64,000 nucleotides of DNA from Chitinophaga pinensis (GTDB lineage Bacteria > Pseudomonadota > Gammaproteobacteria > Burkholderiales > SG8-41). Where the stretch lies: positions 62,001 through 126,000 of the forward strand of contig CALQCM020000006.1 of assembly GCA_943329075.2 (NCBI GenBank), in the 5' to 3' direction. This document shows positions 1-64,000 of the stretch, one piece after another. The notes under the pieces are model-generated. The model was not told where the DNA came from. It saw only the letters and a list, made by a program, of their open reading frames with translations, and did not search any database. The translations under genes and the position numbers were made by a program. Each line of letters starts with the position of its first letter. The stretch's first letter is position 1.

Positions 1-191
1 TGGCGACAGAAGCCATCGACCTGTTGCAGGAAATGGCGGGGGCCAACGGCATTTACCGCAAATCACCCCTCGAACGCATATTCCGTGATGCACGCTCCGC
101 AGCCGCCCACATCAGCTTCAGTATCGATATGCAGATGACGCAGTGGGGGCTGGTGGCAAGCGGCGGAGAATTTAACAGCACTACGCTTTAG
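1..191 (+). CDS. acyl-CoA dehydrogenase family protein, C-terminal end only
   Basis: Open reading from base 3 to a TAG at 189-191 gives 62 residues and runs off the left edge. The helical tail with DARSAAAHISFSIDMQ resembles the C-terminal domain of acyl-CoA dehydrogenase or DszC/HpaB-type flavin enzymes. That is a family resemblance judged by eye; no active-site residues are in the window. The last 34 codons matter because diverged copies of them recur in the tandem array at 2940-3755. Confidence 0.6.
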   Translation, partial: ATEAIDLLQEMAGANGIYRKSPLERIFRDARSAAAHISFSIDMQMTQWGLVASGGEFNSTTL

Positions 192-275
192 CCGCCTTTA
201 GCCGCGGCACCAGACATCGCTTGCTACGCCTGAGGGCGGGCTTGCGATTTCACCTTTCGGTAATTAAGACGGTGG

Positions 276-848
276 CTATTTCAGCACCTGCCCCAGTTCC
301 TCGTCATAGCTGCCGTCGATCAGCACAAAGAGAATCCGGCAGACCTTGTCGCTGCGATTGACCCAGGCGTGATTTGTCCCACGCTGTATCAGCACGTCAC
401 CGGTCTTCAGGGTAACTTCCGAATCGTCCAGCAGCATCGTCAACTCCCCTTCGAGAATGACTGCATAGTCCAAGGTTTCGGTTCGATGCATCAACGGATG
501 CCGGCCCGTCTTGCCGTAGGTCGATGCCTCTTCGGCGCCCATCGCCTTGAATAATTCACGCGCGCCATCTGCGGAAAGATTGCGGATCGCGTCGGTCTCG
601 GGCCCCAGTTCGGTAATGCGGAACACATTGCCGCGCGGCGGCGGCGGGATTTGGTAGGGGGCAAGCGTCGGATCTGCCTGCTCTTTCGCAATTCGCGCCG
701 GCGCGGAATCGGTTTTCCAGACATCCGTAGAACGAAACCCCGGACGCAGCGGATTATTCTTGAGCGTGGGGGTCAAACCGTCGGATACGACGATCGCCTT
801 GCCTGCAGCATCGTGCCCCGTTACGACCCGCCTTATAAATCCTGACAT
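276..848 (-). CDS. cupin-domain protein
   Basis: 190 residues. The start is placed at 848 because GGGAGA lies 6 nt upstream; a longer frame to 875 would put this ribosome site inside the coding region. The C-terminal half is a single cupin barrel: the first cupin motif carries the spaced histidines and glutamate of HPLMHRTETLDYAVILEGE, and GD-x-L-I-Q-R-G-T-N-H-A-W matches the second. The N-terminal 85 residues have no motif I recognise. Such proteins are small metal-binding enzymes or ligand sensors; the substrate cannot be read here. It is divergent from the SMP-30 genes, with about 250 bp between the starts. Confidence 0.85.
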   Translation of the reverse strand: MSGFIRRVVTGHDAAGKAIVVSDGLTPTLKNNPLRPGFRSTDVWKTDSAPARIAKEQADPTLAPYQIPPPPRGNVFRITELGPETDAIRNLSADGARELFKAMGAEEASTYGKTGRHPLMHRTETLDYAVILEGELTMLLDDSEVTLKTGDVLIQRGTNHAWVNRSDKVCRILFVLIDGSYDEELGQVLK

Positions 849-1098
849 TTCATTTCTCCCGTGATTCAGCGACAAATTATGAAACTGCGAATAATACTGC
901 GGCAGGTCGATTTGACTGAACAGATGCTTGCCGATGCAGCAGCGACCTGGAGGCCGTACCGTTTACAGCAGCGAAGATAACATTCAGGCGCACAACTCAA
1001 AGTGCCGACGCCAGATATAATATCATTTGCATATTCGGAACTTTTTGCACACCCTGCGCGCTGTTTGAGCGCTGTGTCAGTGCGCGCTGGAGCGTTTA

Positions 1099-1989
1099 AT
1101 GGAATTTGAAAAGCTGGCACCCGGGTTCGAGCGTATTGCCTGCGGCGACATGCGGCTCGACGTCATCGATCCCGATGCGCGAGTCACCGAAGGCCCGGTG
1201 TGGAACCGGCGCACCGGCGAATTTTTCTGGGTCAGCATCACCGGCAGCACCATCTATAAATGGTCGCCCGGCGCGGGGCGTTCGATCGTCATGCATCCGA
1301 GTCACAAGGCCGATGGCATGACCTTCGACCGGCAGGGACGCCTGGTGGTCGCCGGTTGGGGATGGCGACGCGTCTGGCGCCGCGAACTCGATGGCAGCAT
1401 AAACACGCTGTGTTCGCACTTTGACGGCGTGAAATTCAATTCACCCAACGACATCGTCATCCGTTCCGACGGCTCGATCTACTTTACCGACCCGCCCGGC
1501 GCGCTTGCCAGCGTTGAAATGTACGGTGACGATGTGCAGCGCTATATGGACTATTGCGGCGTCTACCGTATCTCACCTGACGGCGAAACCACGCTGGCGG
1601 TGAAAGACCTCACGTATCCGAACGGACTCGCGTTTTCTCCGGACGAGTCGCTGCTCTATATCAACGATACGCGCGATTTCGTCGTCAATGTGTTCGATGT
1701 CGCGCCAGACGGCACGCTCGGCAATCGCCGCGTTTTTTGCGAGATCACCGGCACTGACGAAGGCATCCCGGACGGCCTCAAAGTTGACAGCGAGGGCAAC
1801 GTCTATTGCACCGGGCCGGGCGGCATCCATGTTTTCTCCGCCAAAGGCACGATGTTGGGCCGCTTAAAAGTACCGGCCCACGTCAATAACATGGGGTGGG
1901 GCGGCGACGACTGGCGCAGCCTGTTCATCACCTCCGACACTGCCGTTTTCCGGGTGCGGCTAGGCATTCCCGGCACACCCACCTGGTAG
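1099..1989 (+). CDS. SMP-30/gluconolactonase family beta-propeller (first of a tandem pair)
   Basis: 296 residues, no signal peptide, so probably cytoplasmic. The fold is shown by an N-terminal EGPVW motif, the central NSPNDIVIRSDGSIYFTDPPG block and the PNGLAFSPDE block, which in SMP-30 lactonases supply the metal-binding Glu, Asn and Asp residues. A GGAG lies a few bases before the ATG. The next gene, also SMP-30, starts 15 bp after the stop, so the two are very likely co-transcribed. Family members hydrolyse sugar or aromatic lactones; the actual substrate is unknown. Confidence 0.88.
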   Translation: MEFEKLAPGFERIACGDMRLDVIDPDARVTEGPVWNRRTGEFFWVSITGSTIYKWSPGAGRSIVMHPSHKADGMTFDRQGRLVVAGWGWRRVWRRELDGSINTLCSHFDGVKFNSPNDIVIRSDGSIYFTDPPGALASVEMYGDDVQRYMDYCGVYRISPDGETTLAVKDLTYPNGLAFSPDESLLYINDTRDFVVNVFDVAPDGTLGNRRVFCEITGTDEGIPDGLKVDSEGNVYCTGPGGIHVFSAKGTMLGRLKVPAHVNNMGWGGDDWRSLFITSDTAVFRVRLGIPGTPTW

Positions 1990-2004
1990 CGACGGACCGC
2001 AACG

Positions 2005-2928
2005 ATGACCTGGAATTTCGAACTCGTGCACGGACCGCTGGGCAGACCGCTCAGCGGGCTCGCGTGGGACGGCAGCGGCATGCTTTTCAGCGACGTCAAT
2101 CACAGCAGCATTCATCGCTGGGACCCGGTCGGCAGAACAATCTCGACCGCGCGCAAATATACCAACCGCACCAACGGCCTCGCTTTCGGTGCAAACGGCG
2201 TTTATTACGGCGGCCAATCCGGTTCGCGCCGCATCGCGCGTTTCATGCCCGATGGGTCGGCAAATGTTCCGGCAAGCCGCGTATCCGGCCTGGTGCACAA
2301 CACGCCGTATCTGCTCGCCGTCGATCGGCAGGAACGTATCTGGTTCAGCGATCCGATTCACCGCGCCATGATCTCCGGCCCCGGCCCGCAGCGATTTCCA
2401 TTTCTCGATCACCAATCGGTGCTGCGGCTGTCGCGCGACGAGCGCAATGTCTGGGGCGTTGAGCGCATGACCTTCGACACACGTGCCCCGGCCGGCGTGG
2501 CCGTCTCGCCCGATGGAAAAACGCTCAATGTCGCCGAGAGCGACAACGAGCGCGAAGGTGTGCGCGAGTTACGCGCCTATTCGATTGCCGACGACGGCAC
2601 GCTAGGCACCTGCCTTGTTTTGCATACTTTCGGCAGCGACCACCGCGGCTTACATCGCGGCATTGAAGGCCTCTGCGTGGACATCCAAGGAAACATCATC
2701 GCCTGTGCCGGCGGACAGAGCAGCGGCCCCGGCCCGCTGGTTTATATCTTTTCACCCACCGGCGCGATATTGGAGACACACGCCGTGCCAGCGGACCAGC
2801 CGCTCAATTGTGCCTTTGGTGACGCCGGCCTTGGATCGCTCTATGTGACGACAACGGCCGGACATTTATTCCGCGTACCGTCAACCGGACGCACCGGTTA
2901 TTTGCCGTTCCCGCAAGGCGGGCGGTAA
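2005..2928 (+). CDS. SMP-30/gluconolactonase family beta-propeller (second of a tandem pair)
   Basis: 307 residues, same strand as the preceding paralogue and 15 bp after it. Propeller blades are visible as repeated aromatic/Gly-Asp strands (TNGLAFGANGVYYGG, PAGVAVSPDGKTLNVAESD, IEGLCVDIQGNIIACAGG). It lacks the EGPVW start of its neighbour and has GPLGRPLSGLAWD instead, so the pair are diverged paralogues rather than a recent duplication. No signal peptide. The tandem array of gene tails begins 12 bp after its stop. Confidence 0.85.
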   Translation: MTWNFELVHGPLGRPLSGLAWDGSGMLFSDVNHSSIHRWDPVGRTISTARKYTNRTNGLAFGANGVYYGGQSGSRRIARFMPDGSANVPASRVSGLVHNTPYLLAVDRQERIWFSDPIHRAMISGPGPQRFPFLDHQSVLRLSRDERNVWGVERMTFDTRAPAGVAVSPDGKTLNVAESDNEREGVRELRAYSIADDGTLGTCLVLHTFGSDHRGLHRGIEGLCVDIQGNIIACAGGQSSGPGPLVYIFSPTGAILETHAVPADQPLNCAFGDAGLGSLYVTTTAGHLFRVPSTGRTGYLPFPQGGR

Positions 2929-2939
2929 ACAATCCGGTT

Positions 2940-3755
2940 AAACCGTGCGCCCGATCATCGAATCCATGCGCGCTCTGCCGGCGCACACATCCACTGCAGT
3001 ATCGACATGCAGATGACGCAGTGGGGGCTGGGGGCGAGTGGCAGTGAGTCTAAAAGTCCGACGCTTTAGATTTGGCAGCACCGCTCTTGTGGCGCAGGCG
3101 ACCCGCCTGCGAGAAGCACCACGTCATCCTCATGCAACGCGTGTTTGACGCAGGCGAGTCGCCTGCGCCACCCAAACCGTGCGCTCGATCGTCGAGTCGA
3201 CATGCAGATGACGCCGTGGGGGCTGGTGGCGAGTGGCGGCGAGTTCAAGAGCCCAACGCTTTAGATTTGGCAGCACCGTTCTTGTGGCGCAGGCGACCCG
3301 CCTGCGAGAAGCACCACTTCATCCTGATGCAACGCGTGTTTGACGCAGGCGAGTCGCCTGCGCCACCCAAACCGTGCCCACGATCGTCGAGTCGACATGC
3401 AGATGACGCCGTGAGGGCCGGTGGCCTTTGGCAGTGAGTCGAAAAGTCCGACGCTTTAGATTTGGCTGCACCGCTCTTGTGGCGCAGGCGACCCGCCTGC
3501 GAGAAGCACCACTTCATCCTGATGCAACGCGTGTTTGACGCAGGCGAGTCGCCTGCGCCACCTAAACCGTGCCCACGATCGTCGCGTCGACATGCAGATG
3601 GCGCCGTGAGGGCTGGTAGCCATTGGCAGTGAGTCTAAAATCCGATTCTTTAGATTTTGCGGCGCCGCTCTTGTGGCGCAGGCGACCCACCTGCGAGAAG
3701 CACCACGTCATCCTGATACAACGCGTATTGGACGCAGGCGAGTCGCCTGCGCCAC
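2940..3755. repeat. 195-bp tandem array carrying 3' ends of two genes plus a palindromic element
   Basis: Four head-to-tail units start at 2940, 3174, 3369 and 3564; the next occurrence of the same start is the real VOC gene end at 3758. Spacings are 234, 195, 195 and 194 bp. Each unit holds, in order: about 27 bp matching the 3' end of the minus-strand VOC gene; 70-105 bp matching the 3' end of an acyl-CoA dehydrogenase gene on the plus strand, like that ending at 191; a short ATTTGGCAGCACCG-type link; and a ~95-bp pair of inverted GTGGCGCAGGCG / CGCCTGCGCCAC arms joined by GAGAAGCACC. The first unit has the longest dehydrogenase tail, which explains its 234 bp. Confidence 0.9.
2968..3069 (+). 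pseudogene. orphan C-terminal fragment of an acyl-CoA dehydrogenase paralogue
   Basis: 33 codons plus TAG, no start. Translation contains CSIDMQMTQWGLGASGSE, against FSIDMQMTQWGLVASGGE in the gene ending at 191, so it is a diverged copy of the same coding tail with the frame kept. The copy in the second array unit (ending 3263) also stays open, with VDMQMTPWGLVASGGEF; the third has a TGA in place of the Trp codon and the fourth is decayed further. It lies inside the 195-bp array. Confidence 0.8.
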
Positions 3756-4187
3756 CTAAACCGTGCGCCCTATCGTCGAATCCACACGCACGCCCTCGAC
3801 CCTGGCCTTCTCGGCATCCTTGCCGAAAAACAGCAGCTCGATTTCATTGCCGTCCGGATCGCGAAAAAAAATCTGATGCATGTTGCGCGCCGGCACGGCG
3901 AATTCCTCGTTATAAATGTTGTACTGCTTCAAGCGCGCGCGCACTTCGTCGATATCGCTGACGCGGAAGGCGACATGGTCGTAGGAATCCGACTTGCCCT
4001 TGGTTTTCGGCACACGCACGGTGCCGATGTGCAAAAGCGCATGGTCGCCCAGATACATCCAGGCGCCCGGCTTGCCGAATGGCGGCCGCTCGCCATCGCG
4101 AAAACCGACCACCTCCGTATAAAATTTGCGCGCCTTTTCCAGATCGGCGGTGGCGATGTTGTAGTGGTCCAGTCCGGAAATTTTCAT
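3756..4187 (-). CDS. VOC (glyoxalase/dioxygenase) family protein
   Basis: 143 residues from the ATG at 4187. An in-frame extension to 4334 exists but has no similarity to the family, whereas MKISGLDHYNIATADL is a typical VOC N-terminus. Two beta-alpha-beta-beta-beta modules are visible; metal ligands fit H8, the GDHALLH histidines and the Glu of DPDGNEIELLF. Members are metal-dependent lyases, dioxygenases or isomerases; no substrate is implied. The TAG stop falls at the edge of the repeat array, and the last ~9 codons are the segment copied in every array unit. The gene is divergent from coxL. Confidence 0.88.
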   Translation of the reverse strand: MKISGLDHYNIATADLEKARKFYTEVVGFRDGERPPFGKPGAWMYLGDHALLHIGTVRVPKTKGKSDSYDHVAFRVSDIDEVRARLKQYNIYNEEFAVPARNMHQIFFRDPDGNEIELLFFGKDAEKARVEGVRVDSTIGRTV

Positions 4188-4338
4188 CCTGCGCGCCTCG
4201 CGTTCGTCTTGTGGTTTGTCGAAATCATACTGCCGCGCGACGACACCTGCAATGAATGCGCAGGAATCCCGCAACAGGGCTGGCACCTGAGGCGTGCGCG
4301 GTTTAACATTGCGCCTTCCTGAAACGGAGAGCACCCAC

Positions 4339-6627
4339 GTGGAAACGCACGCATCGCCGCACGATCACGTCAACCGGGTCGAAGACCGCCGCCTTATCAC
4401 CGGACACGGCAAATATGCCGCCGACTGGAACGCCGACAGCCAGCTCTACGCGTATTTCGTGCGCAGCGATCGTGCGCATGCCGAACTCCTCGCGGTCGAT
4501 GTTGCGGCGGCGCGCGCGCATCCGGGCGTGCGACTGGTGCTGACCGGCGAGGACGCCGTGCGTGCCGGCCATGTCAACGCACCGCATGCCCTCACCTTCA
4601 AGGGCCGCTACGGCAAAGACACGCTGCCGACGCCGCGGCCGGCGCTGGCGTCGGGCCGCGTGCGTTTCGTCGGCGAACCGGTCGCAATCGTGATCGCCGA
4701 CAGCGCGGCCGTCGCGCAGGACGCGGCCGAACTGGTCGTCATCGAATACCGCGACCTGCCGGCGGTGCCGCTGGCCGAAGACGCGCTCGCACCCGGCGCG
4801 CCGCAGTTGCACGACAGCATCCCCGGCAATCTGCCGCTCGAATGCGAAACCGGCGACGAAAAAGCGGTCGCCGCCGCCTTCGCGCAGGCCGCACATATCA
4901 CGCACCTCAAGGTCGAGAGCACACGGGTGGTCGCCAACCCGCTCGAGCTGCGCGCCTGCCTCGTCACCTTCGATGCGAAGACCGGCGGCTACCGCTTCAA
5001 TGTCTGCAACCAGGGCACGACTATGCTGCGCCGGCAAATGTCGGCGTGGACCGGCGTGCCCGAGGACAAGCTCGTCTTTGAATCGCAGGACATCGGCGGC
5101 GGCTTCGGCCAGCGCACGGTCGCCTATCCCGAGTACTGCGCGCTGATGCTGGCGACCAAAGCGACCGGCCGACCCGTGAAATGGGTGGCGACGCGCGTCG
5201 AGTGTTTTCTCTGCGACACGCACGGCCGCTCCAACATCATCGACGGCACACTTGCACTCGATGCCGACGGCAAGTTTCTGGCCATGCGTCTGGACTGGAT
5301 CAACGACATGGGCGCCTACCTCTCGCCGGGTGCGATGGGTCACATCCGCAATACCATGACCTGCATGACCGGCGTCTACCGCATACCGGCGCTCTACGGC
5401 AGCTATCGCGTGGCGCTGACCAACGCCACGCCGGTCGGCTCCTACCGCGGCGCCGGACGCCCCGACATCGCCTATGTCGTCGAGCGTTTGGTGAACGCTG
5501 CCGCACGCGAACTCAACATCGATGCCGCCGAACTGCGGCGCCGCAATTTCATCGCACCCGAGGCCTTTCCATACAAAACCCCGACCGGCTCGACCTATGA
5601 AATCGCCGACCTGCCGGGCATGCTGCAAAAGGCCCTCAAACTGTCCGACTGGAACGGTTTCGCGCAGCGTCGCGCGAAATCCGCCGCCGCAGGAAAATTG
5701 CGCGGCATCGGCATCTCAACCGTGATCGAGAACACCGGCGCCGGCCAGATGGCCGACGAAGTCGAGATCACGCTAGCCGCCACCGGCATAGTCACCGTGC
5801 ACACGGTGGCGAAGGCGCAAGGCCACGGCCACGAAACCACTTTCGCGATGATCGTCGCCAAGGCGCTCGGCCTGCCGCTAGCGCGCGTCAACATCGAACA
5901 GTGTCTGCCGGGCATGACGATCAAGGGCAATCACACCGGCGGCTCGCGCAGCACGGTCGGTGCCGGCAGCGTCTGCCACCTCGCCGCCGGGAAGCTAATC
6001 GAGCACGGCAAAGCGCTCGCCGCGCTTGAGATGAAACTCGAGCCTTCGCAGATCGCGTATGCCAGCGGCGTCTTCACCTCGGCGCACTCGCAGCAGCGCA
6101 TCGAGCTCGCCGCACTGGCGAAAAACGCCTCGATCACACTCAAGGCCGACGGCAGCTTCGGCTCAACCTTTCCGAACGGCTGTCACATCGTCGAAGTCGA
6201 GGTCGATGCGGACACCGGCACCACCGACGTGGTTTCGTATTGCGCGGTCGACGATTGCGGCGAAGTCATTCATCACGCCATCGTCGAAGGACAGTTGCAC
6301 GGCGGCGTCCTGCAGGGCGCCGGCCAGGTCTTCGGTGAACACGTCGTCTACGACCGCGAATCGGGTCAGCCGCTGGCGGCCAGCTTCATGGATTACGTGA
6401 TGCCGCGCGCCGGACTCATCCGCGAAATCCGCGGCGAGGAGCACGCCACACCGAGTAAGGTCAGCCCGCTCGGCGTGAAAGGGGTCGGCGAATCCGGCTG
6501 CACGGCATCGATCCCGGTGCTGGTGGGCGCCGTTCTGGATGCCTTGCGCCCGCTGGGCATCACGCATCTCGACATGCCGCTGACGCCGGCTAAGGTCTGG
6601 CAGGCGATGCACGCGGCACAAAAATAA
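4339..6627 (+). CDS. xanthine dehydrogenase/CoxL-family molybdopterin-binding subunit
   Basis: 762 residues from a GTG at 4339, chosen because GGAGA sits 8 nt before it; an in-frame ATG at 4294 has no ribosome site. The N-terminal hammerhead domain begins around HVNRVEDRRLITGHGKYAAD. Two molybdopterin domains follow, with DIGGGFGQ and SYRGAGRP, the latter being the form II type rather than the Cys-containing loop of true CO dehydrogenase. KGVGESG carries the active-site glutamate at residue 718. Family members hydroxylate aldehydes or N-heterocycles. The 2Fe-2S and FAD subunits that normally accompany it are not adjacent; partners may be encoded elsewhere. Confidence 0.92.
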   Translation: METHASPHDHVNRVEDRRLITGHGKYAADWNADSQLYAYFVRSDRAHAELLAVDVAAARAHPGVRLVLTGEDAVRAGHVNAPHALTFKGRYGKDTLPTPRPALASGRVRFVGEPVAIVIADSAAVAQDAAELVVIEYRDLPAVPLAEDALAPGAPQLHDSIPGNLPLECETGDEKAVAAAFAQAAHITHLKVESTRVVANPLELRACLVTFDAKTGGYRFNVCNQGTTMLRRQMSAWTGVPEDKLVFESQDIGGGFGQRTVAYPEYCALMLATKATGRPVKWVATRVECFLCDTHGRSNIIDGTLALDADGKFLAMRLDWINDMGAYLSPGAMGHIRNTMTCMTGVYRIPALYGSYRVALTNATPVGSYRGAGRPDIAYVVERLVNAAARELNIDAAELRRRNFIAPEAFPYKTPTGSTYEIADLPGMLQKALKLSDWNGFAQRRAKSAAAGKLRGIGISTVIENTGAGQMADEVEITLAATGIVTVHTVAKAQGHGHETTFAMIVAKALGLPLARVNIEQCLPGMTIKGNHTGGSRSTVGAGSVCHLAAGKLIEHGKALAALEMKLEPSQIAYASGVFTSAHSQQRIELAALAKNASITLKADGSFGSTFPNGCHIVEVEVDADTGTTDVVSYCAVDDCGEVIHHAIVEGQLHGGVLQGAGQVFGEHVVYDRESGQPLAASFMDYVMPRAGLIREIRGEEHATPSKVSPLGVKGVGESGCTASIPVLVGAVLDALRPLGITHLDMPLTPAKVWQAMHAAQK

Positions 6628-6643
6628 TCACGCGCCGACTCGC

Positions 6644-6727
6644 AGGATGGGTAGAGGCGCGCAGGGCCGAAACCCATCATGACTGCCGATGCAGATCGAT
6701 GGGTTTCGCTACGCTCTACCCATCCTA
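6644..6727. repeat. inverted repeat (AGGATGGGTAGAG / CTCTACCCATCCT)
   Basis: Outer arms AGGATGGGTAGAG and CTCTACCCATCCT, with inner arms GAAACCCATC and GATGGGTTTC, form a long hairpin. It separates the coxL stop from a second, diverged copy of the coxL 3' end. Confidence 0.8.
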
Positions 6728-6733
6728 CGAAAT

Positions 6734-6775
6734 AAGGTCTGGCAGACGATGCAGGAGGCACGCGCCAAGTCATAA
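6734..6775 (+). pseudogene. duplicated 3' end of a coxL-type gene
   Basis: Thirteen codons and TAA read KVWQTMQEARAKS, aligned with KVWQAMHAAQK at the true C-terminus ending at 6627. There is no start and nothing upstream in frame but the inverted repeat. It is a remnant of a duplicated or replaced coxL tail. Confidence 0.7.
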
Positions 6776-6796
6776 ACCCGAAGGGCGCTCGCTCTT

Positions 6797-7172
6797 GTGG
6801 CGCAGGCGCCCCGCCTGCGAGAAGCACCGGGTCATCTGAATTCAACAGGCGTTTGACGCAGGCGAGTCGCCTGCGCCACAACACCGATCGTCGCTTGTAG
6901 GTCAGCGCATTACCAAACCCTCACATCATCTTGCGCGACCAGTAGCAATTGTAGGCTACAACGCTCTTGTAGCGCAGGCGACCTCGCCTGCAAGAAGCAC
7001 CACAGCATACTGATGCAACGCTCTTGTGGCGCAGGCGCCCCGCCTGCGAGAAGCACCGAGTCATCTGAATTCAACGGACGTTTGACGCAGGCGAGTCGCC
7101 TGCGCCACAACACCCATCGTCGCTTGTGGTCAGCGTATTACAAAAACATCACATCATCTTGCGCGACCAGTA
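6797..7172. repeat. duplicated block: palindromic GTGGCGCAGGCG element plus 3' end of an MBL gene
   Basis: Two copies about 228 bp apart. Each has the paired arms (6797-6879 and 7026-7108), then CGTCGCTTGT and a short linker, then the last codons of the minus-strand MBL gene including its stop (6921-6944 and 7149-7172, reading YWSRKMM then TGA). A third, half element lies between them at 6969-7001. Confidence 0.82.
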
Positions 7173-7400
7173 ATCTCCACGCTCGATATTGTTGTTGGTG
7201 TTGAAACACACCGGCTCGCGATACACCCGTGACACCGTCACCAGCTTCGGGTTCTCTTCCTTCATCGCCTGAAACAGCGACTCGGTCGGGCGCCACAGGT
7301 TATTAAACGGACCGTCGTGGTGCGCCGGCATGAACACATCGGGCTTGTAGGCGCGCAAATGGCTCGCCCCCTGCGAAAGCGCGGCCCCATCATCGCCACA
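7149..7400 (-). pseudogene. MBL-fold metallo-hydrolase, C-terminal remnant
   Basis: About 83 codons stay open from near 7400 to the stop at 7149. The sequence includes LSQGASHLRAYKPDVFMPAH, then HDGPFNNLWRPTE and a C-terminus RGDYWSRKMM, which looks like the final strand/helix region of a metallo-beta-lactamase-fold hydrolase. The HxHxDH metal site, which is N-terminal in this family, is absent: upstream the frame closes in a TGA and runs into the GGATTCCCGC repeat. The gene is 5'-truncated and presumably inactive. Confidence 0.7.
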
Positions 7401-7419
7401 TCAGCAATCCAAACGTTTC

Positions 7420-7524
7420 TGGATTCCCGCTTTCGCGGGAATGACGCGAACAATCGGAATCACCGCCCGTAGGGTGCGCATCGCGCACGTCCACACCGTG
7501 TAGGGTGCGCAGTGCGCACCCTAC
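7420..7524. repeat. two short palindromic repeat families, side by side
   Basis: 7420-7446 is TGGATTCCCGCTTTCGCGGG followed by AATGACG, a family also at 12403, 15288, 47945 and 63658. 7469-7524 holds paired GTAGGGTGCGCA arms, a family also at 13662 and 15385. No gene lies between 7401 and 7564. Confidence 0.85.
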
Positions 7525-7564
7525 AACCCCCTTAACTGAAACAGCGACCGTTCTCCAGCCGGCT

Positions 7565-9067
7565 TCAGTTGAACTGCGGAACCTTGTTCAGATATTGCTT
7601 GCGCATCTCCGGCCGCACACGCTCCATCATTTCGCGATTCATGTCGAGCGGCGGTTTCGCCTCGGGCGGCATCAATGAAAAATATTCGACGCCTTTGGTG
7701 TCTTCACGAAACTGCACTTTGACGCGCTCAAGCAACTCAGGCGTCGTCAGCAGATCAAGTATGCTGCCGGCGAGCACCTTGGCGCCGGCGACTTCGCCCT
7801 TGTGCGCGATCGAATTCGTTTTGCCGACGGCGGCCTGCCAGTTGTGCGGCGTCACCAGCGGTATGCCCGCCGAAAAATCCAGCGTGCCGGTGGGCACGTT
7901 CCAGGTCACATCACCGCTGTCGTTCGATGAATACGACTGCTGGGCCGCGCCGAATTTCAGCGGCTGCGTGTTAAGCCCGATCTGCTTCAGGCCGAGCGAG
8001 GCCTGGAAGTCCTTCGCGAATTTCACTTCGTCGTCGCTCCACTTCGGCAGGCCGACGGCATCGATGTTCTTCTGGATCGCTTCGGCCATCACCTTGTTCC
8101 CCAGTTGCGGCCAGGCCGAGGCGACGAACTCCATGTCCATGGTGGTGCCGGTCATCAGCGCCGCGCCCTTGCCGATGTTGACCAGTTTGTCGAAGTTTTC
8201 CTTCGCCGCCGGCCCGGTCGAGTCGCGCACATACCACCAGATCTGCGCGAGGTCCGGAATGATGTTGGGCTGGATGCCGCCCATCGTGATGGTGCGGTGC
8301 CCGCGATAGGTCGGGCGCAGATGTTCGCGCAACTTGTCGAAACCGATGCTCATCAGTTCGACGGCATCGAGCGCGTCCTTGCCTTCCCACGGTGCCACCG
8401 CACCGTGCGCGGTCTTGCCGTGAAAAGTGAACTTGGCGCTGATCGCGGCGTAATTGCGCAGACCGAAAGTGGTGCGCATGTTGTCGCCGATGTGGATCAG
8501 GATCGCGGCGTCGGCGTCCTTGAAATAACCGGCGCGCACGAGAAAGGGCCGGCTGATCAACTGTTCTTCGGCAGGGCCGAAGGACAAGGCAATGGTGCCC
8601 GGCAGTTTGTAACGCTCCATCGTCTGCTTGAGCGCGTAGGCCGCCGCGACGGCCACCGCACCGTGCGTGTTGTGGCCCTCCATATGGCCGGGCGCGCCCT
8701 GCACCAGGGGTTTGCGTGGAAAACTCAGCGGATCCTGCGAGCCTTCGGGCAGCGCATCGATTTCGGTGACGATGACGATCTTCGGTTTGCCGCTGCCCCA
8801 CTGCGCCCAGACGTTGGTCGGCATGCCGGCGCCGCCGACCTCGACCTTGAAGCCGATGCCTTCCAGCGTCTGCTTGAGGAATTTCGCGCTCTCGTGTTCC
8901 TGCATGCCGAGTTCGCCGAAATAAAACAGCGAGTCGCCGACGATGGCGGTCGCCTCGGCATTGCGGTCGATGACCTCGAAGGCGTGTTTTTTTTGTTCGT
9001 CGCTGGCGGCGTAACACTGGCCCGTAAACAGCAAAACGGCAATGACAGCGGCACATGATCTGCGCAT
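7565..9067 (-). CDS. M20 family amidohydrolase (AbgB-like), exported
   Basis: 500 residues with a signal peptide (MRRSCAAVIAVLLFTGQCYA, cleavage near A20), so periplasmic. The peptidase M20 fold is shown by the metal-site region HMEGHNTHGAVAVAAAYALK, the dimerisation domain start FHGKTAHGAVAPWEGKDALD and the C-terminal NDSGDVTWNVPT, which matches the SxDxGDVxW segment of p-aminobenzoyl-glutamate hydrolase subunit B. The usual Cys in the first metal motif (HxCGHN) is Glu here. It probably hydrolyses an N-acyl amino-acid or amide substrate. It stands alone between the repeats and the pilin-like pair. Confidence 0.88.
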   Translation of the reverse strand: MRRSCAAVIAVLLFTGQCYAASDEQKKHAFEVIDRNAEATAIVGDSLFYFGELGMQEHESAKFLKQTLEGIGFKVEVGGAGMPTNVWAQWGSGKPKIVIVTEIDALPEGSQDPLSFPRKPLVQGAPGHMEGHNTHGAVAVAAAYALKQTMERYKLPGTIALSFGPAEEQLISRPFLVRAGYFKDADAAILIHIGDNMRTTFGLRNYAAISAKFTFHGKTAHGAVAPWEGKDALDAVELMSIGFDKLREHLRPTYRGHRTITMGGIQPNIIPDLAQIWWYVRDSTGPAAKENFDKLVNIGKGAALMTGTTMDMEFVASAWPQLGNKVMAEAIQKNIDAVGLPKWSDDEVKFAKDFQASLGLKQIGLNTQPLKFGAAQQSYSSNDSGDVTWNVPTGTLDFSAGIPLVTPHNWQAAVGKTNSIAHKGEVAGAKVLAGSILDLLTTPELLERVKVQFREDTKGVEYFSLMPPEAKPPLDMNREMMERVRPEMRKQYLNKVPQFN

Positions 9068-9117
9068 GAAAAACTCCTTCGTCAGAAATTCAATACAGAT
9101 TCGCGGCGCAACAATGC

Positions 9118-9813
9118 TTACGGGAGCTTGCCGGCGGCGATGGCCTTGCCGATCAGCACGGCAGTCGGAATGAAAGTCACGATGTCGTCGAACTCGCCGC
9201 CACCCGCGGCGGTACTTGTCGTATCAATGCGTCTGATAAATGTTACGGACGCCGTGTTATTCGTAATCTCGTCGGCGTTCGTTACCCCTGAAGAAGAGTT
9301 CGCGCGCACCGCACCAGCATCATTAGTACCGAAATTCTCCGGGCCATGCGACCACACGACCGCAGGCACCAGCGTTGCGTAGTTGACGAGCGCGCCGGCC
9401 GCATTTCTTTCCTGGATTGTTTTTGTACCAACGGAGGTCAGCAAAAAAGTGGCGTTGGCGAACGCAGGAGTGACGCTGTACTGGATCATGTTGCCCCATG
9501 CGTCGAGTTTGGGCGATCCCAGCGTCGTCCATGGAATGAAGCCGGTGCACGCCACCTCGTCCGCACAAGCCGCAGCTTCCAACCCGTTGGCCGCCGAAGT
9601 CGCGGGCCGGGGCAAACGGCCGTTAATCATTACAAAGCCGATCAATGCGTCATTAACGTCATTGATTGCTTTTTGCGTGTCGCGGATCTTGCCTTGCTGA
9701 ATCTGCTGATTGATCGGCGCCAAAATGCCGCCCAGCACCAATGCCAGCACAAACAGGGCGATGGCGATCTCGATCAGCACGAATGCCCGTTGAACTGTTC
9801 TCATCTTGATCAT
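9118..9813 (-). CDS. type IV pilin/pseudopilin-like protein
   Basis: About 231 residues from the ATG at 9813. The N-terminus has a short basic leader then AFVLIEIAIALFVLALVLGG, the class III prepilin pattern with Glu at +5; the residue before Phe is Ala where Gly is usual. The periplasmic part contains NGRLPRPA and FIPWTTLGSPKLDAWGN, as in many pseudopilins, and no catalytic motif. It would be processed by a prepilin peptidase and anchored in the inner membrane. No pilus or type II secretion assembly genes are in the window. Divergent from the next gene. Confidence 0.75.
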   Translation of the reverse strand: MIKMRTVQRAFVLIEIAIALFVLALVLGGILAPINQQIQQGKIRDTQKAINDVNDALIGFVMINGRLPRPATSAANGLEAAACADEVACTGFIPWTTLGSPKLDAWGNMIQYSVTPAFANATFLLTSVGTKTIQERNAAGALVNYATLVPAVVWSHGPENFGTNDAGAVRANSSSGVTNADEITNNTASVTFIRRIDTTSTAAGGGEFDDIVTFIPTAVLIGKAIAAGKLP

Positions 9814-9950
9814 GTCTGAAACGATGCCTTTTCCCCGCCTGCAAAACGGCCGAAGCGTGTTATATTTCCTACACTTAGGCCAAGCCGGGATGAGATTATC
9901 ATGAAACATTTCGATTTCCTATGGCTTGGTGCCGTAACGCGGCGGACTGC

Positions 9951-11195
9951 ATGCCCCATTTACCCAAATTACCGTTGACTGCCCGACGCCAGCGCGGCCA
10001 GATCATCCTGTTGACGATGATCCTCGTGCTGATGATTGCCGCAGCGGGTGTGACGCGCTACGCGCTGTCCGGTGCGTCGGTTGTCGCCGAACAGGTCGCC
10101 AATAACGCTGCACAACTGGCGATTATAAAAACCGCCTTGATCGCTTATGCGGTCAATGGCCGCAACCCGGCGCCGGCAGCCTGTCCGACCACAACTAATG
10201 CGCGACCCGGTGAATTGCCATGCCCTGATACCGATAACGACGGCATCGAGGAGTGCTTGTGTACTGCTGCACAGCGTGTTGGTCGCGTGCCCTGGAAAAC
10301 CCTCGGCATCGCGGAACCCAAAGATGCTGCTGGCGAAACATTCTGGTATGTGCTGAGCGCCTCGCACCGGCCGTGGTATTCGACCGGCGGCCCTGCCATG
10401 ATCAACAGCGATAGCAAGGGTTCGCTACCCGTCTGGAAAGACGATATGGTAACCAACCTGACCAACGAAGCAATCGCGGTCATTATCGCGCCGGGCCAGG
10501 CGATTGGCACGCAAACCCGCTCCACCACAGCAACAGCGAGCTGCGCGCTAACCAGCACAACCATCGCCCAGAATCTGTGTGCAAACAATTACCTTGAAGG
10601 GACTCCGGGGGGCGGCTTCAACTGGAAAAACAACGGGCCCTTCGTGATGTCGCTGACGACGCCCTCGCCAAGTACTTTTAACGATCAGTTGCTACCGGTG
10701 ACGACGTCAGACATTTTGCCGGTGATCGAACAGCGCGTCGGCAAGGATGTAATTGCGCTGCTCAAACAATACAAGACCACCTTGTCCTATTTCCCTTGGG
10801 CATCTGACGACTGGAGCGGTCAGAGCCACAACAACGCCCGTTACGGCAATGTGCCACTCAAACAGGCTTCGCCCAAGGACTGGGGTACCAACGGTCTGCC
10901 AAGCGTACCGGTTTATCTTACGCTGAACGACTGGTGGCGCGTGCTGTATTACGCCGTAGGCGACCGCGTCACCCAAACGCCGGTCACATTCAACGTCTTC
11001 AACTACGGCGGCGGCGGCAACACCAGCGCCATCGTGATTACACCTGGCCCGGCCGGCGCATCGCGCCCCAGCACCAACTGGTCGGACTACGTCGACGACG
11101 CCACCAACCGCGACGGTGACGATACCTTCGCCGCGCCGGCCTCCTCGGCTTATACCAAAGACCACCTGTTCAGCATTCCCTATCCGTATCCCTGA
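9951..11195 (+). CDS. membrane-anchored pilin-associated protein, unnamed
   Basis: 414 residues from 9951; an in-frame ATG at 9921 is also possible and neither has a convincing ribosome site. One N-terminal membrane segment (IILLTMILVLMIAAAGV) follows a basic stretch, then a large exported domain. NGRNPAPAACP, GRVPWKTLGI and a stretch ending in FWYVLS parallel NGRLPRPA, FIPWTTLGS and the following strand in the divergent pseudopilin, so the two probably share ancestry and work together. Several cysteines early in the exported part (CP, CPDTD, CLC) could form disulfides. The function is not known to me; a minor-pilin or PilX-like role is inference. Confidence 0.65.
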   Translation: MPHLPKLPLTARRQRGQIILLTMILVLMIAAAGVTRYALSGASVVAEQVANNAAQLAIIKTALIAYAVNGRNPAPAACPTTTNARPGELPCPDTDNDGIEECLCTAAQRVGRVPWKTLGIAEPKDAAGETFWYVLSASHRPWYSTGGPAMINSDSKGSLPVWKDDMVTNLTNEAIAVIIAPGQAIGTQTRSTTATASCALTSTTIAQNLCANNYLEGTPGGGFNWKNNGPFVMSLTTPSPSTFNDQLLPVTTSDILPVIEQRVGKDVIALLKQYKTTLSYFPWASDDWSGQSHNNARYGNVPLKQASPKDWGTNGLPSVPVYLTLNDWWRVLYYAVGDRVTQTPVTFNVFNYGGGGNTSAIVITPGPAGASRPSTNWSDYVDDATNRDGDDTFAAPASSAYTKDHLFSIPYPYP

Positions 11196-11267
11196 GGCAT
11201 GTGCTGCCGCCTTTGACCGCGCGCCCGCCGGCTTCTAGAATCCGGCCTTCCTCTTCTGCGGTCAACC

Positions 11268-12236
11268 ATGAAAAATCTTCCGCGATATACCGCGTTTGCC
11301 CTGCTGGCATCGGCTGCCGTGCCCTGCGCACAGGCGCAAACCTACCCCACCCGCCCCATCCGTCTCGTCGTCTCCTTCGCCGCCGGCGGCGGGGTTGACC
11401 TCGTCGCACGTCTGATCGGCCAAAAACTTTCCGAAGCATGGAGCCAGCAGGTGGTGATCGACAACCGGCCGGGTGCCGGCGGCAATGTCAGCGCGGAAAT
11501 GGTCGCCAAATCGCCGCCCGACGGTTATACGATTTACATGTCGAGTGCGTCGGTGGTGGTCAACGCCAGCCTCTACAAATCGCTGCCCTACGATCCGCTG
11601 AAGGATTTCGCGCCGGTCACGCTGCTGGTCAATGCGCACAACGTACTGGTGGCACACCCGTCGCTGCCGGCGAAAAACATCCGCGAATTGATCGCGCTGG
11701 CGAAAAAGGCGCCGGGGCAGATCAACTACGCCTCCACCGGCAGCGGCAGTTCGGGCCACCTGGCGATGGAACTCTTTCGCAGCATGGCGGGTATCGAATT
11801 GACGCACGTGCCGTACAAAGTCATCGGCCAGACCACCGCCGATCTGCTCTCGGGCCAGGTCTCGTTGTGGTTTCCGACCATGCCGGGCGTGCTGCAACAC
11901 ATCAAAGGCGGCCGCATGATGGCGCTTGGCGTTTCGGGCAGCCGTCGCGCACCGGTGTTGCCGAACGTGCCCACCATCGCTGAAGCCGGTGTGCCGGGCT
12001 ACGACGCGTCGACGTGGTATCCGCTGCTCGCGCCGGCCGGCACGCCTGCCGCCATCATCGAAAAGATGAACGCGCAGCTCGTCACCATACTCGCCACTGG
12101 CGACGTGCGCGAAAAATTACAAGCGCAGGGCATCGAACCGGTGGGTTCGTCGCCGGCGCAGCTTGGCGCACATTTGAAAAGCGAAATGGTGAAATGGGAA
12201 AAAGTCGTGCGCTTGTCGGGAGCGAAAGTTGATTAG
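11268..12236 (+). CDS. Bug/TctC periplasmic solute receptor 1
   Basis: 322 residues, the usual length for the family. Signal peptide MKNLPRYTAFALLASAAVPC with cleavage after AQAQ. Family signatures in order: RPIRLVVSFAAGGGVD, a ligand loop around PPDGYTIYM, LPYDPLKDFAPVT, AHPSLPAKN, HVPYK and PTIAEAGVPGYD. Such receptors bind carboxylates in the periplasm and deliver them to TctA/TctB, which are absent here. A second receptor follows after a repeat block. Confidence 0.93.
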   Translation: MKNLPRYTAFALLASAAVPCAQAQTYPTRPIRLVVSFAAGGGVDLVARLIGQKLSEAWSQQVVIDNRPGAGGNVSAEMVAKSPPDGYTIYMSSASVVVNASLYKSLPYDPLKDFAPVTLLVNAHNVLVAHPSLPAKNIRELIALAKKAPGQINYASTGSGSSGHLAMELFRSMAGIELTHVPYKVIGQTTADLLSGQVSLWFPTMPGVLQHIKGGRMMALGVSGSRRAPVLPNVPTIAEAGVPGYDASTWYPLLAPAGTPAAIIEKMNAQLVTILATGDVREKLQAQGIEPVGSSPAQLGAHLKSEMVKWEKVVRLSGAKVD

Positions 12237-12239
12237 GGT

Positions 12240-12487
12240 AACGCTGAATAAGTTGATTCCGTTCATGGTTCGACAAACTCACCACGAACGGAATCAAGCT
12301 CTTGCCGTTCGTCCTGAGCTTTGTCGAAGGGAGCCTGTCGAAGGAATTTATCAGCGATTCCTTAGGCGTGTAACCAGCGGCGTGCTTGCCGCATCCAATG
12401 CGTCATCCCCGCGAAAGCGGGGATCCAGCTTTTTGTTGATTATTCGCAACGCGAAAATCTGGACTCCCGCCTGCGCGGGAGTGACGG
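12240..12487. repeat. repeat block between two receptor genes
   Basis: 12240-12362 contains inverted GATTCCGTTCATGGTTCGAC / CACGAACGGAATC arms and the CCGTTCGTCCTGAGC-type element common in proteobacterial genomes. 12403-12487 is a pair of the TCATCCCCGCGAAAGCGGGG / CCCGCCTGCGCGGGAGTGAC type. The right end of the second element runs directly into the signal peptide of the next receptor. Confidence 0.85.
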
Positions 12488-13446
12488 TATTCATTGGCGT
12501 CGTTTGCTACCTGACTGCATCGCAGGCCGCCGCCCAATCAAATTATCCCAACAAACCGGTGCGCCTGATCGTCGCCGCCGGCCCCGGCGGTTCGGGCGAT
12601 CTGCTTGGCCGCGCGCTCGCGCACAAGCTGAGCGAACTGTGGGGCCAGCAAATGGTGATCGACAACCGGCCCGGCGCCGGCACTGTGATCGGCACCACCA
12701 TCGCCGCCAAGTCCGCACCCGACGGTTACACGCTGTTCCAGGCCAATGCCGCGCACACCATCAATCCAGCGTTGACGCGCGATCTGCCCTACGACACGCA
12801 GCGCGCCTTCATACCGATCAGCTTGTCGGCGGAACTGCCCAACGTGCTGGTGCTGCATCCCTCGGTGCCGGCGCGCACTTTGAAAGAACTGATCGCACTG
12901 GCCCAGGCAAAGCCGGGGCAACTCAACTATGCCTCGTCCGGCATCGGCAACGCCACGCATCTGGCTGCGGAACTCTTCCGCAGCGTGACGCACACGCAGA
13001 TGGTGCACGTGCCCTACAAGAGTGGCGGCTTCGCACTGACCGGCGTGATGTCGGCGCAGGTGCAAATGTATTTCGCCACGCTGCCCTCGGCACTGCCGCA
13101 TATCAACAGCGGCCGCCTCAATGCACTGGCCGTCACCAGCATCCGCCGTTCGTCGGCGGCGCCGCAGTTGCCGACCATGAGCGAAGCCGGCGTGCCCGGT
13201 TATGAAATCACGTCGTGGTACGGCATCCTCGCGCCGGCGGGCACACCGGCGGCGATCGTGGCAAAACTGACTCGCGACATCGCCGCCACGCTGAAAGATC
13301 CGCAGGTGCGCAGCCAGATTGCCGCGCAGGGCGCCGATCCGGTCGGCAACTCGCCCGCGGAATTCAGCGCCTTCATTTCGCGCGAGCTGGTGAAATGGGC
13401 AAAACTGATCAAAGATGCCGATATCAAGGCAGAGCCAGGCGGCTGA
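12481..13446 (+). CDS. Bug/TctC receptor 2, 5' end formed by a repeat
   Basis: From the GTG at 12481 the protein is 321 residues, exactly family length; the frame also stays open back to an ATG at 12229 through repeat DNA. The GTG is the last part of the GCGGGAGTGACGG repeat arm. The resulting leader VTVFIGVVCYLTASQAAAQ has a hydrophobic core and cleavage site but no Lys/Arg, unlike the other receptors here, so the original start and basic n-region seem to have been lost. The mature part is intact: RLIVAAGPGGSGD, APDGYTLFQ, HVPYKSGG, PTMSEAGVPGYE. Whether it is well translated and exported is uncertain. Confidence 0.75.
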   Translation: MTVFIGVVCYLTASQAAAQSNYPNKPVRLIVAAGPGGSGDLLGRALAHKLSELWGQQMVIDNRPGAGTVIGTTIAAKSAPDGYTLFQANAAHTINPALTRDLPYDTQRAFIPISLSAELPNVLVLHPSVPARTLKELIALAQAKPGQLNYASSGIGNATHLAAELFRSVTHTQMVHVPYKSGGFALTGVMSAQVQMYFATLPSALPHINSGRLNALAVTSIRRSSAAPQLPTMSEAGVPGYEITSWYGILAPAGTPAAIVAKLTRDIAATLKDPQVRSQIAAQGADPVGNSPAEFSAFISRELVKWAKLIKDADIKAEPGG

Positions 13447-13493
13447 ACCCGGCTGGGTAAGCATTGCGCACCGCCGGGCTTTCGTGGCGCAGG

Positions 13494-13687
13494 CGCCCCG
13501 CCTGCGTCAAAACACCGTGGCATACGCGAGCGTTGGCGCTTCTCGCAGGCGAGGCGCCTGCGCCACAATGCTGCCAATGTCTGTGCGCCTGACAACGCCG
13601 CAGGCCAGAAGGAGCACAGTATCGTAGCGCGGAAGGAGCGTAGCGTATTCCGGGACACCGTTGAACGGTGCGCGGTGCGCACCCTAC
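13494..13687. repeat. three repeat families between convergent genes
   Basis: 13494-13566 is a paired GTGGCGCAGGCG / CGCCTGCGCCAC element. 13624-13656 is half of the TAGCCCGGA-type element (here GTAGCGCGGAAGGAGCG). 13662-13687 is a GTGCGCACCCTAC arm; its CTA forms the TAG stop of the CMD gene at 13684. Confidence 0.8.
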
Positions 13688-14136
13688 GCCGCAGGTCTGC
13701 TCCGCGACTTCTTGGCACGTGATATTCGCGCCGCCGCCTTCTCGGTCTTGATTTCTTCCATCGCCTCCAGCATGCAGGTCACGCCGTAGGTCAGCACCTT
13801 CATGCCGCAGGGGTTGACGCAGACCATCAGCGCCTCGGCGATTTCCTCGGGCTTCCAGCCCATCTGCAGGGCCTTCTTCAGGTGTTGTCGCAGATGCGGC
13901 TGGTTCGGCGGGTTCGACATCTCGACCGCCAGCGCGATGATATGAAACAGCTCGTGCATTTTCTCGCTGAAGCGCCGCGGCTTCTCGCGGATGACGTAAT
14001 CGAGATCGAGCAGCACCTTCATGTAATCCGGGAAATGCTCGGCGATGAAGGTGTGTGCCGGATAACGCTTGCCGCGCCGTTTGGCGATTTCGTCGGCCAG
14101 TTTGCTGCCTGATTTTATTTTCTGTGCGCTTGCCAT
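13684..14136 (-). CDS. carboxymuconolactone decarboxylase (CMD)-like protein without CxxC
   Basis: 150 residues with GGAGGAG 6 nt before the ATG. The CMD/AhpD helical core is seen in HELFHIIALAVEMSNPP and WKPEEIAEALMVCVNPCGMK. The redox CxxC of AhpD is missing: the only pair is C-V-N-P-C. It is therefore more likely a decarboxylase- or chaperone-like member than a peroxidase. The Lys/Arg-rich C-terminus (AKKSRSRPAA) ends in a stop codon made by the adjacent repeat. Divergent from receptor 3. Confidence 0.75.
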   Translation of the reverse strand: MASAQKIKSGSKLADEIAKRRGKRYPAHTFIAEHFPDYMKVLLDLDYVIREKPRRFSEKMHELFHIIALAVEMSNPPNQPHLRQHLKKALQMGWKPEEIAEALMVCVNPCGMKVLTYGVTCMLEAMEEIKTEKAAARISRAKKSRSRPAA

Positions 14137-14202
14137 GACTTGCTCCTCCGATTGATTCGTGCACAGGATACTACGAGGCGGCCAGACACATGCCCCTTCA
14201 CC

Positions 14203-14283
14203 GGGGAGAACAGAGGTGGGGGTGCCGGTGCAATCCGTTTACCCCCCCATCCCAACCTTCCCCCACCAGGGGGGAAGGAGGAG
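14203..14283. repeat. CCCC/GGGG-rich repeat that supplies a ribosome binding site
   Basis: Arms CTTCCCCC and GGGGGGAAGG, a relative of the elements at 52474 and 61666. Its right arm ends in AAGGAGGAG (14275-14283), placed 9 nt before the start codon of receptor 3, so the repeat provides the Shine-Dalgarno sequence. Confidence 0.75.
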
Positions 14284-14292
14284 AATTACGAC

Positions 14293-15264
14293 ATGTTACT
14301 TAGAATAACGGTCGTTTCGTCTCTGTCGCTGGCCGCAGCCACGATCGGCGTCCCCTCTGGCGCGCAGAATTTTCCGCAACGCGCCATCCGCATCGTCGTG
14401 CCCTTCGCGCCCGGCGGCGCCAACGACAACGCGGCGCGTGTGGTCGCGCAAAAATTCGGCGAAGCCTTCGGCCAACCCGTGGTCGTGGACAACCGCCCCG
14501 GCGGCGCCACCAACGTCGGCACCGACATTGTCGCCAAGGCACCCGCCGACGGGCACACGCTGCTGGTCACCAATTCGTCACTCGCCACCAATCTCAGTCT
14601 TTATAAATCCCTGCCGTACGACGCACGCCGCGATCTGGCACCGGTGACGCTGATTTTCACCACACCGCTGGTGCTGGTCACGCATCCGTCGCTGCCGGTG
14701 AAGAACGTGCGCGATCTCGTTGCATTGGCGAAAGCGCGGCCCGGCCAGTTGACGTTTGGTTCCGCCGGCATTGCGAGCCCTGCGCATGTCAGCGGCGAGT
14801 TGCTCAACATGCTGACCGGCATCCGCACGATACACATCCCGTATAAAGGCGGCACGCAGGCGCTCGCCGATCTGCTCGGCGGACAAATCAGCTTCGCCTT
14901 TACCGGCGGGCCGGCGACGATCGAACTGATGAATGCCGGCAAGCTGCGCGTGCTCGCCACCACCGGACCGAAACGCTTCACGGTGACGCCGGACATTCCG
15001 ACCATCGCCGAATCCGGCGTGCCCGGCTACGACCTCGTTGGCTGGGTTGGACTGTTCACCACCGCCGGCACGCCCGCCGATGTGATCGCGCGGCTCAACG
15101 CCGAAGCGCAACGCGGCCTCGCCCAGCCCGATGCGAAAAAACGCATTGAAGACACCGGCGCCGAAGTCAGCACCGGCACCCCGCAGGAACTCGGTGCGTT
15201 TCTGGCGAAAGAAATCGACAAATACGCGAAGCTGATCCGCGTTGCCAATATTCGTCCGGAATAA
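14293..15264 (+). CDS. Bug/TctC periplasmic solute receptor 3
   Basis: 323 residues; the ATG at 14293 is preferred over an upstream in-frame ATG at 14140 because of the strong AAGGAGGAG and because it gives a proper leader (MLLRITVVSSLSLAAATIG, cleavage near SGAQ). Motifs: RIVVPFAPGGANDN, APADGHTLLV (His replaces the common Tyr), THPSLPVKN, HIPYKGG, PTIAESGVPGYD. No partner gene follows; repeats lie on both sides. Confidence 0.92.
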   Translation: MLLRITVVSSLSLAAATIGVPSGAQNFPQRAIRIVVPFAPGGANDNAARVVAQKFGEAFGQPVVVDNRPGGATNVGTDIVAKAPADGHTLLVTNSSLATNLSLYKSLPYDARRDLAPVTLIFTTPLVLVTHPSLPVKNVRDLVALAKARPGQLTFGSAGIASPAHVSGELLNMLTGIRTIHIPYKGGTQALADLLGGQISFAFTGGPATIELMNAGKLRVLATTGPKRFTVTPDIPTIAESGVPGYDLVGWVGLFTTAGTPADVIARLNAEAQRGLAQPDAKKRIEDTGAEVSTGTPQELGAFLAKEIDKYAKLIRVANIRPE

Positions 15265-15287
15265 TCACCGGTGACTCACCAAAACTC

Positions 15288-15473
15288 GTCGCTCCCGCGC
15301 AGGCGGGAGCCCAGTTTTCTGCCGTCATTCAATAAAGCTGGATTCCCGCCTGCGCGGGAATGACGGTTCAATAGACGATAGTTCGTAGGGTGCGCAACGC
15401 GCACGCGGTAACACGGTGAATGGTGCACGGTGCGCACCCTACGCACTGAATGCAGGCGAGTCGCCTGCGCTAC
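15288..15473. repeat. cluster of three palindromic repeat families
   Basis: 15288-15366 is a GCTCCCGCGCAGGCGGGAGC / TTCCCGCCTGCGCGGGAATG pair. 15385-15443 has GTAGGGTGCGCA arms. 15449-15473 is a single GCAGGCGAGTCGCCTGCG arm that abuts the stop codon of the next gene. Confidence 0.85.
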
Positions 15474-16097
15474 TTAGCGCCCGCGCGTCGGCGAACCCTC
15501 GATTTGCCCGAGTTGCACCGGCAGCGACACGATTGGATGCGGCCGGCCTTCGAGCAGCGGCGTGCGCGCGACGTTCATGATCATCGCCAGCGTCGCGTAG
15601 TAACCGACGATGCCGAGGATATCCACCACCCCGGATTCGCCGAACTTCGCCACCGTCGCCGCATACGTGGTGTCGCTTGCACCTTTGGTCGCCAGCACCT
15701 CTATGAGGAAATCGTAGAGCACCGCTTCGTCGTCCGTCATTTTCGCGGGCCGGCGGCCTTCGGCGATCGCGTTGGCAACGTCCACGGTCATGCCGGCATC
15801 GAGCGCCTGCAGAATGTGCACGTCCCACTCGAATTGCTGCGTCCACAGGCGTGAGGCCATCAATGCCGCCATCTCATTTAACTTGCGATCGAGCGGGCAA
15901 CGATAACGGTAGTACTCACCGACTTTCTGCAGACCGTCAGCCAGACCCGGGCTGCGGATGATCGGCCAGTACGGGCCTTCGACCTTGCCGCGCGGGCCGG
16001 CGATGATGTCGGCGGCGACTTTCTTCTGCGCGTCGGTCATCTTCTCGGTCGGGATCGGCGGCATGCGGTCGGGCAGGATTTTGAAACGGGCTTCCAT
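15474..16097 (-). CDS. CMD family protein, redox cysteines replaced
   Basis: 207 residues. The CMD helical core is recognised from LDRKLNEMAALMASRLWTQQ, FEWDVHILQALDAGM and the C-terminal LGIVGYYATLAMIMN. At the position of the AhpD CxxC-x-x-H signature it reads W-T-Q-Q-F-E-W-D-V-H, so it has neither Cys nor Sec, unlike the three UGA-containing relatives near 30-34 kb. Such CMD proteins appear beside dehydrogenases and receptors in catabolic loci; their chemistry is not settled. A repeat lies 57 bp upstream of the start. Confidence 0.82.
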   Translation of the reverse strand: MEARFKILPDRMPPIPTEKMTDAQKKVAADIIAGPRGKVEGPYWPIIRSPGLADGLQKVGEYYRYRCPLDRKLNEMAALMASRLWTQQFEWDVHILQALDAGMTVDVANAIAEGRRPAKMTDDEAVLYDFLIEVLATKGASDTTYAATVAKFGESGVVDILGIVGYYATLAMIMNVARTPLLEGRPHPIVSLPVQLGQIEGSPTRGR

Positions 16098-16139
16098 AAA
16101 GTCTCCATTAAAAGCAGAAAATTAAAATCTCCACCGGCC

Positions 16140-16216
16140 AGTAGCCCGGATGGAATGAAAGGCAATCCGGGGTAGCGCTCCCCGGAATACGCTGCGCTCC
16201 TTCCGGACTACGGCAC
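16140..16216. repeat. TAGCCCGGA-type inverted repeat
   Basis: Arms GTAGCCCGGATGGAATGAAAG and CTTCCGGACTAC surround GGGGTAGCGCTCCCC. Same family as 13624 and 63750. Confidence 0.85.
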
Positions 16217-16254
16217 TGCGAAGTCGAAAATCAGGAAACGCAATGATACTTGAG

Positions 16255-17223
16255 TTATTCGGGAACGATTCCGGCCGCCTTCGCCACGCGCGCCCATTTC
16301 TCGATCTCACGACGCAACAGCGCCGCGAACTCGTCGGGCGTGCCGGCGACGATATCAGCGCCTTCACCACTGAGACGCGTCCTGACTTCGGGTGCGCGCA
16401 AAATCGCGACCACTTCGCGATGCAGGCGCTCGATGATGTCGCGCGGCGTGCCGGCCGGCGCCAGTAAGCCATACCACTGCACCGAATCGAATCCCGGCAG
16501 ACCGCTCTCGCTGATGGTGGGAATATCCGGTGCCGCCGCCACGCGCGTCGCGCTGGTCACGCCGAGCATGCGCAAGCGCCCCGCCCTCGCGTGCGGCAAT
16601 GCCAGAAGCAATGGTGACGACGACAACGCAATCTGCCCGGCGACGAGGTCGATGATGCTGGTTGAGCTTTTGTACGGCACATGCGTAAACTTGATCCCCG
16701 CCATGTTCGAAAACAATTCGATGGTTAGATGCGGATTGGTGCCGATGCCCGAAGAGCCGTACAAAATCTCGCCCGGTCGCGCGCGCGCCAGCGCAATCAG
16801 TTCGCGCACATTGCGCGCCGGCAGCGTCGGGTGCGACACCATCAGGTTCGCCATGCTCAGCACCTGCGTGACAGGCGCAAAATCCTTCACCGCATCGTAG
16901 GGCACCCTTTTGTAAGCGGTGGGATTGGTCGCCAGCGTGGACAACCCGATCAGCAGCGTGTGCCCGTCGGCCGGCGCCTTCGCCACGAGTTCACTGCCGA
17001 TCATGGTGCCGGCACCGGTGCGGTTCTCCACCACCACCTGTTTGCCCAGCCGTTCGGTGAGCCCCTGGGCAATCAGCCGCGCAATGCCGTCGCCGGGGCC
17101 GCCGGTGGCGGTCGGCACAATGATGCGCACCGGCTTGAGCGGGTAATTCGTCTGCGCGAACGCCGCGCCCGCCAGCAGGAACGCTGCAGCCAACGTGCGT
17201 ATTACAAACGCCGGCGCCTTCAT
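16255..17223 (-). CDS. Bug/TctC periplasmic solute receptor 4
   Basis: 322 residues. Leader MKAPAFVIRTLAAAFLLAG with cleavage after AAFAQ. Motifs: RIIVPTATGGPGDG, APADGHTLLI, SHPTLPARN, HVPYKSS, PTISESGLPGFD. The start codon overlaps the lactonase stop by 4 bp (ATGA), so translation is probably coupled. This suggests the ligand is linked to the lactonase's substrate or product. Confidence 0.93.
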   Translation of the reverse strand: MKAPAFVIRTLAAAFLLAGAAFAQTNYPLKPVRIIVPTATGGPGDGIARLIAQGLTERLGKQVVVENRTGAGTMIGSELVAKAPADGHTLLIGLSTLATNPTAYKRVPYDAVKDFAPVTQVLSMANLMVSHPTLPARNVRELIALARARPGEILYGSSGIGTNPHLTIELFSNMAGIKFTHVPYKSSTSIIDLVAGQIALSSSPLLLALPHARAGRLRMLGVTSATRVAAAPDIPTISESGLPGFDSVQWYGLLAPAGTPRDIIERLHREVVAILRAPEVRTRLSGEGADIVAGTPDEFAALLRREIEKWARVAKAAGIVPE

Positions 17224-18437
17224 AGCGTGTTCATACCCTGGTCCGGACCGGCGCCGCCGAGCGCGACCATGCCCATCCAGAACAGCTGGCCATCAACGGT
17301 ATCGATGTCGTGCTTGCGCACAAACGTGAGCCGTCCGTCATCAGCGATGGTGAAGACCGTGAGTCCGGCTTCAACACGCGTCACACCACTTGCGCCCGCC
17401 ACCTGCATCGGCATCAGGTTGGCGGCGACCAGCAGCCGCCCGCCCGCATCGATGGCAAAAGTGCGCGGCGCGATGCCACGCGTATCCGCGTTCTGAATGA
17501 GCGTCGGCGCACCGCTTGCGGCGTCAAGCGCGTAGACGGCAATGTTGTTTTCGCCGCCGGCAAATACGTGCTGGCCGGCGACCACCTTGCTGGCGCGCGC
17601 GCGATTGGCAACGTAGACGTGGCGCCCGTTCGGATGCATGTGCACGGTGCCCGGCTTCTGCGCACGGTTGTCATGCGCCGCATCGGCCAGCGTGCCGGCG
17701 ACGTGGAGCGGCGCCGCACCCAACATCTCGCCATTGAAATCCCAGACCTGCAGTTTGTTCTGGCGCTCGAGAGAAACATACAGGCGCGGCAGTGCCGGAT
17801 GGAAATCGACGTGTCGCGGCCCGAAACCATAACCATCGCCGGGCGCAATGCTCGCCCTGTTCGCCAGCAGCCCCTGCCGGTAGTCGAACAGTTTGAGCGC
17901 CCCCGGGTCTTCGGGCTTGCCGGCTTCGGCATCGTTGCCGCGCGTCACCACGATCGCGCGTGTGTTCGACGCCGCGAAGCGCACCTGGTGCGCATAGACG
18001 CCGAAATCAAGCGATGCCGGCTGCGCGACCTCGGCACCGATAGCGCCATCGGCATTGAGGCGATGCACGCTCACGCCGCTCGGCACGTTATAGGTGATCG
18101 CCACATGCTCTGAATGGATATCGGTGGTGATATGCAGTGGCCGCCAGCGCAGGCTGACCGCTTCGCCATGCATCCGCAGGGCACCGGTCGCAGCGTCGAT
18201 GGCCAGTGCGCAGACAAAATGCCGGCTGCCGGATGCATCCGGGTTGCCGTCGCTGCAGGCCACATATAACCAGCGCCCCGACACATGCGGCCATGCGTAT
18301 TGCACATCGGCCGGCAGCGTCAGCGTGGCGCGCTCGGTGAGCGTGGCGTGTTCGGCATCCACTTCGAAGTGAATCAGCCGGCTGCCGGCGCTCGCGTAAA
18401 GCGCGCTGCGTTGCGTTTGCTTGCCTGTCACCGCCAT
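17220..18437 (-). CDS. lactonase family beta-propeller (6-phosphogluconolactonase/YbhE-like)
   Basis: 405 residues, no clear signal peptide. The seven-bladed propeller of the bacterial lactonase family is shown by RHVDFHPALPRLYVSLE, GTVHMHPNGRHVYVANR and RTFAIDAGGRLLVAANL, spaced as in YbhE and fungal muconate cycloisomerase relatives. It is first in a two-gene unit with receptor 4. The reaction is probably hydrolysis of a sugar or muconolactone-type ring, but the lactone is not known. Confidence 0.85.
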   Translation of the reverse strand: MAVTGKQTQRSALYASAGSRLIHFEVDAEHATLTERATLTLPADVQYAWPHVSGRWLYVACSDGNPDASGSRHFVCALAIDAATGALRMHGEAVSLRWRPLHITTDIHSEHVAITYNVPSGVSVHRLNADGAIGAEVAQPASLDFGVYAHQVRFAASNTRAIVVTRGNDAEAGKPEDPGALKLFDYRQGLLANRASIAPGDGYGFGPRHVDFHPALPRLYVSLERQNKLQVWDFNGEMLGAAPLHVAGTLADAAHDNRAQKPGTVHMHPNGRHVYVANRARASKVVAGQHVFAGGENNIAVYALDAASGAPTLIQNADTRGIAPRTFAIDAGGRLLVAANLMPMQVAGASGVTRVEAGLTVFTIADDGRLTFVRKHDIDTVDGQLFWMGMVALGGAGPDQGMNTL

Positions 18438-18616
18438 CCCCCGATTGATTTGTCACCGCGAATATCGATGCGGCGGCGACTGGCAGCATTGTAGCGGCGA
18501 TTCGGGGGCAACAGCTCGCGCACGCCTCATCAATGCCGTCTGCGCTTCGTCGTATACTGTCCGTCATTCAAAAATGCTGCCCGCGCCAACAGGCGGTCGC
18601 TGAGGAGAGATAGCAC

Positions 18617-19591
18617 ATGAATTTTTTCCGCATCTGCGCATTGGCCGGCACGCTGCTGGCATTGACCACAGGCAATCTCACCGCGCAGGGCTTTCCCGCC
18701 AAGCCGCCACGCATCGTCGTCGGCTTCGCACCCGGCGGCGCCACCGATCTCGTCTCGCGCATCGTTGCGCAAAAACTCGGCGAACTGTGGGGACAGACTG
18801 TCGTCGTCGACAACCGGCCGGGGGCGAGCGGCATGATCGCCGGCGAAATCGTCGCCAAGGCGGCAGCGGACGGCTACACCCTGCTGCTCACACCGCAAAC
18901 CAGCATCGCCGTCGCACCGGCACTCTACGGCAAGGCGCCCTACGATCCGGCCAAAGATTTCACGCCGATCACGCTCGCCGGCTCGTCGCCGTTGCTGATG
19001 GTGGTGCATCCGTCGTTTCCGCCGAAGACCTTCGCCGAATTTGTGGTGCTGGCAAAAAAAGGCGGCGCCAACGCACTCACCTTCGGCTCGGGCGGCATCG
19101 GATCGTCGCCGCACATGGCGGGTGAACTGCTCGCCGCCGCGCTCGGCACCCGTATGAACCACGTGCCCTACAAAGGCGAAAACCCGGCGCTCACCGACAC
19201 CATCGGCGGCCAGATCCCGATCATGTTCGGCAATCTGCCGGTCGCCCTGCCCTATGTGCAATCGGGAAAACTGCGCGGGCTCGCCAACACCGCTGCAACG
19301 CGCTCGCCGCTGGCACCGTCGATTCCGACCGTGGCCGAATCCGGCATCAAAGGGTATTCAATCGCCACCTGGTCTGCAGTACTCGGACCCGCCGGCATGC
19401 CACCCGAACTCGCCACTCGCATCCAGCGCGATATCGTGCGCGTGATCAATGTCGCGGAAACGCGCGAGCGGCTGGTCGGCATGGGTGTCGATATCATCGG
19501 CAACGCGCCGGAGGACTTCAGCGCCTTCCTGCGTACCGAGATCGTGCGCTACGCCAAAGTCATCAAGGACGCCGGCATCAAGGCGGAGTAA
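18617..19591 (+). CDS. Bug/TctC periplasmic solute receptor 5
   Basis: 324 residues with GAGGAGAGA 6 nt before the ATG. Leader MNFFRICALAGTLLALTTG, cleavage near LTAQ. Motifs: [52 protein letters not shown] dehydrogenase follows after 4 bp, forming a short operon. Confidence 0.93.
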   Translation: MNFFRICALAGTLLALTTGNLTAQGFPAKPPRIVVGFAPGGATDLVSRIVAQKLGELWGQTVVVDNRPGASGMIAGEIVAKAAADGYTLLLTPQTSIAVAPALYGKAPYDPAKDFTPITLAGSSPLLMVVHPSFPPKTFAEFVVLAKKGGANALTFGSGGIGSSPHMAGELLAAALGTRMNHVPYKGENPALTDTIGGQIPIMFGNLPVALPYVQSGKLRGLANTAATRSPLAPSIPTVAESGIKGYSIATWSAVLGPAGMPPELATRIQRDIVRVINVAETRERLVGMGVDIIGNAPEDFSAFLRTEIVRYAKVIKDAGIKAE

Positions 19592-19595
19592 TACC

Positions 19596-20453
19596 TTGGA
19601 AAAGTTGACTACCGGCGTGATCGGCCTCGGCGCCCTCGGCAAGCCAATTTCTGCACTGCTGCTCAAAGCCGGTCATGCCGTTGCCGTCTACGATGTGCGC
19701 AGCGAACCGGTGGCGGAACTGCAGAAACTCGGCGCGACCGCCTGTACATCTCCGGCGGACGTTGCCCAACGCAGCGACATCGTCGTCAGCCTTGTGCTGG
19801 ATCAGGCACAAACCGATGAGATCGTCTTCGGCGAGAACGGCCTGCTGAATCATTGCCGGCCCGGCGCCATACTCGCCATCGGCAGCACGCTGGGCCCCGC
19901 ACCGGTCAAGCGCATCGCCACTGAGCTGGCGAAACAATCCGTCGAAGTTCTCGACATGCCGATTTCCGGGGGCATCCTCGCCGCGCGCGAGGGCAAGCTG
20001 AGTCTGATGGTCGGCGGCACACCTGCCACGCTCGAACGCGCGCTGCCGGTGCTGCAGGTATTCGCCAGCCAGATCACGCGCACCGGCGAAGTCGGCAGCG
20101 GTCAGGCTGCCAAGCTCGCACACCAGCTTGTCTTCGGCCTTAACGTCATGGCGCTGCTCGAAGGCCTCGCGCTCGGTATTGCCGGCGGCGTCGAACCCGA
20201 CGTGCTGAAAAACGTTTTGAAACAGGGATTGGCAAACAGTACCGTGCTGCAGGTGTGGCACGACCTCGGGCCGCGCTGGAAAGGCATGCTCGAAGCTAGC
20301 GCGCCGGGCACGCCACCGCCGAACCTGCGCAAGGACCTGCACCTCGTGCTCGAGTTCGCGCGCGAACTCGGCGTCGATCTCCATCTCGGCAGCGAGGCGT
20401 CGCGCGTGGCCGATGGCGGCATCGCCACCGGCCATGACGATCTGCGGGCTTAG
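19596..20453 (+). CDS. NAD(P)-dependent 3-hydroxyisobutyrate dehydrogenase-family oxidoreductase
   Basis: 285 residues from a TTG at 19596, chosen because GGAG lies about 8 nt upstream inside the receptor gene; a longer frame to 19449 would overlap the receptor by 140 bp. Rossmann motif GVIGLGALGKPI, substrate loop DMPISGGILAAREGKLSLMV and catalytic lysine in GSGQAAKLAHQL are all present. Members oxidise beta-hydroxyacids or reduce the semialdehydes. The pairing with a carboxylate receptor fits uptake followed by oxidation. Its 3' end overlaps the convergent cupin gene by 4 bp. Confidence 0.9.
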   Translation: MEKLTTGVIGLGALGKPISALLLKAGHAVAVYDVRSEPVAELQKLGATACTSPADVAQRSDIVVSLVLDQAQTDEIVFGENGLLNHCRPGAILAIGSTLGPAPVKRIATELAKQSVEVLDMPISGGILAAREGKLSLMVGGTPATLERALPVLQVFASQITRTGEVGSGQAAKLAHQLVFGLNVMALLEGLALGIAGGVEPDVLKNVLKQGLANSTVLQVWHDLGPRWKGMLEASAPGTPPPNLRKDLHLVLEFARELGVDLHLGSEASRVADGGIATGHDDLRA

Positions 20454-21205
20454 TTGCGGCCGGGATACTGCCCGACAAACATCTCGACGCCGCCGCGCCC
20501 GGCCGTGAACGTGCAAGGCGCATCGTCCGGCCCGACGAACAACAGCGACCACAACGGGTAGTCGGCGCCGGCAAACTGCATGCTGCCGTTCAACACCAGG
20601 AAATATTGTCCACCGCTGCCGCGCGGATCGGGCCCCGTCGCCTGCATGCCGGGACCGACGCGCAGCACGTAGGCACCGAGGCAGTCGTCGAATTTTTCCT
20701 GGTCGGGGATCATCGGCTCCAGCACAGTTTCAGTCCGGCTCGCCAGCACCGGCTCGGTGCTGAGCGCGATGGGGGCCAGAAAATGCCGCTTTTTGCTCGG
20801 CTTCAGTTTTTCGCGATAACCGGGCTTGTCGATTTCGACCGCGCCAGCGTCGGTCTGCGCGCGCAGCGTGAAATACGAAAAGCCCTGTGCGCTGGCGACA
20901 ATCGGCCCATAGCCGGTGTGATGGTCGGCGTAATGCATGGTGTTGGACAACGTCGCCGGTTTGTTGCGGCCGATGGTGCCGCTGCCGCCGACGAATATCT
21001 GGAACTGGTCGACCTCGTGAAAATGCGACACCAGTTTCTGCTGCGGGCTCATTTCGAGCAGGAAGGCCTGGGGTGCGTCGACCACCGTGCCGTTCGGACG
21101 GCCGCCCATATAAGGCGAACGCCAGTAGGCGGCGTCGGGACTCAGTTTGGAGGTAACGCTGATGCGACCTTCGATCGCTTTGGGGCCGTGCACTGCCTGA
21201 ACCAT
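20450..21205 (-). CDS. cupin-like protein of unknown function
   Basis: 251 residues, no signal peptide. An N-terminal cupin-like half has a possible metal site in SHFHEVDQFQIFVGGSG; a second half contains GGQYFLVLNGSMQF, which could be a second barrel. That suggests a bicupin. I do not recognise a named family. It converges on the dehydrogenase and lies downstream of neither CoA-transferase gene in an obvious operon, being 77 bp before the end of the next gene on the same strand. Confidence 0.65.
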   Translation of the reverse strand: MVQAVHGPKAIEGRISVTSKLSPDAAYWRSPYMGGRPNGTVVDAPQAFLLEMSPQQKLVSHFHEVDQFQIFVGGSGTIGRNKPATLSNTMHYADHHTGYGPIVASAQGFSYFTLRAQTDAGAVEIDKPGYREKLKPSKKRHFLAPIALSTEPVLASRTETVLEPMIPDQEKFDDCLGAYVLRVGPGMQATGPDPRGSGGQYFLVLNGSMQFAGADYPLWSLLFVGPDDAPCTFTAGRGGVEMFVGQYPGRN

Positions 21206-21282
21206 GTTGTGTTCTCCGCTTACCGGACAAGAGAGGAAATCTCATGTAACCATGATCGCACAGCGCCGAATCCTGCGCCCGC

Positions 21283-22440
21283 TCAGGCGAGTTCGGCGGC
21301 GACCGCTTTGTTGTGTTCGCCGAGTGTCGGCGCAATGCCTTTGAGTTCAGGTTTAAGGTTCGAGAAGCGCGCCGGAAAGGCGCGCACACGAACTTTGGCG
21401 CCACCGGCCGCAGCGACTTCCTGCACCACACCGAGCGCCCTGGTCTGCACATGATCGAGCGCCTGATCGGCGCGCTGATAACTCGCCGCATTGCCGGCGT
21501 GTTTACGGATCAACGCAACCAGTTCCTCGGCCGAATAACGCGCGAACTCGCGTTCATATTCGGCGCGCAGTTGCTGCACCTGAATGCCGTAGCCAGTGGA
21601 GTCGCGGCCGATCTTGTCGAAACGCGGATCATCAAGCAGTCGGTTGAAGCCGGCCTCTTCGCAAAACTTCACCCAGCCAGGCCTTCCTTCGGCACCCACT
21701 GAACCGCCGAAAGCGAAGAAGATCGGTTCGTCTTTGGTTTTCCAGCCACGCTCTGGCGGATAGTTGGCGCCGCCTACGCGCGGACCCGCATACACATCGG
21801 GATCCGACTGCGCAGCGAGATGGATGCTCTTCAGCGCCAGCAACGAATTGAGCAGCGACAGCGTGACGCGCTGACCGACACCGCTTTTCACGCGCGCAAT
21901 CAGCGCGGCGAGTGTCGCCTGCACGGCAAAGATGCCGGTGCCGGCGCAGGCGACGTCGGCACCGAGACGACAGGCCGGTGCGTCGCGCGAACCGAGATAA
22001 CGCGTATAACCGGCCATCGCCTGCGCGGCGAGCTCCGAACCCTTGTTCAAACGCAGCGGGCCGCGGTCGCCCCAGAAGCTGATGCCGACACGCACGAGTT
22101 TCGGATTGACCACATAGGGCTCGGCATCGATGCCATGCACGCCCAGCGCTGCGAGTTCTTCCGGCGTGCGGTCGGTAATAAAGACGTCGGCGTTTTTCAG
22201 CAATGCCGCCAGCGTGAGCTTCTCGTTCAGCACGACCGAACGCTTGCCGCGGTTGAGTTCAAAGAAGGCCGCGCTCATTTCACTGTTGGGCAGCGCGGGT
22301 GCGGCATTGCGCAGCCAGTCACCGTCTTTGCTTTCGACCTTGATCACGTCGGCACCGAGGTCTGATAAACGCAGTGCCGCCAGCGGCCCCGGCACGCCGT
22401 CGGCAAACTCAATGACGCGAATCTTATTCAGCACGCTCAT
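21283..22440 (-). CDS. CaiB/BaiF family CoA transferase, second of a pair
   Basis: 385 residues. Family III CoA-transferase signatures: IRVIEFADGVPGPLAALRLS, LGADVIKVES, and the catalytic Asp region RLGADVACAGTGIFAVQ. It moves CoA between acids without a free acyl-AMP. The ATG overlaps the stop of the upstream paralogue by 4 bp, so the two may form a heteromeric enzyme or act on related acids. Confidence 0.92.
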   Translation of the reverse strand: MSVLNKIRVIEFADGVPGPLAALRLSDLGADVIKVESKDGDWLRNAAPALPNSEMSAAFFELNRGKRSVVLNEKLTLAALLKNADVFITDRTPEELAALGVHGIDAEPYVVNPKLVRVGISFWGDRGPLRLNKGSELAAQAMAGYTRYLGSRDAPACRLGADVACAGTGIFAVQATLAALIARVKSGVGQRVTLSLLNSLLALKSIHLAAQSDPDVYAGPRVGGANYPPERGWKTKDEPIFFAFGGSVGAEGRPGWVKFCEEAGFNRLLDDPRFDKIGRDSTGYGIQVQQLRAEYEREFARYSAEELVALIRKHAGNAASYQRADQALDHVQTRALGVVQEVAAAGGAKVRVRAFPARFSNLKPELKGIAPTLGEHNKAVAAELA

Positions 22441-23609
22441 GCACCCGCCTTCGTCTTGCGTGCCGCGAGATCGGCCAGCACGGCAGCGGTGTCTGCACCC
22501 GGCCGCGGCGGTTCGCGCACGGCGCAGGGTGTCTGCGCGAAATGCCAGGGCGTACCTGCTACCGATACGGTGCCCCAGTCGCGCGTGGCGACATCGGCAA
22601 TCATCCCGTTCATCACCACCTGCTGATGGTGACGGAAGGTTTCAAAACTGAAACACTGTGTGCAGGCCACACCCTCACGCTGCATCACGCGCTGCCACCA
22701 CAGGGCCGGGCGCAACTTGAAGACCGGCGCGACATCGTTAAACAGCGCTTCGCGGTTCTCGACGCGCAGGCGGTTGGTTTTGTAACGCGGATCGTCCGCC
22801 AGTTGCGGGCGTTCGAGTGCGCGGCAAAAGCCGGCGAACTCGGCATCGTTATGCGCGGTGACAAAGACTTCACTGTCGAGTGTGGCAAAGGCTCGGTCCG
22901 GCACGATGCCCGGCGATTCACTTCCTCGCGGCTGCGGAATCGATCCGCCACCCAGATATTCGGCGATGCGGGTGGCTTCGATTTCCATTGCCGCCTCCAG
23001 CATCGACACTTCGACCTTCTGCCCCTCGCCACCGAGTTCGCGTTCGAGCAGTGCCGCCAGCACCGCTTCGGTGGCCACACTCGCCGTGGTCAGATCGAGA
23101 AAACCGGTGAAGCGGAAGGCTTCGAGCGTTTCGCCCGGCGCTCCATTGAGGCGCGCGAAGCCCGAATAGGCCTGCATGATGTAGTCAGCACAGCCGGCCT
23201 TCGCCAGCGGGCCGGTTTCACCGAAGCCCGAAATGGCGCAGTAAATGATCTTCGGATTGACCTTGCGCAGCGATTCGTAATCAAGCCCCAGGCGTTCGAT
23301 CACGCCGACGCGGAAATTCTGCACGAACACGTCGCAGGTGGCGGCGAGTTCGAGCGCAGTGGCGCGGTCTTCGGCTTTCTTGAAATCGAGAACGATGTCT
23401 TTCTTGTTGACGTTCATCGCTATGAAGTTGGTGCCCATGCCGCGTTGCGTCGGCGCGACCCAGCGCGTGCCGTCACCGGCCGGCGGCTCGACCTTGATGA
23501 CTTCAGCGCCGAGCATGCCGAGCAGGGCCGCCGTCCACGGCCCCGCCGCCATGATGGAAACGTCCATCACGCGCATGCCGGCGAGCGGGCCTGTAGGTTT
23601 TAGCGACAT
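22437..23609 (-). CDS. CaiB/BaiF family CoA transferase, first of a pair
   Basis: 390 residues. Signatures: MRVMDVSIMAAGPWTAALLG, LGAEVIKVEPPAGDGTRWV, CDVFVQNFRVGVIERLGLDY and the Asp region FTGFLDLTTASVATEAVLA. It is only distantly like its overlapping neighbour, so the pair is not a recent duplication. The Ldh-type dehydrogenase upstream on the same strand is separated from it by a repeat. Confidence 0.92.
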   Translation of the reverse strand: MSLKPTGPLAGMRVMDVSIMAAGPWTAALLGMLGAEVIKVEPPAGDGTRWVAPTQRGMGTNFIAMNVNKKDIVLDFKKAEDRATALELAATCDVFVQNFRVGVIERLGLDYESLRKVNPKIIYCAISGFGETGPLAKAGCADYIMQAYSGFARLNGAPGETLEAFRFTGFLDLTTASVATEAVLAALLERELGGEGQKVEVSMLEAAMEIEATRIAEYLGGGSIPQPRGSESPGIVPDRAFATLDSEVFVTAHNDAEFAGFCRALERPQLADDPRYKTNRLRVENREALFNDVAPVFKLRPALWWQRVMQREGVACTQCFSFETFRHHQQVVMNGMIADVATRDWGTVSVAGTPWHFAQTPCAVREPPRPGADTAAVLADLAARKTKAGA

Positions 23610-23627
23610 AAGGTCAAAATCTTTCAG

Positions 23628-23711
23628 CCACAGAGATCACAGAGGGCACAGAGAAAAACAAAAACGATTTCGTATGGTGCTCTTACTCTGTGAACTCTGT
23701 GTCCTCTGTGG
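23628..23711. repeat. CCACAGAG / CTCTGTGG inverted repeat
   Basis: Left arm CCACAGAGATCACAGAGGGC and right arm ACTCTGTGTCCTCTGTGG pair around an AT-rich centre. This type is common between genes in proteobacteria. It fills the gap between the Ldh and CoA-transferase genes. Confidence 0.88.
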
Positions 23712-23720
23712 CAAATGCTG

Positions 23721-24746
23721 TTAAAGCGCATTCAGCGAATCGATGACCTTGCGATCGTAGACCAGGCCTTCCTTGCGGCGGCGTTCGCGCTCGCGATAGG
23801 CGCGTTCCGACGGAATGCGGATTTCCTCGACGCCCGGACGCTTCGGCGTGGCTTTGACGAATTGCACCAGTTCGGCCATCTGCGACTTGAATTCGCCGCC
23901 GGGCAGCATCAACTGCGGATCCATCACCCAGAACAGGAAGCCGTAATCCGACACCTGGTTTTTGGCAAACGCCGAACCGGCCAGGAGGCCGAGCGACTGC
24001 ACCGCCAGCGACAACACATAACCCTTGTGCCCACCGAAGGGCACGACACCGCCTTCCAGCACGGCCGCCGCATCGGTCGACGGATTGCCCTCCTTGTCGA
24101 AGCCGATGCCCACGGGCAACGCTTCGCCGAGATGCGCATGCAACATCACGTCCCCCCACATCAGCGCCGCAGTGCCCATGTCGTAGACGACGGGACCGTT
24201 GTCCGAAGGGAAACCGATGCAAATCGGATTGGTGCCCAGCGCCGGGCGTTTGCCGCCGATCGGCAGCACGCGCGGTTGCGCACTGGCAATGTGAAACGCA
24301 ACAAGGCCCTGCTTGACGATCTGTTCGACAAAGTAGGCGTTGCGGCCCGAGTAATAGCTGTTATAGACACCGACCGAAGCAAAACCGGTTTTCTTTGCTT
24401 TCTCCGCGGCCAGCATGGCGGCGCGGTAACAGGTCACGTAACCGATGTTGTTATTGCCGTCCATCAATGCCGACAGCGGCGTTTCGTGCACGATCTTGAT
24501 CGGCTGCCGGCCCTTGAGGTGTTTCGGATCGGTGGCAATGGCGAGGATGCGCGGCAGCGAGGCAAAGCGGTAACCGCACAGCGCGTTGTCGATCAGCTGA
24601 TCGACAACGATCTTCGCGTCTTCTTCGTTATAACCCAGCGCCTTCAGCGCACGCATGCCGACGGCGGTCGCCTCGGCTTCGCTCATGCGCACGGTGTCGG
24701 CGCCATCCATGTCAATCGGTTTCGCTGCGTTACTTGCAGATGTCAT
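23721..24746 (-). CDS. Ldh-family (malate/L-lactate/ureidoglycolate-type) NAD(P)-dependent dehydrogenase
   Basis: 341 residues from the ATG at 24746; an in-frame extension to 24875 is repeat-derived. The family is shown by GVYNSYYSGRNAYFVEQIVK, the cofactor/substrate segment ALGTNPICIGFPSD, VVYDMGTA and GGHKGYVLSLAVQSLGLLAG. The usual Asn-His active-site pair (NxGH) is SYYSGR here, so the substrate may differ from classic members. It probably interconverts a 2-hydroxyacid and 2-oxoacid in the cytoplasm. The context of CoA transferases suggests entry of the acid into CoA-ester catabolism. Confidence 0.88.
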   Translation of the reverse strand: MTSASNAAKPIDMDGADTVRMSEAEATAVGMRALKALGYNEEDAKIVVDQLIDNALCGYRFASLPRILAIATDPKHLKGRQPIKIVHETPLSALMDGNNNIGYVTCYRAAMLAAEKAKKTGFASVGVYNSYYSGRNAYFVEQIVKQGLVAFHIASAQPRVLPIGGKRPALGTNPICIGFPSDNGPVVYDMGTAALMWGDVMLHAHLGEALPVGIGFDKEGNPSTDAAAVLEGGVVPFGGHKGYVLSLAVQSLGLLAGSAFAKNQVSDYGFLFWVMDPQLMLPGGEFKSQMAELVQFVKATPKRPGVEEIRIPSERAYRERERRRKEGLVYDRKVIDSLNAL

Positions 24747-24774
24747 ACGGCATCCTGATTTCCCTACAGGGGTC

Positions 24775-24847
24775 TCGCAGGCGGGGCGCCTGCGCCCCAA
24801 AATCCATCCCGCCTTCGTGGCGCAGGCGCCCCGCCTGCGGGAAGCAC
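24775..24847. repeat. GTGGCGCAGGCG-family palindromic repeats
   Basis: TCGCAGGCGGGGCGCCTGCG and GTGGCGCAGGCGCCCCGCCT arms in opposite order to those at 6797. No gene lies between 24747 and 24905. Confidence 0.85.
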
Positions 24848-24905
24848 CCTGTTTAAACATATGCCAGGCGCGCAATTCACGCCTGGCTCTACGATTTCGA
24901 CTCTA

Positions 24906-25343
24906 CTATTTCACCGGCCGGAACTGCAGCAGCGTAATTCCCGGCGCGATGTCTTCGTAGCAGGCTTCGACCGGCATGCCGATCTTGATGTCTTTCAGAT
25001 CGCACTCGAGCAGATTGGTCGTCAGGCGCGCGCCCTCCTCCAGTTCGACCTGCACCACCGCGTACGGCACGCGCGACTCGAACCACTTCGTCCACGCCTT
25101 GTGCATGACGACATAGTTATGCAGCACGCCGCGACCGCTCATGACCGCCCATTCCCATTTCATCGAGAAGCAGTGCGGGCAGTTCGAGCCGATCGGGTAC
25201 CAGACTTTGTGGCAGTCGCTGCAGCGCTGCAGTTTCAGCTGGCGCTGTTGGGTGGCCTCCCAAAAGGGGATTTCTTCGGGATAAACGAACGGCAGATAAC
25301 GGCCGTGTTCATCGATCATTTTTGACTGTGGTTGGAGGCTCAT
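24906..25343 (-). CDS. DUF35 OB-fold/zinc-ribbon protein, thiolase partner
   Basis: 145 residues. A rubredoxin-like zinc ribbon is formed by C41-x-x-C44 and C55-P-H-C58, followed by an OB-fold (GVLHNYVVMHKAW, VPYAVVQVELEEG). These proteins bind acyl-CoA and act as a subunit of SCP2-type thiolases or aldolases. The start lies 3 bp after the thiolase stop, so the pair is one transcription unit. Confidence 0.92.
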   Translation of the reverse strand: MSLQPQSKMIDEHGRYLPFVYPEEIPFWEATQQRQLKLQRCSDCHKVWYPIGSNCPHCFSMKWEWAVMSGRGVLHNYVVMHKAWTKWFESRVPYAVVQVELEEGARLTTNLLECDLKDIKIGMPVEACYEDIAPGITLLQFRPVK

Positions 25344-25346
25344 TTC

Positions 25347-26507
25347 TTATCTCCGGAAGATGACGGATTCACCGAGGAAACTGCCGTACTGGATGATCTC
25401 GGCATCCTTGACCTGGCGCTCGCCGCATTCGTGACGCAACTGGCGCGTCACTTCGACAAACAGGTTCCAGCCGATCATGTGGCCTTCGGACAACAGACCA
25501 CCCGAGGTATTGACCGGCAGTTCGCCACCGAGTTCGATGCGCCCGTTTTTGACGAACTCGCGCGCCTCGCCCGGCCCGCAGAAACCGAAACGCTCAAGAC
25601 CGAACAGCACCAGCGGAGAAAACGCGTCGTAGGTGATCAACGCGTCGACGTCTTTGTGCGTGATGCCGGCCATCTGGTAGGCGTAAAGGTCTTCCTTGGT
25701 CGGCTTGTATTTGTAGACTTCCTGCTGTGCCACACCGAGGCCCGGCAGCGTCAGATTGTGGAACTGGCGGCCGGCGTGCACGCCCTGCATGCCCGAGATA
25801 TAAACCGGCGGCTTCTTGCAGTCTTTCGCGCGTTCGGCCGAGGTGATGATGATGCAGGCGCCGCCGTCGTTGTTCTGGCAGCAGTCAAAGAGACGCAGCG
25901 GTTCGACGATCCAGCGCGATTTTAGATAATCCTCACGCGTCATCGGATCGCGCCGCATCGCGTTTGGATTGAGGCGCGCGTGTTTGCGGAAGGCCATTGC
26001 AATCGGCGCCAGATCTTCGTTGCTGCCGCCGTACATGTGAAAGTAGCGCTGCGCGGCGATCGCCGCACCGAACACCGGCCCCATCGCGCCGTAGGCGGGA
26101 CTTTCACCGTGCGGGCCCAAGCCCTGCCGCCACATTTCAGTATCGGCCGTCTGGCCGTAGGACTTGCGGCGGCGGCCGTGCACGATGGCAACAGCCTTTG
26201 CCATGCCGGTGGCCACCGCCATCGCGGCGTGCTGCAGCATCGGCGCGATGAAGCGGCCGTGGCTCCAGCCCTGATAGGCGTAACGCACATCGGTGCCGAC
26301 GGCTTCGAGGAAGCGGTCGTAGTCGTAACCATAAGCGAGCTGGATGACGCCATCGACGTCGCCGCGCTCAAGTCCGGCGTCGTCGAGCGCTTCCTGGTAA
26401 CACTGCACCGCGAGTTCAAGCGCAGTGTTCTCCGGATACGCGCCCATTTTCAGGCCGACGCCGACAATGGCGGTCTTATCGCGCAGTGCTTGCGCCACTT
26501 CAGTCAT
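25347..26507 (-). CDS. SCP2-type thiolase / lipid-transfer-like protein
   Basis: 386 residues. The thiolase fold is seen in TAIVGVGLKMGAYP, the C-terminal VNTSGGLLSEGHMIGWN and LFDCCQNNDGGACIIITSAE. The nucleophilic Cys expected near residue 90 is absent (LQHAAMAVATGMAKA), as in non-decarboxylating thiolase-fold proteins that pair with DUF35 subunits in retro-aldol cleavage of CoA esters. With the adjacent DUF35 gene this suggests side-chain degradation of a CoA thioester; that role is inference. Confidence 0.88.
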   Translation of the reverse strand: MTEVAQALRDKTAIVGVGLKMGAYPENTALELAVQCYQEALDDAGLERGDVDGVIQLAYGYDYDRFLEAVGTDVRYAYQGWSHGRFIAPMLQHAAMAVATGMAKAVAIVHGRRRKSYGQTADTEMWRQGLGPHGESPAYGAMGPVFGAAIAAQRYFHMYGGSNEDLAPIAMAFRKHARLNPNAMRRDPMTREDYLKSRWIVEPLRLFDCCQNNDGGACIIITSAERAKDCKKPPVYISGMQGVHAGRQFHNLTLPGLGVAQQEVYKYKPTKEDLYAYQMAGITHKDVDALITYDAFSPLVLFGLERFGFCGPGEAREFVKNGRIELGGELPVNTSGGLLSEGHMIGWNLFVEVTRQLRHECGERQVKDAEIIQYGSFLGESVIFRR

Positions 26508-26562
26508 CTTATCTTCCCCTTTGCAGATACGGCGCGCGCACGGCGCCAGAAAATTCTTGCGG

Positions 26563-27540
26563 CTATTCCTTCGGCAGCTTGGCCGCCTCGACGATGGTGG
26601 CGTAACGGGCCATCTCGCTCTTCAGCAACGCGCCCAGTTGCTCCGGCGAACCGGGCCACGGGTCAATGCCGGCCGCGGCCATTTTCTCGCGCGCCTCGCG
26701 GCCTTCCATGCTTTTGATGACTTCACGATTGAGTTTCATAATGATCTCGCGCGGCGTGCCGACGGGTGCGAACATGCCGTACCAGATCGACATCTGAAAT
26801 TTCGGAAAGCCCGCCTCTTTCGAGGTCGGCACGTTGGGCAGTGTTGCCACGCGATTTTCCGACAGCACCGCCAGCGGTCGCACCTTGCCGGCGTTGATCA
26901 GCGGCAGCACCGAGGCCACCGAGACGATCACCTCGTCGATTTCGCCGCCGATCAGGGCGACTGTCGCTACTGTCGCGCCCTTATAGGGCACGTGGGTTAT
27001 GTCGATCTTCTCAAGATATTTCAGCAGCTCGTTGGCCAGATGGTTGGTGGTGCCCGCGCCACCCGAACCGAAGTTCAATTTGCCCGGCTTCGCACGCGCC
27101 AGTGCCACAAAATCCTTGAGCGTCTTGGTCGGCACCGAAGGATGCACGAGCATCACGTTTTCGATCGAGGCCAGCCGCGCCACCGGCGCAAAATCCTTGA
27201 GCGGATCGTATTGCAGCGATTTATACAGCGACGGACTGAGTGCCAGCACCGGTGACGTCACCGTCAGCGTATAGCCGTCAGCCGGCGCTTTCGCCAACTG
27301 GGTCATCGCCACATTGCCGCCGGCGCCGGGCCGGTTGTCGGGGATCACGTTCTCGCCGAGTTGTTCGCCGAGTTTCTGCGCGACCACACGGCCGACCATG
27401 TCGCTCGGCGCGCCAGGCGGAAACGGCAGGATCATGCGGATCGGTTTCGACGGATAGTTTTGCGCCAGCGCGGTACCGCACAAAAACGCAAGGCTCAACG
27501 GCGCGATCAGAACGGCACAGCGCAGACGACTGAAATTCAT
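26563..27540 (-). CDS. Bug/TctC periplasmic solute receptor 6
   Basis: 325 residues from the ATG at 27540; the longer frame to 27771 overlaps the divergent gene. Leader MNFSRLRCAVLIAPLSLAF, cleavage after TALAQ. Motifs: RMILPFPPGAPSD, APADGYTLTV, VHPSVPTKT, HVPYKGA, PTSKEAGFPKFQ. It is 55 bp upstream of the thiolase gene on the same strand, so receptor, thiolase and DUF35 probably form one operon. Confidence 0.93.
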   Translation of the reverse strand: MNFSRLRCAVLIAPLSLAFLCGTALAQNYPSKPIRMILPFPPGAPSDMVGRVVAQKLGEQLGENVIPDNRPGAGGNVAMTQLAKAPADGYTLTVTSPVLALSPSLYKSLQYDPLKDFAPVARLASIENVMLVHPSVPTKTLKDFVALARAKPGKLNFGSGGAGTTNHLANELLKYLEKIDITHVPYKGATVATVALIGGEIDEVIVSVASVLPLINAGKVRPLAVLSENRVATLPNVPTSKEAGFPKFQMSIWYGMFAPVGTPREIIMKLNREVIKSMEGREAREKMAAAGIDPWPGSPEQLGALLKSEMARYATIVEAAKLPKE

Positions 27541-27764
27541 AGGGGTTCCCGCGGGATCCGGCGCGCGGTGCGCCGGGAGACCGCATGTTCGATTTGTTGG
27601 AGGCGCTATTTTACGGGCGCCGGCGGTCAGGGGCAAATGACCGGCGAAGTAATTCAACCCCAACACACCGCCGCGATGAAGGAAACAATTTTTCACTGCC
27701 GTACTTTTTACGTGGTCTTGCGTAAAATAATCTGCAGCGCCTGCAAAACACCTAAAGGAACGCC

Positions 27765-28244
27765 ATGACAACCGCCGAAAACCCCAGACCGCCGTTCCCG
27801 CCTTTTGACGCCGTCACTGCCGCGCAGAAGGTGCGCATGGCCGAGGACGCCTGGAACACGCGCGACCCGGTGAAAGTCTCGCTCGCCTACACGCCCGACA
27901 GCGTGTGGCGCAACCGCGCCGAGTTTCTGTCAGGTCGCGAGGACATCGTCGAATTTCTTACGCGCAAATGGAACAGGGAACTCGAGTACCGGCTGATCAA
28001 GGAGCTGTGGGCGTTTCACGGCAACCGCATCGCCGTGCGCTTTGCCTATGAATGGCGCGACGACTCCGGCCACTGGTTCCGCTCTTACGGCAACGAGAAT
28101 TGGGAATTCAGCGCGACGGGATTCATGCAGCGCCGCATCGCCAGCATCAACGACATGCCGATTGCGGAAAACGAACGCAAATACTTCTGGCCGCTCGGCC
28201 GCCGGCCCGACGATCACCCGGGTCTTTCTGAACTGGGTCTTTAG
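27765..28244 (+). CDS. DUF1348 (NTF2-like) small protein
   Basis: 159 residues with AAAGGA before the ATG. It matches the DUF1348 nuclear-transport-factor-2-like family: [73 protein letters not shown]. Members are about 150 residues, cytoplasmic and without assigned activity. Its 3' end overlaps the convergent amidohydrolase by 4 bp. Confidence 0.92.
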
Positions 28245-29110
28245 AAGCCGTAGAGCTGCGCCGGATTGTCGACGAGAATTTTCCTGCGCAGTTCCGCGTC
28301 CGGCGCCCACACCGCCAAAAGATCCAGCAGATCGGCGTCGTTCGGCATGAAGCCGTCGAACACCACGTGCGGCCAGTCGCTGCCCCACAGCACGCGGTCG
28401 GGGCCGGCGGCAATGATGGCCTGCGCGAACGGCGTCACCTGCGGATAAGGCGGACGCGGATCACCGAAACGCATCGGCGCCGACAGCTTCACCCAGCAGC
28501 GCTTTTCGCGCAGCATCTGCAGCATCAACTGGAAACCGGGTTCCTTGATCGTCGCCTCCGGCGGCATGTGGCCGAGATGATCGATGACGATTTCGACGCC
28601 GAGTTTGTCAAAGCGCGGTGCGAATTCAGGCAACCGGCGCGCGTCGAGATGAAACTGCGCATGCCAGCCCAGCGGTTTGATGCGCGCGACGATCGCTTCG
28701 AGATGGCGCAATTCAGTCTCGGCATCGTAATAGGGATTGAAACGCACACCGCGAAAGCCGGCCGCGTGCATTTCGCGCAGTTGTGCGTCGGTAAAATCAG
28801 GATTGGGCAGCGCAATCGCGCGCCAGCGGCCGTTGGACGCGCGCAACGCCGCCAGCGCACCGCTGGTGTCGCGCGGCAGCACCGTCTGCACGATCACCGC
28901 GCGCTCGATGCCGAGTGCATTGATCATATTGCAGTATTCGTCGAGACCGGCGTCCGGCGGCGTGTACGGCGGGTGGTCGATGTAGGGTTTGCTGAAGAGA
29001 TGAAAATGCGTGTCGCAGGCGCCGGCCGGCACTTCGATTTTTGGTTTGCGCGTGGCGAGATCGGGCGTGTGGCAGGGTATGCCGCGCAGTGTGTGTCGGG
29101 TTTCGGCCAT
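28241..29110 (-). CDS. amidohydrolase-family hydrolase (LigI / 2-pyrone-4,6-dicarboxylate lactonase-like)
   Basis: 289 residues, cytoplasmic. The TIM-barrel metal motif DTHFHLF (residues 33-39), [10 protein letters not shown], the HLGHMPP strand and WGSDWPH near the C-terminus match the LigI-like branch, which opens lactones of dicarboxylic acids. It is the last gene of a minus-strand unit with receptor 7 and the two-domain CMD selenoprotein (38 bp gap), suggesting all three serve one substrate. Confidence 0.88.
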
Positions 29111-29148
29111 TGACGACTCCGGGATGGGAATAACGAATTGAACCGGGT

Positions 29149-30525
29149 TTACCCGGGGCCGGCGTCGATCTGCGGCAATACCGCCGGCCAGTCGGCGACA
29201 ACCCGCTCGATATAGCGCCTGAGCCGCGCCGGATCGGCAACAACCGTTGCATACAATGCGAAAATTTCAGATGCGGGTTCAAGCGGTACGCGCAGCGCGT
29301 TGTAGATCAGATCCGCATTGCTGGTGATCGCACATAGCGCAGTCATCTCGACCACTTCAGCATCGCTAAAGTGTTTCTTCAGCTCGCTGAAAACCGCCTC
29401 GTCGCGCTTGGCGGTATTCGGCGCCACCAGCGCCGCCCACGCAATGGCGGCCCGCTCGCGAGGCGAAAATTCCGGTGCGGTCGCCGCATCGGTACGCTTC
29501 AACGCGACCAGTTGCGACTCGGAAAGGCCCGTGGCGCCTGCGAGCACGGTGTGATGCGCGATCATGTATTTCGCGCCGTGCAGGTGATGGGTCTTCAACA
29601 TTATCATCAGCCGCAGCGGTGCCGGCAGGATGCTGCCGGCACCATCGCGTTCAAATGCAAAGTAAAACGGCACAAACATCTTGGCGACATGCGGCGTGTG
29701 CGCCCAGACTTTCGCCGCATTGGTCGTGCCGCCGAGCAATGCACTGGCCGCCGTGATAAATCGCGCGCCATCGGCGCCCGTCGTGTTGGTATCGAGAACC
29801 GGCACGCGGCAGCCGCGCGTATCTCCGGCCGGCAACGCGGCGGGGCTTGCAACGGTCGTCAGCGCCGCCGCTTTTGGAAACTCGTCCGGCCAGTGTTCGA
29901 GAATGCGTTCGAGATAAGCCTTGAGTTTCGCCGGATCGGCGCGCACCGAGGTGCGAATCTTGTCGACCTCGTGCTGCTCTTCGATCGGCAAACGCATTGA
30001 ATCCTGAAACCGGTTCGACTGCCCGAAGAGGCCGCAAACCGCGGTCAGCTCGACAAATTCCGCATCGCTGAAATGCGCTTTGACTTCGGCTGCAATGTCG
30101 TCGCGGTCACGCGCGGTGTTTCTCGCCACATGTTCGGCCCACAGCACCGCAGCCCTTTCGCGCGGCGCAAAATGCGTCGAAGTGAGATAGTCATCTGAAC
30201 TGATCGCCGCGACCTGTTCATCGGTAATGCCGGACGCCAGACCTAGCGCCGTATTGTGGGCTATTCAGTAATTGCAGGTATTGACGTGACTGGTTTTGAG
30301 TATGGCCATTTCCTTGATACGACACGACAGTACGCCGCCGGCACCCTCGCGCTGCAGCACGGTACCGGCCGGCAACTGGAATTTGGCAATGTAGGGAATA
30401 TGGCCCCAGACACGTGTTGAATTCGGCACACGTCCGCGCATCTGCGCGCTGGCCTCAAAGAAACGAGCGGTCTCGCCGGTGGCGGTTTCAAGCTCAAGAA
30501 TCGGTGCCCTAACTTCGTAGACCAT
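29149..30525 (-). CDS. two-domain CMD/AhpD-like selenoprotein (in-frame UGA at 30265-30267)
   Basis: 458 residues if UGA codon 87 is read as selenocysteine; without it only an 86-residue stub and an orphan 332-residue frame remain, in the same phase. AAAGGAAAG precedes the ATG at 30525. Domain 1 (about 1-200) has VNTCNY-UGA-IAHN, where the AhpD family has C-x-x-C-x-x-H; the downstream sequence continues the fold without a break (APRERAAVLWAEHVARN). Domain 2 (about 210-458) repeats it but reads HGAKYMIAHH, so Cys and Sec are replaced by Ala318 and Met321. Only domain 1 can do thiol/selenol redox chemistry. A hairpin follows the UGA. The receptor gene ends 27 bp upstream and the amidohydrolase follows. 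Alternative: a pseudogene with one nonsense mutation, made unlikely by the same UGA in two relatives nearby. Confidence 0.85.
30233..30250 (-). promoter_or_regulatory. putative bacterial SECIS hairpin of the two-domain CMD gene
   Basis: Starting 15 nt after the UGA, GGCGCTA pairs with TGGCGTC (7 bp, two G-U) around the loop GGTC. The loop equals the GGUC of the E. coli fdhF SECIS as I remember it. G-U is 23-24 nt after the UGA. Confidence 0.75.
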
Positions 30526-30552
30526 GCGTGCTTTCCTTTACAGGTTGCGTTT

Positions 30553-31530
30553 TCAATCAATGCTGACGCGGGTCGTGCGAAAACTTTTTCTGAGTGATTC
30601 GAGATCGTTTTTCATGAATGCCGCAAATTCCTCCGGCTGATCGCCAACGACCACATAACCCAGGTCAGTCAGCCGCCGGTTGATTTCCGCATTGCCGATC
30701 GCCGCCAGCACCGCATTGCGCAACGTCGTCACAATGGCCTTCGGCGTTTTCAGCGGCAACACGATGCCGTACCAGTTGCCCGCCGCATAGTTCGGATAAC
30801 CCGCCTCGGCAATGGTCGGCACATTGGGTAGAAGCGGGCTGCGTTTCGCGGAAGTCAGCGCCAGCAGGCGCAGACTTCCATGCTGTATATGCGGCAGCGT
30901 CGAGGCAATCGGTCCGAACATCAATTGTGTTTCGCCCGTCAGCACTGCAGTCAATGCCTCACCGCCACCGCGGTAAGGCACGTGCAGCAGATCAACACCC
31001 GCCATTGCGGCGAACAATGCGCCGGCCGAATACGACGGCGCACCCGTGCCGGCAGAACCAAAGCTCACCGCGCCGGGTCGCGACTTGGCCAGTTTGACCA
31101 ATTCTGTAATCGATTTCGCCGGCAGCGACGGATGCGCAACGACTGCATTCGGCGCGTTCGCAATCTGGGTCACCGGCGTGAAATCACGCAACAAATCATA
31201 CGGCAGCTTGCTCGACAAAGCGGCGGCTACCGTATGCGTCGCACTCACCTGCAGAATTGTGTATCCGTCGGGCACCGCCTTCGCCACGTATTCAGAACCG
31301 ATTGTGCCCGAAGCACCGGTGCGGTTCTCCACCACCACCTGCTGACCGAGCGCCGCGGTCATGCCGCCACCGACCAGACGGCCGATCACATCGGCACCGC
31401 TACCCGCTGAGGTTGAAACGATAAACCGCAGTGGTTTAACCGGAAACGACTGCGCAATCGCAGCGCCGGCGTGCATAGTGATCAACGCAAAGATCGCCAA
31501 ACGCATTTTCCAAATTAATTCCGACACCAT
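30553..31530 (-). CDS. Bug/TctC periplasmic solute receptor 7
   Basis: 325 residues from 31530; an ATG at 31506 would give 317 and is also plausible. Leader ends AGAAIAQ before SFPVKPLRFIV. Motifs: STSAGSGADVIGRL, VPDGYTILQ, AHPSLPAKS, HVPYRGG, PTIAEAGYPNYA. First gene of the unit receptor, CMD selenoprotein, amidohydrolase. The 97-bp gap to the divergent CMD gene at 31628 should hold both promoters. Confidence 0.92.
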   Translation of the reverse strand: MVSELIWKMRLAIFALITMHAGAAIAQSFPVKPLRFIVSTSAGSGADVIGRLVGGGMTAALGQQVVVENRTGASGTIGSEYVAKAVPDGYTILQVSATHTVAAALSSKLPYDLLRDFTPVTQIANAPNAVVAHPSLPAKSITELVKLAKSRPGAVSFGSAGTGAPSYSAGALFAAMAGVDLLHVPYRGGGEALTAVLTGETQLMFGPIASTLPHIQHGSLRLLALTSAKRSPLLPNVPTIAEAGYPNYAAGNWYGIVLPLKTPKAIVTTLRNAVLAAIGNAEINRRLTDLGYVVVGDQPEEFAAFMKNDLESLRKSFRTTRVSID

Positions 31531-31627
31531 GCCGTAGATCCCAGTTGATTTTTGAATCACATTTGCAACGCGCTACGTTAACATATCCACTACACCGCCA
31601 CGACACCACTTTCAGGAAGGACAAACG

Positions 31628-32260
31628 ATGACGCAACGACTGCACGGCATTACCGACAACGAAGCCACCGGCATGGCCAAAGAGGTCATCGACTCCTGCG
31701 CTGCACTTTTGGGACGCGTCGCCAATCTCCAGCGCATCCTGAATCACAGTCCTGAACTGGCAAAATGGGTACTCGGTCTCGTCGTGGCGGTGCGTCAACC
31801 CGCCGCGGGTGCCGTATCGGATGTCCGCTTGCGCAATCTCGCTACGTTGAAAACATCAACGCTCAACGGTTGCCAATATTGAACAGAACACAATCGGGTG
31901 CTTGGTCAAGCACTGGGACTCACCGATGCCGAGTTTGACGCACTGCAGGGCGATTACCGGCAAAGCGCTCTCTTCAACGAACGCGAAAAAGCCGTACTCG
32001 CATGGGCCGAGGCGATGACGCTGAACACGGCCAAACAAAGCGGCAAACATTGGGACGACCTGCGGCGCCTGTTCAGCGATGCCGAAATCGTGGAAATTTC
32101 GCTGATCACGGGACTCTTCAACATGATCAACCGGCTCAACGATTCGTTCCGCACCGAACTCGAACCCGCCGAGGTCAACCGCCGCCAGGGCGGCGCCCTC
32201 GGTGTCTCACTGTCGGCGCTCAACGAATACGGCTGCCGGGTCTGCGCGGCCCGCACCTGA
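31628..32260 (+). CDS. CMD/AhpD-like selenoprotein (in-frame UGA at 31880-31882)
   Basis: 210 residues with UGA codon 85 as selenocysteine. AGGAAGG precedes the ATG. The motif is LNGCQY-UGA-TEHN, aligned exactly with the relatives at 29149 and 34038: C-x-Y-Sec-x-x-H-N. After the UGA the same frame gives VLGQALGLTDAEFDALQ, then EREKAVLAWAEAMTLNTA and a typical C-terminal helix pair (VEISLITGLFNMINRLND). Family members reduce peroxides or disulfides through the CxxC pair; Sec at the second position would raise reactivity. It is divergent from receptor 7 and converges with the selenoprotein-B-like gene, 10 bp apart. Confidence 0.87.
31897..31914 (+). promoter_or_regulatory. putative bacterial SECIS hairpin of the CMD gene at 31628
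   Basis: GGTGCTT pairs with AAGCACT (six Watson-Crick pairs plus one G-U) around loop GGTC, starting 15 nt after the UGA. Loop sequence and distance are identical to those at 30233. Confidence 0.82.
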
Positions 32261-32270
32261 TCCGGAATCG

Positions 32271-33476
32271 TCAGGCGGTTTCGAGCAACACGCCGCGCGG
32301 CACCAGCGACGTCGCCTGCAGTTTTTGCAGCGAGGCGTCGCTGCTGGCGACGCAGATTTTATACAGGGCCAGAAACGCCTGACCGCAAGCAGTGTCGCGC
32401 CAGAACCAGTTCTGGATCGCATCAGCGTTTGGCGTGCCTGGCCGCGCCGCAGCTGCCTCGTAGTAGTAGTTACGCAGATCCTCGCAGACGAGCTTGACCG
32501 TTTCGCCGGTGTTGAGTCCGTCGATCGAGGTGATCGTCTGATCGCGCAGAAACTGCGCCAGCGCCAGCGCCGCTGCCACTGGCGACAACTTGCTCAAGCC
32601 GACCATGCTGTGGCCACGCCGCTCGCGCGCGCGATCGTGCCAGGGCTGCAACGCTTCAACTTCGCGCACCAGCACCGCATCAGGACTACTGTCGGCCGCC
32701 TGCGCAAAACTGACCGGACAGGCAACACCCTGCGCCTCGTCATCCGACGCGGGTGCGTCTTCCGGATAGTCGGCGAGCACCGGACCTGACGGCGCTTCGA
32801 GCAGCCTTAACGCCGCCGTCAACACCCGCGCCTGAAATGCCGCGTCGTTCGGCACACCGAACGGACGACCGAGCATGAACGAGACCCACAACGCGCGCGG
32901 CGGATTGATCGCCATGGTGTGCTCGCGAATCAGCGAGATCTGCGTGGTGGCGACCCCCGCCGCTTCGATGAACTGCCCGAGTGCGCCGACGGCGCACGTG
33001 CAGTTTGGTCATATCGGTGTCAGCAATACCGCATCGACGCGGTCGTCCTTCAATAATTGCGCAAGTTCCTTCGCTTTTGTTTCAAGCTGGCGGATCTGCG
33101 TGGCACCCATGAACGAATAATGGAAATCGGCTACCGCACCGACGACGCCCTGTTTCGCCAGTTCGTTCAGACGGTCGAGCGGAAAGGCAACGTTGTGATC
33201 TTCCTGAAAACCGGTGCGGTCGAAATTCACCGATTGATGGCTCATCACCAGATCGGTGGCCTTCGTATCGCCCGGGATAATCCGGTAATCCGTAGCGCCT
33301 GGTCCGAATGGACGGTCGCCTTTGCGATGCACGCCGGCGGTCGTGACAATTGCAATCCGGCATTGCGCCAGCGGCGGCGGCTTCACCCATGGCCGCGCAT
33401 CCCAGCCGGTCAGCTCCTTCAGTTTGTCGAGCTTGTTCTTGCGGTCCCACTCCGGCAGATCGGCCAAACGCACCAT
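32271..33476 (-). CDS. glycine/betaine/sarcosine/D-proline reductase selenoprotein B-like (in-frame UGA at 33009-33011)
   Basis: 401 residues with UGA codon 156 as selenocysteine. The N-terminal part matches proteobacterial selenoprotein-B-like proteins (MVRLADLPEW, VTTAGVHRKGDRPFG, VMSHQSVNFDRTGFQED, ADFHYSFMGAT, VDAVLLTPI). The frame continues after the UGA with PNCTCAVGALGQFIEAAG and TTQISLIREHTMAINPPRAL, giving a U-x-x-C redox pair as in GrdB/PrdB. In clostridia these enzymes cleave C-N bonds with thioredoxin or a cofactor as reductant; the aerobic proteobacterial versions have no established substrate. The C-terminal ~190 residues extend past the reductase core. No GrdA, GrdC or PrdA partner is nearby. 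GAGGGAAGA precedes the ATG. Confidence 0.87.
32981..32997 (-). promoter_or_regulatory. putative bacterial SECIS hairpin of the selenoprotein-B-like gene
   Basis: GTGCGCC pairs with GGCGCAC, 7 bp without mismatch, loop GTC (or 6 bp with loop CGTCG), starting 12 nt after the UGA. G-U is 19-20 nt after the UGA. Confidence 0.82.
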
Positions 33477-33551
33477 AGGTCTTCCCTCGATTTGAGTCTG
33501 ATAATATCAGTAGTCGTCGGCACCCATTTGAACATTACGGAAAGATTATTT

Positions 33552-33962
33552 ATGTCATCCGCCCCTGTCACCGGCAGTTGTCTGTGCGGCTCGGTTAAAT
33601 TCGAAGCGACCGCGCCCTTCGCAGCGTTTCGTTACTGCCATTGCAGCCGCTGCCGCAAAGCCAGCGGCAGTGCACATGCGGCCAACCTCTTCGTTCCCGA
33701 AACGCAATTCAAATGGACCGCCGGCGAATCGCTGTTGAAGCGTTTCCCGCATCCACAGTCCGAACGTTTTGCGGTGTCGTTCTGTACGAATTGCGGCACC
33801 CGCATGCCGCACAAGGTCAACACCACCGACAACATGCTGATTCCCGCCGGCGTGCTCGACGCTGACCCGGAAACGCGGCCGACCAACAGCATTTTCTGGA
33901 AATCAAAATCGGCGTGGTATATTTCGCCGCACGAATTGCCAAAATTCGGCGACTACAAGTAA
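33552..33962 (+). CDS. GFA (glutathione-dependent formaldehyde-activating-like) zinc protein
   Basis: 136 residues; GGAAAG sits 7 nt before the ATG. The GFA zinc-binding cysteines are in SCLCGSVKFEA, YCHCSRCRKASGSA and FCTNCGTRMPH. The family includes Gfa, which was proposed to help form S-hydroxymethylglutathione, but many members bind other thiols. It heads a plus-strand run with the CMD selenoprotein (76 bp later), acyl-CoA dehydrogenase, Gfo/Idh dehydrogenase and receptor 8. A decayed paralogue is at 44549. Confidence 0.9.
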   Translation: MSSAPVTGSCLCGSVKFEATAPFAAFRYCHCSRCRKASGSAHAANLFVPETQFKWTAGESLLKRFPHPQSERFAVSFCTNCGTRMPHKVNTTDNMLIPAGVLDADPETRPTNSIFWKSKSAWYISPHELPKFGDYK

Positions 33963-34037
33963 GCCGCCGGCTTTTTCGACATCCCCCATCTAAAAAATAT
34001 GCGCCGCCGCACGGTGCAACACTACCAGGAGAACATC

Positions 34038-34664
34038 ATGGCGAGACTGCCTTTTGTCGAAGACAACACTGAATCAAAGGAAGTGCGCGCGGCCTTCGAA
34101 GCTGCGCGTCGTTTCAACGGCCGCGTGGCCAACTCGATGCGCCTCTACGCGCATTCGCCGGCCATCCTTAAGTTCTTGTTGCCCTTGCAAGCCGTGCTGC
34201 AGAAGGACGGCCTCGGCTGCAAGATCGACGCGAAAACGCGTGCGCTGGCCATGATCAAGGTCTCGGCGCTCAACGAATGCAAGTATTGAATTAAGCACAA
34301 TCGCCTGGTTGGGCGAACGGCAGGCTGGAGCGAAGAGCAACTCGAAACCCTGAGCGGCGACGATTACTTGAACAGCGATCTGTTCGGCGAGCGTGAAAAA
34401 GCGGTTATCCGCTGGGCCGAACTGGTCACCTGGAACAAGGCGCGCTACGACGGCGAGGCATTCAAAAAACTGGCCGCACATTTCGACAGCACCGAGATAG
34501 TCGAACTCACCACCGTCGCTGCATTTCGCGGCCTGATGAACCGCTTTATCGACTCGCTGCAGATCGAACTCGAAGGCCCGGAACTGCAGGCCGCCGGCGG
34601 ACGCGCGGCGGCGAGTCAGGAAGACCTGCACGCCTATATCGAAGAACTGGTTAATCTGCGCTAG
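34038..34664 (+). CDS. CMD/AhpD-like selenoprotein (in-frame UGA at 34287-34289)
   Basis: 208 residues with UGA codon 84 as selenocysteine; AGGAGA precedes the ATG at 34038. The site reads LNECKY-UGA-IKHN. The frame then continues with RLVGRTAGWSEEQLETLSGD, EREKAVIRWAELVTWNKA and VELTTVAAFRGLMNRFID, collinear with the CMD gene at 31628, so the UGA lies inside one domain. The preceding segment ALAMIKVSALNEC is the usual helix leading to the AhpD CxxC. It is second in the GFA-led plus-strand unit. Confidence 0.87.
34301..34316 (+). promoter_or_regulatory. putative bacterial SECIS hairpin of the CMD gene at 34038
   Basis: TCGCCT pairs with GGGCGA (6 bp, one G-U) around loop GGTT, starting 12 nt after the UGA. 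G-U is 19-20 nt after the UGA. Confidence 0.75.
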
Positions 34665-34768
34665 CAGGGTTTGTTCGCCGCAGGCGGATCCGGACCAAGA
34701 CGTAACTGCCCGGACCTTGCCGGACCCGGCAGAAAAAATAAAAAAAACCCGGCGAGCACGGAGGTGTC

Positions 34769-35977
34769 ATGGATTTCGAGTTAAACGCGGAGCAACTGCG
34801 CTGGCGCGGCATCGCGCGCGATTTCACCGAGACGGTGATCAAGCCGGACGTGCTGCGGCGCGACCGCCTGCCGACTGCGGCCGAACGCATCCCCTGGGAC
34901 TGGATACGTGCCGCCGACAAACTCGGCATGCGCACGCTCGGCGTGCCGAAACAATTCGGCGGCGCCGGCGCCGATATCATGACCATGTGCATCGTCGGCG
35001 AGGAGCTTGCCGCCGGTGACCTTGGCTTCGCCGTGATCATGGACCAGTGCTGGAAGATGGCGCATATCCTCGCCGACGCGATGACGCCGGCGCAGCAGCA
35101 GAAGTTCATCCCGCCGTTCGTCGCCGATGCCGAAGCGACGATGTCGATCGGCTTCACCGAACCGGGCGCCGGCTCCGACCATCAGGGTTATTACGACGCG
35201 CCCGAGATCGATTTTCGCACCACCGCCGTGCGCGACGGCGACGGCTACCTCATCAACGGATCGAAGCGATACGTCTCCAACGGCTGCATGGCGAAACTTT
35301 ATTTCATCGTCACGCGTACCGATCCGTCGAAATCGCTGCGCGAAGGTGGCAGCATATTCGTCGTGCCGTCCGACACGCCGGGTTTCCGCACCGGCCACTT
35401 CCACGAAAAAAGCAGCCAGCGGCTGGCCACCAACGGCACGTTTTATCTGGAGAACTGCCACGTGCCGGCGGAGAACCTGCTGGTCGGCGAGGGCCTGATG
35501 GCGCGGTTGCGCGCCGAGTTCATGTGGGGCAGCAAGGCCGAGGCGGCAGCGACCGTGCTCGGCGTCGGCCGCGCCGCCTATGAGTACGCGCTGCAACACG
35601 CGCGCGCCCGCGTGCAGGGCGGCAAGCCGATCATCAAACACCAGGCCATCGCCATGATGCTCGCACAGATGGCGATGCGGCTCGACGCCGCGCGCACGCA
35701 GATCTGGCGCACCGCCTGGCTGGCCGACCGCAGACGGCCGGAGGCACGCACGCTTGGCCTCTTGGCCAAGGTCAATGCCTCGGAAACCGCCTTCGAGGTC
35801 TGCAGACAGGCCTGCGAAATTCTCGGCGGTGGTGGCATCATGCACGAACATCCTGTTGAAAAATATCTGCGCGACGCGGCGAGCTTTCTGCATTCCGACG
35901 GCACCAACCAGGTCTGCCTGCTGCGCGCCGCCGAAGGGCTGGCGAATCCGGCGTCGGCGGACCTCTACGGGTTTTGA
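34769..35977 (+). CDS. acyl-CoA dehydrogenase family protein
   Basis: 402 residues with CGGAGGT before the ATG. The fold is shown by the N-terminal MDFELNAEQLRWRGIARDF, the FAD-loop region SIGFTEPGAGSDHQG, DGYLINGSKRYVSNG and the C-terminal GGGGIMHEHPVEKYLRDA. The flavoenzyme introduces a double bond into an acyl-CoA in the cytoplasm. It follows the CMD selenoprotein by 104 bp and precedes the Gfo/Idh gene by 45 bp. Confidence 0.93.
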   Translation: MDFELNAEQLRWRGIARDFTETVIKPDVLRRDRLPTAAERIPWDWIRAADKLGMRTLGVPKQFGGAGADIMTMCIVGEELAAGDLGFAVIMDQCWKMAHILADAMTPAQQQKFIPPFVADAEATMSIGFTEPGAGSDHQGYYDAPEIDFRTTAVRDGDGYLINGSKRYVSNGCMAKLYFIVTRTDPSKSLREGGSIFVVPSDTPGFRTGHFHEKSSQRLATNGTFYLENCHVPAENLLVGEGLMARLRAEFMWGSKAEAAATVLGVGRAAYEYALQHARARVQGGKPIIKHQAIAMMLAQMAMRLDAARTQIWRTAWLADRRRPEARTLGLLAKVNASETAFEVCRQACEILGGGGIMHEHPVEKYLRDAASFLHSDGTNQVCLLRAAEGLANPASADLYGF

Positions 35978-36022
35978 AGCAGCTATTTACTACGTCGATC
36001 ATGACGTGAAGAGGGGACTGAT

Positions 36023-37105
36023 ATGAAGCGCAAGGAACTCGGTGTAGCGGTCATCGGCGCCGGCCGCATCGGCACGCTGCGCGCGCGGCTGGCAGCGCGG
36101 CACCCGGCGGTCGGCTTTCTGGCCATCGCCGATATCAATGCGGACGCCGCGCGCACGCTGGCCGAACGCACGGACGCCGACTTTCATTCGACCGACAACA
36201 ACGCCGCAATCGAGCACCCGGCGGTCAACGCCGTGATCGTCTCGACGCCCGAACATGAACACGTCGCACCGGTCTGCCGTGCGCTCGAACTCGGCAAACC
36301 GGTATTGATGGAGAAGCCGCTTGGTCTCACGCTGGCCGACGCCGATCAGATCCTCGACACCGTAAAAAAAACCAACGGCCATCTGCGCATCGGTTACATC
36401 CGCCGCTTCAAGCGCTGTTTCGCCCGCGCCAAACAGCAGGTACTTGACGGCCACCTTGGCAAAATCGCCGGCGGCACCGCGCGCGTCTACAACACCCGCG
36501 CGCAGGCTTTCGAGATACTGAAGCGCAATCCGGAGGCGACGCCGGTGATCGACGTGCTGACCTATTTCGTTGATCTGATGCTGTGGTTTAACGCAGGCAA
36601 TCCGCCGGTCGAAGTGGTGGCGCGCTCGCAGACCGGCGTGTTCAAAAAGGCCGGCTACAAGGTCGACGACCTGACATGGGCGATCGTGACCCTCGCCGAT
36701 GGCGCCATCATCAATCTGGGCATCAGTTACGCGCTGCCGTCCAACTACCCGATCCTCGGCCAGTCGGACCGCGTTGAACTGCTGGGAGAAGACGGCACCA
36801 TGATCATCGACGACGATCACCGCGACCATCAGCTGTATTCGGAAAAAGGCAGCGGCCACGCCTACGTGCCGGGCCACAAGATCAATTTTGCGTTCAGCGG
36901 CAGCAACCCCTCGGGCGACTGGGCACTCGGTGATTACTGGGGGCCACTTGGCAATGAAACACGCTCGTGGCTGGACCATCTGGTCACCGGCAATCCGACC
37001 GCGCATGCGACGCCCGCTGAGGCGCGTCTGGTGCTCGAAACCACCGTTGCAATCGAACGCGCAGCCGCCAGCGGCGAGCGCGTGCGACTGCCGCTCGAAA
37101 CATGA
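36023..37105 (+). CDS. Gfo/Idh/MocA family dehydrogenase
   Basis: 360 residues. Rossmann motif AVIGAGRIGTLRARL, then the EKP signature in VLMEKPLGLTLADA and the C-terminal alpha/beta domain with RFKRCFARAKQQVLDG and VIDVLTYFVDLMLWF. Members are NAD(P)-dependent polyol or inositol-type dehydrogenases. Its stop overlaps the start of receptor 8 by 4 bp, so uptake and oxidation are probably linked. Confidence 0.92.
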   Translation: MKRKELGVAVIGAGRIGTLRARLAARHPAVGFLAIADINADAARTLAERTDADFHSTDNNAAIEHPAVNAVIVSTPEHEHVAPVCRALELGKPVLMEKPLGLTLADADQILDTVKKTNGHLRIGYIRRFKRCFARAKQQVLDGHLGKIAGGTARVYNTRAQAFEILKRNPEATPVIDVLTYFVDLMLWFNAGNPPVEVVARSQTGVFKKAGYKVDDLTWAIVTLADGAIINLGISYALPSNYPILGQSDRVELLGEDGTMIIDDDHRDHQLYSEKGSGHAYVPGHKINFAFSGSNPSGDWALGDYWGPLGNETRSWLDHLVTGNPTAHATPAEARLVLETTVAIERAAASGERVRLPLET

Positions 37106-38067
37106 ACGCGCCGCGCCTTTACAAAGTGTTCGCCGCCACGCTTTGCGCGTGGCCTGCGCTCGCGCCGGCGCAGAGCTATCCGGCCAAGCCGGTGCGCGTG
37201 GTCATCGTCTTTCCGCCCGGCGGCTCCAACGACGTCACCGGCCGCGTTGTCTTCAACCGCCTGCCGCAGGCACTGGGCCAGCCGTTCGTGATCGAGAACC
37301 GCGGCGGTTCCGGCGGCGTGATCGGCTCCGAACTGGTGGCGAAAAGCGCGCCCGACGGCTACACGCTGATGGTGCAGTCGACCACCCATGTGGCCAACGC
37401 TCACCTCTATCGCAAGCTGCCCTACGACGTGCTGAAAGACTTCACCGGTGTGACGACGCTGGCACGCCAGGTCGGCGTGCTGGTGGTGCATCCATCGATG
37501 CCGGTGAAAACCGTGCGTGAACTGGTTGATCTGGCCAAACGCCGGCCCGGCGAGATGGCCTATGCCGGCGCCGGCAACGGCAGCTATGCGCACATGGCGA
37601 TGGCGCTGTTCGTCTCGATGGCCGGCGTCAATATGCTAAACGTTCAGTACAAGGGCGCCGGCCCCGGCAATATCGCCATCATTGCCGGCGAGACGCAGGC
37701 GATGCTGACCACACTCGGCTCGGTGCTGCCGCACATCAAGGCCGGCCAGGTGCGCGCGCTCGGCGTCAGCTCGCCGGTGCGCTCGTCGCTGTTTCCGCAA
37801 CTGCCGTCGATTTCCGAAAGTGTCGCCGGCTACGATTTCACCGGCTGGGTCGGCTGCTTCGTACCCGCCGGCACGCCGCCGGCCATCGTCAACGCGCTCA
37901 ACGCGGCACTCAAAAAAACGCTCGAACTGCCCGACGTCGCTGCGCGCCTGACCGAACTTACGCTCGATCCCTGGCATATGACACCCGAACAGTTCGCGCA
38001 GCAGATTCGCGCCGATTACGACAAATACGCGAAAGTAGTCAAGCTGTCCGGCGCCGTCGTCGAGTAG
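37102..38067 (+). CDS. Bug/TctC periplasmic solute receptor 8
   Basis: 321 residues. Leader MNAPRLYKVFAATLCAWPAL, cleavage after APAQ. Motifs: RVVIVFPPGGSND, APDGYTLMVQ, VHPSMPVKT, NVQYKGAGP (Gln replaces the usual Pro before Tyr-Lys), PSISESVAGYD. Translationally coupled (ATGA) to the dehydrogenase upstream. It converges with the frameshifted receptor. Confidence 0.93.
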   Translation: MNAPRLYKVFAATLCAWPALAPAQSYPAKPVRVVIVFPPGGSNDVTGRVVFNRLPQALGQPFVIENRGGSGGVIGSELVAKSAPDGYTLMVQSTTHVANAHLYRKLPYDVLKDFTGVTTLARQVGVLVVHPSMPVKTVRELVDLAKRRPGEMAYAGAGNGSYAHMAMALFVSMAGVNMLNVQYKGAGPGNIAIIAGETQAMLTTLGSVLPHIKAGQVRALGVSSPVRSSLFPQLPSISESVAGYDFTGWVGCFVPAGTPPAIVNALNAALKKTLELPDVAARLTELTLDPWHMTPEQFAQQIRADYDKYAKVVKLSGAVVE

Positions 38068-38127
38068 GCGCGCCGCCGCGACCGGTCCGTTTGCGCGGTC
38101 GCGCTGCAAGCAGAACTTCCATCGCGG

Positions 38128-39092
38128 CTATTCGGGCCGGATGCCGGCGGCATCCATCACCTTGCGCCATTTGGCCAGATCGGATTTGACGAGATCCCCC
38201 AGCACTGCAGGCGTGCCGCGGGCCGCTTCCATGCCCATCGACAGGAGGCGCTCGCGCATGTCGGCACGCGCGACAATCTGATTGAACACGGCGTTCAAAC
38301 GCATGACGACTTCGCGCGGCGCACGCGGTGGCAGGTGCACACCGTTCCACGAGCTGTATTCGAAACCCGCCACCCCCGCCTCGATCATAGTCGGCAAATC
38401 CGGCAGCGCCGGTGTACGCGCGGCGCTGCTCACCGCCAGCGCGCGCAGTCGCCCGCTGGCGATATGCGGGACCGCGGTCTGCGTGATCAGAAACATCAGT
38501 TGCGCATGACCACCGAGCACATCGGTGGTCGCCTGCGCGAGTGATTTATACGGAACATGGGTCATCTCGATTTTCGCCAGCGATTTGAGCAACTCACCCG
38601 TCAGATGCCCGGCAGTTCCGGTACCCCCGAAACAAAATTGAGCTTGCCCGGATTGCCGCGCGCGTACTGGATCAGTTCGCCCACGGTTTTCGCGGGCAGC
38701 GATGGATTGACCACCAGCACATTTGACACCGTCAGGATGAGCGCAACCGGGGTCAGATCGCGGGTCAGGTCATACGGTGACTTCGTGAATAACCCGACGC
38801 CAATGACAATTGAACCGGTTGTATTCAAGAAGGTATAACCGTCCGGGGCGGCGCGCACCGTCGCCTCAACCGCCACCACGCCGCCGCCACCCGGTCGCTG
38901 GTCAACGACCACCTGTTGTCCGAGTTCTTCAGTAAGTTTTTCGCCAAACATCCGCGCAACAATATCCGGCCCCGGACCAACGATAAATCGCAGCGGCCGG
39001 TTCGGCCAGGCATCGCCTTGCGCGGACGCCGCTGGAACGCAACCCGCGATCAACAACAGCAATAGTCCGATGCGCATCACGACCTCCGCCAC
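38128..39092 (-). pseudogene. Bug/TctC receptor 9, frameshifted
   Basis: Two frames together span a full receptor. Frame 1 (39092 to 38601) ends in NFVSGVPELPGI and TGA. Reading one base on, the family sequence resumes as GTGTAGHLTGELLKSLAK, and frame 2 continues to 38128 with HVPYKS and PTMIEAGVAGFE. The break is a missing G in a GGGG run near 38634. The mature N-terminus is also short: RFIVGPGPDIVARMF lacks about five residues of the usual IVP-x-x-PGG loop, which argues for a real pseudogene rather than a sequencing error. Confidence 0.85.
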
Positions 39093-39125
39093 AACAGGTT
39101 AAAACATATACGCGATTCTTGAAAC

Positions 39126-40100
39126 TCACTGCGGACTGATGCCGGCCGCCTTGATGACCTTTCCCCACTTGTTCATTTCGCTTGCAATATACGCAGCGAA
39201 CTCGTCCGGCGCACTGCCGACCGGCTCCAGTGCTTCGACGGCAAAACGCTCGCGCGTATCCTGCATGCGTATCGCCCGCAGCGACTCCTGATACAGGCGA
39301 TCGATAATCAGGCGCGGCGTAGCCGCCGGCGCCAGCAGGCCAAACCACTGCGTCGCTTCATAGCCGGGCAGCGCGGATTCGGCTATCGTCGGCACCTCCG
39401 GCATTGCTGCTATGCGTTTGAGTCCGGTGACACCGAGCGCGCGTACCTTGCCGTTGCGGATGTATTGCATAGTTGAGGCCGGCGTTGAAAACTGCAAGGA
39501 CACCTCACCGGAGAGCAGCGCAATGACGCCGGGCCCCGAACCCTTGTACGGCACGATCACGATATCGGCGCCCGTCATCATGCGAAACAGTTCCGCCGCC
39601 ATGTGCGGCGTGCTGCCGCCACCGGGCGAGGCGATGGTCAATGCGCCGCGTCGCGATTTTGCCAGTGCAATCAGGTCGCGCATGTTGCGTGCCGGCACCG
39701 AAGGATGCGCCGTCAGTACATTGCCGGATTCGACAAGCTGCGAAACCGGCGCGAGATCGCGCCGCGCGTCGAACGGCACGCGGGCAAACATGAACGGGTT
39801 GACGGCCAGCGCCGCCGGCGTTACCAGCAAGGTGTAGCCGTCGGGCGCCGACTTCGCAACGTAATCCGCACCAATCACGCTGCTGGCACCGGGGCGGTTT
39901 TCCACCACGACCTGCATACCAAGCGATTCGCCGAAGCGCAACGCCATGACGCGACCGACAAAATCGCTGCCGCCCCCCGGCGTGCTCGGCACGATGAGGC
40001 GCAACGGGCGCGACGGATAGTTTTGGATCTGTGCCAACGCATGGGGAAATGTTTGGAGCATACAGGCCATGGCCAGCAGCATTCTCACGCCTGAGCACAT
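39126..40100 (-). CDS. Bug/TctC periplasmic solute receptor 10
   Basis: 324 residues from the ATG at 40100. Leader MCSGVRMLLAMACMLQTFPH, cleavage near ALAQ. Motifs: RLIVPSTPGGGSD, APDGYTLLVT, AHPSVPARN, IVPYKGSGP, PTIAESALPGYE. Divergent from receptor 11, with 136 bp between starts. The next gene on the strand is the frameshifted receptor. Confidence 0.92.
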   Translation of the reverse strand: MCSGVRMLLAMACMLQTFPHALAQIQNYPSRPLRLIVPSTPGGGSDFVGRVMALRFGESLGMQVVVENRPGASSVIGADYVAKSAPDGYTLLVTPAALAVNPFMFARVPFDARRDLAPVSQLVESGNVLTAHPSVPARNMRDLIALAKSRRGALTIASPGGGSTPHMAAELFRMMTGADIVIVPYKGSGPGVIALLSGEVSLQFSTPASTMQYIRNGKVRALGVTGLKRIAAMPEVPTIAESALPGYEATQWFGLLAPAATPRLIIDRLYQESLRAIRMQDTRERFAVEALEPVGSAPDEFAAYIASEMNKWGKVIKAAGISPQ

Positions 40101-40236
40101 GGATTCTGCACCTTTCCGATTCAAAGAATCGTCGATAATATTACACTGCCGATGTGCGCGCCACGTCAGGCGCACAACGTCGCACGTGCCGTACCACGCA
40201 ATCCGGCGATCTTCACAATACGAGAGTGAATTCTTG

Positions 40237-41211
40237 ATGAAATACCTGACTCAGGCCATGCTGGCCGCACTGTGCTGTGCGCAGTGCCCTGCGCCGCTCG
40301 CGCTCGCACAGGAGTATCCCGACCGGCCGATCCGCATGCTGACGCCATCGCTGCCGGGCGGCGCCCCGGATGTCGGGGCGCGCGTTGTCGCTGAACGGCT
40401 GTCCTTGCGGCTCGGCCAGAAGGTGGTGGTCGAAAACCGCGCCGGCGCTGGAGGCATCATCGCGCTCGAGTTGCTGAAGAACGCGCCGCCGAACGGCTAT
40501 ACCATCGCCTCGACCCAAATCGGCCCGCTGACCATCATGCCGTTGGTCGAGGACAGGCTGCCGTTTGATCCGCTGCGCGATTTCACTCATATCACTAACC
40601 TGCTGGTTTTTCCCACCGCGCTGATCGCGCACACTTCGCTGCCGGCAAAAAACGTCAGGGAATTAATCGCACTTGCGCGCGCGCGGCCCGGCGAGATCAC
40701 CTACGCCTCATCCGGTGTTGGCGGCACCGTGCACACCACCGCCGAACTCTTCAGCATGATGGCAAAAATCAAGATGCAGCGCATCCAGTTCAAGAGCCTC
40801 GCGCCGGCGCTGGTCTCCGTGTTGTCGGGCGAATCGCAGATCAGCTTCCCCAACCTGTCCGCAGCACTGCCCCACGTGCAGGGCGGCCGCCTGCGCGTGC
40901 TCGGCGTGACCAGCGCGAAACGCCTGCCGACACTGCCTGACATTCCAACCATTGCAGAATCCGGCGTGCCCGGGTATGAAGCGACCGGCGGCGTCGGCAT
41001 GATCGGCCCGGCCAACATGCCGCGTAGCGTAGTGCAGCGGCTAAACCGCGAAATCGTCGATATTCTCAATTCACCGGAAGTTGGCGAAATCTTCCTCAAG
41101 GTGAGCATGCTGCCGTCGCCGACCACGCCGGAGGAGTTCACCGATTACATCAAATCCGAATTGAAAAAGTGGGCGCCCGTGGTCAAACAGGCGGGAATGC
41201 GCGGGGAATAG
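40237..41211 (+). CDS. Bug/TctC periplasmic solute receptor 11
   Basis: 324 residues from the ATG at 40237. Leader MKYLTQAMLAALCCAQCPAP, cleavage after LALAQ. Motifs: RMLTPSLPGGAPD, APPNGYTIAS (Asn replaces Asp of the common DGYT), AHTSLPAKN, IQFKSLAP in place of VPYK, PTIAESGVPGYE. Two family positions that contact ligand are changed, so the ligand may differ. It is 67 bp upstream of the OsmC-like selenoprotein on the same strand. Confidence 0.92.
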   Translation: MKYLTQAMLAALCCAQCPAPLALAQEYPDRPIRMLTPSLPGGAPDVGARVVAERLSLRLGQKVVVENRAGAGGIIALELLKNAPPNGYTIASTQIGPLTIMPLVEDRLPFDPLRDFTHITNLLVFPTALIAHTSLPAKNVRELIALARARPGEITYASSGVGGTVHTTAELFSMMAKIKMQRIQFKSLAPALVSVLSGESQISFPNLSAALPHVQGGRLRVLGVTSAKRLPTLPDIPTIAESGVPGYEATGGVGMIGPANMPRSVVQRLNREIVDILNSPEVGEIFLKVSMLPSPTTPEEFTDYIKSELKKWAPVVKQAGMRGE

Positions 41212-41278
41212 TGCGGTCCGATTCGTCCTGTATATTTTCAGTTTCATGATTTCAACCGATATTAAAGGGAGGCAAAAC

Positions 41279-41839
41279 ATGACAGCACCGTTGAACAATC
41301 AGGACTTGTCCGACAAACCCGGCGAACGCATCATCGACAAGCCGGAACTGCCGGCGGCAGGCGTGACCAACGAAAACGACCTGCTTACTGAAACGGTAAG
41401 CGGACAGATGCAGCTGAAGTACAGCCGCACTGGCAAGTTCGAGGTGTGGTGCGACGAACCGGCGCGCATCGGCGGCACCGACCAGCATCCTTCGCCGATG
41501 ACCTATCTGGCGATGTCGATTGGATTCTGACTGCTGACACAAGTTGCGCGGTACGCGCACATGATGAAAATGAAGGTCAGCAATCCGAAATGCCGGGTGG
41601 TGATGAGAAAACACCTTGGTGGCTCGGTAATTAAGGGCACCGTTTTCAACAAATGGGAAAGCATTGCAACCCATCTCACCGTTGAAAGTGAAGAGCCTGC
41701 GGACAAACTCGCGCATCTGATCAAAAATGCCAAGGCCGGCTGTTTTGCGGAAGGCTTGATTACCCAGCAGGTTCCACTGGAGAGCCACATCGAAGTGAAT
41801 GGCAAGCCCTTTCACATCGAAGGCGTTACGAAAAATTAA
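41279..41839 (+). CDS. OsmC-like selenoprotein (in-frame UGA at 41528-41530)
   Basis: 186 residues with UGA codon 84 as selenocysteine; GGGAGG lies 6 nt before the ATG at 41279. OsmC/Ohr features: GKFEVWCDEPARIGG, then HPSPMTYLAMSIGF followed by the UGA, exactly where OsmC proteins have the peroxidatic Cys after the Leu-Ala-rich helix. The frame goes on with LLTQVARYAHMMKMKV. The second conserved Cys is present in NAKAGCFAEGLI (C155). OsmC/Ohr enzymes reduce organic hydroperoxides using dithiols. Without UGA read-through neither half would have the active site. Cytoplasmic, downstream of receptor 11. Confidence 0.85.
41545..41559 (+). promoter_or_regulatory. putative bacterial SECIS hairpin of the OsmC-like gene
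   Basis: TGCGCG pairs with CGCGCA around loop GTA (or 5 bp with loop GGTAC), starting 15 nt after the UGA. G-U is 21-22 nt after the UGA. Confidence 0.78.
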
Positions 41840-41857
41840 CCGCTGCGGCCGCGGGCG

Positions 41858-41895
41858 GCGTTTCTCTCTCCGGCAGCAACCGGACAGAGAAACGC
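41858..41895. terminator. long hairpin between convergent genes
   Basis: GCGTTTCTCT-C-TCCGG pairs with CCGGA-C-AGAGAAACGC around CAGCAA: 15 pairs with one C-C mismatch. It lies 18 bp after the OsmC-like stop and 18 bp after the end of the receptor fragment, so it may stop transcription from both sides, although no T-run follows. Confidence 0.6.
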
Positions 41896-41913
41896 CCGCA
41901 CCGCCGGCCGCCT

Positions 41914-42207
41914 TCAGTCGGCTTGCAGGCCCGAACCCCTGACCACCACCTCAATCTTTGCAATGTCATCGCGCACGAAGGCGGTGAACTGCTCGCTGCT
42001 GCTGGTTTGCGCCTCGAACCCCGACTTGCCGATCGCTTCACGCAACTCCGGCGTATTGACAACGGCGAAGATCGCCGCATTCAGCCGGTTGACGAACTCG
42101 CGCGGCGTAGCTGCAGGCGCACTAAGACCAATGGCGCCGATATATTCGTATCCAGGCAGTGCGCTCTCGGCAATGGTCGGCACATCGGACAGTACCAGCG
42201 TGCGCTT
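41914..42207 (-). pseudogene. Bug/TctC receptor 12, C-terminal remnant
   Basis: About 97 codons match the last third of a Bug receptor: LSDVPTIAESALPGYEY, LSAPAATPREFVNRLN and a C-terminal helix. The frame continues upstream to 42321 but that part (MQNPVGGGLPPLNMDS) has no resemblance to the family. The signal peptide and ligand loop are missing, so it is a truncated gene. Confidence 0.82.
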
Positions 42208-42336
42208 CGGTGGTCTTGCATTAACTCGGGGCACGGCAACATGGTCTGAATTCAAGATCCCAAGCTTTTGACGGCTATCCATGTTCAACGGTGGCAATCC
42301 ACCGCCTACCGGATTCTGCATTTTCCTTATGCGGGC

Positions 42337-43299
42337 TCAATCGATTTTGAGCTTCGCGGCGGCTGCAAGCTTGGACCATCGTTCATAATCCGTGCGCACC
42401 AGCCGCTGCATGCCTTCGGCACTGCCGCCAGAGATAGTCATGCCCTGCTGATTGGCGTTGCGGATCATGTCCGCATTTTTCAGCACTTTGTTAAGCATCA
42501 CGTTAAGTCGCTCCACCACGGCGGGCGGCGTGCCCTTCGGTACGACGGCACCAAACCACGATGTGACGGCATAACCGGGAAGTGCATCCGCAATTGGCGG
42601 CACATTTGGCAGCTCGGGAATACGCTTCGGCGTGCTCACCCCGAGGATGCGCAGCTTGCCGCTTTCGGCGTGCTGCAACACGTTGACGAGTCCCGCCATG
42701 ATGATCGGCACGCGGCCTGAAAGCAGATCAGGCATGACGGCACCGCCGCTCTTATAGGGGATCGATACCAGCTTGATCTTTGCCATGTGCTCGAGAAGGA
42801 TCATGCCGAAATCCGTGATGCTGCCAACGCCGGGTTGCCCGTAGGTCAGTTCGCCCGGACGTGCACGGGCCAGCGCAATGAACTCCAGCGTCGTCTTTAC
42901 GGGCAGCGCCGGATGCACTGCCAGCACGAGCGGGTTATAGCCCAATTCGATCACGGGAACTATGTTGTTTACCGGATCGAAAGCCGGCTTGCTGATTGCA
43001 GCCGTGGTGAGCCAGCTGCTGGTGGAAATCATGATGGTGTAGCCGTCAGCCGGGGCCTTCACCAGAATTTCCGTGCCGACAAGGCCACCGGCGCCCGGCT
43101 TGTTGTCGATGACGAACGGTTGCCCCGTTTCCTTGCTCATTTCCTGTGAAACGAGACGCGCGGCGAGGTCGCTGCCGCCGCCGGGCGCAAAAGGCACGAT
43201 TACCCTGACGGCCTTAATCGGATATTGCTGTGCGCCTGCCGGCAGTGCTGCTGAGAAGAAGGCAACGCCTGCAAGCGTGATAAATACGTGCGTAATCAT
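42337..43299 (-). CDS. Bug/TctC periplasmic solute receptor 13
   Basis: 320 residues from the ATG at 43299, which has AGGAGAG just upstream. Leader MITHVFITLAGVAFFSAALP, cleavage after AGAQ. Motifs: RVIVPFAPGGGSD, APADGYTIMI, VHPALPVKT, SIPYKSGG, PPIADALPGYA. It starts 8 bp after the glutathione transferase stop, so they are co-transcribed. Confidence 0.93.
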   Translation of the reverse strand: MITHVFITLAGVAFFSAALPAGAQQYPIKAVRVIVPFAPGGGSDLAARLVSQEMSKETGQPFVIDNKPGAGGLVGTEILVKAPADGYTIMISTSSWLTTAAISKPAFDPVNNIVPVIELGYNPLVLAVHPALPVKTTLEFIALARARPGELTYGQPGVGSITDFGMILLEHMAKIKLVSIPYKSGGAVMPDLLSGRVPIIMAGLVNVLQHAESGKLRILGVSTPKRIPELPNVPPIADALPGYAVTSWFGAVVPKGTPPAVVERLNVMLNKVLKNADMIRNANQQGMTISGGSAEGMQRLVRTDYERWSKLAAAAKLKID

Positions 43300-43307
43300 T
43301 TGCTCTC

Positions 43308-44075
43308 CTAACACGGCAATGGTATTTCGAGCGGCCGGACGCTTTTGGCAGCTTCGGAGAGCCGCGATCCGGGGCCGTAGGTCTTACAGTAGGACAGACG
43401 CTCGCGGACCCGGTCCCACCAGGCGGTCACATGCGCGTAACGGCCCTGCCACATCGTGGCAAGCCCGAGGTCTTGCATGCGGTCAAGCGTCGGAATGACC
43501 AGGATGTCGGCGAGCGTGAACTGCGTGCCGAGCAGCCAGGGCCCGGACGCGAGCATCGACTCCATGCGGCTTAATGTCAGATTGAGTTCGTCCAGGGCGG
43601 CCGCGACATCGTCATTGGAAAATCCATGGGGGCCCATGCGGCGATAGAAGTGTTTGCGCAGCGGCCGCACATCGGCTTCGCGCCGGCGGAACGTTTCTTC
43701 ATCCATACCCTTGAAGCGCTGCGCAATGATCATGTGAAACGAGGGCACGCGTATCGCCATCGTCGGCACTTCCTCGGCAAAGCGCATCCATGCGCGCATG
43801 CGCGCACGTCCAACAGTGTCGGCGGGTGACAGCGACGCCCCGGGAAATGTCTCGTCGAGGTATTCGCAAATGACGCTAGAGTCCACTATGACGTCGCCGT
43901 TATGCACCAGAGTCGGCACCACACCGTTGGGATTGAGCTTGAGGTATTCAGGGGTAAGGTTTTGATTGGTCTTGTTGTCCACCCGGAGGTCTACAAATTC
44001 CAGCGACTTTTCTGCCAGGCACAGCCGGACTTTCTGACTACAAGTGGATGTGGGACGGTTGTACAACTGGAGCAT
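43308..44075 (-). CDS. glutathione S-transferase family protein
   Basis: 255 residues from the ATG at 44075 with GAGGAAG upstream; the frame to 44240 has no support. The thioredoxin-fold N-domain begins LQLYNRPTSTCSQKVRLCLA, with Ser/Cys in the catalytic loop, cis-Pro in NPNGVVPTLVHNG and VDSSVICEYLDETFPG. The C-terminal helical domain contains FTLADILVIPTLDRM. It conjugates or reduces with glutathione in the cytoplasm. It lies directly upstream of receptor 13. Confidence 0.92.
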   Translation of the reverse strand: MLQLYNRPTSTCSQKVRLCLAEKSLEFVDLRVDNKTNQNLTPEYLKLNPNGVVPTLVHNGDVIVDSSVICEYLDETFPGASLSPADTVGRARMRAWMRFAEEVPTMAIRVPSFHMIIAQRFKGMDEETFRRREADVRPLRKHFYRRMGPHGFSNDDVAAALDELNLTLSRMESMLASGPWLLGTQFTLADILVIPTLDRMQDLGLATMWQGRYAHVTAWWDRVRERLSYCKTYGPGSRLSEAAKSVRPLEIPLPC

Positions 44076-44548
44076 GTCAGCTTCCTCGTTCAGGATGCGC
44101 GTACGCAACCTGGATGTTGTATGCGCGGACCGGTGATTGTGCCGGAGCGACTCGAAATCGGAGAACGACGGAATATATATAAATTGCAGATCATATGCAC
44201 TATTTTTAATTTGGCCGGGTGGGGCGCACGGCCCCCTCAATACACTGATTAATTTGAGCGCGAGAGCTCGTCAAGAATTTAAAACCGGTGTGGGCTAAAA
44301 CGGAACTCACTTCGCAGAAGTGACAGTCGAGTTAATCCCCCCCGGCAGCTTAAATTACCGTTGCGGGCTTAACGTTGCTGCAGATATTGGCCATACTAAG
44401 CGGGGCGCTCAAACATATTGCACTTGTCTTGCTTTGCCAGTTCCTGATTACGGACAGTTGAGTTGCCAGGCTCATTGGGCGCGTAAACAGCGTAACTGAC
44501 GGACACACTTCTATGAGGTCGAGCATCGGGCTCGCGAGGCAAAGTACG
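44076..44548. other. 473-bp gap, no gene recognised
   Basis: Less GC-rich than its surroundings. The part next to the glutathione transferase (44165-44215) is AT-rich, with TATATATAAATT, and may hold its promoter. Short frames here resemble nothing I know. Confidence 0.5.
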
Positions 44549-44841
44549 GATTGCGGGCGGATGCCAAGCCAGCGGCGGCGCGCACGCAGCCAATCTGTTG
44601 GCCCCGGAAATGCAGTTCAAATGGCTGGCCGGCGAGGCGCTGCTCACGCGCGTCCAACATCGGGATGTCGGAACGGTTTGCGGTGTGGTTTTGTTCCAAC
44701 TGCGGTACGCGCATGCCATACAAGGTCAACACCACCGACGTCGATCCCGGCACGCAGCCGACCAGCAGCATTTTCTGGAAATCAAAATCAGCGTAGTATG
44801 TGTCGCCGCAGGACCTGCCACGACTCGACGAATACAAATGA
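44549..44841 (+). pseudogene. decayed GFA-family gene
   Basis: A damaged paralogue of the gene at 33552. One frame gives ASGGAHAANLLAPEMQFKW, against ASGSAHAANLFVPETQFKW in the intact copy. After a frameshift another frame gives SERFAVWFCSNCGTRMPYK and SIFWKSKSA, then a TAG where the intact gene has Trp, then YVSPQDLPRLDEYK. About ten residues are also missing after KVNTTD, and the first zinc cysteines are lost. Its final TGA overlaps the start of receptor 14. Confidence 0.85.
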
Positions 44842-45842
44842 TTACCCCCTACATGCGAACGTTTTCCTCTTTTTGGCGCCGCCTGCTGCGGTGTGTTTTG
44901 CCGACTGTCGCGGCGATCGCGTGTTTGTTCGTCGCAGACGCCAATGCACAAGCCTATCCATCGCGGCCGATCCGCGTGATGGTGCCCTTCTCGCCCGGCG
45001 GCGGCACCGATATCCTCGCGCGTATCATGTCGGTGAAAATGTCCGAAGCGCTCGGGCAGAACTACCTCATCGACAATCGTCCAGGCGCGAGCGGCCAGAT
45101 CGGCACTGAAATCGTCGCCCGCGCCGCGCCCGACGGTTACACGATTCTGCACGTTGATACCTCGCTGGTGAGCAATCCCAGCATTTATAAAAATATGCGC
45201 TACGACGCCGTCAAGGATTTCACGCCGATCTCTCTGCACGCCTCCGGCCCCGTCGTATTGATTGTGCATCCCTCGGCGCCCGCGAAAACCCTGCAGGAAC
45301 TGATCGCGCTCGCAAAAGCGCGCCCGGGCGAACTCAACATCGCCGGCGGCGATCACGGTGCAGCTACCGCGCTGGGCATGGAACTCTTCAAGAGCATCAC
45401 CCATCTCGAACTCGTGCACATTCCGTTCAAAGGCAGCGGTGCGGTCACCCCCGCCGTGCTGAGCGGGCAGGTGATGATGGGATTTGCCGGCCCCAGCTCG
45501 GCGAAACCGCTGGTCGCCGCCGGCCGTCTGCGCGCGCTGGCAATCACCGGGGGAAAACGCAGTATCGCCCTGCCCGAGGTGCCGACCTTCGAAGAATCCG
45601 GCGTCAAAGGCGTCGACGCCTGGACTTACTGGGGTGCCCTGGCGCCGGCCGGCACGCCGCGCAACATCATCAACACCCTGAATGCCGCCATGACCAAAGT
45701 GCTTGCCATGCCCGACATCCGGCAGCGGCTGGCCGATCTTACCTACGATCCGATCGGCGGCTCGCCGGAGGATTTCGCCGCCAACATCAAGAGCGAACTG
45801 GCGAAGTGGGCGCGCGTCACCCAGGGCAAGCACTATGATTGA
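44838..45842 (+). CDS. Bug/TctC periplasmic solute receptor 14
   Basis: 334 residues from 44838, or 329 from the ATG at 44853. Leader ends CLFVADANAQ before AYPSRPIRVMV. Motifs: VPFSPGGGTDIL, APDGYTILHV, VHPSAPAKT, HIPFKGSG, PTFEESGVKGVD. The start overlaps the end of the GFA remnant, and the stop overlaps the PanE-like gene by 8 bp. Confidence 0.92.
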   Translation: MITPYMRTFSSFWRRLLRCVLPTVAAIACLFVADANAQAYPSRPIRVMVPFSPGGGTDILARIMSVKMSEALGQNYLIDNRPGASGQIGTEIVARAAPDGYTILHVDTSLVSNPSIYKNMRYDAVKDFTPISLHASGPVVLIVHPSAPAKTLQELIALAKARPGELNIAGGDHGAATALGMELFKSITHLELVHIPFKGSGAVTPAVLSGQVMMGFAGPSSAKPLVAAGRLRALAITGGKRSIALPEVPTFEESGVKGVDAWTYWGALAPAGTPRNIINTLNAAMTKVLAMPDIRQRLADLTYDPIGGSPEDFAANIKSELAKWARVTQGKHYD

Positions 45843-46923
45843 TGGCGACACGTCGAACGTGGTCTTGGCGGCAGGCAAACGCATCGCCATTGTCGGCGCC
45901 GGTGCGGTCGGCTCCTATACCGGCGGCCGCATGGCGCTGGCCGGCGCCGACGTTACGCTAATCGATCCCTGGCCGGCACACATCGAAGCCATTCGCGCGC
46001 AGGGCCTGCAGTTGTCCGGCATGACGCCGGAAGAAAGCCATACGGTCAAGATCAAAGCCATGCACGTCGGCGACGTGCAGCAGATCGCGCGCGAGCAACC
46101 CATCGACATCGCGTTCATCTGCACCATCTCATACGACACTGAATGGGCGACGCAACTGATCCGCCAGTATCTGGCCCCCGACGGCGTGATCGTTTCACTG
46201 CAGAACGGCATCAATGAAGATGCCATTGCCGCGCACATCGGCGCCGACCGCGTGCTGGGCTGCATCGCCAGTCTGATTGCAGTAGAACTGCACGCCCCGG
46301 GTTGCGTGAAACGTCTGGTGCCGGCCGGCGGCGCACACCACACCGTGTTTCATGTCGGCGAGTTGGACGGCCGCATGTCGCCGCGCGCCGAAGCAATCGC
46401 CGCGCTATTGCGCGCCGTCGACAGCGCCACGGTAACCGCCAATCTGCGCGGCGAACGCTGGTCGAAACTCGTCGTCAATTCGATGCGCAACGGCTTGTCC
46501 GCAGTCACCGGCATGACCGGCAATCAGCGTGATCTCGACGCCACCGTGCGCTGGCTCGGCATCCGTCTCGGCAGCCAGGCGGTACGCGTCGGGCAGGCAC
46601 TGCGTCTCAATCTGTTCGCCGAACAAAACATGCAACCTGAAACGCTGGCCCGCGCCGGCGAAGGCGACATGGCAGCACGCGACGAAATCGAACAATTGCT
46701 GACCGCTTTTGCGCACAAGCGTTCGGACGACCAACGCCCGTCCACCGCGCACGACATCCTGCGCGGGCGGCGCACAGAAATCGACTACATCAATGGCTAT
46801 GTGGCAAACAAAGGCCGCGAAACGGGCGTCGATGCGTCACTGCATGTCGCGATTACGGAGCTCGTCAAAAAAATCGAGCGCGGCGAACTCAAGCCCGGTC
46901 CAGGACTGGTCGCGGGCTTGTAA
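45835..46923 (+). CDS. PanE/ApbA-like 2-dehydropantoate 2-reductase family protein
   Basis: 362 residues from the ATG at 45835, which overlaps the receptor stop by 8 bp, so translation is coupled. Rossmann motif IAIVGAGAVGSYTGGRMALA, VSLQNGINEDAIAAHIG and the C-terminal helical domain with GERWSKLVVNSMRNGLSAVT and the GRRTEIDYINGYVANKG signature all fit. It is longer than housekeeping PanE (about 300) and sits with a receptor, so it more likely reduces or oxidises an imported oxo/hydroxy acid than makes pantoate. Confidence 0.9.
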   Translation: MIDGDTSNVVLAAGKRIAIVGAGAVGSYTGGRMALAGADVTLIDPWPAHIEAIRAQGLQLSGMTPEESHTVKIKAMHVGDVQQIAREQPIDIAFICTISYDTEWATQLIRQYLAPDGVIVSLQNGINEDAIAAHIGADRVLGCIASLIAVELHAPGCVKRLVPAGGAHHTVFHVGELDGRMSPRAEAIAALLRAVDSATVTANLRGERWSKLVVNSMRNGLSAVTGMTGNQRDLDATVRWLGIRLGSQAVRVGQALRLNLFAEQNMQPETLARAGEGDMAARDEIEQLLTAFAHKRSDDQRPSTAHDILRGRRTEIDYINGYVANKGRETGVDASLHVAITELVKKIERGELKPGPGLVAGL

Positions 46924-46966
46924 CAAAGCACTGCTTCCGCGCGGAATCAATGTCCCGTTCAACGCA

Positions 46967-47935
46967 TCACTCGGCCTTGAGTCCGATGGTCTTGATCACC
47001 CGCCCCCACTTTGCGGTTTCATCGCGCATCTTCACGCCAAGTTGCTCGGGCGTGCTGGCGTCCGGATAAACGCCGATTGCACCGAACTTCGCAATCACGT
47101 CCGGATGCGCCATTGTCTTCACCAGCGATTGGTGCAAGGTTGCAATCACCGGCGCCGGTGTGCCCGCCGTGGTCAACAACCCGTACCACGACACGACGTC
47201 AAACCCGGGAATGGTTTCCGCAATCGCCGGTACTTCGGGCAGGATGGTCATACGCTCAGCACTGGTCACGGCGATCACGCGCACCTGTTTGTTCCTGATA
47301 AAACCGTGCGCGGCCGAAACACCAAAGATCACAGTGTCGATTTCACCCGAGATTATGCCGACCAGCGCCGGCGCCGAACCGCGGTACGGCACGTGAATCA
47401 GATTGACCTTGGCATTGAGCTTGAACAACTCCCACGCGAGGTGCCCGGTCGAACCCTGGCCCGATGAGCCGAAATTGATTCGGCCCGGGCGCGCTTTCGC
47501 CAGGGTGATCAACTCTTTCACCGACTTCACGGGCATCGACGGGTGCACCATCATTGCAAACGGCGACACGCCGACCATAGCCACCGGCGCCAGATCGCGA
47601 CTGACGTCGTAACCGAGCTTCAGCATGTTCGGCGCAATCGCCAGCGTGCCGCTGGCGGCGAAGAACAACGTGTAGCCATCGGCCGGCGCATGTGCAGCGA
47701 AATCGCCGCCGACACTGCCGCCGGCACCGGGGCGGTTGTCGATCACGACCTGTTGTCCCAGTTGTTCGCTGAGTCGCGTCGCAATGACGCGCGCCACCAC
47801 GTCGGACGATCCGCCGGCCGCCAGCGCGACGATCATGCGCATCGGACGGTTCGGATAATTTTGCGCGAACGCTGGTGCAACTGCGGCCGCTGCAAACACC
47901 ACCATCGAACACACACACGCAAGCCGGTTATTCAT
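46967..47935 (-). CDS. Bug/TctC periplasmic solute receptor 15
   Basis: 322 residues from the ATG at 47935; upstream extension to 48106 is repeat-derived. Leader MNNRLACVCSMVVFAAAAVA, cleavage after AFAQ. Motifs: RMIVALAAGGSSD, APADGYTLFF, VHPSMPVKS, HVPYRGSAP, PAIAETIPGFD. Same strand as the UGSC operon but separated from it by a repeat. Confidence 0.92.
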   Translation of the reverse strand: MNNRLACVCSMVVFAAAAVAPAFAQNYPNRPMRMIVALAAGGSSDVVARVIATRLSEQLGQQVVIDNRPGAGGSVGGDFAAHAPADGYTLFFAASGTLAIAPNMLKLGYDVSRDLAPVAMVGVSPFAMMVHPSMPVKSVKELITLAKARPGRINFGSSGQGSTGHLAWELFKLNAKVNLIHVPYRGSAPALVGIISGEIDTVIFGVSAAHGFIRNKQVRVIAVTSAERMTILPEVPAIAETIPGFDVVSWYGLLTTAGTPAPVIATLHQSLVKTMAHPDVIAKFGAIGVYPDASTPEQLGVKMRDETAKWGRVIKTIGLKAE

Positions 47936-47944
47936 GCCGCTTCG

Positions 47945-48030
47945 ACGCCCCCGCCAAAGCGGGAGCCCAGGATTTGGCTCGTCGATCGCATCAACACCAT
48001 ACTGGATTCCCGCTTGCGCGGGAATGACGG
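47945..48030. repeat. CCCGC/GCGGG palindromic repeat pair
   Basis: CCCCCGCCAAAGCGGGAGCC and TGGATTCCCGCTTGCGCGGG arms, same family as 7420. Confidence 0.85.
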
Positions 48031-48054
48031 TGTTATCGAATACACACAATCGCA

Positions 48055-49173
48055 TCAACCCCGCCCAAACTCTTCCACCGAGCGCGCCGGTTTCCCGTCG
48101 GCACATTTCAAGGCGCGGGTCACCGACAGCGTGGCACCGAAAGTTGGAATGAATGCCGAATGTTTGCCGGCCCCGCCGATCACCACCACAATCAGATCTT
48201 CCGGTCGCTGGATCATCGGCACCAGCGTTTCGGGACCGGCGTTTTCATACTTGCCGGGAAACCAGAAACGCAGCCGGCGCTCGATGTTCTCGCGCGAGAA
48301 TTTCTTCATCGGCAGATTGGCGTTGTCGACGATGAATTTTTTCACTGCCGCCTTGGTGAAACCGCCGTCAGCGATGGTCTTTGCATGCTCGATGCCGATC
48401 AGCACGACCGGCTCGCAGACATCGTGATAAACATCATTGACCCCGGCCACTCCCATCGAGCCGGCAATCGTCTGCAGCACGCCCTCGGCAGTGATGCTCT
48501 CGTGGTCGTTGATGTTATGCGGACACTCGGCACCGACGACCGTCACCGTGGTGTCGTCAATGTTGTAACCACGCTCGACATGCAGCGGTTCCCAGGGGCT
48601 GGCTGCTTCGTTTTCTGCTGCGCAATAGGTGTATTTTGCCGGCGAGCCATAGGTGCACATGTCGCCGACAGTCGGAAACGCGCCGCCGATGTTGACGAGC
48701 GCAAGCCGCACCGCGCGGCCGATGGTCGCATTGGCCTGCGCGCCGGGACCAAACGCATTGTGGCCGCTGTTGATGCCGACCTCACGTGCAATCGGCCCGT
48801 TGAAAATCATCAGTGGTGCGGCATTGTGGGTGGTCGCCTGCACGCCGTAGAGGTTGAAGCGCTTTTCGCACATGGCCTCGATCGCCAGCATGATCAGCGG
48901 AAAATAACGCGGCTCGGCGCCGGCCATCACCGCGCTCACTGCGATGCGCGCGGGCGTGGCCTCGCCGTAGCGCGGACCGACCTTGCAGATCGCCTCGTGC
49001 CACGGCCGGTCGCAATAGGTAAGCATTTTTTCGACCCGTGCCGCGGTCGGCGGCACGATCGGCAGGCCGTCGCTCCAGCCACGCTCGCGGAACAGGCGGT
49101 TGATCTCGTCGAAGTCGTCGGCGACCTCGATGGTGGCATTCGGCGCCTGCATGAATGTTTCAAGGCCGCTCAT
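48055..49173 (-). CDS. conserved protein of unknown function, coupled to the UGSC selenoprotein
   Basis: 372 residues; the ATG overlaps the UGSC stop by 4 bp. No signal peptide or membrane segment. Conserved-looking blocks are SDGLPIVPPTAARVEKML, YGEATPARIAVSAVMAGAEP, YGVQATTHNAAPLMIFNGPI, GINSGHNAFGPGAQANATIG and SYGSPAKYTYC-like Cys/His-rich stretches (VGDMCTYG, YCAAENEA, GAECPHN, YHDVCEP). Several Cys and His could bind metal or take part in thiol exchange. I recall similar proteins in environmental genomes without assigned function. Tight coupling suggests it works with the selenoprotein. Confidence 0.75.
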   Translation of the reverse strand: MSGLETFMQAPNATIEVADDFDEINRLFRERGWSDGLPIVPPTAARVEKMLTYCDRPWHEAICKVGPRYGEATPARIAVSAVMAGAEPRYFPLIMLAIEAMCEKRFNLYGVQATTHNAAPLMIFNGPIAREVGINSGHNAFGPGAQANATIGRAVRLALVNIGGAFPTVGDMCTYGSPAKYTYCAAENEAASPWEPLHVERGYNIDDTTVTVVGAECPHNINDHESITAEGVLQTIAGSMGVAGVNDVYHDVCEPVVLIGIEHAKTIADGGFTKAAVKKFIVDNANLPMKKFSRENIERRLRFWFPGKYENAGPETLVPMIQRPEDLIVVVIGGAGKHSAFIPTFGATLSVTRALKCADGKPARSVEEFGRG

Positions 49174-49709
49174 TTGAGTTGCTCCCGGATGACGGCAAGG
49201 ATCTGCGGAATAGCGATTTCGGCGCGCGCGCCGACCTGCTCGATCGACAGGCCGCCCAGCGGATGCGGAATCATGATCAGCGGCAGATCGGGCGTGCCGA
49301 ACACGCGCGATTGCGCGGTGCCGAGTTTCTTGAACGGTTCCGAACAGATGACGGCGGTGATCAATCCGCGTTTACGCAGTTCCGACATGTCGTGGACACT
49401 CCACGACGTGCAGGCCCCTCAATCGGCCATGGCGCCGACAACGCAGTCGGCCTCCGCGGCAAGCCGGTCGAGAATTTCTTTCGGCGCGCCCTCGCTCGGG
49501 CGCGACTTGCGCAAAGCAATCGCCGACGCGACAGGCAACGCCGCCTTCACCGCGTCAGTCACCATGGCCAGCAGAAAATTGGCATTGCCCTTGCCGTTAT
49601 CGAGCGTGCCGAAACGAATGCCCGCTTTGCCCAGCGCGCGGCCCTCGATCAGTGCTGCGGCGGTGGGCAGCGGCGCCTCCGGCACCAGCAGCGTAATTGT
49701 TCCCGTCAT
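49170..49709 (-). CDS. UGSC-family selenoprotein (in-frame UGA at 49419-49421)
   Basis: 179 residues with UGA codon 97 as selenocysteine. AAGGAG lies 6 nt before the ATG. The first part is a Rossmann-like or lipoamide-independent domain (ALIEGRALGKAGIRFGTLDN); then DCVVGAMAD-UGA-GACTSWSVHD gives Sec97-Gly-Ala-Cys100, the redox pair of the UGSC family, which occurs in Sec and Cys forms. The frame continues without damage: MSELRKRGLITAVICSEPFK and a Pro-rich end (TPDLPLIMIPHPLGGLSIEQ). Redox activity is inferred from the U-x-x-C pair; no substrate is known. In an operon after cysK and before the conserved unknown. Confidence 0.87.
49389..49407 (-). promoter_or_regulatory. putative bacterial SECIS hairpin of the UGSC gene
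   Basis: GTCGTGG pairs with CCACGAC, 7 bp with no mismatch, loop AGTGT, starting 12 nt after the UGA. G-U is 20-21 nt after the UGA. Confidence 0.82.
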
Positions 49710-49770
49710 TTACTACTCCTTCAGAATTGATCTTATTTTTCGAATACCAATTTGCACAACCGACGTATGT

Positions 49771-50703
49771 TCAATCGCCAAGACCCGCAAACAACGGCGT
49801 GCTCAGATAACGCTCGCCGAACGAGGGAATGATGGTGACGATCAGCTTGCCCTTGCTCGATGCGCGTTTGGCCACCTCCACCGCTGCCCACATTGCCGCA
49901 CCGGACGATATACCGACGAGAATGCCTTCCTCCTTCGCCAGACGGCGCGCCATGTTCATCGCGTCGTCATTCTTCACACGCACGACTTCATCGTAGATTT
50001 TGGTGTTGAGGATCTTCGGCACAAATCCGGCGCCAATGCCCTGCAGCGGATGCGGGCCGGCCTGGCCGCCGGACAACACCGGCGAGGCGTCGGGCTCCAC
50101 CGCGATGCACTGGAACGACGGCTTCTTCGCTTTGATGACTTCGCCCACACCGGTGATGGTGCCGCCGGTGCCGATGCCGGAAATCAGAATGTCGGCGCGG
50201 CCGTCGGTGTCGCGCCAGATTTCCTCGGCGGTGGTGCGGCGGTGCACTTCAGGATTGGCGGGGTTCTCGAACTGCTGCGGGATGAAATAACGCGGATCAG
50301 CGGCCGCCATTTCCATCGCCTTCTTGATCGCACCGGGCATACGTTCGGCGCCCGGCGTGAGGATGAGTTCGGCACCGTAGGCGCGCAGCACCATGCGCCG
50401 CTCCTTGCTCATGGTGTCTGGCATGATGATGGTGCACTTGTAGCCGCGCGCCGCGCACACCATGGCAATGCCGATGCCGGTATTGCCGCTGGTCGGCTCG
50501 AGAATGATGGTATCGGGTTTGATGCGACCGGCCTTCTCAGCCGCTTCGATCATCGACAGGCCGATGCGATCTTTCACGCTCGCCCCCGGGTTCTGGAATT
50601 CGAGTTTCGCCACGACTTCGCCGGCGCAGCCCTGGGTGATGCGGTTGATGCGCACCAGCGGCGTGTTTCCAATCAGTTCGGCAATGTTTCCAGCAATTTT
50701 CAT
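49771..50703 (-). CDS. cysK: cysteine synthase A (O-acetylserine sulfhydrylase)
   Basis: 310 residues from the ATG at 50703 with GGGAGATC upstream. PLP-binding lysine K44 in [20 protein letters not shown], the substrate loop [20 protein letters not shown] and the phosphate loop [20 protein letters not shown] identify cysteine synthase. It makes cysteine from O-acetylserine and sulfide; the same family also accepts selenide. It lies between receptor 16 (38 bp) and the UGSC selenoprotein (61 bp), an unusual place for a housekeeping gene. Confidence 0.94.
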
Positions 50704-50741
50704 CTTGATCTCCCGATTGAACCGTATCGAATACGGCCAGA

Positions 50742-51725
50742 TTACTGCATTTCTATTTTGACGTCGCGCGCGACCTTGCCCCACTTCGCGATATCGCGTT
50801 TCAACATCGCCGTGAAGTCCTCCGGCGTACTGCTGACCTGGGTGGCGCCGAGTGCCGCATACTGCTCGCGCAGTTCGGGCGAGGCCACCGCCTTGACGAT
50901 CTCGCTGTTCAACCGGCGCACGACGTCCCCCGGCGTACCCGCCGGCGCAAAGACCCCGTACCAGGAGACCAGCTCAAAGCCCGGCAACCCGGCTTCGGCG
51001 ATGGTCGGCAATTCCGGCATCAGCGGTGAGCGCTTCAACGAACCGATGCCGAGTGCGCGCAGGCGCTGGTTGCGGATCATTGCCGCCGAGGCCGAAATCG
51101 AATCCCACGTCATCGTCAGATGACCGGCGATGGTATCGCTGGTGGCAATCGGCAGGCCTTTGTATGGCACATGCGACATCCGGATGCCGGCCATCAGACT
51201 GAACTGTTCAAAACCAAGATGCGAGGAACTGCCGATGCCGGCCGAACCGTAATTGAGTTCGCCGGGCCGCGCTTTTGCGAACGCGATGAGTTCCGCGACA
51301 CTGCGCACCGGCAGCGAGGGATGCACCAGCAACACAAAGGGCGCCTCTGCGACAAGCGAGACCGGCGCGTAATCGCGAATCGGGTCGTAAGGCAGCTTCG
51401 CATAAACAACAGGATTGGTTGAGTGCGTGCCCGTGGTGCCGAGTAGCAGCGTATAGCCGTCAGCCGCCGACTTGGCGACGAATTCAGAACCGATGATGCC
51501 CGACGCACCGGCGCGGTTGTCGACGACCACGCCCTGTCCCACCTGGTCGGCGAGCTTGCGCGAAACGAGCCGCGCAAATATATCGGCGCCACCGGCGGCC
51601 GGAAACGGCACCACCATGCGCAGCGGTTTGTTCGGAAACGTCTGCCCCGCGCACAACGAAACCCACAGACAACACATCCAGCCGGCGCACCACGCCAGCG
51701 CCCCTTTGCCAACAACTCTGCACAT
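50742..51725 (-). CDS. Bug/TctC periplasmic solute receptor 16
   Basis: 327 residues from the ATG at 51725 with GGGGAGGGG upstream; the frame to 51884 lacks support. Leader [20 protein letters not shown] with cleavage near LCAGQ. Motifs: [52 protein letters not shown]. First gene of the probable operon receptor, cysK, UGSC, conserved unknown. Confidence 0.93.
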
Positions 51726-51923
51726 TGCCCCTCCCCCCTGTCGATGCGACCGGTCGCCGCTTCGGATTTGTCGCGACTTCTTTGCGCTGCGTCGCGTTTT
51801 TCGTTTGACCCCGAACGCTACTGCCGACCCGCCACCGCCGTCAAGCAAATCCCCCCTGCGAACAGGGTTTGCGTACGCGAACACCCACGCTATGCTGGCA
51901 CCTCAACCCGCACCGCCGGAACC

Positions 51924-52456
51924 ATCCTGCATCGACTCGAACAAGCCGCCGTCTTTCTGCTCACCGCCGTCCTGATGGTGCCGTTGTTTCAACGGCTCAA
52001 ACTCGGTGCCGTGCTCGGTTATCTCGCCGCCGGCATGCTGATCGGCCCGTGGGGGCTCGGTGTCGTCAGCGATTTGCAATCGACCATGCAGTTCGCCGAA
52101 TTCGGCGTCGTGCTCCTGCTGTTTTTGATCGGTCTTGAACTCGATCCGGCGCACTTGCGGGCGCTGCGCCGCACCGTCTTCGGCCTCGGTGGCGCGCAAG
52201 TTCGGCAACAAGACGATTGACCGCGAAACGTTTCTGTCGAGTCTCGAAGTTGCGCACCGGGCTGGGCGTTTCAGCAGCACAGCGCGCATTAGCGCTGTTC
52301 AAGCAGCATGACGAGGCGCAGCTCGAAACCCAGCTCGCCGTGCGACACGATGAAGCGCAGCTGATTGAAACCGCGCAGCAGGCCGCCGCGCTATTACAGG
52401 AACTGTTCGCGGCGGATGCCGCGGGCTTCGAACGCGGCGGCACCAACGCGCAGTAG
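51924..52456 (+). pseudogene. Kef-type (CPA2) K+/H+ antiporter, internally deleted and frameshifted
   Basis: The start of a CPA2 transporter is clear: HRLEQAAVFLLTAVLMVPLF, RLKLGAVLGYLAAGMLIGPW, FAEFGVVLLLFLIGLELDP, about 95 residues. At FGLGGAQ it jumps to sequence near the C-terminus of KefB/KefC: DRETFLSS in one frame, then SAAQRALALFKQHDEAQLET and ETAQQAAALLQELFAAD in another. Most of the membrane domain and the TrkA-N domain, some 400 residues, are gone, there is no start codon, and at least one further frameshift is present. Confidence 0.82.
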
Positions 52457-52473
52457 CTGCAGCATGGTTTTCT

Positions 52474-52573
52474 CCCTCGCCCCGCGTGGCGGGGAGAGGG
52501 TTGGGGTGAGGGGCAACGAGACGAAATTACCCCCTCACCCTAGCCCTCTCCCCCACGGGGGGAGAGGGGATTT
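52474..52573. repeat. CCCTCACCC / GGGGAGAGGG inverted repeats
   Basis: Two hairpins, CTCCCTCGCCCC...GGGGAGAGGG and CCCTCTCCCCC...GGGGGGAGAGGG, either side of GTGAGGGGCAACGAGACG. Related to 14203 and 61666. Confidence 0.85.
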
Positions 52574-52586
52574 TTCCTTACTACGT

Positions 52587-53516
52587 CTATTTTCCTAAAC
52601 GTTCCGGCCCGCGCGTCAGCGTCTGGATTTTGTAAACACCCTCGCGCGCCGTGATGTAGAGCACGCTCTTGTCCGGCCCCGAGAAGGCGACATTGGTCGA
52701 TTTGCGCGGCACCGGCACATTGCCGAGATAGTTACCTGCAGGATCGAAAATCTGGATGCCGGTCACACTGGTGACGAAAATGCGGCCCTCGCGGTCGATC
52801 GCCATGCCGTCGCCGCCGGAGTCCTCGCCCGCCGCAATATTCTGCATGCGCGCATACGGCCGGCGGTTGGCCAATTTGCCGTCAGGTTGAATCGCGTACT
52901 GCCAGAGAGTGTGATCAACGGTGTCGGCCACGATCAAGGTCTTTCCATCGAGGGAAATCGTCAGTCCGTTCGGCCGCAGCATACGGTCGTCGGCGACGAC
53001 GGCGTTCTTCGTGCCCGGCGCAAGATAATAAACATGCACCTTGCGCCCCGGCACCACGGGCCGCGGGCCCGGGTCGGTAAAGTAAATACCACCTTGCGCA
53101 TCAATGATCAGATCGTTCGGCTGCAACATCGTGTTGATGCCGTCCCCGCGCGTCACCTCGCTGACACTGCCGTCCTTGTTGAAGCGCCTGACGCGTTTGC
53201 CGCCTGCCGCCTCGATGCCGAACAGATTGCCGCTGCGGTCATAGGCGAGACCATTGGTTTCATCGGTTTTTTCATAAACCGTGGTGATATTTCCCTGCGG
53301 ATCAAGTCGGTGCACGCGCGAAGCGCGCAGGTCGGTGAACAGCAGCCCGCCGTCGGCCATCGGCAGCGGGCCTTCGGTAAACTGGAAGCCCTCGCGCACC
53401 AGTTCGAGCCTGGCATCGGGCGCGATGACGCCGGACAAACCGCCCTGCGACGCTGTGCCGGCGCAACCGGCGCACAGCAATGCAGCGGCGGCGAGCGCCG
53501 CCAGTTTTGCCTTCAT
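52587..53516 (-). CDS. SMP-30/gluconolactonase family protein, probable lipoprotein
   Basis: 309 residues. The N-terminus MKAKLAALAAAALLCAGCAG looks like a lipoprotein signal with Cys18 as lipid site, although Cys at -3 is unusual. SMP-30 features: FQFTEGPLPMADGGLLFTD, TNGLAYDRSGNLFG, QPNDLIIDAQGGIYFTDPGP and RPNGLTISLDGKTLIVADT. Metal ligands fit Glu of EGP, Asn of PND and Asp of the C-terminal blades. It would act in the periplasm, unlike the tandem pair at 1-3 kb. Confidence 0.9.
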   Translation of the reverse strand: MKAKLAALAAAALLCAGCAGTASQGGLSGVIAPDARLELVREGFQFTEGPLPMADGGLLFTDLRASRVHRLDPQGNITTVYEKTDETNGLAYDRSGNLFGIEAAGGKRVRRFNKDGSVSEVTRGDGINTMLQPNDLIIDAQGGIYFTDPGPRPVVPGRKVHVYYLAPGTKNAVVADDRMLRPNGLTISLDGKTLIVADTVDHTLWQYAIQPDGKLANRRPYARMQNIAAGEDSGGDGMAIDREGRIFVTSVTGIQIFDPAGNYLGNVPVPRKSTNVAFSGPDKSVLYITAREGVYKIQTLTRGPERLGK

Positions 53517-53688
53517 TGCATCTCCTCCCGCGTTTCGTGAATCGAAACTTTATTGGTATCGACTGCGATTGTTCCGCCGGATGCACGCCGGCGTCAAGCA
53601 CAGGCGCGGCGTTGGTGATACGCTTCAACAGCGGCGCGGTCAAAAATAACAATTCCTGGCGCCCGCCGCGTTCACCGGGGGAGGCAAG

Positions 53689-55012
53689 ATGCAACGCAAA
53701 CCGCAAAAACCACAACAGACCGGACACACGCCGGTCGCCGGCAACGGCCTGCTTGACCGGCGCGCCTTTCTGCGCGGCGGTGCCGCCGTCGCCGCCACCA
53801 TCACCGGCTACACCGTCGCCAAAAGTGCAGCGGCCGAACCGCTGAAAGACGACCCGTGGAGCCTGGTGCCGGGTGCCGGGTGCGATCACCAAACCCTACG
53901 AACAACGTTCGCGCTTCGAAGAAAAAGTCGCGCGTACGCTGACCAACCCTAAGGGCGAAACGCGCGTGCAGAATGCGCGCACCCCGCTGCATCTGCTGAA
54001 CGGCACGATCACGCCGGCGGGCCAGCATTTCGTCGTCGCGCAAAGCGGCGCGCCCGATATCGATCCGGCGAAACACCGCATCGCGATCCACGGCCTCGTT
54101 AAACAACCGCTGGTCTTCACACTCGAGGCGCTGGCGCGTTACCCGATGGTGACGCGCACGACTTTCATCGAATGCGGCGGCAACAGCGCACCGCTGTTCT
54201 CGCCGACGCCGATGCAGGGCAATCTGCAGGCGCTGCACGGGCTGGTCTCGTGCTCGGAGTGGACCGGCGTGCTTCTCTCGACGCTGCTGGAAGAAACCGG
54301 CATCGATCCGAAAGCGAAGTGGCTGATCGCCGAAGGCGCCGATGCGCCCACGCTCACGCGCAGCGTGCCACTGAAAAAGGGGCTCGCCGACGCGATGATC
54401 GCGCTTTATCAGAACGGCGAGCGCCTGATGCCGGCCAACGGCTATCCGGCGCGCCTTTTGTTGCCGGGCTGGGAAGGCAATATGAGCATCAAGTGGCTGC
54501 GCCGCATTAAATTGACCGACGCGCCGGGCATGACTTTCCCGGAAACGAAAACCTATTCGCAGCTGCTGCCCAACGGCAAGGCCTACCAGTTCTACTTCAT
54601 CCAGGAAGTGAAGTCCTTCATCACGCATCCCTCGCCTGATTTGAAAATGAGCGGCCCCGGTTTCTACGAAATCTCCGGTCTCGCATTTTCCGGCGATGGA
54701 AAAATTGCGCGCGTGATGGTCTCCGCCGACGGCGGCAAAAGCTGGGCCGAGGCCGCATTACAGGAACCGGTGCTCGACAAATCGTTCACGCGCTTTCGTT
54801 TGCCGTGGCGCTGGGACGGTTCACCGGCCATTCTGCAAAGCCGCGCCTGGGACGACCAGGGCAACGTGCAACCGACGCGCGCCGAGTTCGTGGCTGCGCG
54901 CGGCGAACTGAAAGCGCCGCTGTCGCTGGCGGCGTTTCCAAATCAGCATTTCAATGCGATCACGAGCTGGGGCATTGAAGCCAACGGGGAGATCAAACAT
55001 GTTTACGCCTAA
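53689..55012 (+). pseudogene. soxC: SoxC-type sulfite dehydrogenase molybdenum subunit, frameshifted by a 7-bp duplication
   Basis: The reading frame from 53689 starts with a Tat-type leader (LLDRRAFLRGGAAVAATITG) and reaches DDPWSLVPG, then shifts and stops. The remaining ~375 residues continue in another frame to 55012. The cause is visible: GTGCCGG occurs twice in a row near 53867-53880; removing one copy gives LVPGAITKPYEQRS without a break. The body has the molybdopterin fold, with the Mo-ligand Cys in TTFIECGGNSAPLFS, and a C-terminal Ig-like dimer domain. A GTG in the second repeat copy could start a leaderless cytoplasmic form. The soxD-like gene overlaps its end by 14 bp. Confidence 0.87.
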
Positions 55013-55523
55013 ATTGATCGCGGCGTTGGCCCTGCTCGCACTCGCCACCGGCGCAAACGCGGAGGGCCCGCGCCTCGGAAAAACGATTTCGGCAGAAGAA
55101 CTCGCCGCCTGGGACAGCAGCGTAATGCCCGACGGCAACGGATTACCGGAAGGCAGCGGCACCGCCGCGCAGGGCGCGCAGATCTTCGCGCAGAAGTGTG
55201 TGACCTGCCACGGCGAAAAAGGTGTCGGCGGCAGCGCCTCGGCATTGCTGCCGCGCGGCCCGATCACCAGCATCAACGGCGGCGAAAAAACCATCGGCAA
55301 CTTCTGGCCCTATGCGAGCACGCTGTTCGATTACATCCGGCGCGCCATGCCGTGGCAGCAACCGAAGTCCCTAACCAGCAACGAGGTCTATGCGCTGACC
55401 GCGTATCTGCTGGCTTTGAATAAAGTGATCGACGAAGGCGCCGGACTGGATGCGGCGACGCTGGCAAAAATCAAAATGCCCAATCGCGACGGCCTCATCA
55501 TCCGCTTTCCGGACCGCATCTGA
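54999..55523 (+). CDS. SoxD-like c-type cytochrome
   Basis: 174 residues from 54999, overlapping the soxC end by 14 bp. Signal peptide MFTPKLIAALALLALATGAN, cleavage near ANA. One haem c site, QKCVTCHGEKG; the distal Met is probably in RRAMPWQQP. This is the electron acceptor for SoxC in periplasmic sulfur oxidation. It is shorter than di-haem SoxD proteins (about 380). With soxC frameshifted it may lack its partner. Confidence 0.87.
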   Translation: MFTPKLIAALALLALATGANAEGPRLGKTISAEELAAWDSSVMPDGNGLPEGSGTAAQGAQIFAQKCVTCHGEKGVGGSASALLPRGPITSINGGEKTIGNFWPYASTLFDYIRRAMPWQQPKSLTSNEVYALTAYLLALNKVIDEGAGLDAATLAKIKMPNRDGLIIRFPDRI

Positions 55524-55573
55524 TTGCAATATCTTTGAGGTCCGTTGCCCGCGACTGTGGGCAACGGATATTT

Positions 55574-55726
55574 TTATTGTTGTTGTTGCTGCTGCTGCTG
55601 CGCGGTTGAAGCCGGCGTCTGCGTCGCGGGCGGCGTGACGCCAACCGACTGCCGCGCAGGCAAACAGGACTTGGGATCGGGGGCGGATGCCGCGGCGGCC
55701 TCCTTTTCGACTTCTGGCGCGGTCAT
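55574..55726 (-). CDS. possible 50-residue protein ending in eight glutamines
   Basis: ATG at 55726, 11 bp after the stop of the NHL-repeat gene, to TAA at 55574. It reads MTAPEVEKEAAAASAPDPKS, then a Pro/Thr-rich stretch, then Q8 coded by four CAG and four CAA. No good ribosome site; coupling to the upstream gene would be needed. It might equally be non-coding. Confidence 0.35.
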   Translation of the reverse strand: MTAPEVEKEAAAASAPDPKSCLPARQSVGVTPPATQTPASTAQQQQQQQQ

Positions 55727-55736
55727 CGAACCACGC

Positions 55737-56732
55737 CTATTGCCGCACGTACTTGAGCAGATTCGCCGCGCTGGTTTCCGCGCCGTAAATCACCCCCGAC
55801 GGATCGGCTGCCACGCCCTCAGGCACCGACTCCTTGTCGGGCTCCGGCCCGACGCCCGGAATCAGCGCGCGCACCGTGCCGTCCTTCGCGCTGCCGACGC
55901 GGATGCCGCGGCGAAAACCCGGATTGCGTTTGGCGTCCGACTGCGAATCGGTGACGTATATGTTGTCGGCGGCATCGATATAAATGCCGCTCGGCCGGCC
56001 GAACTGTTTCCATTCGTCGATGAGATTGCCATCGGCATCGAAGATCTTAACCAGCCCGTTGCCGCGGTCACCAACAAAGACACGGCCCTGCGAATCGAGC
56101 GCGATGGCGTGCAGCTCGTCGAATTCACCGCGTCCCCGGCCCTTTTTGCCGAAGCTTTTGATGAACTTGCCGTCCTTCGAAAACTTCATGACGCGCGCGT
56201 TGGATTCGCCGCCATGGCCATCCGCAACATAAATGTCGCCGTTGGGCGCCACCGTCACCGCCGACGGGCGGTTGAACAACTCGTTGGTCGCACCGGCAGC
56301 CCCCGCCTTGCCCAGCGTCATCAGCACCTTGCCCTGCGCACTGAATTTGACGACGACATGGCCCTTGCCGTTTTTGCCATCGGCATCGGTCACATAAACA
56401 TTACCGTCGCGGTCCAGCGCCATGCCGTGCGGAAACACGAACATGTCGCCGCCGAACGACTTGATCACATTGCCACCGCGATCAAACTGAAAAATCGTTT
56501 CCAGTTTCGAATCCGCGCAATCACGTGCGCCGCAACGCTCAAACGCCCAGATGTTGCCGGCGCGGTCGATATCCACCCCCGAAGTCGAGCCCCATTTGCG
56601 GCCGGCCGGATATTTGGCCCAGCCCTGCTCCAGCCGGTACGGATTGTCCTGCGCCAACAGCGGCGCCTGCATTGCCAGCAGGCAACAGGCCGCGGCAATC
56701 ATTGCAAACAGTTTTGAAATTGAATGTGACAT
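55737..56732 (-). CDS. exported NHL-repeat beta-propeller (peptidyl-hydroxyglycine lyase-like)
   Basis: 331 residues with a signal peptide (MSHSISKLFAMIAAACCLLA, cleavage after PLLAQ). NHL blades repeat as GVDIDRAGNIWAFERCG, HGMALDRDGNVYVTDADG, SAVTVAPNGDIYVADGHG, HAIALDSQGRVFVGDRGN and SGIYIDAADNIYVTDSQS. The combination resembles the lyase domain of peptidyl-alpha-amidating enzymes, which in bacteria have no settled role. Periplasmic. Confidence 0.88.
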   Translation of the reverse strand: MSHSISKLFAMIAAACCLLAMQAPLLAQDNPYRLEQGWAKYPAGRKWGSTSGVDIDRAGNIWAFERCGARDCADSKLETIFQFDRGGNVIKSFGGDMFVFPHGMALDRDGNVYVTDADGKNGKGHVVVKFSAQGKVLMTLGKAGAAGATNELFNRPSAVTVAPNGDIYVADGHGGESNARVMKFSKDGKFIKSFGKKGRGRGEFDELHAIALDSQGRVFVGDRGNGLVKIFDADGNLIDEWKQFGRPSGIYIDAADNIYVTDSQSDAKRNPGFRRGIRVGSAKDGTVRALIPGVGPEPDKESVPEGVAADPSGVIYGAETSAANLLKYVRQ

Positions 56733-56840
56733 GACACTCTCCCCCGTGTTGTTGGCCCCCGCAATCTACGCGCTTGCAACGCGCAGGACAACCCGCCGCC
56801 ACAACCGGTAAACTGCGCCGATTCATCGCGGAGGTGTCGC

Positions 56841-57410
56841 ATGCAGGACCTGAATAAATATAGCGTGCTGATCGCGCCGGGTGTGGGCGGCTCGGGTGCC
56901 GAACACTGGCAGACCTTCTGGGAGGATGCGTTTCCGCAATTCCAGCGCGTGCAGCAGGCCGACTGGGACAAACCTGTCTATAGCGAATGGGCGGCGCGGC
57001 TTTCTGATGCCGTCAGCAAGAGCACCAAGCCGGTCGTACTGGTCGGCCACAGCCTCGGCACTTCGCTGACGATGCGCTGGTCGCTTGACAATCCGGCACT
57101 GGCGAAAAAAGTCGCCGGCGCCTTTTTGGTTGCGCCAACCGACCGCGACCGTTTCGCCAACGTGCCCGACTCACCGGTACAGGGCTTCGGCAATATGCTC
57201 CTCAAGCCACTGCCGTTTCCGACGGCGGTGGTGGCGAGCCGCGACGATGATCGCGTGTCATTCGAGCGCGCAAAAGTGTTTGCCGACGCCTGGGGTGCGA
57301 GCTTCACCGACGCCGGCAGCCACGGCCACCTTGGTTCGGCGGCGCAGCTCGGTTTGTGGCCGTTCGGTCTTGTCAGCTTCGGCCAGTTCATCGGCTCGCT
57401 GCCTGCCTGA
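56841..57410 (+). CDS. RBBP9/YdeN-type alpha/beta hydrolase
   Basis: 189 residues with GGAGGTG before the ATG. Nucleophile elbow VGHSLG with Ser71; likely acid and base are in ASRDDD and the C-terminal GSHGHLG. The size and the GAEHWQTFWEDAFP motif fit the RBBP9/YdeN family of small serine hydrolases. Converges with ahpC. Confidence 0.92.
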   Translation: MQDLNKYSVLIAPGVGGSGAEHWQTFWEDAFPQFQRVQQADWDKPVYSEWAARLSDAVSKSTKPVVLVGHSLGTSLTMRWSLDNPALAKKVAGAFLVAPTDRDRFANVPDSPVQGFGNMLLKPLPFPTAVVASRDDDRVSFERAKVFADAWGASFTDAGSHGHLGSAAQLGLWPFGLVSFGQFIGSLPA

Positions 57411-57466
57411 GCGCAGCACTTACGCCGCCGTTGCAACGGCTGCTGCCGTCTGGCCGGCCGCAACCC

Positions 57467-57495
57467 GCCGGCGCCGCCCCGCGGGGCGCGCCGGC
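57467..57495. terminator. GC-rich hairpin between convergent genes
   Basis: GCCGGCGC and GCGCCGGC arms, with an inner CCCC-GCGGGG stem, between the hydrolase and ahpC stops. No T-run follows, so its role as terminator is tentative. Confidence 0.5.
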
Positions 57496-57506
57496 TGCTT
57501 GAACGA

Positions 57507-58076
57507 TCAGATCTTGCCGACCAGATCGAGCGAAGGCGCCAGCGTCTTCGCGCCTTCCTTCCACTTCGCCGGACAGACTTCACCCGGGTGGCTGGCGACG
57601 TATTGCGCGGCCTTGACCTTGCGCAGCAGTTCCGAGGCATCGCGACCGATACCACCGGCGTTGACTTCGATGATCTGAATCCGGCCCTGCGGGTCGATGA
57701 CGAAGGTTCCGCGTTCGGCGAGGCCTTCGGTTTCGATCATCACGCCGAAGTTGCGCGTAATCTGGCCGGTCGGGTCGCCGACCATCGGGTACTGGATCTT
57801 GCGAATGGTATCTGAGGTGTCGTGCCAGGCCTTGTGCGTGAAGTGGGTGTCGGTCGATACAGCGTAGATTTCGACGCCCATCTTCTTGAACTCGGCGTAG
57901 TTATCGGCAAGGTCCCCCAGTTCGGTCGGGCAGACGAAGGTGAAGTCAGCCGGATAGAAGAACACGACCGACCACTTGCCTTTCAGCGTCTCGTTGCTGA
58001 CGTCGACAAACTGGCCGGCGTGGAAGGCGCTCGCCTTGAACGGAAGAATTTCGGTGTTGATCAGTGAAGCGCTCAT
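57507..58076 (-). CDS. ahpC: alkyl hydroperoxide reductase AhpC (2-Cys peroxiredoxin)
   Basis: 189 residues. Peroxidatic C49 in [19 protein letters not shown] and resolving C168 in [15 protein letters not shown] define a typical 2-Cys AhpC. It reduces hydrogen peroxide and organic hydroperoxides in the cytoplasm. AhpF is not adjacent, so a thioredoxin or AhpD-type reductant is needed. An OxyR-like site lies about 100 bp upstream. The start is confirmed by GGAG 9 nt before the ATG. Confidence 0.96.
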
Positions 58077-58161
58077 GTGTTTCTCCTTGGAGGGTTGAGT
58101 TAAATGTTGACCACGGAGCGAATCTTAGCGAGGCCGTGTTAATAAATAAATTTGATTGTTA

Positions 58162-58187
58162 CTATTGTTTCGATAGTGCATGGCTAT
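58162..58187. promoter_or_regulatory. OxyR-like operator upstream of ahpC
   Basis: CTAT (58162-58165), 7 bp, ATAG (58173-58176), 7 bp, CTAT (58184-58187): three of the four quarter-sites of the OxyR consensus with exact spacing; the fourth is TTTG instead of ATAG. GATTGTT and AACAATC arms flank it. Position about 90-110 bp before the ahpC start fits activation by OxyR. Confidence 0.6.
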
Positions 58188-58479
58188 TCAACAATCTGGC
58201 CTGCGGCGCCGGCCACGCGGTGTGGCCGCTTAAAAAAATATGCGCCGCGGGAACCCGATACCCCCATGAATAAAAAGAGAAATTCTGTGCACCCTGCACG
58301 GCATCGCACAAAAAAAATGTACAAGCGGGCGCAAACGCACGCCCAGGAAACCTCCACGCCGCCGCGCAAAAGTCGCTCAAACACATGAAATCAATCAGGT
58401 TTTCAAATGGACGCCGCTACTGGCACGCCGCTTGCTGCATACAGGGCAAGCAGCAACGAAATTCAACCAGGAGAAGATC

Positions 58480-58806
58480 ATGAACACCACGATGACAATG
58501 AACGCCGGATACCAAACCACGGCACCCACCCGCGGCTACGACTACACCGCCGCGATCGCCCAAGCCAAATTCGTCGCCATGATCGTCGCGGCGCCGCTGA
58601 TCGGACTCGCAGCCATCACGCTGCTCCCGCTCGCCGGACTCGCGATGCTCATCAAAATGGGTTTCCAGGCACTGCCGAAACGCGCACGCGATATCGCACT
58701 GTTCTTCGCCGCCCCGTTCATCGGACTCGCCTACCTCGCAGCCTTTCCGCTGATCGGTGTCGGCGCCTTGGCGTATGCGGGCGTGCAGGCCGCACGCGGC
58801 AAATAA
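58480..58806 (+). CDS. small membrane protein of unknown function
   Basis: 108 residues from the ATG at 58480, with AGGAGA 6 nt upstream. Hydrophobic segments: AMIVAAPLIGLAAITLLPLA, LAMLI, IALFFAAPFIGLAYLAAFPL and IGVGALAYAGV, separated by the basic KMGFQALPKRARD. The two long ones share an A-A-P-x-I-G-L pattern, suggesting an internal repeat. A strong terminator follows. I do not recognise a family. Confidence 0.75.
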   Translation: MNTTMTMNAGYQTTAPTRGYDYTAAIAQAKFVAMIVAAPLIGLAAITLLPLAGLAMLIKMGFQALPKRARDIALFFAAPFIGLAYLAAFPLIGVGALAYAGVQAARGK

Positions 58807-58826
58807 GCGATGGCCCGCCTCGAAAC

Positions 58827-58872
58827 AAAACGGCGCCGGGACTCCCCACAGAGAGCAACCCGGCGCCGTTTT
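58827..58872. terminator. bidirectional rho-independent terminator
   Basis: AAAACGGCGCCGGG and CCCGGCGCCGTTTT form a 14-bp perfect stem with A and T runs at its ends, so it can act on both strands: the small membrane gene and the glutathione transferase. Confidence 0.92.
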
Positions 58873-58896
58873 GATTGAAGCGAGACGTTTTAAAAA

Positions 58897-59505
58897 TTAC
58901 TGGTCGCGCATCGCCCGTGCTTTTTTCGCCGCCGGGCGTTCCCAGCAAACTTTCATCCACGCATCCAGACGCGGCCACTTCGACAGATCGATCGACAGCG
59001 CGCGGAACAGCGCCGAGGCCACATTCAGATCGGCCACCGTAAATTCGTTGCCCAGCAGATATTTCGATTTGCCCAATGCGCTTTCGAGCACATCGAACGC
59101 CGGCACCACTTCCTTCCAGGCCTTCTCCGCCAGCTCGGGTTTGCGTTCGGCCTCCGGCAATGCCTTGACGTGACGCACGTAATCGACGATCTGCCGGTCA
59201 AGCCGGTCGGTTTCCCACAGACTCCACTGCATCGCCAGCGCCTCGCCCTTCGCATCGGCCGGATACAGCGGGCTTTTGTGCTTCTTCGCCAGATAGAGAT
59301 TGATCGCCATTGATTCGGCGAGCACGAAACCGTCGTCGTCGATGGTCGGCACGCGGCCGTTGGAATTGAGCGTGCGGAACTCCGGCGTCTTCGTTTCCGG
59401 CGCGCGCGGCAGCCAGTCTTTGTGCTCGTAAGAAATGCCGAGTTCACCGGCCATCCAGATCACGCGGACCGCGCGTGAATTCGCCGAACCATAAATACGC
59501 AGCAT
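58897..59505 (-). CDS. glutathione S-transferase family protein
   Basis: 202 residues with GAGGAGAGAG before the ATG. Thioredoxin fold begins MLRIYGSANSRAVRVIWMAG; cis-Pro in SNGRVPTIDDDGFVLAESMA; C-terminal domain with FTVADLNVASALFRALSID. It differs clearly from the enzyme at 43308. Stand-alone. Confidence 0.93.
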   Translation of the reverse strand: MLRIYGSANSRAVRVIWMAGELGISYEHKDWLPRAPETKTPEFRTLNSNGRVPTIDDDGFVLAESMAINLYLAKKHKSPLYPADAKGEALAMQWSLWETDRLDRQIVDYVRHVKALPEAERKPELAEKAWKEVVPAFDVLESALGKSKYLLGNEFTVADLNVASALFRALSIDLSKWPRLDAWMKVCWERPAAKKARAMRDQ

Positions 59506-59614
59506 GGGACTCTCTCCTCGATTGAACGAAGCGTGAGTTTACCGTCGTGCGCGGTGCGGTGAAAACATTATTGAAACACCCGGGTGGCAGGGCGCCGCCG
59601 CGGGACCGAAACGC

Positions 59615-60337
59615 CTATTTCTGCAGCGTCGCGTCTTCGACCAGCACCTTGTAGGCATAGCCAGAACCGAAATCCTGATCGGTGCGCACGATACCTTTGG
59701 CCGTCACGACATCGCCGAGTTTCGCCGGCGCGGTGGTTCTGACCAGAATGTCGTTGCTGTTGTCTGCGGCCGAACCCGTGCCGTCGCGCAAATGCAGCCA
59801 GTTCTTGCCCATGATGCCCTGGTTATATTTGACGATCTTGCCGCGCACCAGCACCGGCTTGTCTTTCAACTCGGCGCTTTTGCCGACGATCTCGGCCACC
59901 GTGCGCGCGTTCGCACCGCTGGCTTTTGACACCTTAACGTCGACGCTGTCCGGCGCCTTTGGCATGCCTGCATGCGGATTAGCGGCAGGTGCACCGCCAC
60001 CCGCGTGCGGATTGGCGTTCGACGGCGCCGCACCGGGCAGGTTGCCCAGCAGAATCACCGGGAAGGTACGGTTCAGCGATTTGCTCTTGAAATCCTTCAT
60101 GACCATCACGTTCTCGATCGTCACGTTGGCCCCCTTTTCCACCGGCGCCTTGCTCACCGAAGCCCAGAATTCGCCGTCTTTGGTTTTCAGGCGCAAATAG
60201 GTGAAGCCGTTGGCATCGATGACTTCCTGCACCTCACCTTTGACCGTCTCGGTTTTGGGCGGCACCGTGGCGGCGCCTTCAGCCGCCCAAACACCAACAG
60301 AAACAACCATCGCACAGATGGCGAGCAGATTCTTCAT
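59615..60337 (-). CDS. exported two-OB-fold protein of unknown function
   Basis: 240 residues with signal peptide MKNLLAICAMVVSVGVWA. Domain 1 (about 30-105) and domain 2 (about 145-240, with KYNQGIMGKNWLHLRDGTGS and NDILVRTTAPAKLGDVVTAK) look like OB folds of the nucleic-acid-anticodon-like DNA-binding type found in periplasmic proteins. Between them is a linker with repeated NPHAG (three His-containing copies), possibly metal-binding. Periplasmic; role unknown. Confidence 0.8.
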   Translation of the reverse strand: MKNLLAICAMVVSVGVWAAEGAATVPPKTETVKGEVQEVIDANGFTYLRLKTKDGEFWASVSKAPVEKGANVTIENVMVMKDFKSKSLNRTFPVILLGNLPGAAPSNANPHAGGGAPAANPHAGMPKAPDSVDVKVSKASGANARTVAEIVGKSAELKDKPVLVRGKIVKYNQGIMGKNWLHLRDGTGSAADNSNDILVRTTAPAKLGDVVTAKGIVRTDQDFGSGYAYKVLVEDATLQK

Positions 60338-60535
60338 GACCCTGTCACTCCTTCAAATTGAAGCCCGCAGGATAACAGAGGCACCGGCCGGAAAATTTGA
60401 TCCATCACAATTTAACCGCTGCTGCGCACGCCATCGGGCCGCATCGTTGTATGCAATAATCGATGCCGAATTTCCAAAAAACGACCGCTCGTTCCAGGCC
60501 GCGCCCGCAATTCACCCGAGGACAGAGGAGATCGC

Positions 60536-61636
60536 ATGACCACACGCAGAAAATTCATCCAGGACGCCGCCGCCACCGTGGGCGTCATTTTCACCGGCTG
60601 CAGCATGTTGCACGCCGCGCCGGCGCGCGCACAGACCAAAGCCAAATCGCGCCTGCCGGTGCTGGTCAAGGGCAAACGCGTCAAAACCATTGATGTGCAT
60701 GCGCACTGCCTGATCGCCGAGGCGCTCGCCCTGCTGCCGGCCGACGAAGCTCGTGGCATTTATCCGCCGGTCAAGGGCTCGAAGGAATTCGACATTGTCC
60801 TCGACGAACGCCTCGGCATGATGGACGCGCAGGGTGTAGACATGGAGGTGCTCAGCATCAACCCGTGGTGGTACCGCAAGGAACGCGACCTCGTTGAAAA
60901 AGTCATCGCCGTGCAGAACGAAAAACTCGCCGAGCTCTGCGCCAAGAAGCCGGACCGCCTCGCCGCATTTGCATCGCTCGCTTTGCAATTCCCGGACCTC
61001 GCCGTGCAACAACTCGAAACGGCGGTAAAAAAATACGGCCTCAAGGGTGCGGCGATCGGCGGCAACGTTGCCGGCATCGATTTCTCGGATGCCAAATACC
61101 ATCCGGTCTGGGCGAAGGCCGAGGAGCTCGACGTGCCGCTGTTCATCCATCCGCAAAGCCCGCCGCAACTGGCGAGCCGCTACAAGGGCAACGGCTGGCT
61201 GTCGAACGTCGTCGGCAATCCGCTCGACACCACGCTGGCGTTGCAGCACCTGATTTTCGAAGGCGTGCTCGACAAATATCCGAAACTCAAAGTCTGCGCC
61301 GCGCACGGCGGCGGCTACCTGCCCTCCTACGCGCCGCGTTCCGACCACGGTTGCTTCATCTCGCCGCAGGGCTGCGATCCGTCCATCGTGCTGAAGAAAA
61401 AGCCGACCGAATATCTGAACCAGATGTATTTCGACACGCTGGTCTTCACCTCGGAAGCGCTGCGCCACATCGCGGCGCAGGTCGGTGCCAGCCAGCTCAT
61501 GATCGGCACCGATTCGCCGATCCCATGGAACGAACATCCGGTCGACCACATCATGGCCACCGCCACGCTGTCGGACAAGCAGAAGATCGCGATGCTCGGC
61601 GGCAATGCGGCGAAGATGCTGGGCATGAAGAGCTGA
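60536..61636 (+). CDS. amidohydrolase-2 (ACMSD-like) family protein with Tat leader
   Basis: 366 residues. Tat signal TTRRKFIQDAAATVGVIFTG, so exported folded. Metal ligands H55 and H57 in IDVHAHC, further His in VPLFIHPQSP and CAAHGGGYLP, and Asp in MIGTDSPIPWNEHP. The ACMSD/gamma-resorcylate decarboxylase branch carries out metal-dependent decarboxylation or hydration; export is unusual for it. The repeat at 61666 follows. Confidence 0.9.
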   Translation: MTTRRKFIQDAAATVGVIFTGCSMLHAAPARAQTKAKSRLPVLVKGKRVKTIDVHAHCLIAEALALLPADEARGIYPPVKGSKEFDIVLDERLGMMDAQGVDMEVLSINPWWYRKERDLVEKVIAVQNEKLAELCAKKPDRLAAFASLALQFPDLAVQQLETAVKKYGLKGAAIGGNVAGIDFSDAKYHPVWAKAEELDVPLFIHPQSPPQLASRYKGNGWLSNVVGNPLDTTLALQHLIFEGVLDKYPKLKVCAAHGGGYLPSYAPRSDHGCFISPQGCDPSIVLKKKPTEYLNQMYFDTLVFTSEALRHIAAQVGASQLMIGTDSPIPWNEHPVDHIMATATLSDKQKIAMLGGNAAKMLGMKS

Positions 61637-61665
61637 GATCAACGCGCACAATCTTTAGCCGGCGC

Positions 61666-61792
61666 CTTCCCCCTTGCTGGGGGAAGGATAGGATGGGGCT
61701 AAAGCAGCACCGTCGCATCGTTTACCCTCTTCAAAATTTTTATACACCGCCCCCCAGCCCAACCTTCCCGCACAAGGGAGGGGGCAGGCCGG
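61666..61792. repeat. CCTTCCCCC / GGGGGAAGG inverted repeats
   Basis: CCTTCCCCCTTGCTGGGGGAAGG hairpin-type arms (shown in part) and a second CCCAACCTTCCCGCACAAGGG element. Same group as 14203 and 52474. The rest of 61637-61865 shows nothing else. Confidence 0.8.
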
Positions 61793-61865
61793 CGCTTCCA
61801 ATCTTTCCGCTCAAAATTAATTTAAGCAAACATCAAATTATTCAAACCAACCGACCGAGTAAAAA

Positions 61866-63608
61866 ATGAACCTAATGAAAAGCGAAATCCGTGACGGCAT
61901 GCAGATCGACTGGGATGCCCCCATCAAAATGGATGACGGCGTGGTGCTGCGCGCCGACGTCTTCCGCCCGCTCGGCGACGGCCAATATCCGGTCATCATG
62001 ACTTACGGGCCCTACGCCAAGGGCCTCGACTTCGAAGAGGGTTACAAGAGCCAGTGGACGCGCCTGATCCAGGCGGTGCCCGACACGTTGAAGGGCTCAT
62101 CGAACAAATACCAGAACTGGGAACTTGTCGATCCGGAGAAATGGGTGCCGGACGGTTATGTCATCGTGCGCGTCGATTCGCGCGGCGCCGGCCGCTCGCC
62201 GGGTACTATCGACGTCTGGTCGGCGCGCGAGGCGCGCGACTTCCACGATTGCATCGAGTGGGGCGGCACACAGGCGTGGAGCAACGGCAAGGTCGGCATC
62301 AACGGCATTTCATATTACGCGATGAACCAGTGGCAGGTCGCCGCGCTGCAGCCTCCGCATCTGGCGGCGATGTGCATCTGGGAAGGTTCGTCCGACTATT
62401 ATCGCGAACTCTCGCGCCACGGCGGCATCCTCTGCGATTTTCTCGGTGACTGGTTCAATCGCCAGGTGCTCACCGTGCAGAACGGTGTGGGCGACAAGGG
62501 CGCGCGCAGCAAGGTCACCGGCGACACCATCGCCGGGCCTGAAACGCACACACCCGAGCAACGGAAGAAGAACCGCGCCGACGTCGACGGCGAGGCGGCC
62601 CGCCGTCCGCTGATCGACGACTACTACCGCGCGCGCATGCCGGACTTTTCGAAAATCAAAACACCGCTCTTGTCCGCCGGCAACTGGGGCGGCCAGGGCC
62701 TGCATCCGCGCGGCAACTTCGAGGGTTATCTGCGCGCCGCTTCGCCGCAGAAATGGCTGGAAGTGCACGGCGACACCCACTTCACGCATTTCTACAGCAA
62801 CTACGGTGCCGGTCTGCAGAAGCAGTTTTTCGCGCACTTTCTCAAAGGCGAAAAAAGCGGTTGGGACCAACAACCGAAGGTCTCGCTCAACGTGCGCTGG
62901 CCCGGTGAGAAATTCGTGCTGCGCGCAGAAAACGAATGGCCGCTCGCACGCACGCAGTGGACGCCCTATTACCTGCAGCCCGCCGACCATGGTCTCGCCA
63001 CTGCAGCGCCGAAGAACGACAGCACGCTGGTGTATGAAACTACCGGCGATGGCTATACCTTCTCAACGCCACCAATGACGAGCGACCTCGAAATCACCGG
63101 CCCGGTCGCAGCAAAACTGTGGCTATCTTCGGATACCACCGACGCCGATATTTTCATCGCGCTGCGCGTCTACGATCCGGCTGGCAAGGAAGTCGTATTC
63201 ATCGGCTCCAACGACCCGCGCACGCCGGTGGGTCTGGGCTGGTTGCGTGCCTCGCAGCGCAAGCTCGACGCGAAAGAAACCAAACCGTACCGTCCGCTGC
63301 ACACCCACGACGAGCATCAACCGCTGACACCGAACGCACCGGTCGAACTCGATGTCGAAATCTGGCCGACGTCGATTGTCGTGCCGAAAGGTTATCGCAT
63401 CGCCTTCACAGTGCGCGGCCGCGACTATGAATTCGACGGCACCGATGCGGGTGTGGCGCATGCGCCCTATCCGATGAAAGGTGTGGGCCCGTTCACGCAC
63501 ACGCATCCGCAGGACCGGCCGGCGAAAATCTTCGGCGGCAAAAACACGCTGCACTTCGCCGCCGGGAAAATGCCTTACGTGTTGTTGCCGGTGATTCCGG
63601 GAAAATAA
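61866..63608 (+). CDS. CocE/NonD family hydrolase
   Basis: 580 residues, no signal peptide. N-terminal alpha/beta-hydrolase domain starts MDDGVVLRADVFRP, oxyanion segment MTYGPYAKG, then DSRGAGRSPGTIDVWSAREA. The nucleophile motif is NGISYYAMNQW with Ser149; the family usually has G-x-S-Y-x-G, here Ala replaces the last Gly. A helical cap and the C-terminal jelly-roll (DLEITGPVAAKLWLSSDTTD) follow. Members cleave esters or acyl-peptides. Confidence 0.93.
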   Translation: MNLMKSEIRDGMQIDWDAPIKMDDGVVLRADVFRPLGDGQYPVIMTYGPYAKGLDFEEGYKSQWTRLIQAVPDTLKGSSNKYQNWELVDPEKWVPDGYVIVRVDSRGAGRSPGTIDVWSAREARDFHDCIEWGGTQAWSNGKVGINGISYYAMNQWQVAALQPPHLAAMCIWEGSSDYYRELSRHGGILCDFLGDWFNRQVLTVQNGVGDKGARSKVTGDTIAGPETHTPEQRKKNRADVDGEAARRPLIDDYYRARMPDFSKIKTPLLSAGNWGGQGLHPRGNFEGYLRAASPQKWLEVHGDTHFTHFYSNYGAGLQKQFFAHFLKGEKSGWDQQPKVSLNVRWPGEKFVLRAENEWPLARTQWTPYYLQPADHGLATAAPKNDSTLVYETTGDGYTFSTPPMTSDLEITGPVAAKLWLSSDTTDADIFIALRVYDPAGKEVVFIGSNDPRTPVGLGWLRASQRKLDAKETKPYRPLHTHDEHQPLTPNAPVELDVEIWPTSIVVPKGYRIAFTVRGRDYEFDGTDAGVAHAPYPMKGVGPFTHTHPQDRPAKIFGGKNTLHFAAGKMPYVLLPVIPGK

Positions 63609-63657
63609 AACGGGCGCCAATCCACTTCCTAACTTGCCCGCCACATATCTTTATCCC

Positions 63658-63826
63658 GTCACTCCCGCGAAAGCGGGAGTCCAGAATTTTATGCCGTAGA
63701 AACACCCTGGATTCCCGCTTTCGCGGGAATGACGGTATTCACAGGCTCGTAGCCCGGAAGAAGCGCAGCGTATTCCGGGGCGCCACCCCGGATTACACTT
63801 CGTTCCATCCGGGCTACAAATTCGTT
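63658..63826. repeat. two palindromic repeat families
   Basis: 63658-63735 is a GTCACTCCCGCGAAAGCGGG / TTCCCGCTTTCGCGGGAATG pair. 63750-63826 is a GTAGCCCGGAAGAAGCGCAG / CCATCCGGGCTAC element, as at 16140. No gene from 63609 to 63926. Confidence 0.88.
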
Positions 63827-63926
63827 GCTGCCCTCGGCGAATTTGATCTTGAAGCACCGCGCGCATTCAAAACGAAATCCATCCGGCGCAATGCGCTGCG
63901 CTTATTGCGCCCTACCAAAACTGCAA

Positions 63927-64000
63927 TCAGCCGATCAACAACGCCGCCCTTCCGATCACCTCACCCTTTTCAACCCGTTCATGCAACGCCTCGGCCTCCG
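63927..64000 (-). CDS. C-terminal end of an alcohol dehydrogenase/quinone oxidoreductase-like gene
   Basis: 24 codons and TGA at the right edge read HERVEKGEVIGRAALLIG, the usual last strand of zinc-containing alcohol dehydrogenase or NADPH:quinone reductase proteins. Too short to be certain. Confidence 0.5.
   Translation of the reverse strand, partial: EAEALHERVEKGEVIGRAALLIG

Follow-up and report, generated by a model that had tools for sequence, protein, structure and literature searches.

Six neighbouring genes in the genome of an uncultured Burkholderiales bacterium are each interrupted by one in-frame UGA, raising the questions of whether this codon is read there as selenocysteine (Sec) and whether such genes are confined to the one cluster. 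The window, i.e. the whole 64,000-nucleotide stretch of DNA analysed, comes from a draft genome (86% complete, 167 contigs), of which stretches adding up to 1.65 Mb were sampled. The favoured reading, that Sec is inserted at these UGAs and that the selenoprotein family UGSC has expanded across the genome, is assigned a joint probability of roughly 93%.

Candidate selenocysteine codons in six neighbouring genes

Six read-through genes were recovered by script, each with one in-frame UGA at the redox position of its family and each preceded by a Shine-Dalgarno-like purine run at its start, as the earlier note had described. The families named there (CMD three times, selenoprotein-B-like, OsmC-like and UGSC) also agreed with Pfam (CMD, GRDB, OsmC and UGSC). 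The genes and their predicted Sec codons are as follows:

ATG 30525..29149, (-): CMDa, two-domain carboxymuconolactone decarboxylase (CMD)/AhpD-like candidate selenoprotein gene, 458 aa (script and Pfam)
30265..30267, (-): predicted Sec-UGA of CMDa; hairpin 30233-30250, 7 bp, loop GGUC
ATG 31628..32260, (+): CMDb, CMD/AhpD-like candidate selenoprotein gene, 210 aa, motif CQYU
31880..31882, (+): predicted Sec-UGA of CMDb; hairpin 31897-31914, 7 bp, loop GGUC
ATG 33476..32271, (-): PrdB/GrdB-like candidate selenoprotein gene, 401 aa, motif UPNCT
33009..33011, (-): predicted Sec-UGA of the PrdB-like gene; hairpin 32981-32997, 7 bp, loop GUC
ATG 34038..34664, (+): CMDc, CMD/AhpD-like candidate selenoprotein gene, 208 aa, motif CKYU (script and Pfam)
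34287..34289, (+): predicted Sec-UGA of CMDc; hairpin 34301-34316, 6 bp, loop GGUU
ATG 41279..41839, (+): OsmC-like candidate selenoprotein gene, 186 aa, motif GFULLT
41528..41530, (+): predicted Sec-UGA of the OsmC-like gene; hairpin 41545-41559, 6 bp, loop GUA
ATG 49709..49170, (-): UGSC candidate selenoprotein gene, 179 aa, motif DUGAC
49419..49421, (-): predicted Sec-UGA of the UGSC gene; hairpin 49389-49407, 8 bp, loop GUG

The three CMD proteins scored 59, 25.4 and 33.6 bits against PF02627 (gathering cut-off 23); the Sec motif of CMDa is CNYU, and its second CMD domain lacks a CxxC (HGAKYM). The OsmC-like gene exceeded the curated cut-off of the OsmC-related (seleno)protein family NF041052 (162.2 bits vs 95), and the UGSC gene that of PF24696 (132.1 vs 25), with the U-G-x-C motif present, while falling just under the cut-off of the UGSC_fam equivalog NF041046 (116.5 vs 125). 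The PrdB-like gene matched the GrdB/PrdB superfamily PF07355 over profile positions 223-345 with 42.7 bits (gathering cut-off 22), its UxxC motif being UPNC, and was far below the cut-off of the D-proline reductase PrdB equivalog TIGR04483 (114 vs 300). A possible seventh Sec site, UGA 33509 (DDYU), was ruled out, since the true PrdB-like start, the ATG at 33476 with its good Shine-Dalgarno, is downstream of it.

The Sec machinery that the earlier note had proposed to look for is present in the genome in full, with scores of 602.7 bits for selA, 432.6 for selB, 75.5 for tRNA-Sec and 416.4 for selD, the last of which has one UGA within its own frame. Homologues carried Sec or Cys in the UGA column, so that neither of the two outcomes named in the earlier note as refuting its reading, a genome lacking selB/selC or a UGA column other than Cys/Sec, was observed. 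In a UGSC pair with 62% identity over 529 aa, a copy from relative G021 has FGDCGTS where the source genome has YGDUGTS; a CMD pair adjoining PrdB-like genes shows GCRYC and GCHYU; and the OsmC homologues comprise two Sec and two Cys forms. No Cys form was present among the 23 aligned PrdB-like genes, all of which have Sec.

Hairpins were found after all six UGAs, as the earlier note had stated, with perfect stems of 6-8 bp and a G(G)U loop under the strict rule adopted here; the distance of 19-24 nt given there did not hold, as the loops start 17-21 nt after the UGA. All six agree with the bacterial SECIS criterion, which asks for a hairpin 16-37 nt past the UGA with G in its apical loop. The mean hairpin score was 6.5 against 1.3 in synonymous recodings, with none of 2000 control sets reaching 6.5, and in the window as a whole the strict hairpin followed 9.4% of all UGAs and 2/23 ordinary UGA stops. 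On their own, the generic bSECIS criteria (loop 3-9 nt, energy below -7.5) proved uninformative and were not kept as a test, since 27-98% of synonymous recodings pass them. As the strict rule was picked after the six hairpins had been viewed, its support comes chiefly from controls and from other UGSC sites: the hairpin recurred at 26/29 further UGSC sites of the source genome (0/500 synonymous control sets as good), being missing at the other three, and at 29/29 sites in relatives (0/300 as good), and the stems vary on both sides among paralogues.

Codon usage gave a view independent of these families. Across the 1.65 Mb sampled, 79 of 46,803 UGAs had coding usage both before and after them in one frame, and those that also had a strict SECIS-like hairpin were the window's six, the UGSC copies, a second OsmC gene and four others. 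These four, with a stem outside known families, were rejected because they resemble gene ends followed by an in-frame next start, or a terminator-like palindrome, and the other UGA candidates in the window, also rejected, were mostly antisense to called genes, the remainder falling between genes or at an ordinary gene end. No further convincing Sec site emerged from the scan, either within the window or across 1.16 Mb of sequence from elsewhere in the genome.

Two more mundane explanations can be weighed against these observations. Decaying pseudogenes or sequencing errors might be suspected in a draft metagenome assembly, particularly as a truly degraded GFA copy lies close by, but the interruptions are UGA only and always in one column (59/59 extracted UGSC genes and 23/23 aligned PrdB-like genes), coding usage persists past the UGA and the hairpins outscore all synonymous controls; this explanation is already contradicted and barely credible. 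Reassignment of UGA to an amino acid (code 4 or 25) would account for long genes with in-frame UGAs. However, UGA is the terminator of 23 other called genes in the window, as expected from the earlier note's view that the code is unchanged, and of three of the six themselves (CMDb, the PrdB-like gene and UGSC); both-side-coding UGAs are a small minority, and the genome holds a full Sec system. Reassignment is thus also contradicted by ordinary UGA stops, and its likelihood is vanishingly small. Judged from sequence, the six genes very probably have a stop codon read as Sec, and insertion at these UGAs appears close to certain.

The clustering is real: at the average density of the genome, six selenoprotein genes in 20 kb have a Poisson probability of approximately 1.6e-8, and five of the six known selenoprotein genes other than UGSC and selD sit in the window cluster. 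The earlier note had taken the families to be known singly, which stands, and their packing into one catabolic region with Bug receptors to be what looks new, which needs qualifying, given the precedent of a six-gene SAO selenoprotein operon (PMC13188914).

Multiplication of UGSC genes across the genome

More remarkable than the cluster is the genome-wide multiplication of UGSC. The source genome contains 30 UGSC genes with exactly one UGA each (median pairwise identity 24%, maximum 76%), and at least 37 selenoprotein genes when the families searched are counted, while relative G004 contains 51 UGSC genes, each interrupted by one UGA and by no further stop codon. A first-pass scan returned 2-48 UGSC matches in each of 35 relatives of the same family. 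Among 60 relatives, tRNA-Sec was present in 35/39 UGSC-positive and 5/21 UGSC-negative genomes (Fisher p 4e-7). No UGSC or PrdB-like relative was found in the viral contigs scanned. The six window genes are a small visible part of an unusually large selenoprotein repertoire, in which the little-studied UGSC family dominates.

The high copy numbers might instead reflect several strains merged in one assembly, since the genomes are MAGs and a 2026 review warns of merging for a 63-selenoprotein genome (PMC13188914). This appears highly improbable given a single tRNA-Sec per genome, pairwise identities of at most 76% among the source genome's own copies and 66% among ten G004 copies checked, the listing of G004 as 98% complete with 2% contamination, and the first-pass matches in all 35 same-family relatives.

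Partner domain, neighbouring genes and possible function

The neighbours relevant to function are as follows:

30553..31527, (-): Bug/TctC-type receptor gene
33498..33962 (likely start 33546), (+): GFA (glutathione-dependent formaldehyde-activating) family gene, ordinary Cys protein
34769..35977, (+): acyl-CoA dehydrogenase gene after CMDc, in the same arrangement in relative G006
36023..37105, (+): Gfo/Idh/MocA-type oxidoreductase gene
48055..49173, (-): UGSC partner gene, 372 aa, its start overlapping the UGSC stop (ATGA)

The majority of the source genome's UGSC copies have one unnamed partner domain, either fused, as in 13 copies outside the window, or encoded next to UGSC, as in the window. 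The window's partner (372 aa) had no match in Pfam or NCBIfam, and the domain has no universally conserved Cys, leaving a pyruvoyl/Cys role like that of PrdA or GrdE unsupported. Structure matches of the UGSC half were to common Rossmann-like folds, the top one being 8s7v_H of the MCR activation complex (Z 11.3, rmsd 2.9 A, 129 residues aligned), which is read as fold only. Kinship of UGSC with GrdB/PrdB is only suggestive: the hhalign match was weak (probability 1.6%, P 0.03), with U aligned to U and C to C, and one UGSC copy had a weak match to PF09338 (E 0.31).

The PrdB-like protein has a C-terminal helical extension, and its model gave no convincing match in the PDB (best VIA, Z 8.3), phmmer returning chance hits only. 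In relatives the gene is conserved together with its Sec codon, and a CMD gene adjoins it in 6/25 loci. The position of the GFA gene between the PrdB-like gene and CMDc is kept in G006, where the GFA copy contains a stop; as that stop stands for Lys it represents damage, and a Sec form of GFA was rejected.

The earlier note had seen a catabolic region with Bug receptors. The receptors are present, but Bug genes account for 24% of the genes called across the sampled regions, so their occurrence in the window lends little weight to the idea of a special catabolic region and adjacency tells little about substrate. They are nevertheless enriched beside UGSC: the nearest non-partner neighbour was a Bug gene in 14/18 cases (17 UGSC and one OsmC), compared with 84/207 for other genes (p 0.003).

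The machinery and signals in the sequence make it very probable that SelB, binding both Sec-tRNA-Sec and the hairpin directly after the UGA, places Sec where each family has its redox Cys. UGSC and its partner could form an enzyme specific for its substrate, in which the selenolate would attack or reduce small organic acids that nearby Bug receptors capture. In the window, the PrdB-like protein may be a second such selenol enzyme, and the CxxU CMD/AhpD proteins may serve it, together with the OsmC protein, as thiol/peroxide redox partners. This model, with selenol enzymes acting on imported organic acids, is put forward tentatively. Equally doubtful, though possible, is that throughout this Burkholderiales family part of organic-acid catabolism is run on selenium by dozens of UGSC paralogues, mostly partnered and often beside Bug genes, with a chemistry undescribed so far and with some selenoproteomes exceeding any reported.

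The folds of CMD/AhpD and OsmC are classical ones for thiol peroxidases, and the genes could be genuine selenoproteins of an island for stress defence, in which peroxides or other reactive products of catabolism are cleared by CMD/AhpD, OsmC and UGSC, with Bug and catabolic genes as the usual background. Consistent with this, all three CMD proteins match the peroxidase-related family TIGR01926, below its cut-off, and Bug genes account for 24% of genes throughout the regions sampled. However, such a role leaves unexplained the 30-51 divergent UGSC paralogues, most of which come with a partner domain of their own, and which have Bug neighbours more often than other genes do, and relatives of PrdB and GrdB are substrate reductases rather than peroxidases (PMC13188914). 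We regard it as possible, at clearly less than even odds.

Relation to known selenoprotein systems

The selenoprotein-rich bacteria described so far are for the most part anaerobes of the Thermodesulfobacteriota, Synergistota and Clostridia, and the published whole-genome maximum is 57-63 selenoproteins (PMC13188914), against which the source genome has at least 37 selenoprotein genes and G004 has 51 of UGSC alone. The UGSC family itself (PF24696, NF041046) has, as here, a U-G-x-C motif and Sec in nearly all members. Fusion of UGSC with a conserved domain was known from Global Ocean Sampling in 2008, as UGSC/Unknown_1, whose second domain may or may not be the partner described here, and UGSC was prominent in non-marine samples (PMC2398784). 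Unlike that set, the present one has 30 paralogues in a genome (51 in the relative), a partner mostly fused or translationally coupled, and adjacent Bug genes, and its AlphaFold model is a Rossmann/flavodoxin-like a/b fold where a Trx-like fold was proposed then (PMC2398784). If the receptor beside each UGSC copy hints at its substrate, the repeated duplication would make UGSC function testable. Where a gene caller treats UGA as a stop, these genes come out split or truncated, and this part of metabolism is readily overlooked in metagenomes from groundwater, lakes and soil.

With PrdB/GrdB (TIGR04483, PF07355) the PrdB-like gene shares UxxC(T) after a b-strand, a matching region of ~190 aa and Sec in 23/23 aligned genes, and it differs in its low score (114 vs 300 bits), its extra C-terminal helical domain and the adjoining CxxU CMD proteins. 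The farACEB fluoroacetate operon and GrdB paralogues of Cloacibacillus are similar in having many paralogous selenoenzymes, some beside substrate-specific genes, transporters among them, with the selenolate proposed to attack the substrate, but belong to an anaerobic member of the Synergistota with eight grdB genes and true glycine-reductase components (PMC10838667). SAO and Tso operons also pack different selenoprotein genes together, six in SAO (PMC13188914), whereas the present cluster involves other families and hosts and spans 20 kb on both strands rather than one operon. The CMD/AhpD-like (CxxU) and OsmC-like (NF041052) selenoproteins have the motifs and families of the 2026 catalogue, the difference being three CMD copies in one island, two of them flanking the PrdB-like gene.

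Probable selenocysteine sites in the window

The six genes, in each of which the earlier note had marked one in-frame UGA, are complete once that codon is read as selenocysteine (Sec):

30525-29149, minus strand, CMDa (CMD/AhpD-like), UGA read as Sec
31628-32260, plus strand, CMDb (CMD/AhpD-like), UGA read as Sec
33476-32271, minus strand, PrdB/GrdB-like, UGA read as Sec
34038-34664, plus strand, CMDc (CMD/AhpD-like), UGA read as Sec
41279-41839, plus strand, OsmC-like, UGA read as Sec
49709-49170, minus strand, UGSC, UGA read as Sec

A purine-rich Shine-Dalgarno sequence lies upstream of all six starts, and the window proteins passed the Pfam cut-offs for CMD, GRDB, OsmC and UGSC. Among NCBIfam models, the OsmC-like protein exceeded the cut-off for OsmC-related (seleno)protein and UGSC came slightly short of the one set for its equivalog; the score of the PrdB-like protein was far below the D-proline reductase cut-off. 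The UGA at 33509 was rejected, being upstream of the true PrdB-like start.

Chance is ruled out for the six sites by codon usage, hairpins and homology. A codon-usage scan of 1.65 Mb (one third) of the own genome, which is blind to Sec near either protein end and hence missed selD, found 79 of 46,803 UGAs with coding sequence before and after them in one frame; a strict SECIS-like hairpin followed 24 of the 26 known Sec sites among these, 4 of the remaining 53 and 366 of 6,057 other open UGAs. The hairpins reported earlier held at all six window sites, each with a perfect 6-8 bp stem and a G(G)U loop beginning 17-21 nt past the UGA, and none of 2000 recodings (same peptides, genome's own codon usage) reached their mean. 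Outside the window, UGSC sites carried the strict hairpin in 26/29 own copies and 29/29 in relatives, with controls giving the same result, and stems varied among paralogues with both sides changed. The predicted Cys/Sec column was likewise borne out: the codon is UGA in 23/23 aligned PrdB-like relatives and, in a single column, in 59/59 UGSC relatives, Cys/Sec pairs were found for UGSC and CMD, and Cys homologues of OsmC exist.

Sec machinery and clustering in the own genome

The machinery on which the earlier proposal depended is all present in the own genome (4.97 Mb, 86% complete): selB adjoins tRNA-Sec on contig 35, selA is on contig 7, and selD, itself a selenoprotein gene, is on contig 9. 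Across 60 genomes, tRNA-Sec occurred in 35/39 UGSC-positive versus 5/21 UGSC-negative genomes (Fisher p 4e-7), the four UGSC-positive exceptions having listed completeness of 80-91%.

Family searches of the own genome returned 30 UGSC genes, every one with a single UGA, one PrdB-like gene, two OsmC genes, one selD, and, among the CMD matches listed, two with UGA, both in the window, to which CMDb is additional; this brings the selenoprotein genes to 37 or more by the families searched. Setting UGSC and selD aside leaves six, five of them in the window. At genome-average density, six sites in 20.6 kb have a Poisson probability of 1.6e-8, so the close packing stands. The codon-usage scan found no selenoprotein sites in 1.16 Mb of contigs picked regardless of UGSC, protein-end Sec such as that of selD being invisible to it. 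As the earlier note had said, the four families are individually known, all being listed as selenoproteins in a 2026 catalogue (PMC13188914). Its suggestion that the packing is new holds for the cluster as a variant: because the families are catalogued and a six-gene selenoprotein operon, SAO, is known (PMC13188914), the cluster, which like SAO groups six selenoprotein genes, is a variation on a known arrangement.

Expansion of UGSC across a Burkholderiales family

UGSC is expanded throughout an entire Burkholderiales family. A first-pass listing gave 2 to 48 matches for each of the 35 same-family relatives searched; going by record titles, relatives are Betaproteobacteria or Burkholderiales MAGs, with groundwater, lakes and permafrost among the sources. 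The full listing for relative G004 (98% complete, 2% contamination) gave 58 matches, of which 51 had exactly one UGA and zero other stops by hand count. The 51 is a figure for UGSC rather than a G004 total, and two PrdB-like genes and a GrdB homologue come on top of it. The largest bacterial selenoproteomes number 57 and 63 (2026 review, PMC13188914). Pairwise identity among own UGSC copies has a median of 24% and a maximum of 76%, and tRNA-Sec is single; the copies are therefore not merged strains. The searchable literature held no account of a betaproteobacterial family with UGSC expanded to 30-51 copies, although one groundwater survey may list it. Rokubacteria/Methylomirabilota, Nitrospinota, SAR324 and Dehalococcoidia have more distant UGSC genes.

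UGSC copies with an additional TAG or TAA (G004 contigs C307, C45 and C7) are probably decaying duplicates, suggesting ongoing gene turnover. Two environmental MAG records of the lineage, CAMDSO010000040.1 (L166) and CAMCYP010000003.1 (L185), are named Bordetella parapertussis, evidently a misassignment.

Partners, neighbours and possible function

Thirteen of the 30 own UGSC copies are fused to a second domain, which in the window is a separate downstream gene (48055-49173) and in about ten further copies lies directly 3' as its own gene, often with an ATGA overlap. This partner had no match in Pfam or NCBIfam; its conserved residues (DGLPxxPxT, MAG, NGP, GRxxR, AExE, W, K) include no universally conserved Cys. 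A UGSC/Unknown_1 fusion, whose Unknown_1 domain may be the present partner, was already seen in a 2008 marine survey (PMC2398784). In the predicted structure of one fused protein (pLDDT 86), the UGSC part is modelled as an a/b domain of Rossmann/flavodoxin-like type in which Sec begins the helix after a strand, and structure-database matches were to this general fold only. Bug/TctC receptor genes are very largely expanded, at 88 of 364 called genes (24%) in 436 kb of the own genome (the window and L115-L134), and a Bug gene was the nearest non-partner neighbour at 14/18 sites (17 UGSC, one OsmC) versus 84/207 other genes (p 0.003). Short REP-like repeats, translating VIPAQAGIQ or SFPRKRESS, adjoin Bug genes (window about 48010-48090 and about 7400).

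A GRDB match occurs in 49/74 family genomes, the majority of the present PrdB-like type. Among relatives' PrdB-like loci, 6/25 have a CMD gene no more than 1.5 kb away (five with Sec, as CKYU or GCHYU; one with Cys, GCRYC), which supports a real working pair; the close relative G006 keeps the block CMDb, PrdB-like, GFA (glutathione-dependent formaldehyde-activating family), CMDc and acyl-CoA dehydrogenase. The GFA gene (33498-33962) has a second copy at 44396-44890, degraded and with its frame broken, immediately upstream of a Bug gene. Four genomes of the family, G003, G009, G085 and G004 (L135-L138), also have GrdB homologues of full length in which a single stop stands where Sec is expected, at up to five copies per genome.

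The selenolate of GrdB and PrdB acts on amino acids. Cloacibacillus has duplicated selenoenzymes of GrdB type, some adjoining substrate-specific genes, with one set degrading fluoroacetate (PMC10838667). By analogy rather than by demonstrated homology, UGSC-partner units might be substrate-specific selenol enzymes acting on organic acids taken up via Bug receptors, and the CxxU CMD/AhpD proteins in the window might serve the PrdB-like enzyme as redox partners, a model given a probability of roughly 0.3. A defence role for the selenoproteins is rated about as likely as the organic-acid model. G021 encodes a fused UGSC-partner protein that naturally has Cys (G021:C18:335422-335925, L236) and is 62% identical to Sec form L059, so that the two offer a ready comparison of a Sec with a Cys enzyme.

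Follow-up and report, generated by a model that had tools for sequence, protein, structure and literature searches.

A gene in the window (the whole stretch of 64,000 nucleotides that was analysed) encodes a selenoprotein with two CMD domains in a single chain, of which only the first retains the Cys-Sec pair of its active site. The protein has the order of the sestrins, active domain first and dead domain second, in a bacterium, and it is predicted to superpose over most of its length on Sestrin2. By comparison with characterized relatives and a structural model, it is probably a covalent pseudo-dimer, in which an AhpD-like, Sec-dependent (alkyl)hydroperoxide reductase is joined to a dead partner domain. 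It thus provides an example of a selenoprotein with Sec kept in just one of two duplicated domains and, because single-domain Sec relatives are still present in the lineage, the fusion, the loss at the second site and the subsequent drift can be followed step by step.

The frame of the tandem gene is interrupted by a single TGA, which falls at residue 87, and its ATG is preceded by the Shine-Dalgarno sequence AAAGGAAAG (Table 1). Under the standard code the gene splits into ORFs of 86 and 332 residues, so that automatic annotation would miss the full protein and give two fragments. A second start that would turn domain 2 into a protein of its own was looked for, and none preceded by a Shine-Dalgarno sequence is present near the domain boundary of the window gene; separate translation of domain 2 was consequently rejected.

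Table 1. Features of the tandem CMD selenoprotein gene and its neighbours (positions in the window)
Feature	Position	Strand	Remarks
Tandem CMD selenoprotein gene	29149..30525	minus	458 aa; start ATG 30525, stop 29149-29151
Domain 1, residues 1-222	29860..30525	minus	Sec domain, catalytically complete as judged from its residues
Active-site motif C84-N-Y86-U87	30265..30276	minus	UGA codon 30265-30267
Glu72, counterpart of the AhpD proton-relay Glu	30310..30312	minus	Leu306 in domain 2; relay roles per PMC3141380
SECIS hairpin, 7 bp stem, GGUC loop	30233..30250	minus	bases 18-35, U of UGA = 1
Interdomain linker, residues 223-239	29809..29859	minus	low conservation; palindromic repeat inserted in G061 and relatives
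Domain 2, residues 240-458	29152..29808	minus	CMD fold; catalytic Glu, Cys and Sec lost
A318-K-Y320-M321, dead counterpart of the active site	29563..29574	minus	
Amidohydrolase_2 gene	28241..29110	minus	38 bp downstream of tandem gene
TctC/Bug solute-receptor gene	30553..31560	minus	27 bp upstream of tandem gene
Single-domain Sec CMD protein (CQYU)	31628..32260	plus	divergent from tandem gene; beside the tandem in G006 too
Second single-domain Sec CMD protein (CKYU)	33999..34664	plus	

The in-frame UGA is a real Sec codon, because the genome has SelA, SelB, SelD and tRNA-Sec and because a covarying GGUC hairpin follows the UGA. SelA is found at 602.7 bits, SelB at 432.6 bits with an adjoining tRNA-Sec gene (75.5 bits), and SelD at 416 bits, itself with an in-frame TGA; all the hallmarks of a selenoprotein gene (in-frame UGA, SECIS element and Sec machinery in the genome) are therefore present. 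The UGA is kept in nine genomes and is followed on its 3' side by the covarying hairpin, in which bases 18-24 pair with bases 29-35. Among 23 distinct sequences, 95% of cells are paired, versus 24-50% in controls with slid partners, and there are nine double changes around an invariant GGUC loop. In the window gene and its counterpart in G006, for example, a Gln codon (CAA) has become Leu (CUG/CUA) and the neighbouring Leu codon has changed from CUU to CUA, with the closing pair restored. When the window is scanned with a covariance model of the hairpin, the score is 56.2 bits at the UGA of the tandem gene, 68.1 bits at that of the divergent single-domain gene and a weak 13.5 bits at that of the third UGA-CMD gene (33999); everything else is at or below 8.1 bits. 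An Rfam search returned zero SECIS matches. In the 33999 gene the SECIS (34287-34319, plus strand) is shifted towards the UGA by about four bases relative to most of the family, and the same is seen in L057 and L058. The reading of the UGA as a true stop, or of the gene as a pseudogene, is ruled out by the Sec machinery, the covarying SECIS and the purifying selection described below.

The original prediction of two CMD domains is borne out by the Pfam profile PF02627, which matches both halves of the protein (59 bits over two stretches) and still recognizes domain 2 alone, at 26.8 bits versus a cut-off of 23. With a sequence match and a predicted all-helical CMD fold in each domain, the protein belongs to the CMD/AhpD-like superfamily. 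The two domains of the window protein are 38% identical over 217 residues (34-43% in the orthologs), and the alignment places C84 and U87 opposite A318 and M321, exactly as had been proposed. Three further points were absent from that proposal. The catalytic Glu has also gone from domain 2 (E72 to L306), whereas the Tyr (Y86/Y320) and a His (His90/His324) are retained in both domains, and domain 2 is a full-length copy that includes the C-terminal tail helix with its W-P-x3-P motif (W212, P213 and P217 in domain 1; W446, P447 and P451 in domain 2). The relay of AhpD consists of a Glu, the CxxC motif, a Tyr or His between the cysteines, and a His at C+4 (PMC3141380). Domain 1 carries E72, C84, Y86 and U87 of this signature, but Asn91 at C+4, and in domain 2 the Glu is replaced by Leu, the Cys by Ala and the Sec by Met. 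Replacement of the C+4 His by Asn (HN) or Thr (HT) is found in all Sec CMD proteins with a listed motif. More specific profiles stay below their curated cut-offs: TIGR01926 (peroxidase-related enzyme) scores 72.9 bits over two stretches against 81.8, and NF053654 (YciW-related (seleno)protein) 89.6 bits against 310. Matches to TAL effectors in the Pfam and PDB sequence searches cover one short stretch, below cut-off or without a significant domain, and were discarded.

AlphaFold2 was run on eight sequences, with Sec entered as Cys. The model of the full protein (pLDDT 90.6, pTM 0.93) contains two CMD folds in which the same helix series occurs twice; a different fold in domain 2 did not appear, and the expectation that domain 2 keeps the helices surrounding the lost active site holds in the predicted structure. 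Folded alone, from five sequences, domain 2 reaches a pLDDT of 61.7, and this low-confidence model was kept out of the fold searches. The top PDB match of the tandem model in Foldseek is Sestrin2, which VIA-align superposes with a Z of 25.4 and 3.1 Å over 282 residues, covering model residues 18-414 in both domains; the single-domain CMD proteins 6K40, 2OYO, 2PFX, Bmp8 and 2PRR reach Z 13.6-14.6 over about 180 residues. Since the Sestrin2 superposition spans both domains, the placement of the domains relative to each other, beyond the two folds, would resemble that of sestrin, and the model can be described as two AhpD-like domains in predicted sestrin packing. The structures on which AlphaFold was trained include Sestrin2 and AhpD-like crystals, so that this packing may have been reproduced from them instead of being derived independently. 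According to Kim et al. (2015, PMC4674687), Sesn-A and Sesn-C of Sestrin2 together overlap the dimer formed by 2PRR, an AhpD-like protein from bacteria. As the model is like Sestrin2 and Sestrin2 is like the 2PRR dimer, the tandem would most simply be a fused AhpD-like dimer. The original prediction had offered an active plus structural domain arrangement or an oligomer mimic, and both descriptions would fit: in each of the six full tandems domain 2 has lost its catalytic residues, yet its fold is kept in the model, and the predicted packing superposes on a protein that itself overlaps a dimer.

The sestrin parallel was absent from the original prediction. As in human Sestrin2 (PDB 5DJ4/5T0N/5CUF), one chain contains two AhpD-like domains, packed alike according to the model, with a redox residue retained in the N-terminal domain and catalysis lost in the C-terminal one. 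Sesn-A reduces alkyl hydroperoxides, cumene hydroperoxide among them, via Cys125, and Sesn-C has lost the catalytic residues (PMC4674687). The tandem differs from sestrins in being bacterial and in using a Cys-Sec pair versus the single Cys125. Sestrins are defined by an electronegative hinge of the DDYDY type that replaces a helix in the second domain, and their bacterial analogues are without it (PMC11429811). When this acidic hinge was sought in domain 2 of the tandem, residues 309-333 were found to contain no Asp or Glu, and the model shows an unbroken helix 319-331, with just the short linker between the domains. Because the hinge is missing, the tandem protein is not a sestrin, and a sequence search with the protein gave no sestrin among its matches.

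The search for other tandems with one dead domain, which the original prediction had called for, found five further genomes of the same family, the fusion L103 and published bacterial fusions. Bacterial AhpD-like tandems with one dead domain are thus already known: the fused dimers of Corynebacterium ureicelerivorans and Comamonas aquatica described in a 2024 review (PMC11429811) likewise have two AhpD-like domains, one without catalytic cysteines, and a sestrin-like shape. In these proteins, however, the dead domain comes first, at the N-terminus, and is followed by an active Cys-Cys domain, whereas the tandem described here has the reverse order and uses Sec. What is new is the active-first order with a Cys-Sec pair and, at the level of the model, the full-length sestrin-like superposition. 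L103, a TIGR04030 (Avi_7169-type) fusion from a genome of the same order, joins an N-terminal part without Cys, called CMD-like by reading its sequence and not by a profile match, to a C-terminal CVYC domain. It differs from the tandem in being dead-first, in using Cys rather than Sec and in belonging to another subfamily; the tandem protein scores 16.6 bits against TIGR04030, whose cut-off is 233. AhpD-like CxxU selenoproteins of the TIGR01926/COG2128/PF02627 types share the motif and the family, and single-domain members occur in the window and in related genomes, but the accessible text of the two reports on them (PMC2398784, PMC13188914) describes no tandem with a dead second domain. The model NF041238 (AhpD_rel_CFYUT, 357 positions) also has a Sec CxxU in an AhpD-like domain and is long enough for two domains, but domain 1 aligns with the last third of this model, at 35.8 bits versus a cut-off of 175. 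No NF041238 members were found in 398 genomes, a result that is silent on their domain order.

The full tandem is present in 6 of the 74 genomes of the family: the window's genome (G000), G006, G024, G090, G081 and G061. Incomplete cases are cut by contig ends (G016 and G060), form a fragment at a contig start (G074) or are a broken hybrid (G004). No tandem was found in 399 sampled genomes of the order outside the family, where at most four candidates per genome were scored, and a plasmid search gave no record covering 80% of the tandem protein. The named records with relatives of the tandem are uncultured betaproteobacterial MAGs, and a Nitrospinota MAG contains the nearest single-domain protein, which shares 55% identity with domain 1. 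All six full tandems have Glu72, Cys84, Tyr86 and Sec87 (E..C-x-Y-U) in domain 1; in domain 2 the E place is taken by A/L/M/V, the C place by A/S and the U place by L/M/S/T, and the Tyr and the His (His90/His324) are kept. In the tree, the sequences of domain 1 (including L086, which is the G060 copy cut by a contig end) form one group and those of domain 2 another, both with 100/99 support, indicating that a single duplication predates these lineages.

In the favoured pseudo-dimer reading, domain 1 would be a reductase that depends on Sec and most probably acts on organic hydroperoxides. By analogy with Cys133/Cys130 of AhpD (PMC3141380), Sec87 would attack the peroxide and Cys84 would be the resolving residue, giving a selenenylsulfide. 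Glu72 and Tyr86 would assist catalysis, and a cellular thiol system would recharge the domain. Sec has a low pKa, which may make the relay His unnecessary in domain 1. Domain 2, a dead copy from one old duplication, would occupy the seat of the second subunit of a homodimer, where it would stabilize domain 1 and might have its own surface freed for docking of a partner. A scan of the neighbours identified no partner gene of the AhpC or thioredoxin type, and this, the Asn in place of the relay His in domain 1 and the use of the CMD fold for debromination in Bmp8 are points against the peroxidase reading.

Domain 2 is still under purifying selection, with dN/dS of 0.15-0.40 in the pairs where it is measurable, and it is kept whole in six genomes. 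This agrees with the notion that domain 2 has a function of its own in binding a ligand or partner, as does Sesn-C, which has lost catalysis and binds leucine and GATOR2. The sestrin-like architecture and active/dead order, as well as 12 positions whose invariance is confined to domain 2 (K373, H279 and P286 among them), point the same way. Positions invariant in domain 1 alone number 73, however, the dN of domain 2 is roughly double that of domain 1 in most pairs, no conserved partner gene adjoins, and the acidic hinge is missing, so that an independent function for domain 2 appears unlikely. If the parallel extended to function as well as shape, the tandem would be the prokaryotic equivalent of sestrin: a Janus protein with one domain that uses Sec to detoxify peroxides and a dead one for metabolite sensing or the docking of a regulator, having either an independent origin or a fused-dimer ancestor shared with sestrins; this is rather doubtful.

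Alternatively, domain 1 may reduce another electrophile, for instance by reductive dehalogenation, with domain 2 as its structural partner. The debrominase Bmp8, a relative with one domain, superposes on domain 1 with a Z of 13.9 and 2.1 Å over 171 residues, and the setting of Bug receptors, amidohydrolase, acyl-CoA dehydrogenase and thiolase-like genes is catabolic. Peroxidase-related proteins match the structure equally well, though, and the neighbouring genes are not conserved, which makes this chemistry quite unlikely. That domain 2 is a decaying relic, fused by happenstance, is highly improbable: its faster evolution relative to domain 1 and the loss of the tandem's middle in G004, by a join inside an NTA motif, would fit, but dN/dS is well below 1 in all measurable pairs, the frames are open in six of six full tandems, 34 positions are invariant and identical across both domains, and the G004 version is out of frame. 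That hybrid (L088/L056) passes from the first half of domain 1 to the second half of domain 2 at the NTA motif that they share, and represents either a collapsed tandem or a sequence error.

Comparison of G000 with G006 reveals a break at the linker. Identity between the two genomes is 92-94% for domain 1, for the Bug gene upstream of it and for the divergently transcribed CMD gene, and 88% for selA, located elsewhere; the DNA of domain 2 is 69% identical (window 29152-29808 versus L089:2428-3087), and the alignment ends with domain 2. At the domain boundary, third-position identity drops from about 0.78 to 0.45, and dS is 0.45 for domain 1 and 1.67 for domain 2. Relaxed selection was rejected as the whole cause, since synonymous divergence jumps at the boundary too. 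Given the 88% identity of selA, domain 2 and the sequence downstream look like a swapped allele, and the data suggest that such a swap explains the break better than relaxed selection does. The record that matches G006, CAMDSO010000126.1 (L089), is a MAG contig titled Bordetella parapertussis, a title that looks wrong because G006 and the window's genome are assigned to one genus. The linker of G061 (L085) harbors a GC-rich palindromic repeat (CCCTCTCCC...GGGAGAGGG) in frame; similar sequence is found in G016 (L055), and the G060 contig (L086) ends there.

Among the neighbours, the TctC/Bug gene possibly forms an operon with the tandem gene. It is conserved upstream in G006, and receptor genes lie upstream in G090 too, while the Amidohydrolase_2 gene was not found beside the scanned orthologs. 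The genome also encodes, on contigs C55, C23, C68, C17, C113 and C3, six tandem proteins of the gamma-CMD type that are without any CxxC. A GRDB/PrdB-like gene (32271-33476, minus strand; PF07355, 42.7 bits) with an in-frame TGA and the motif TPIUPNCTC is located between the two single-domain Sec CMD genes, bringing the number of likely selenoprotein genes to four within about 5.5 kb.
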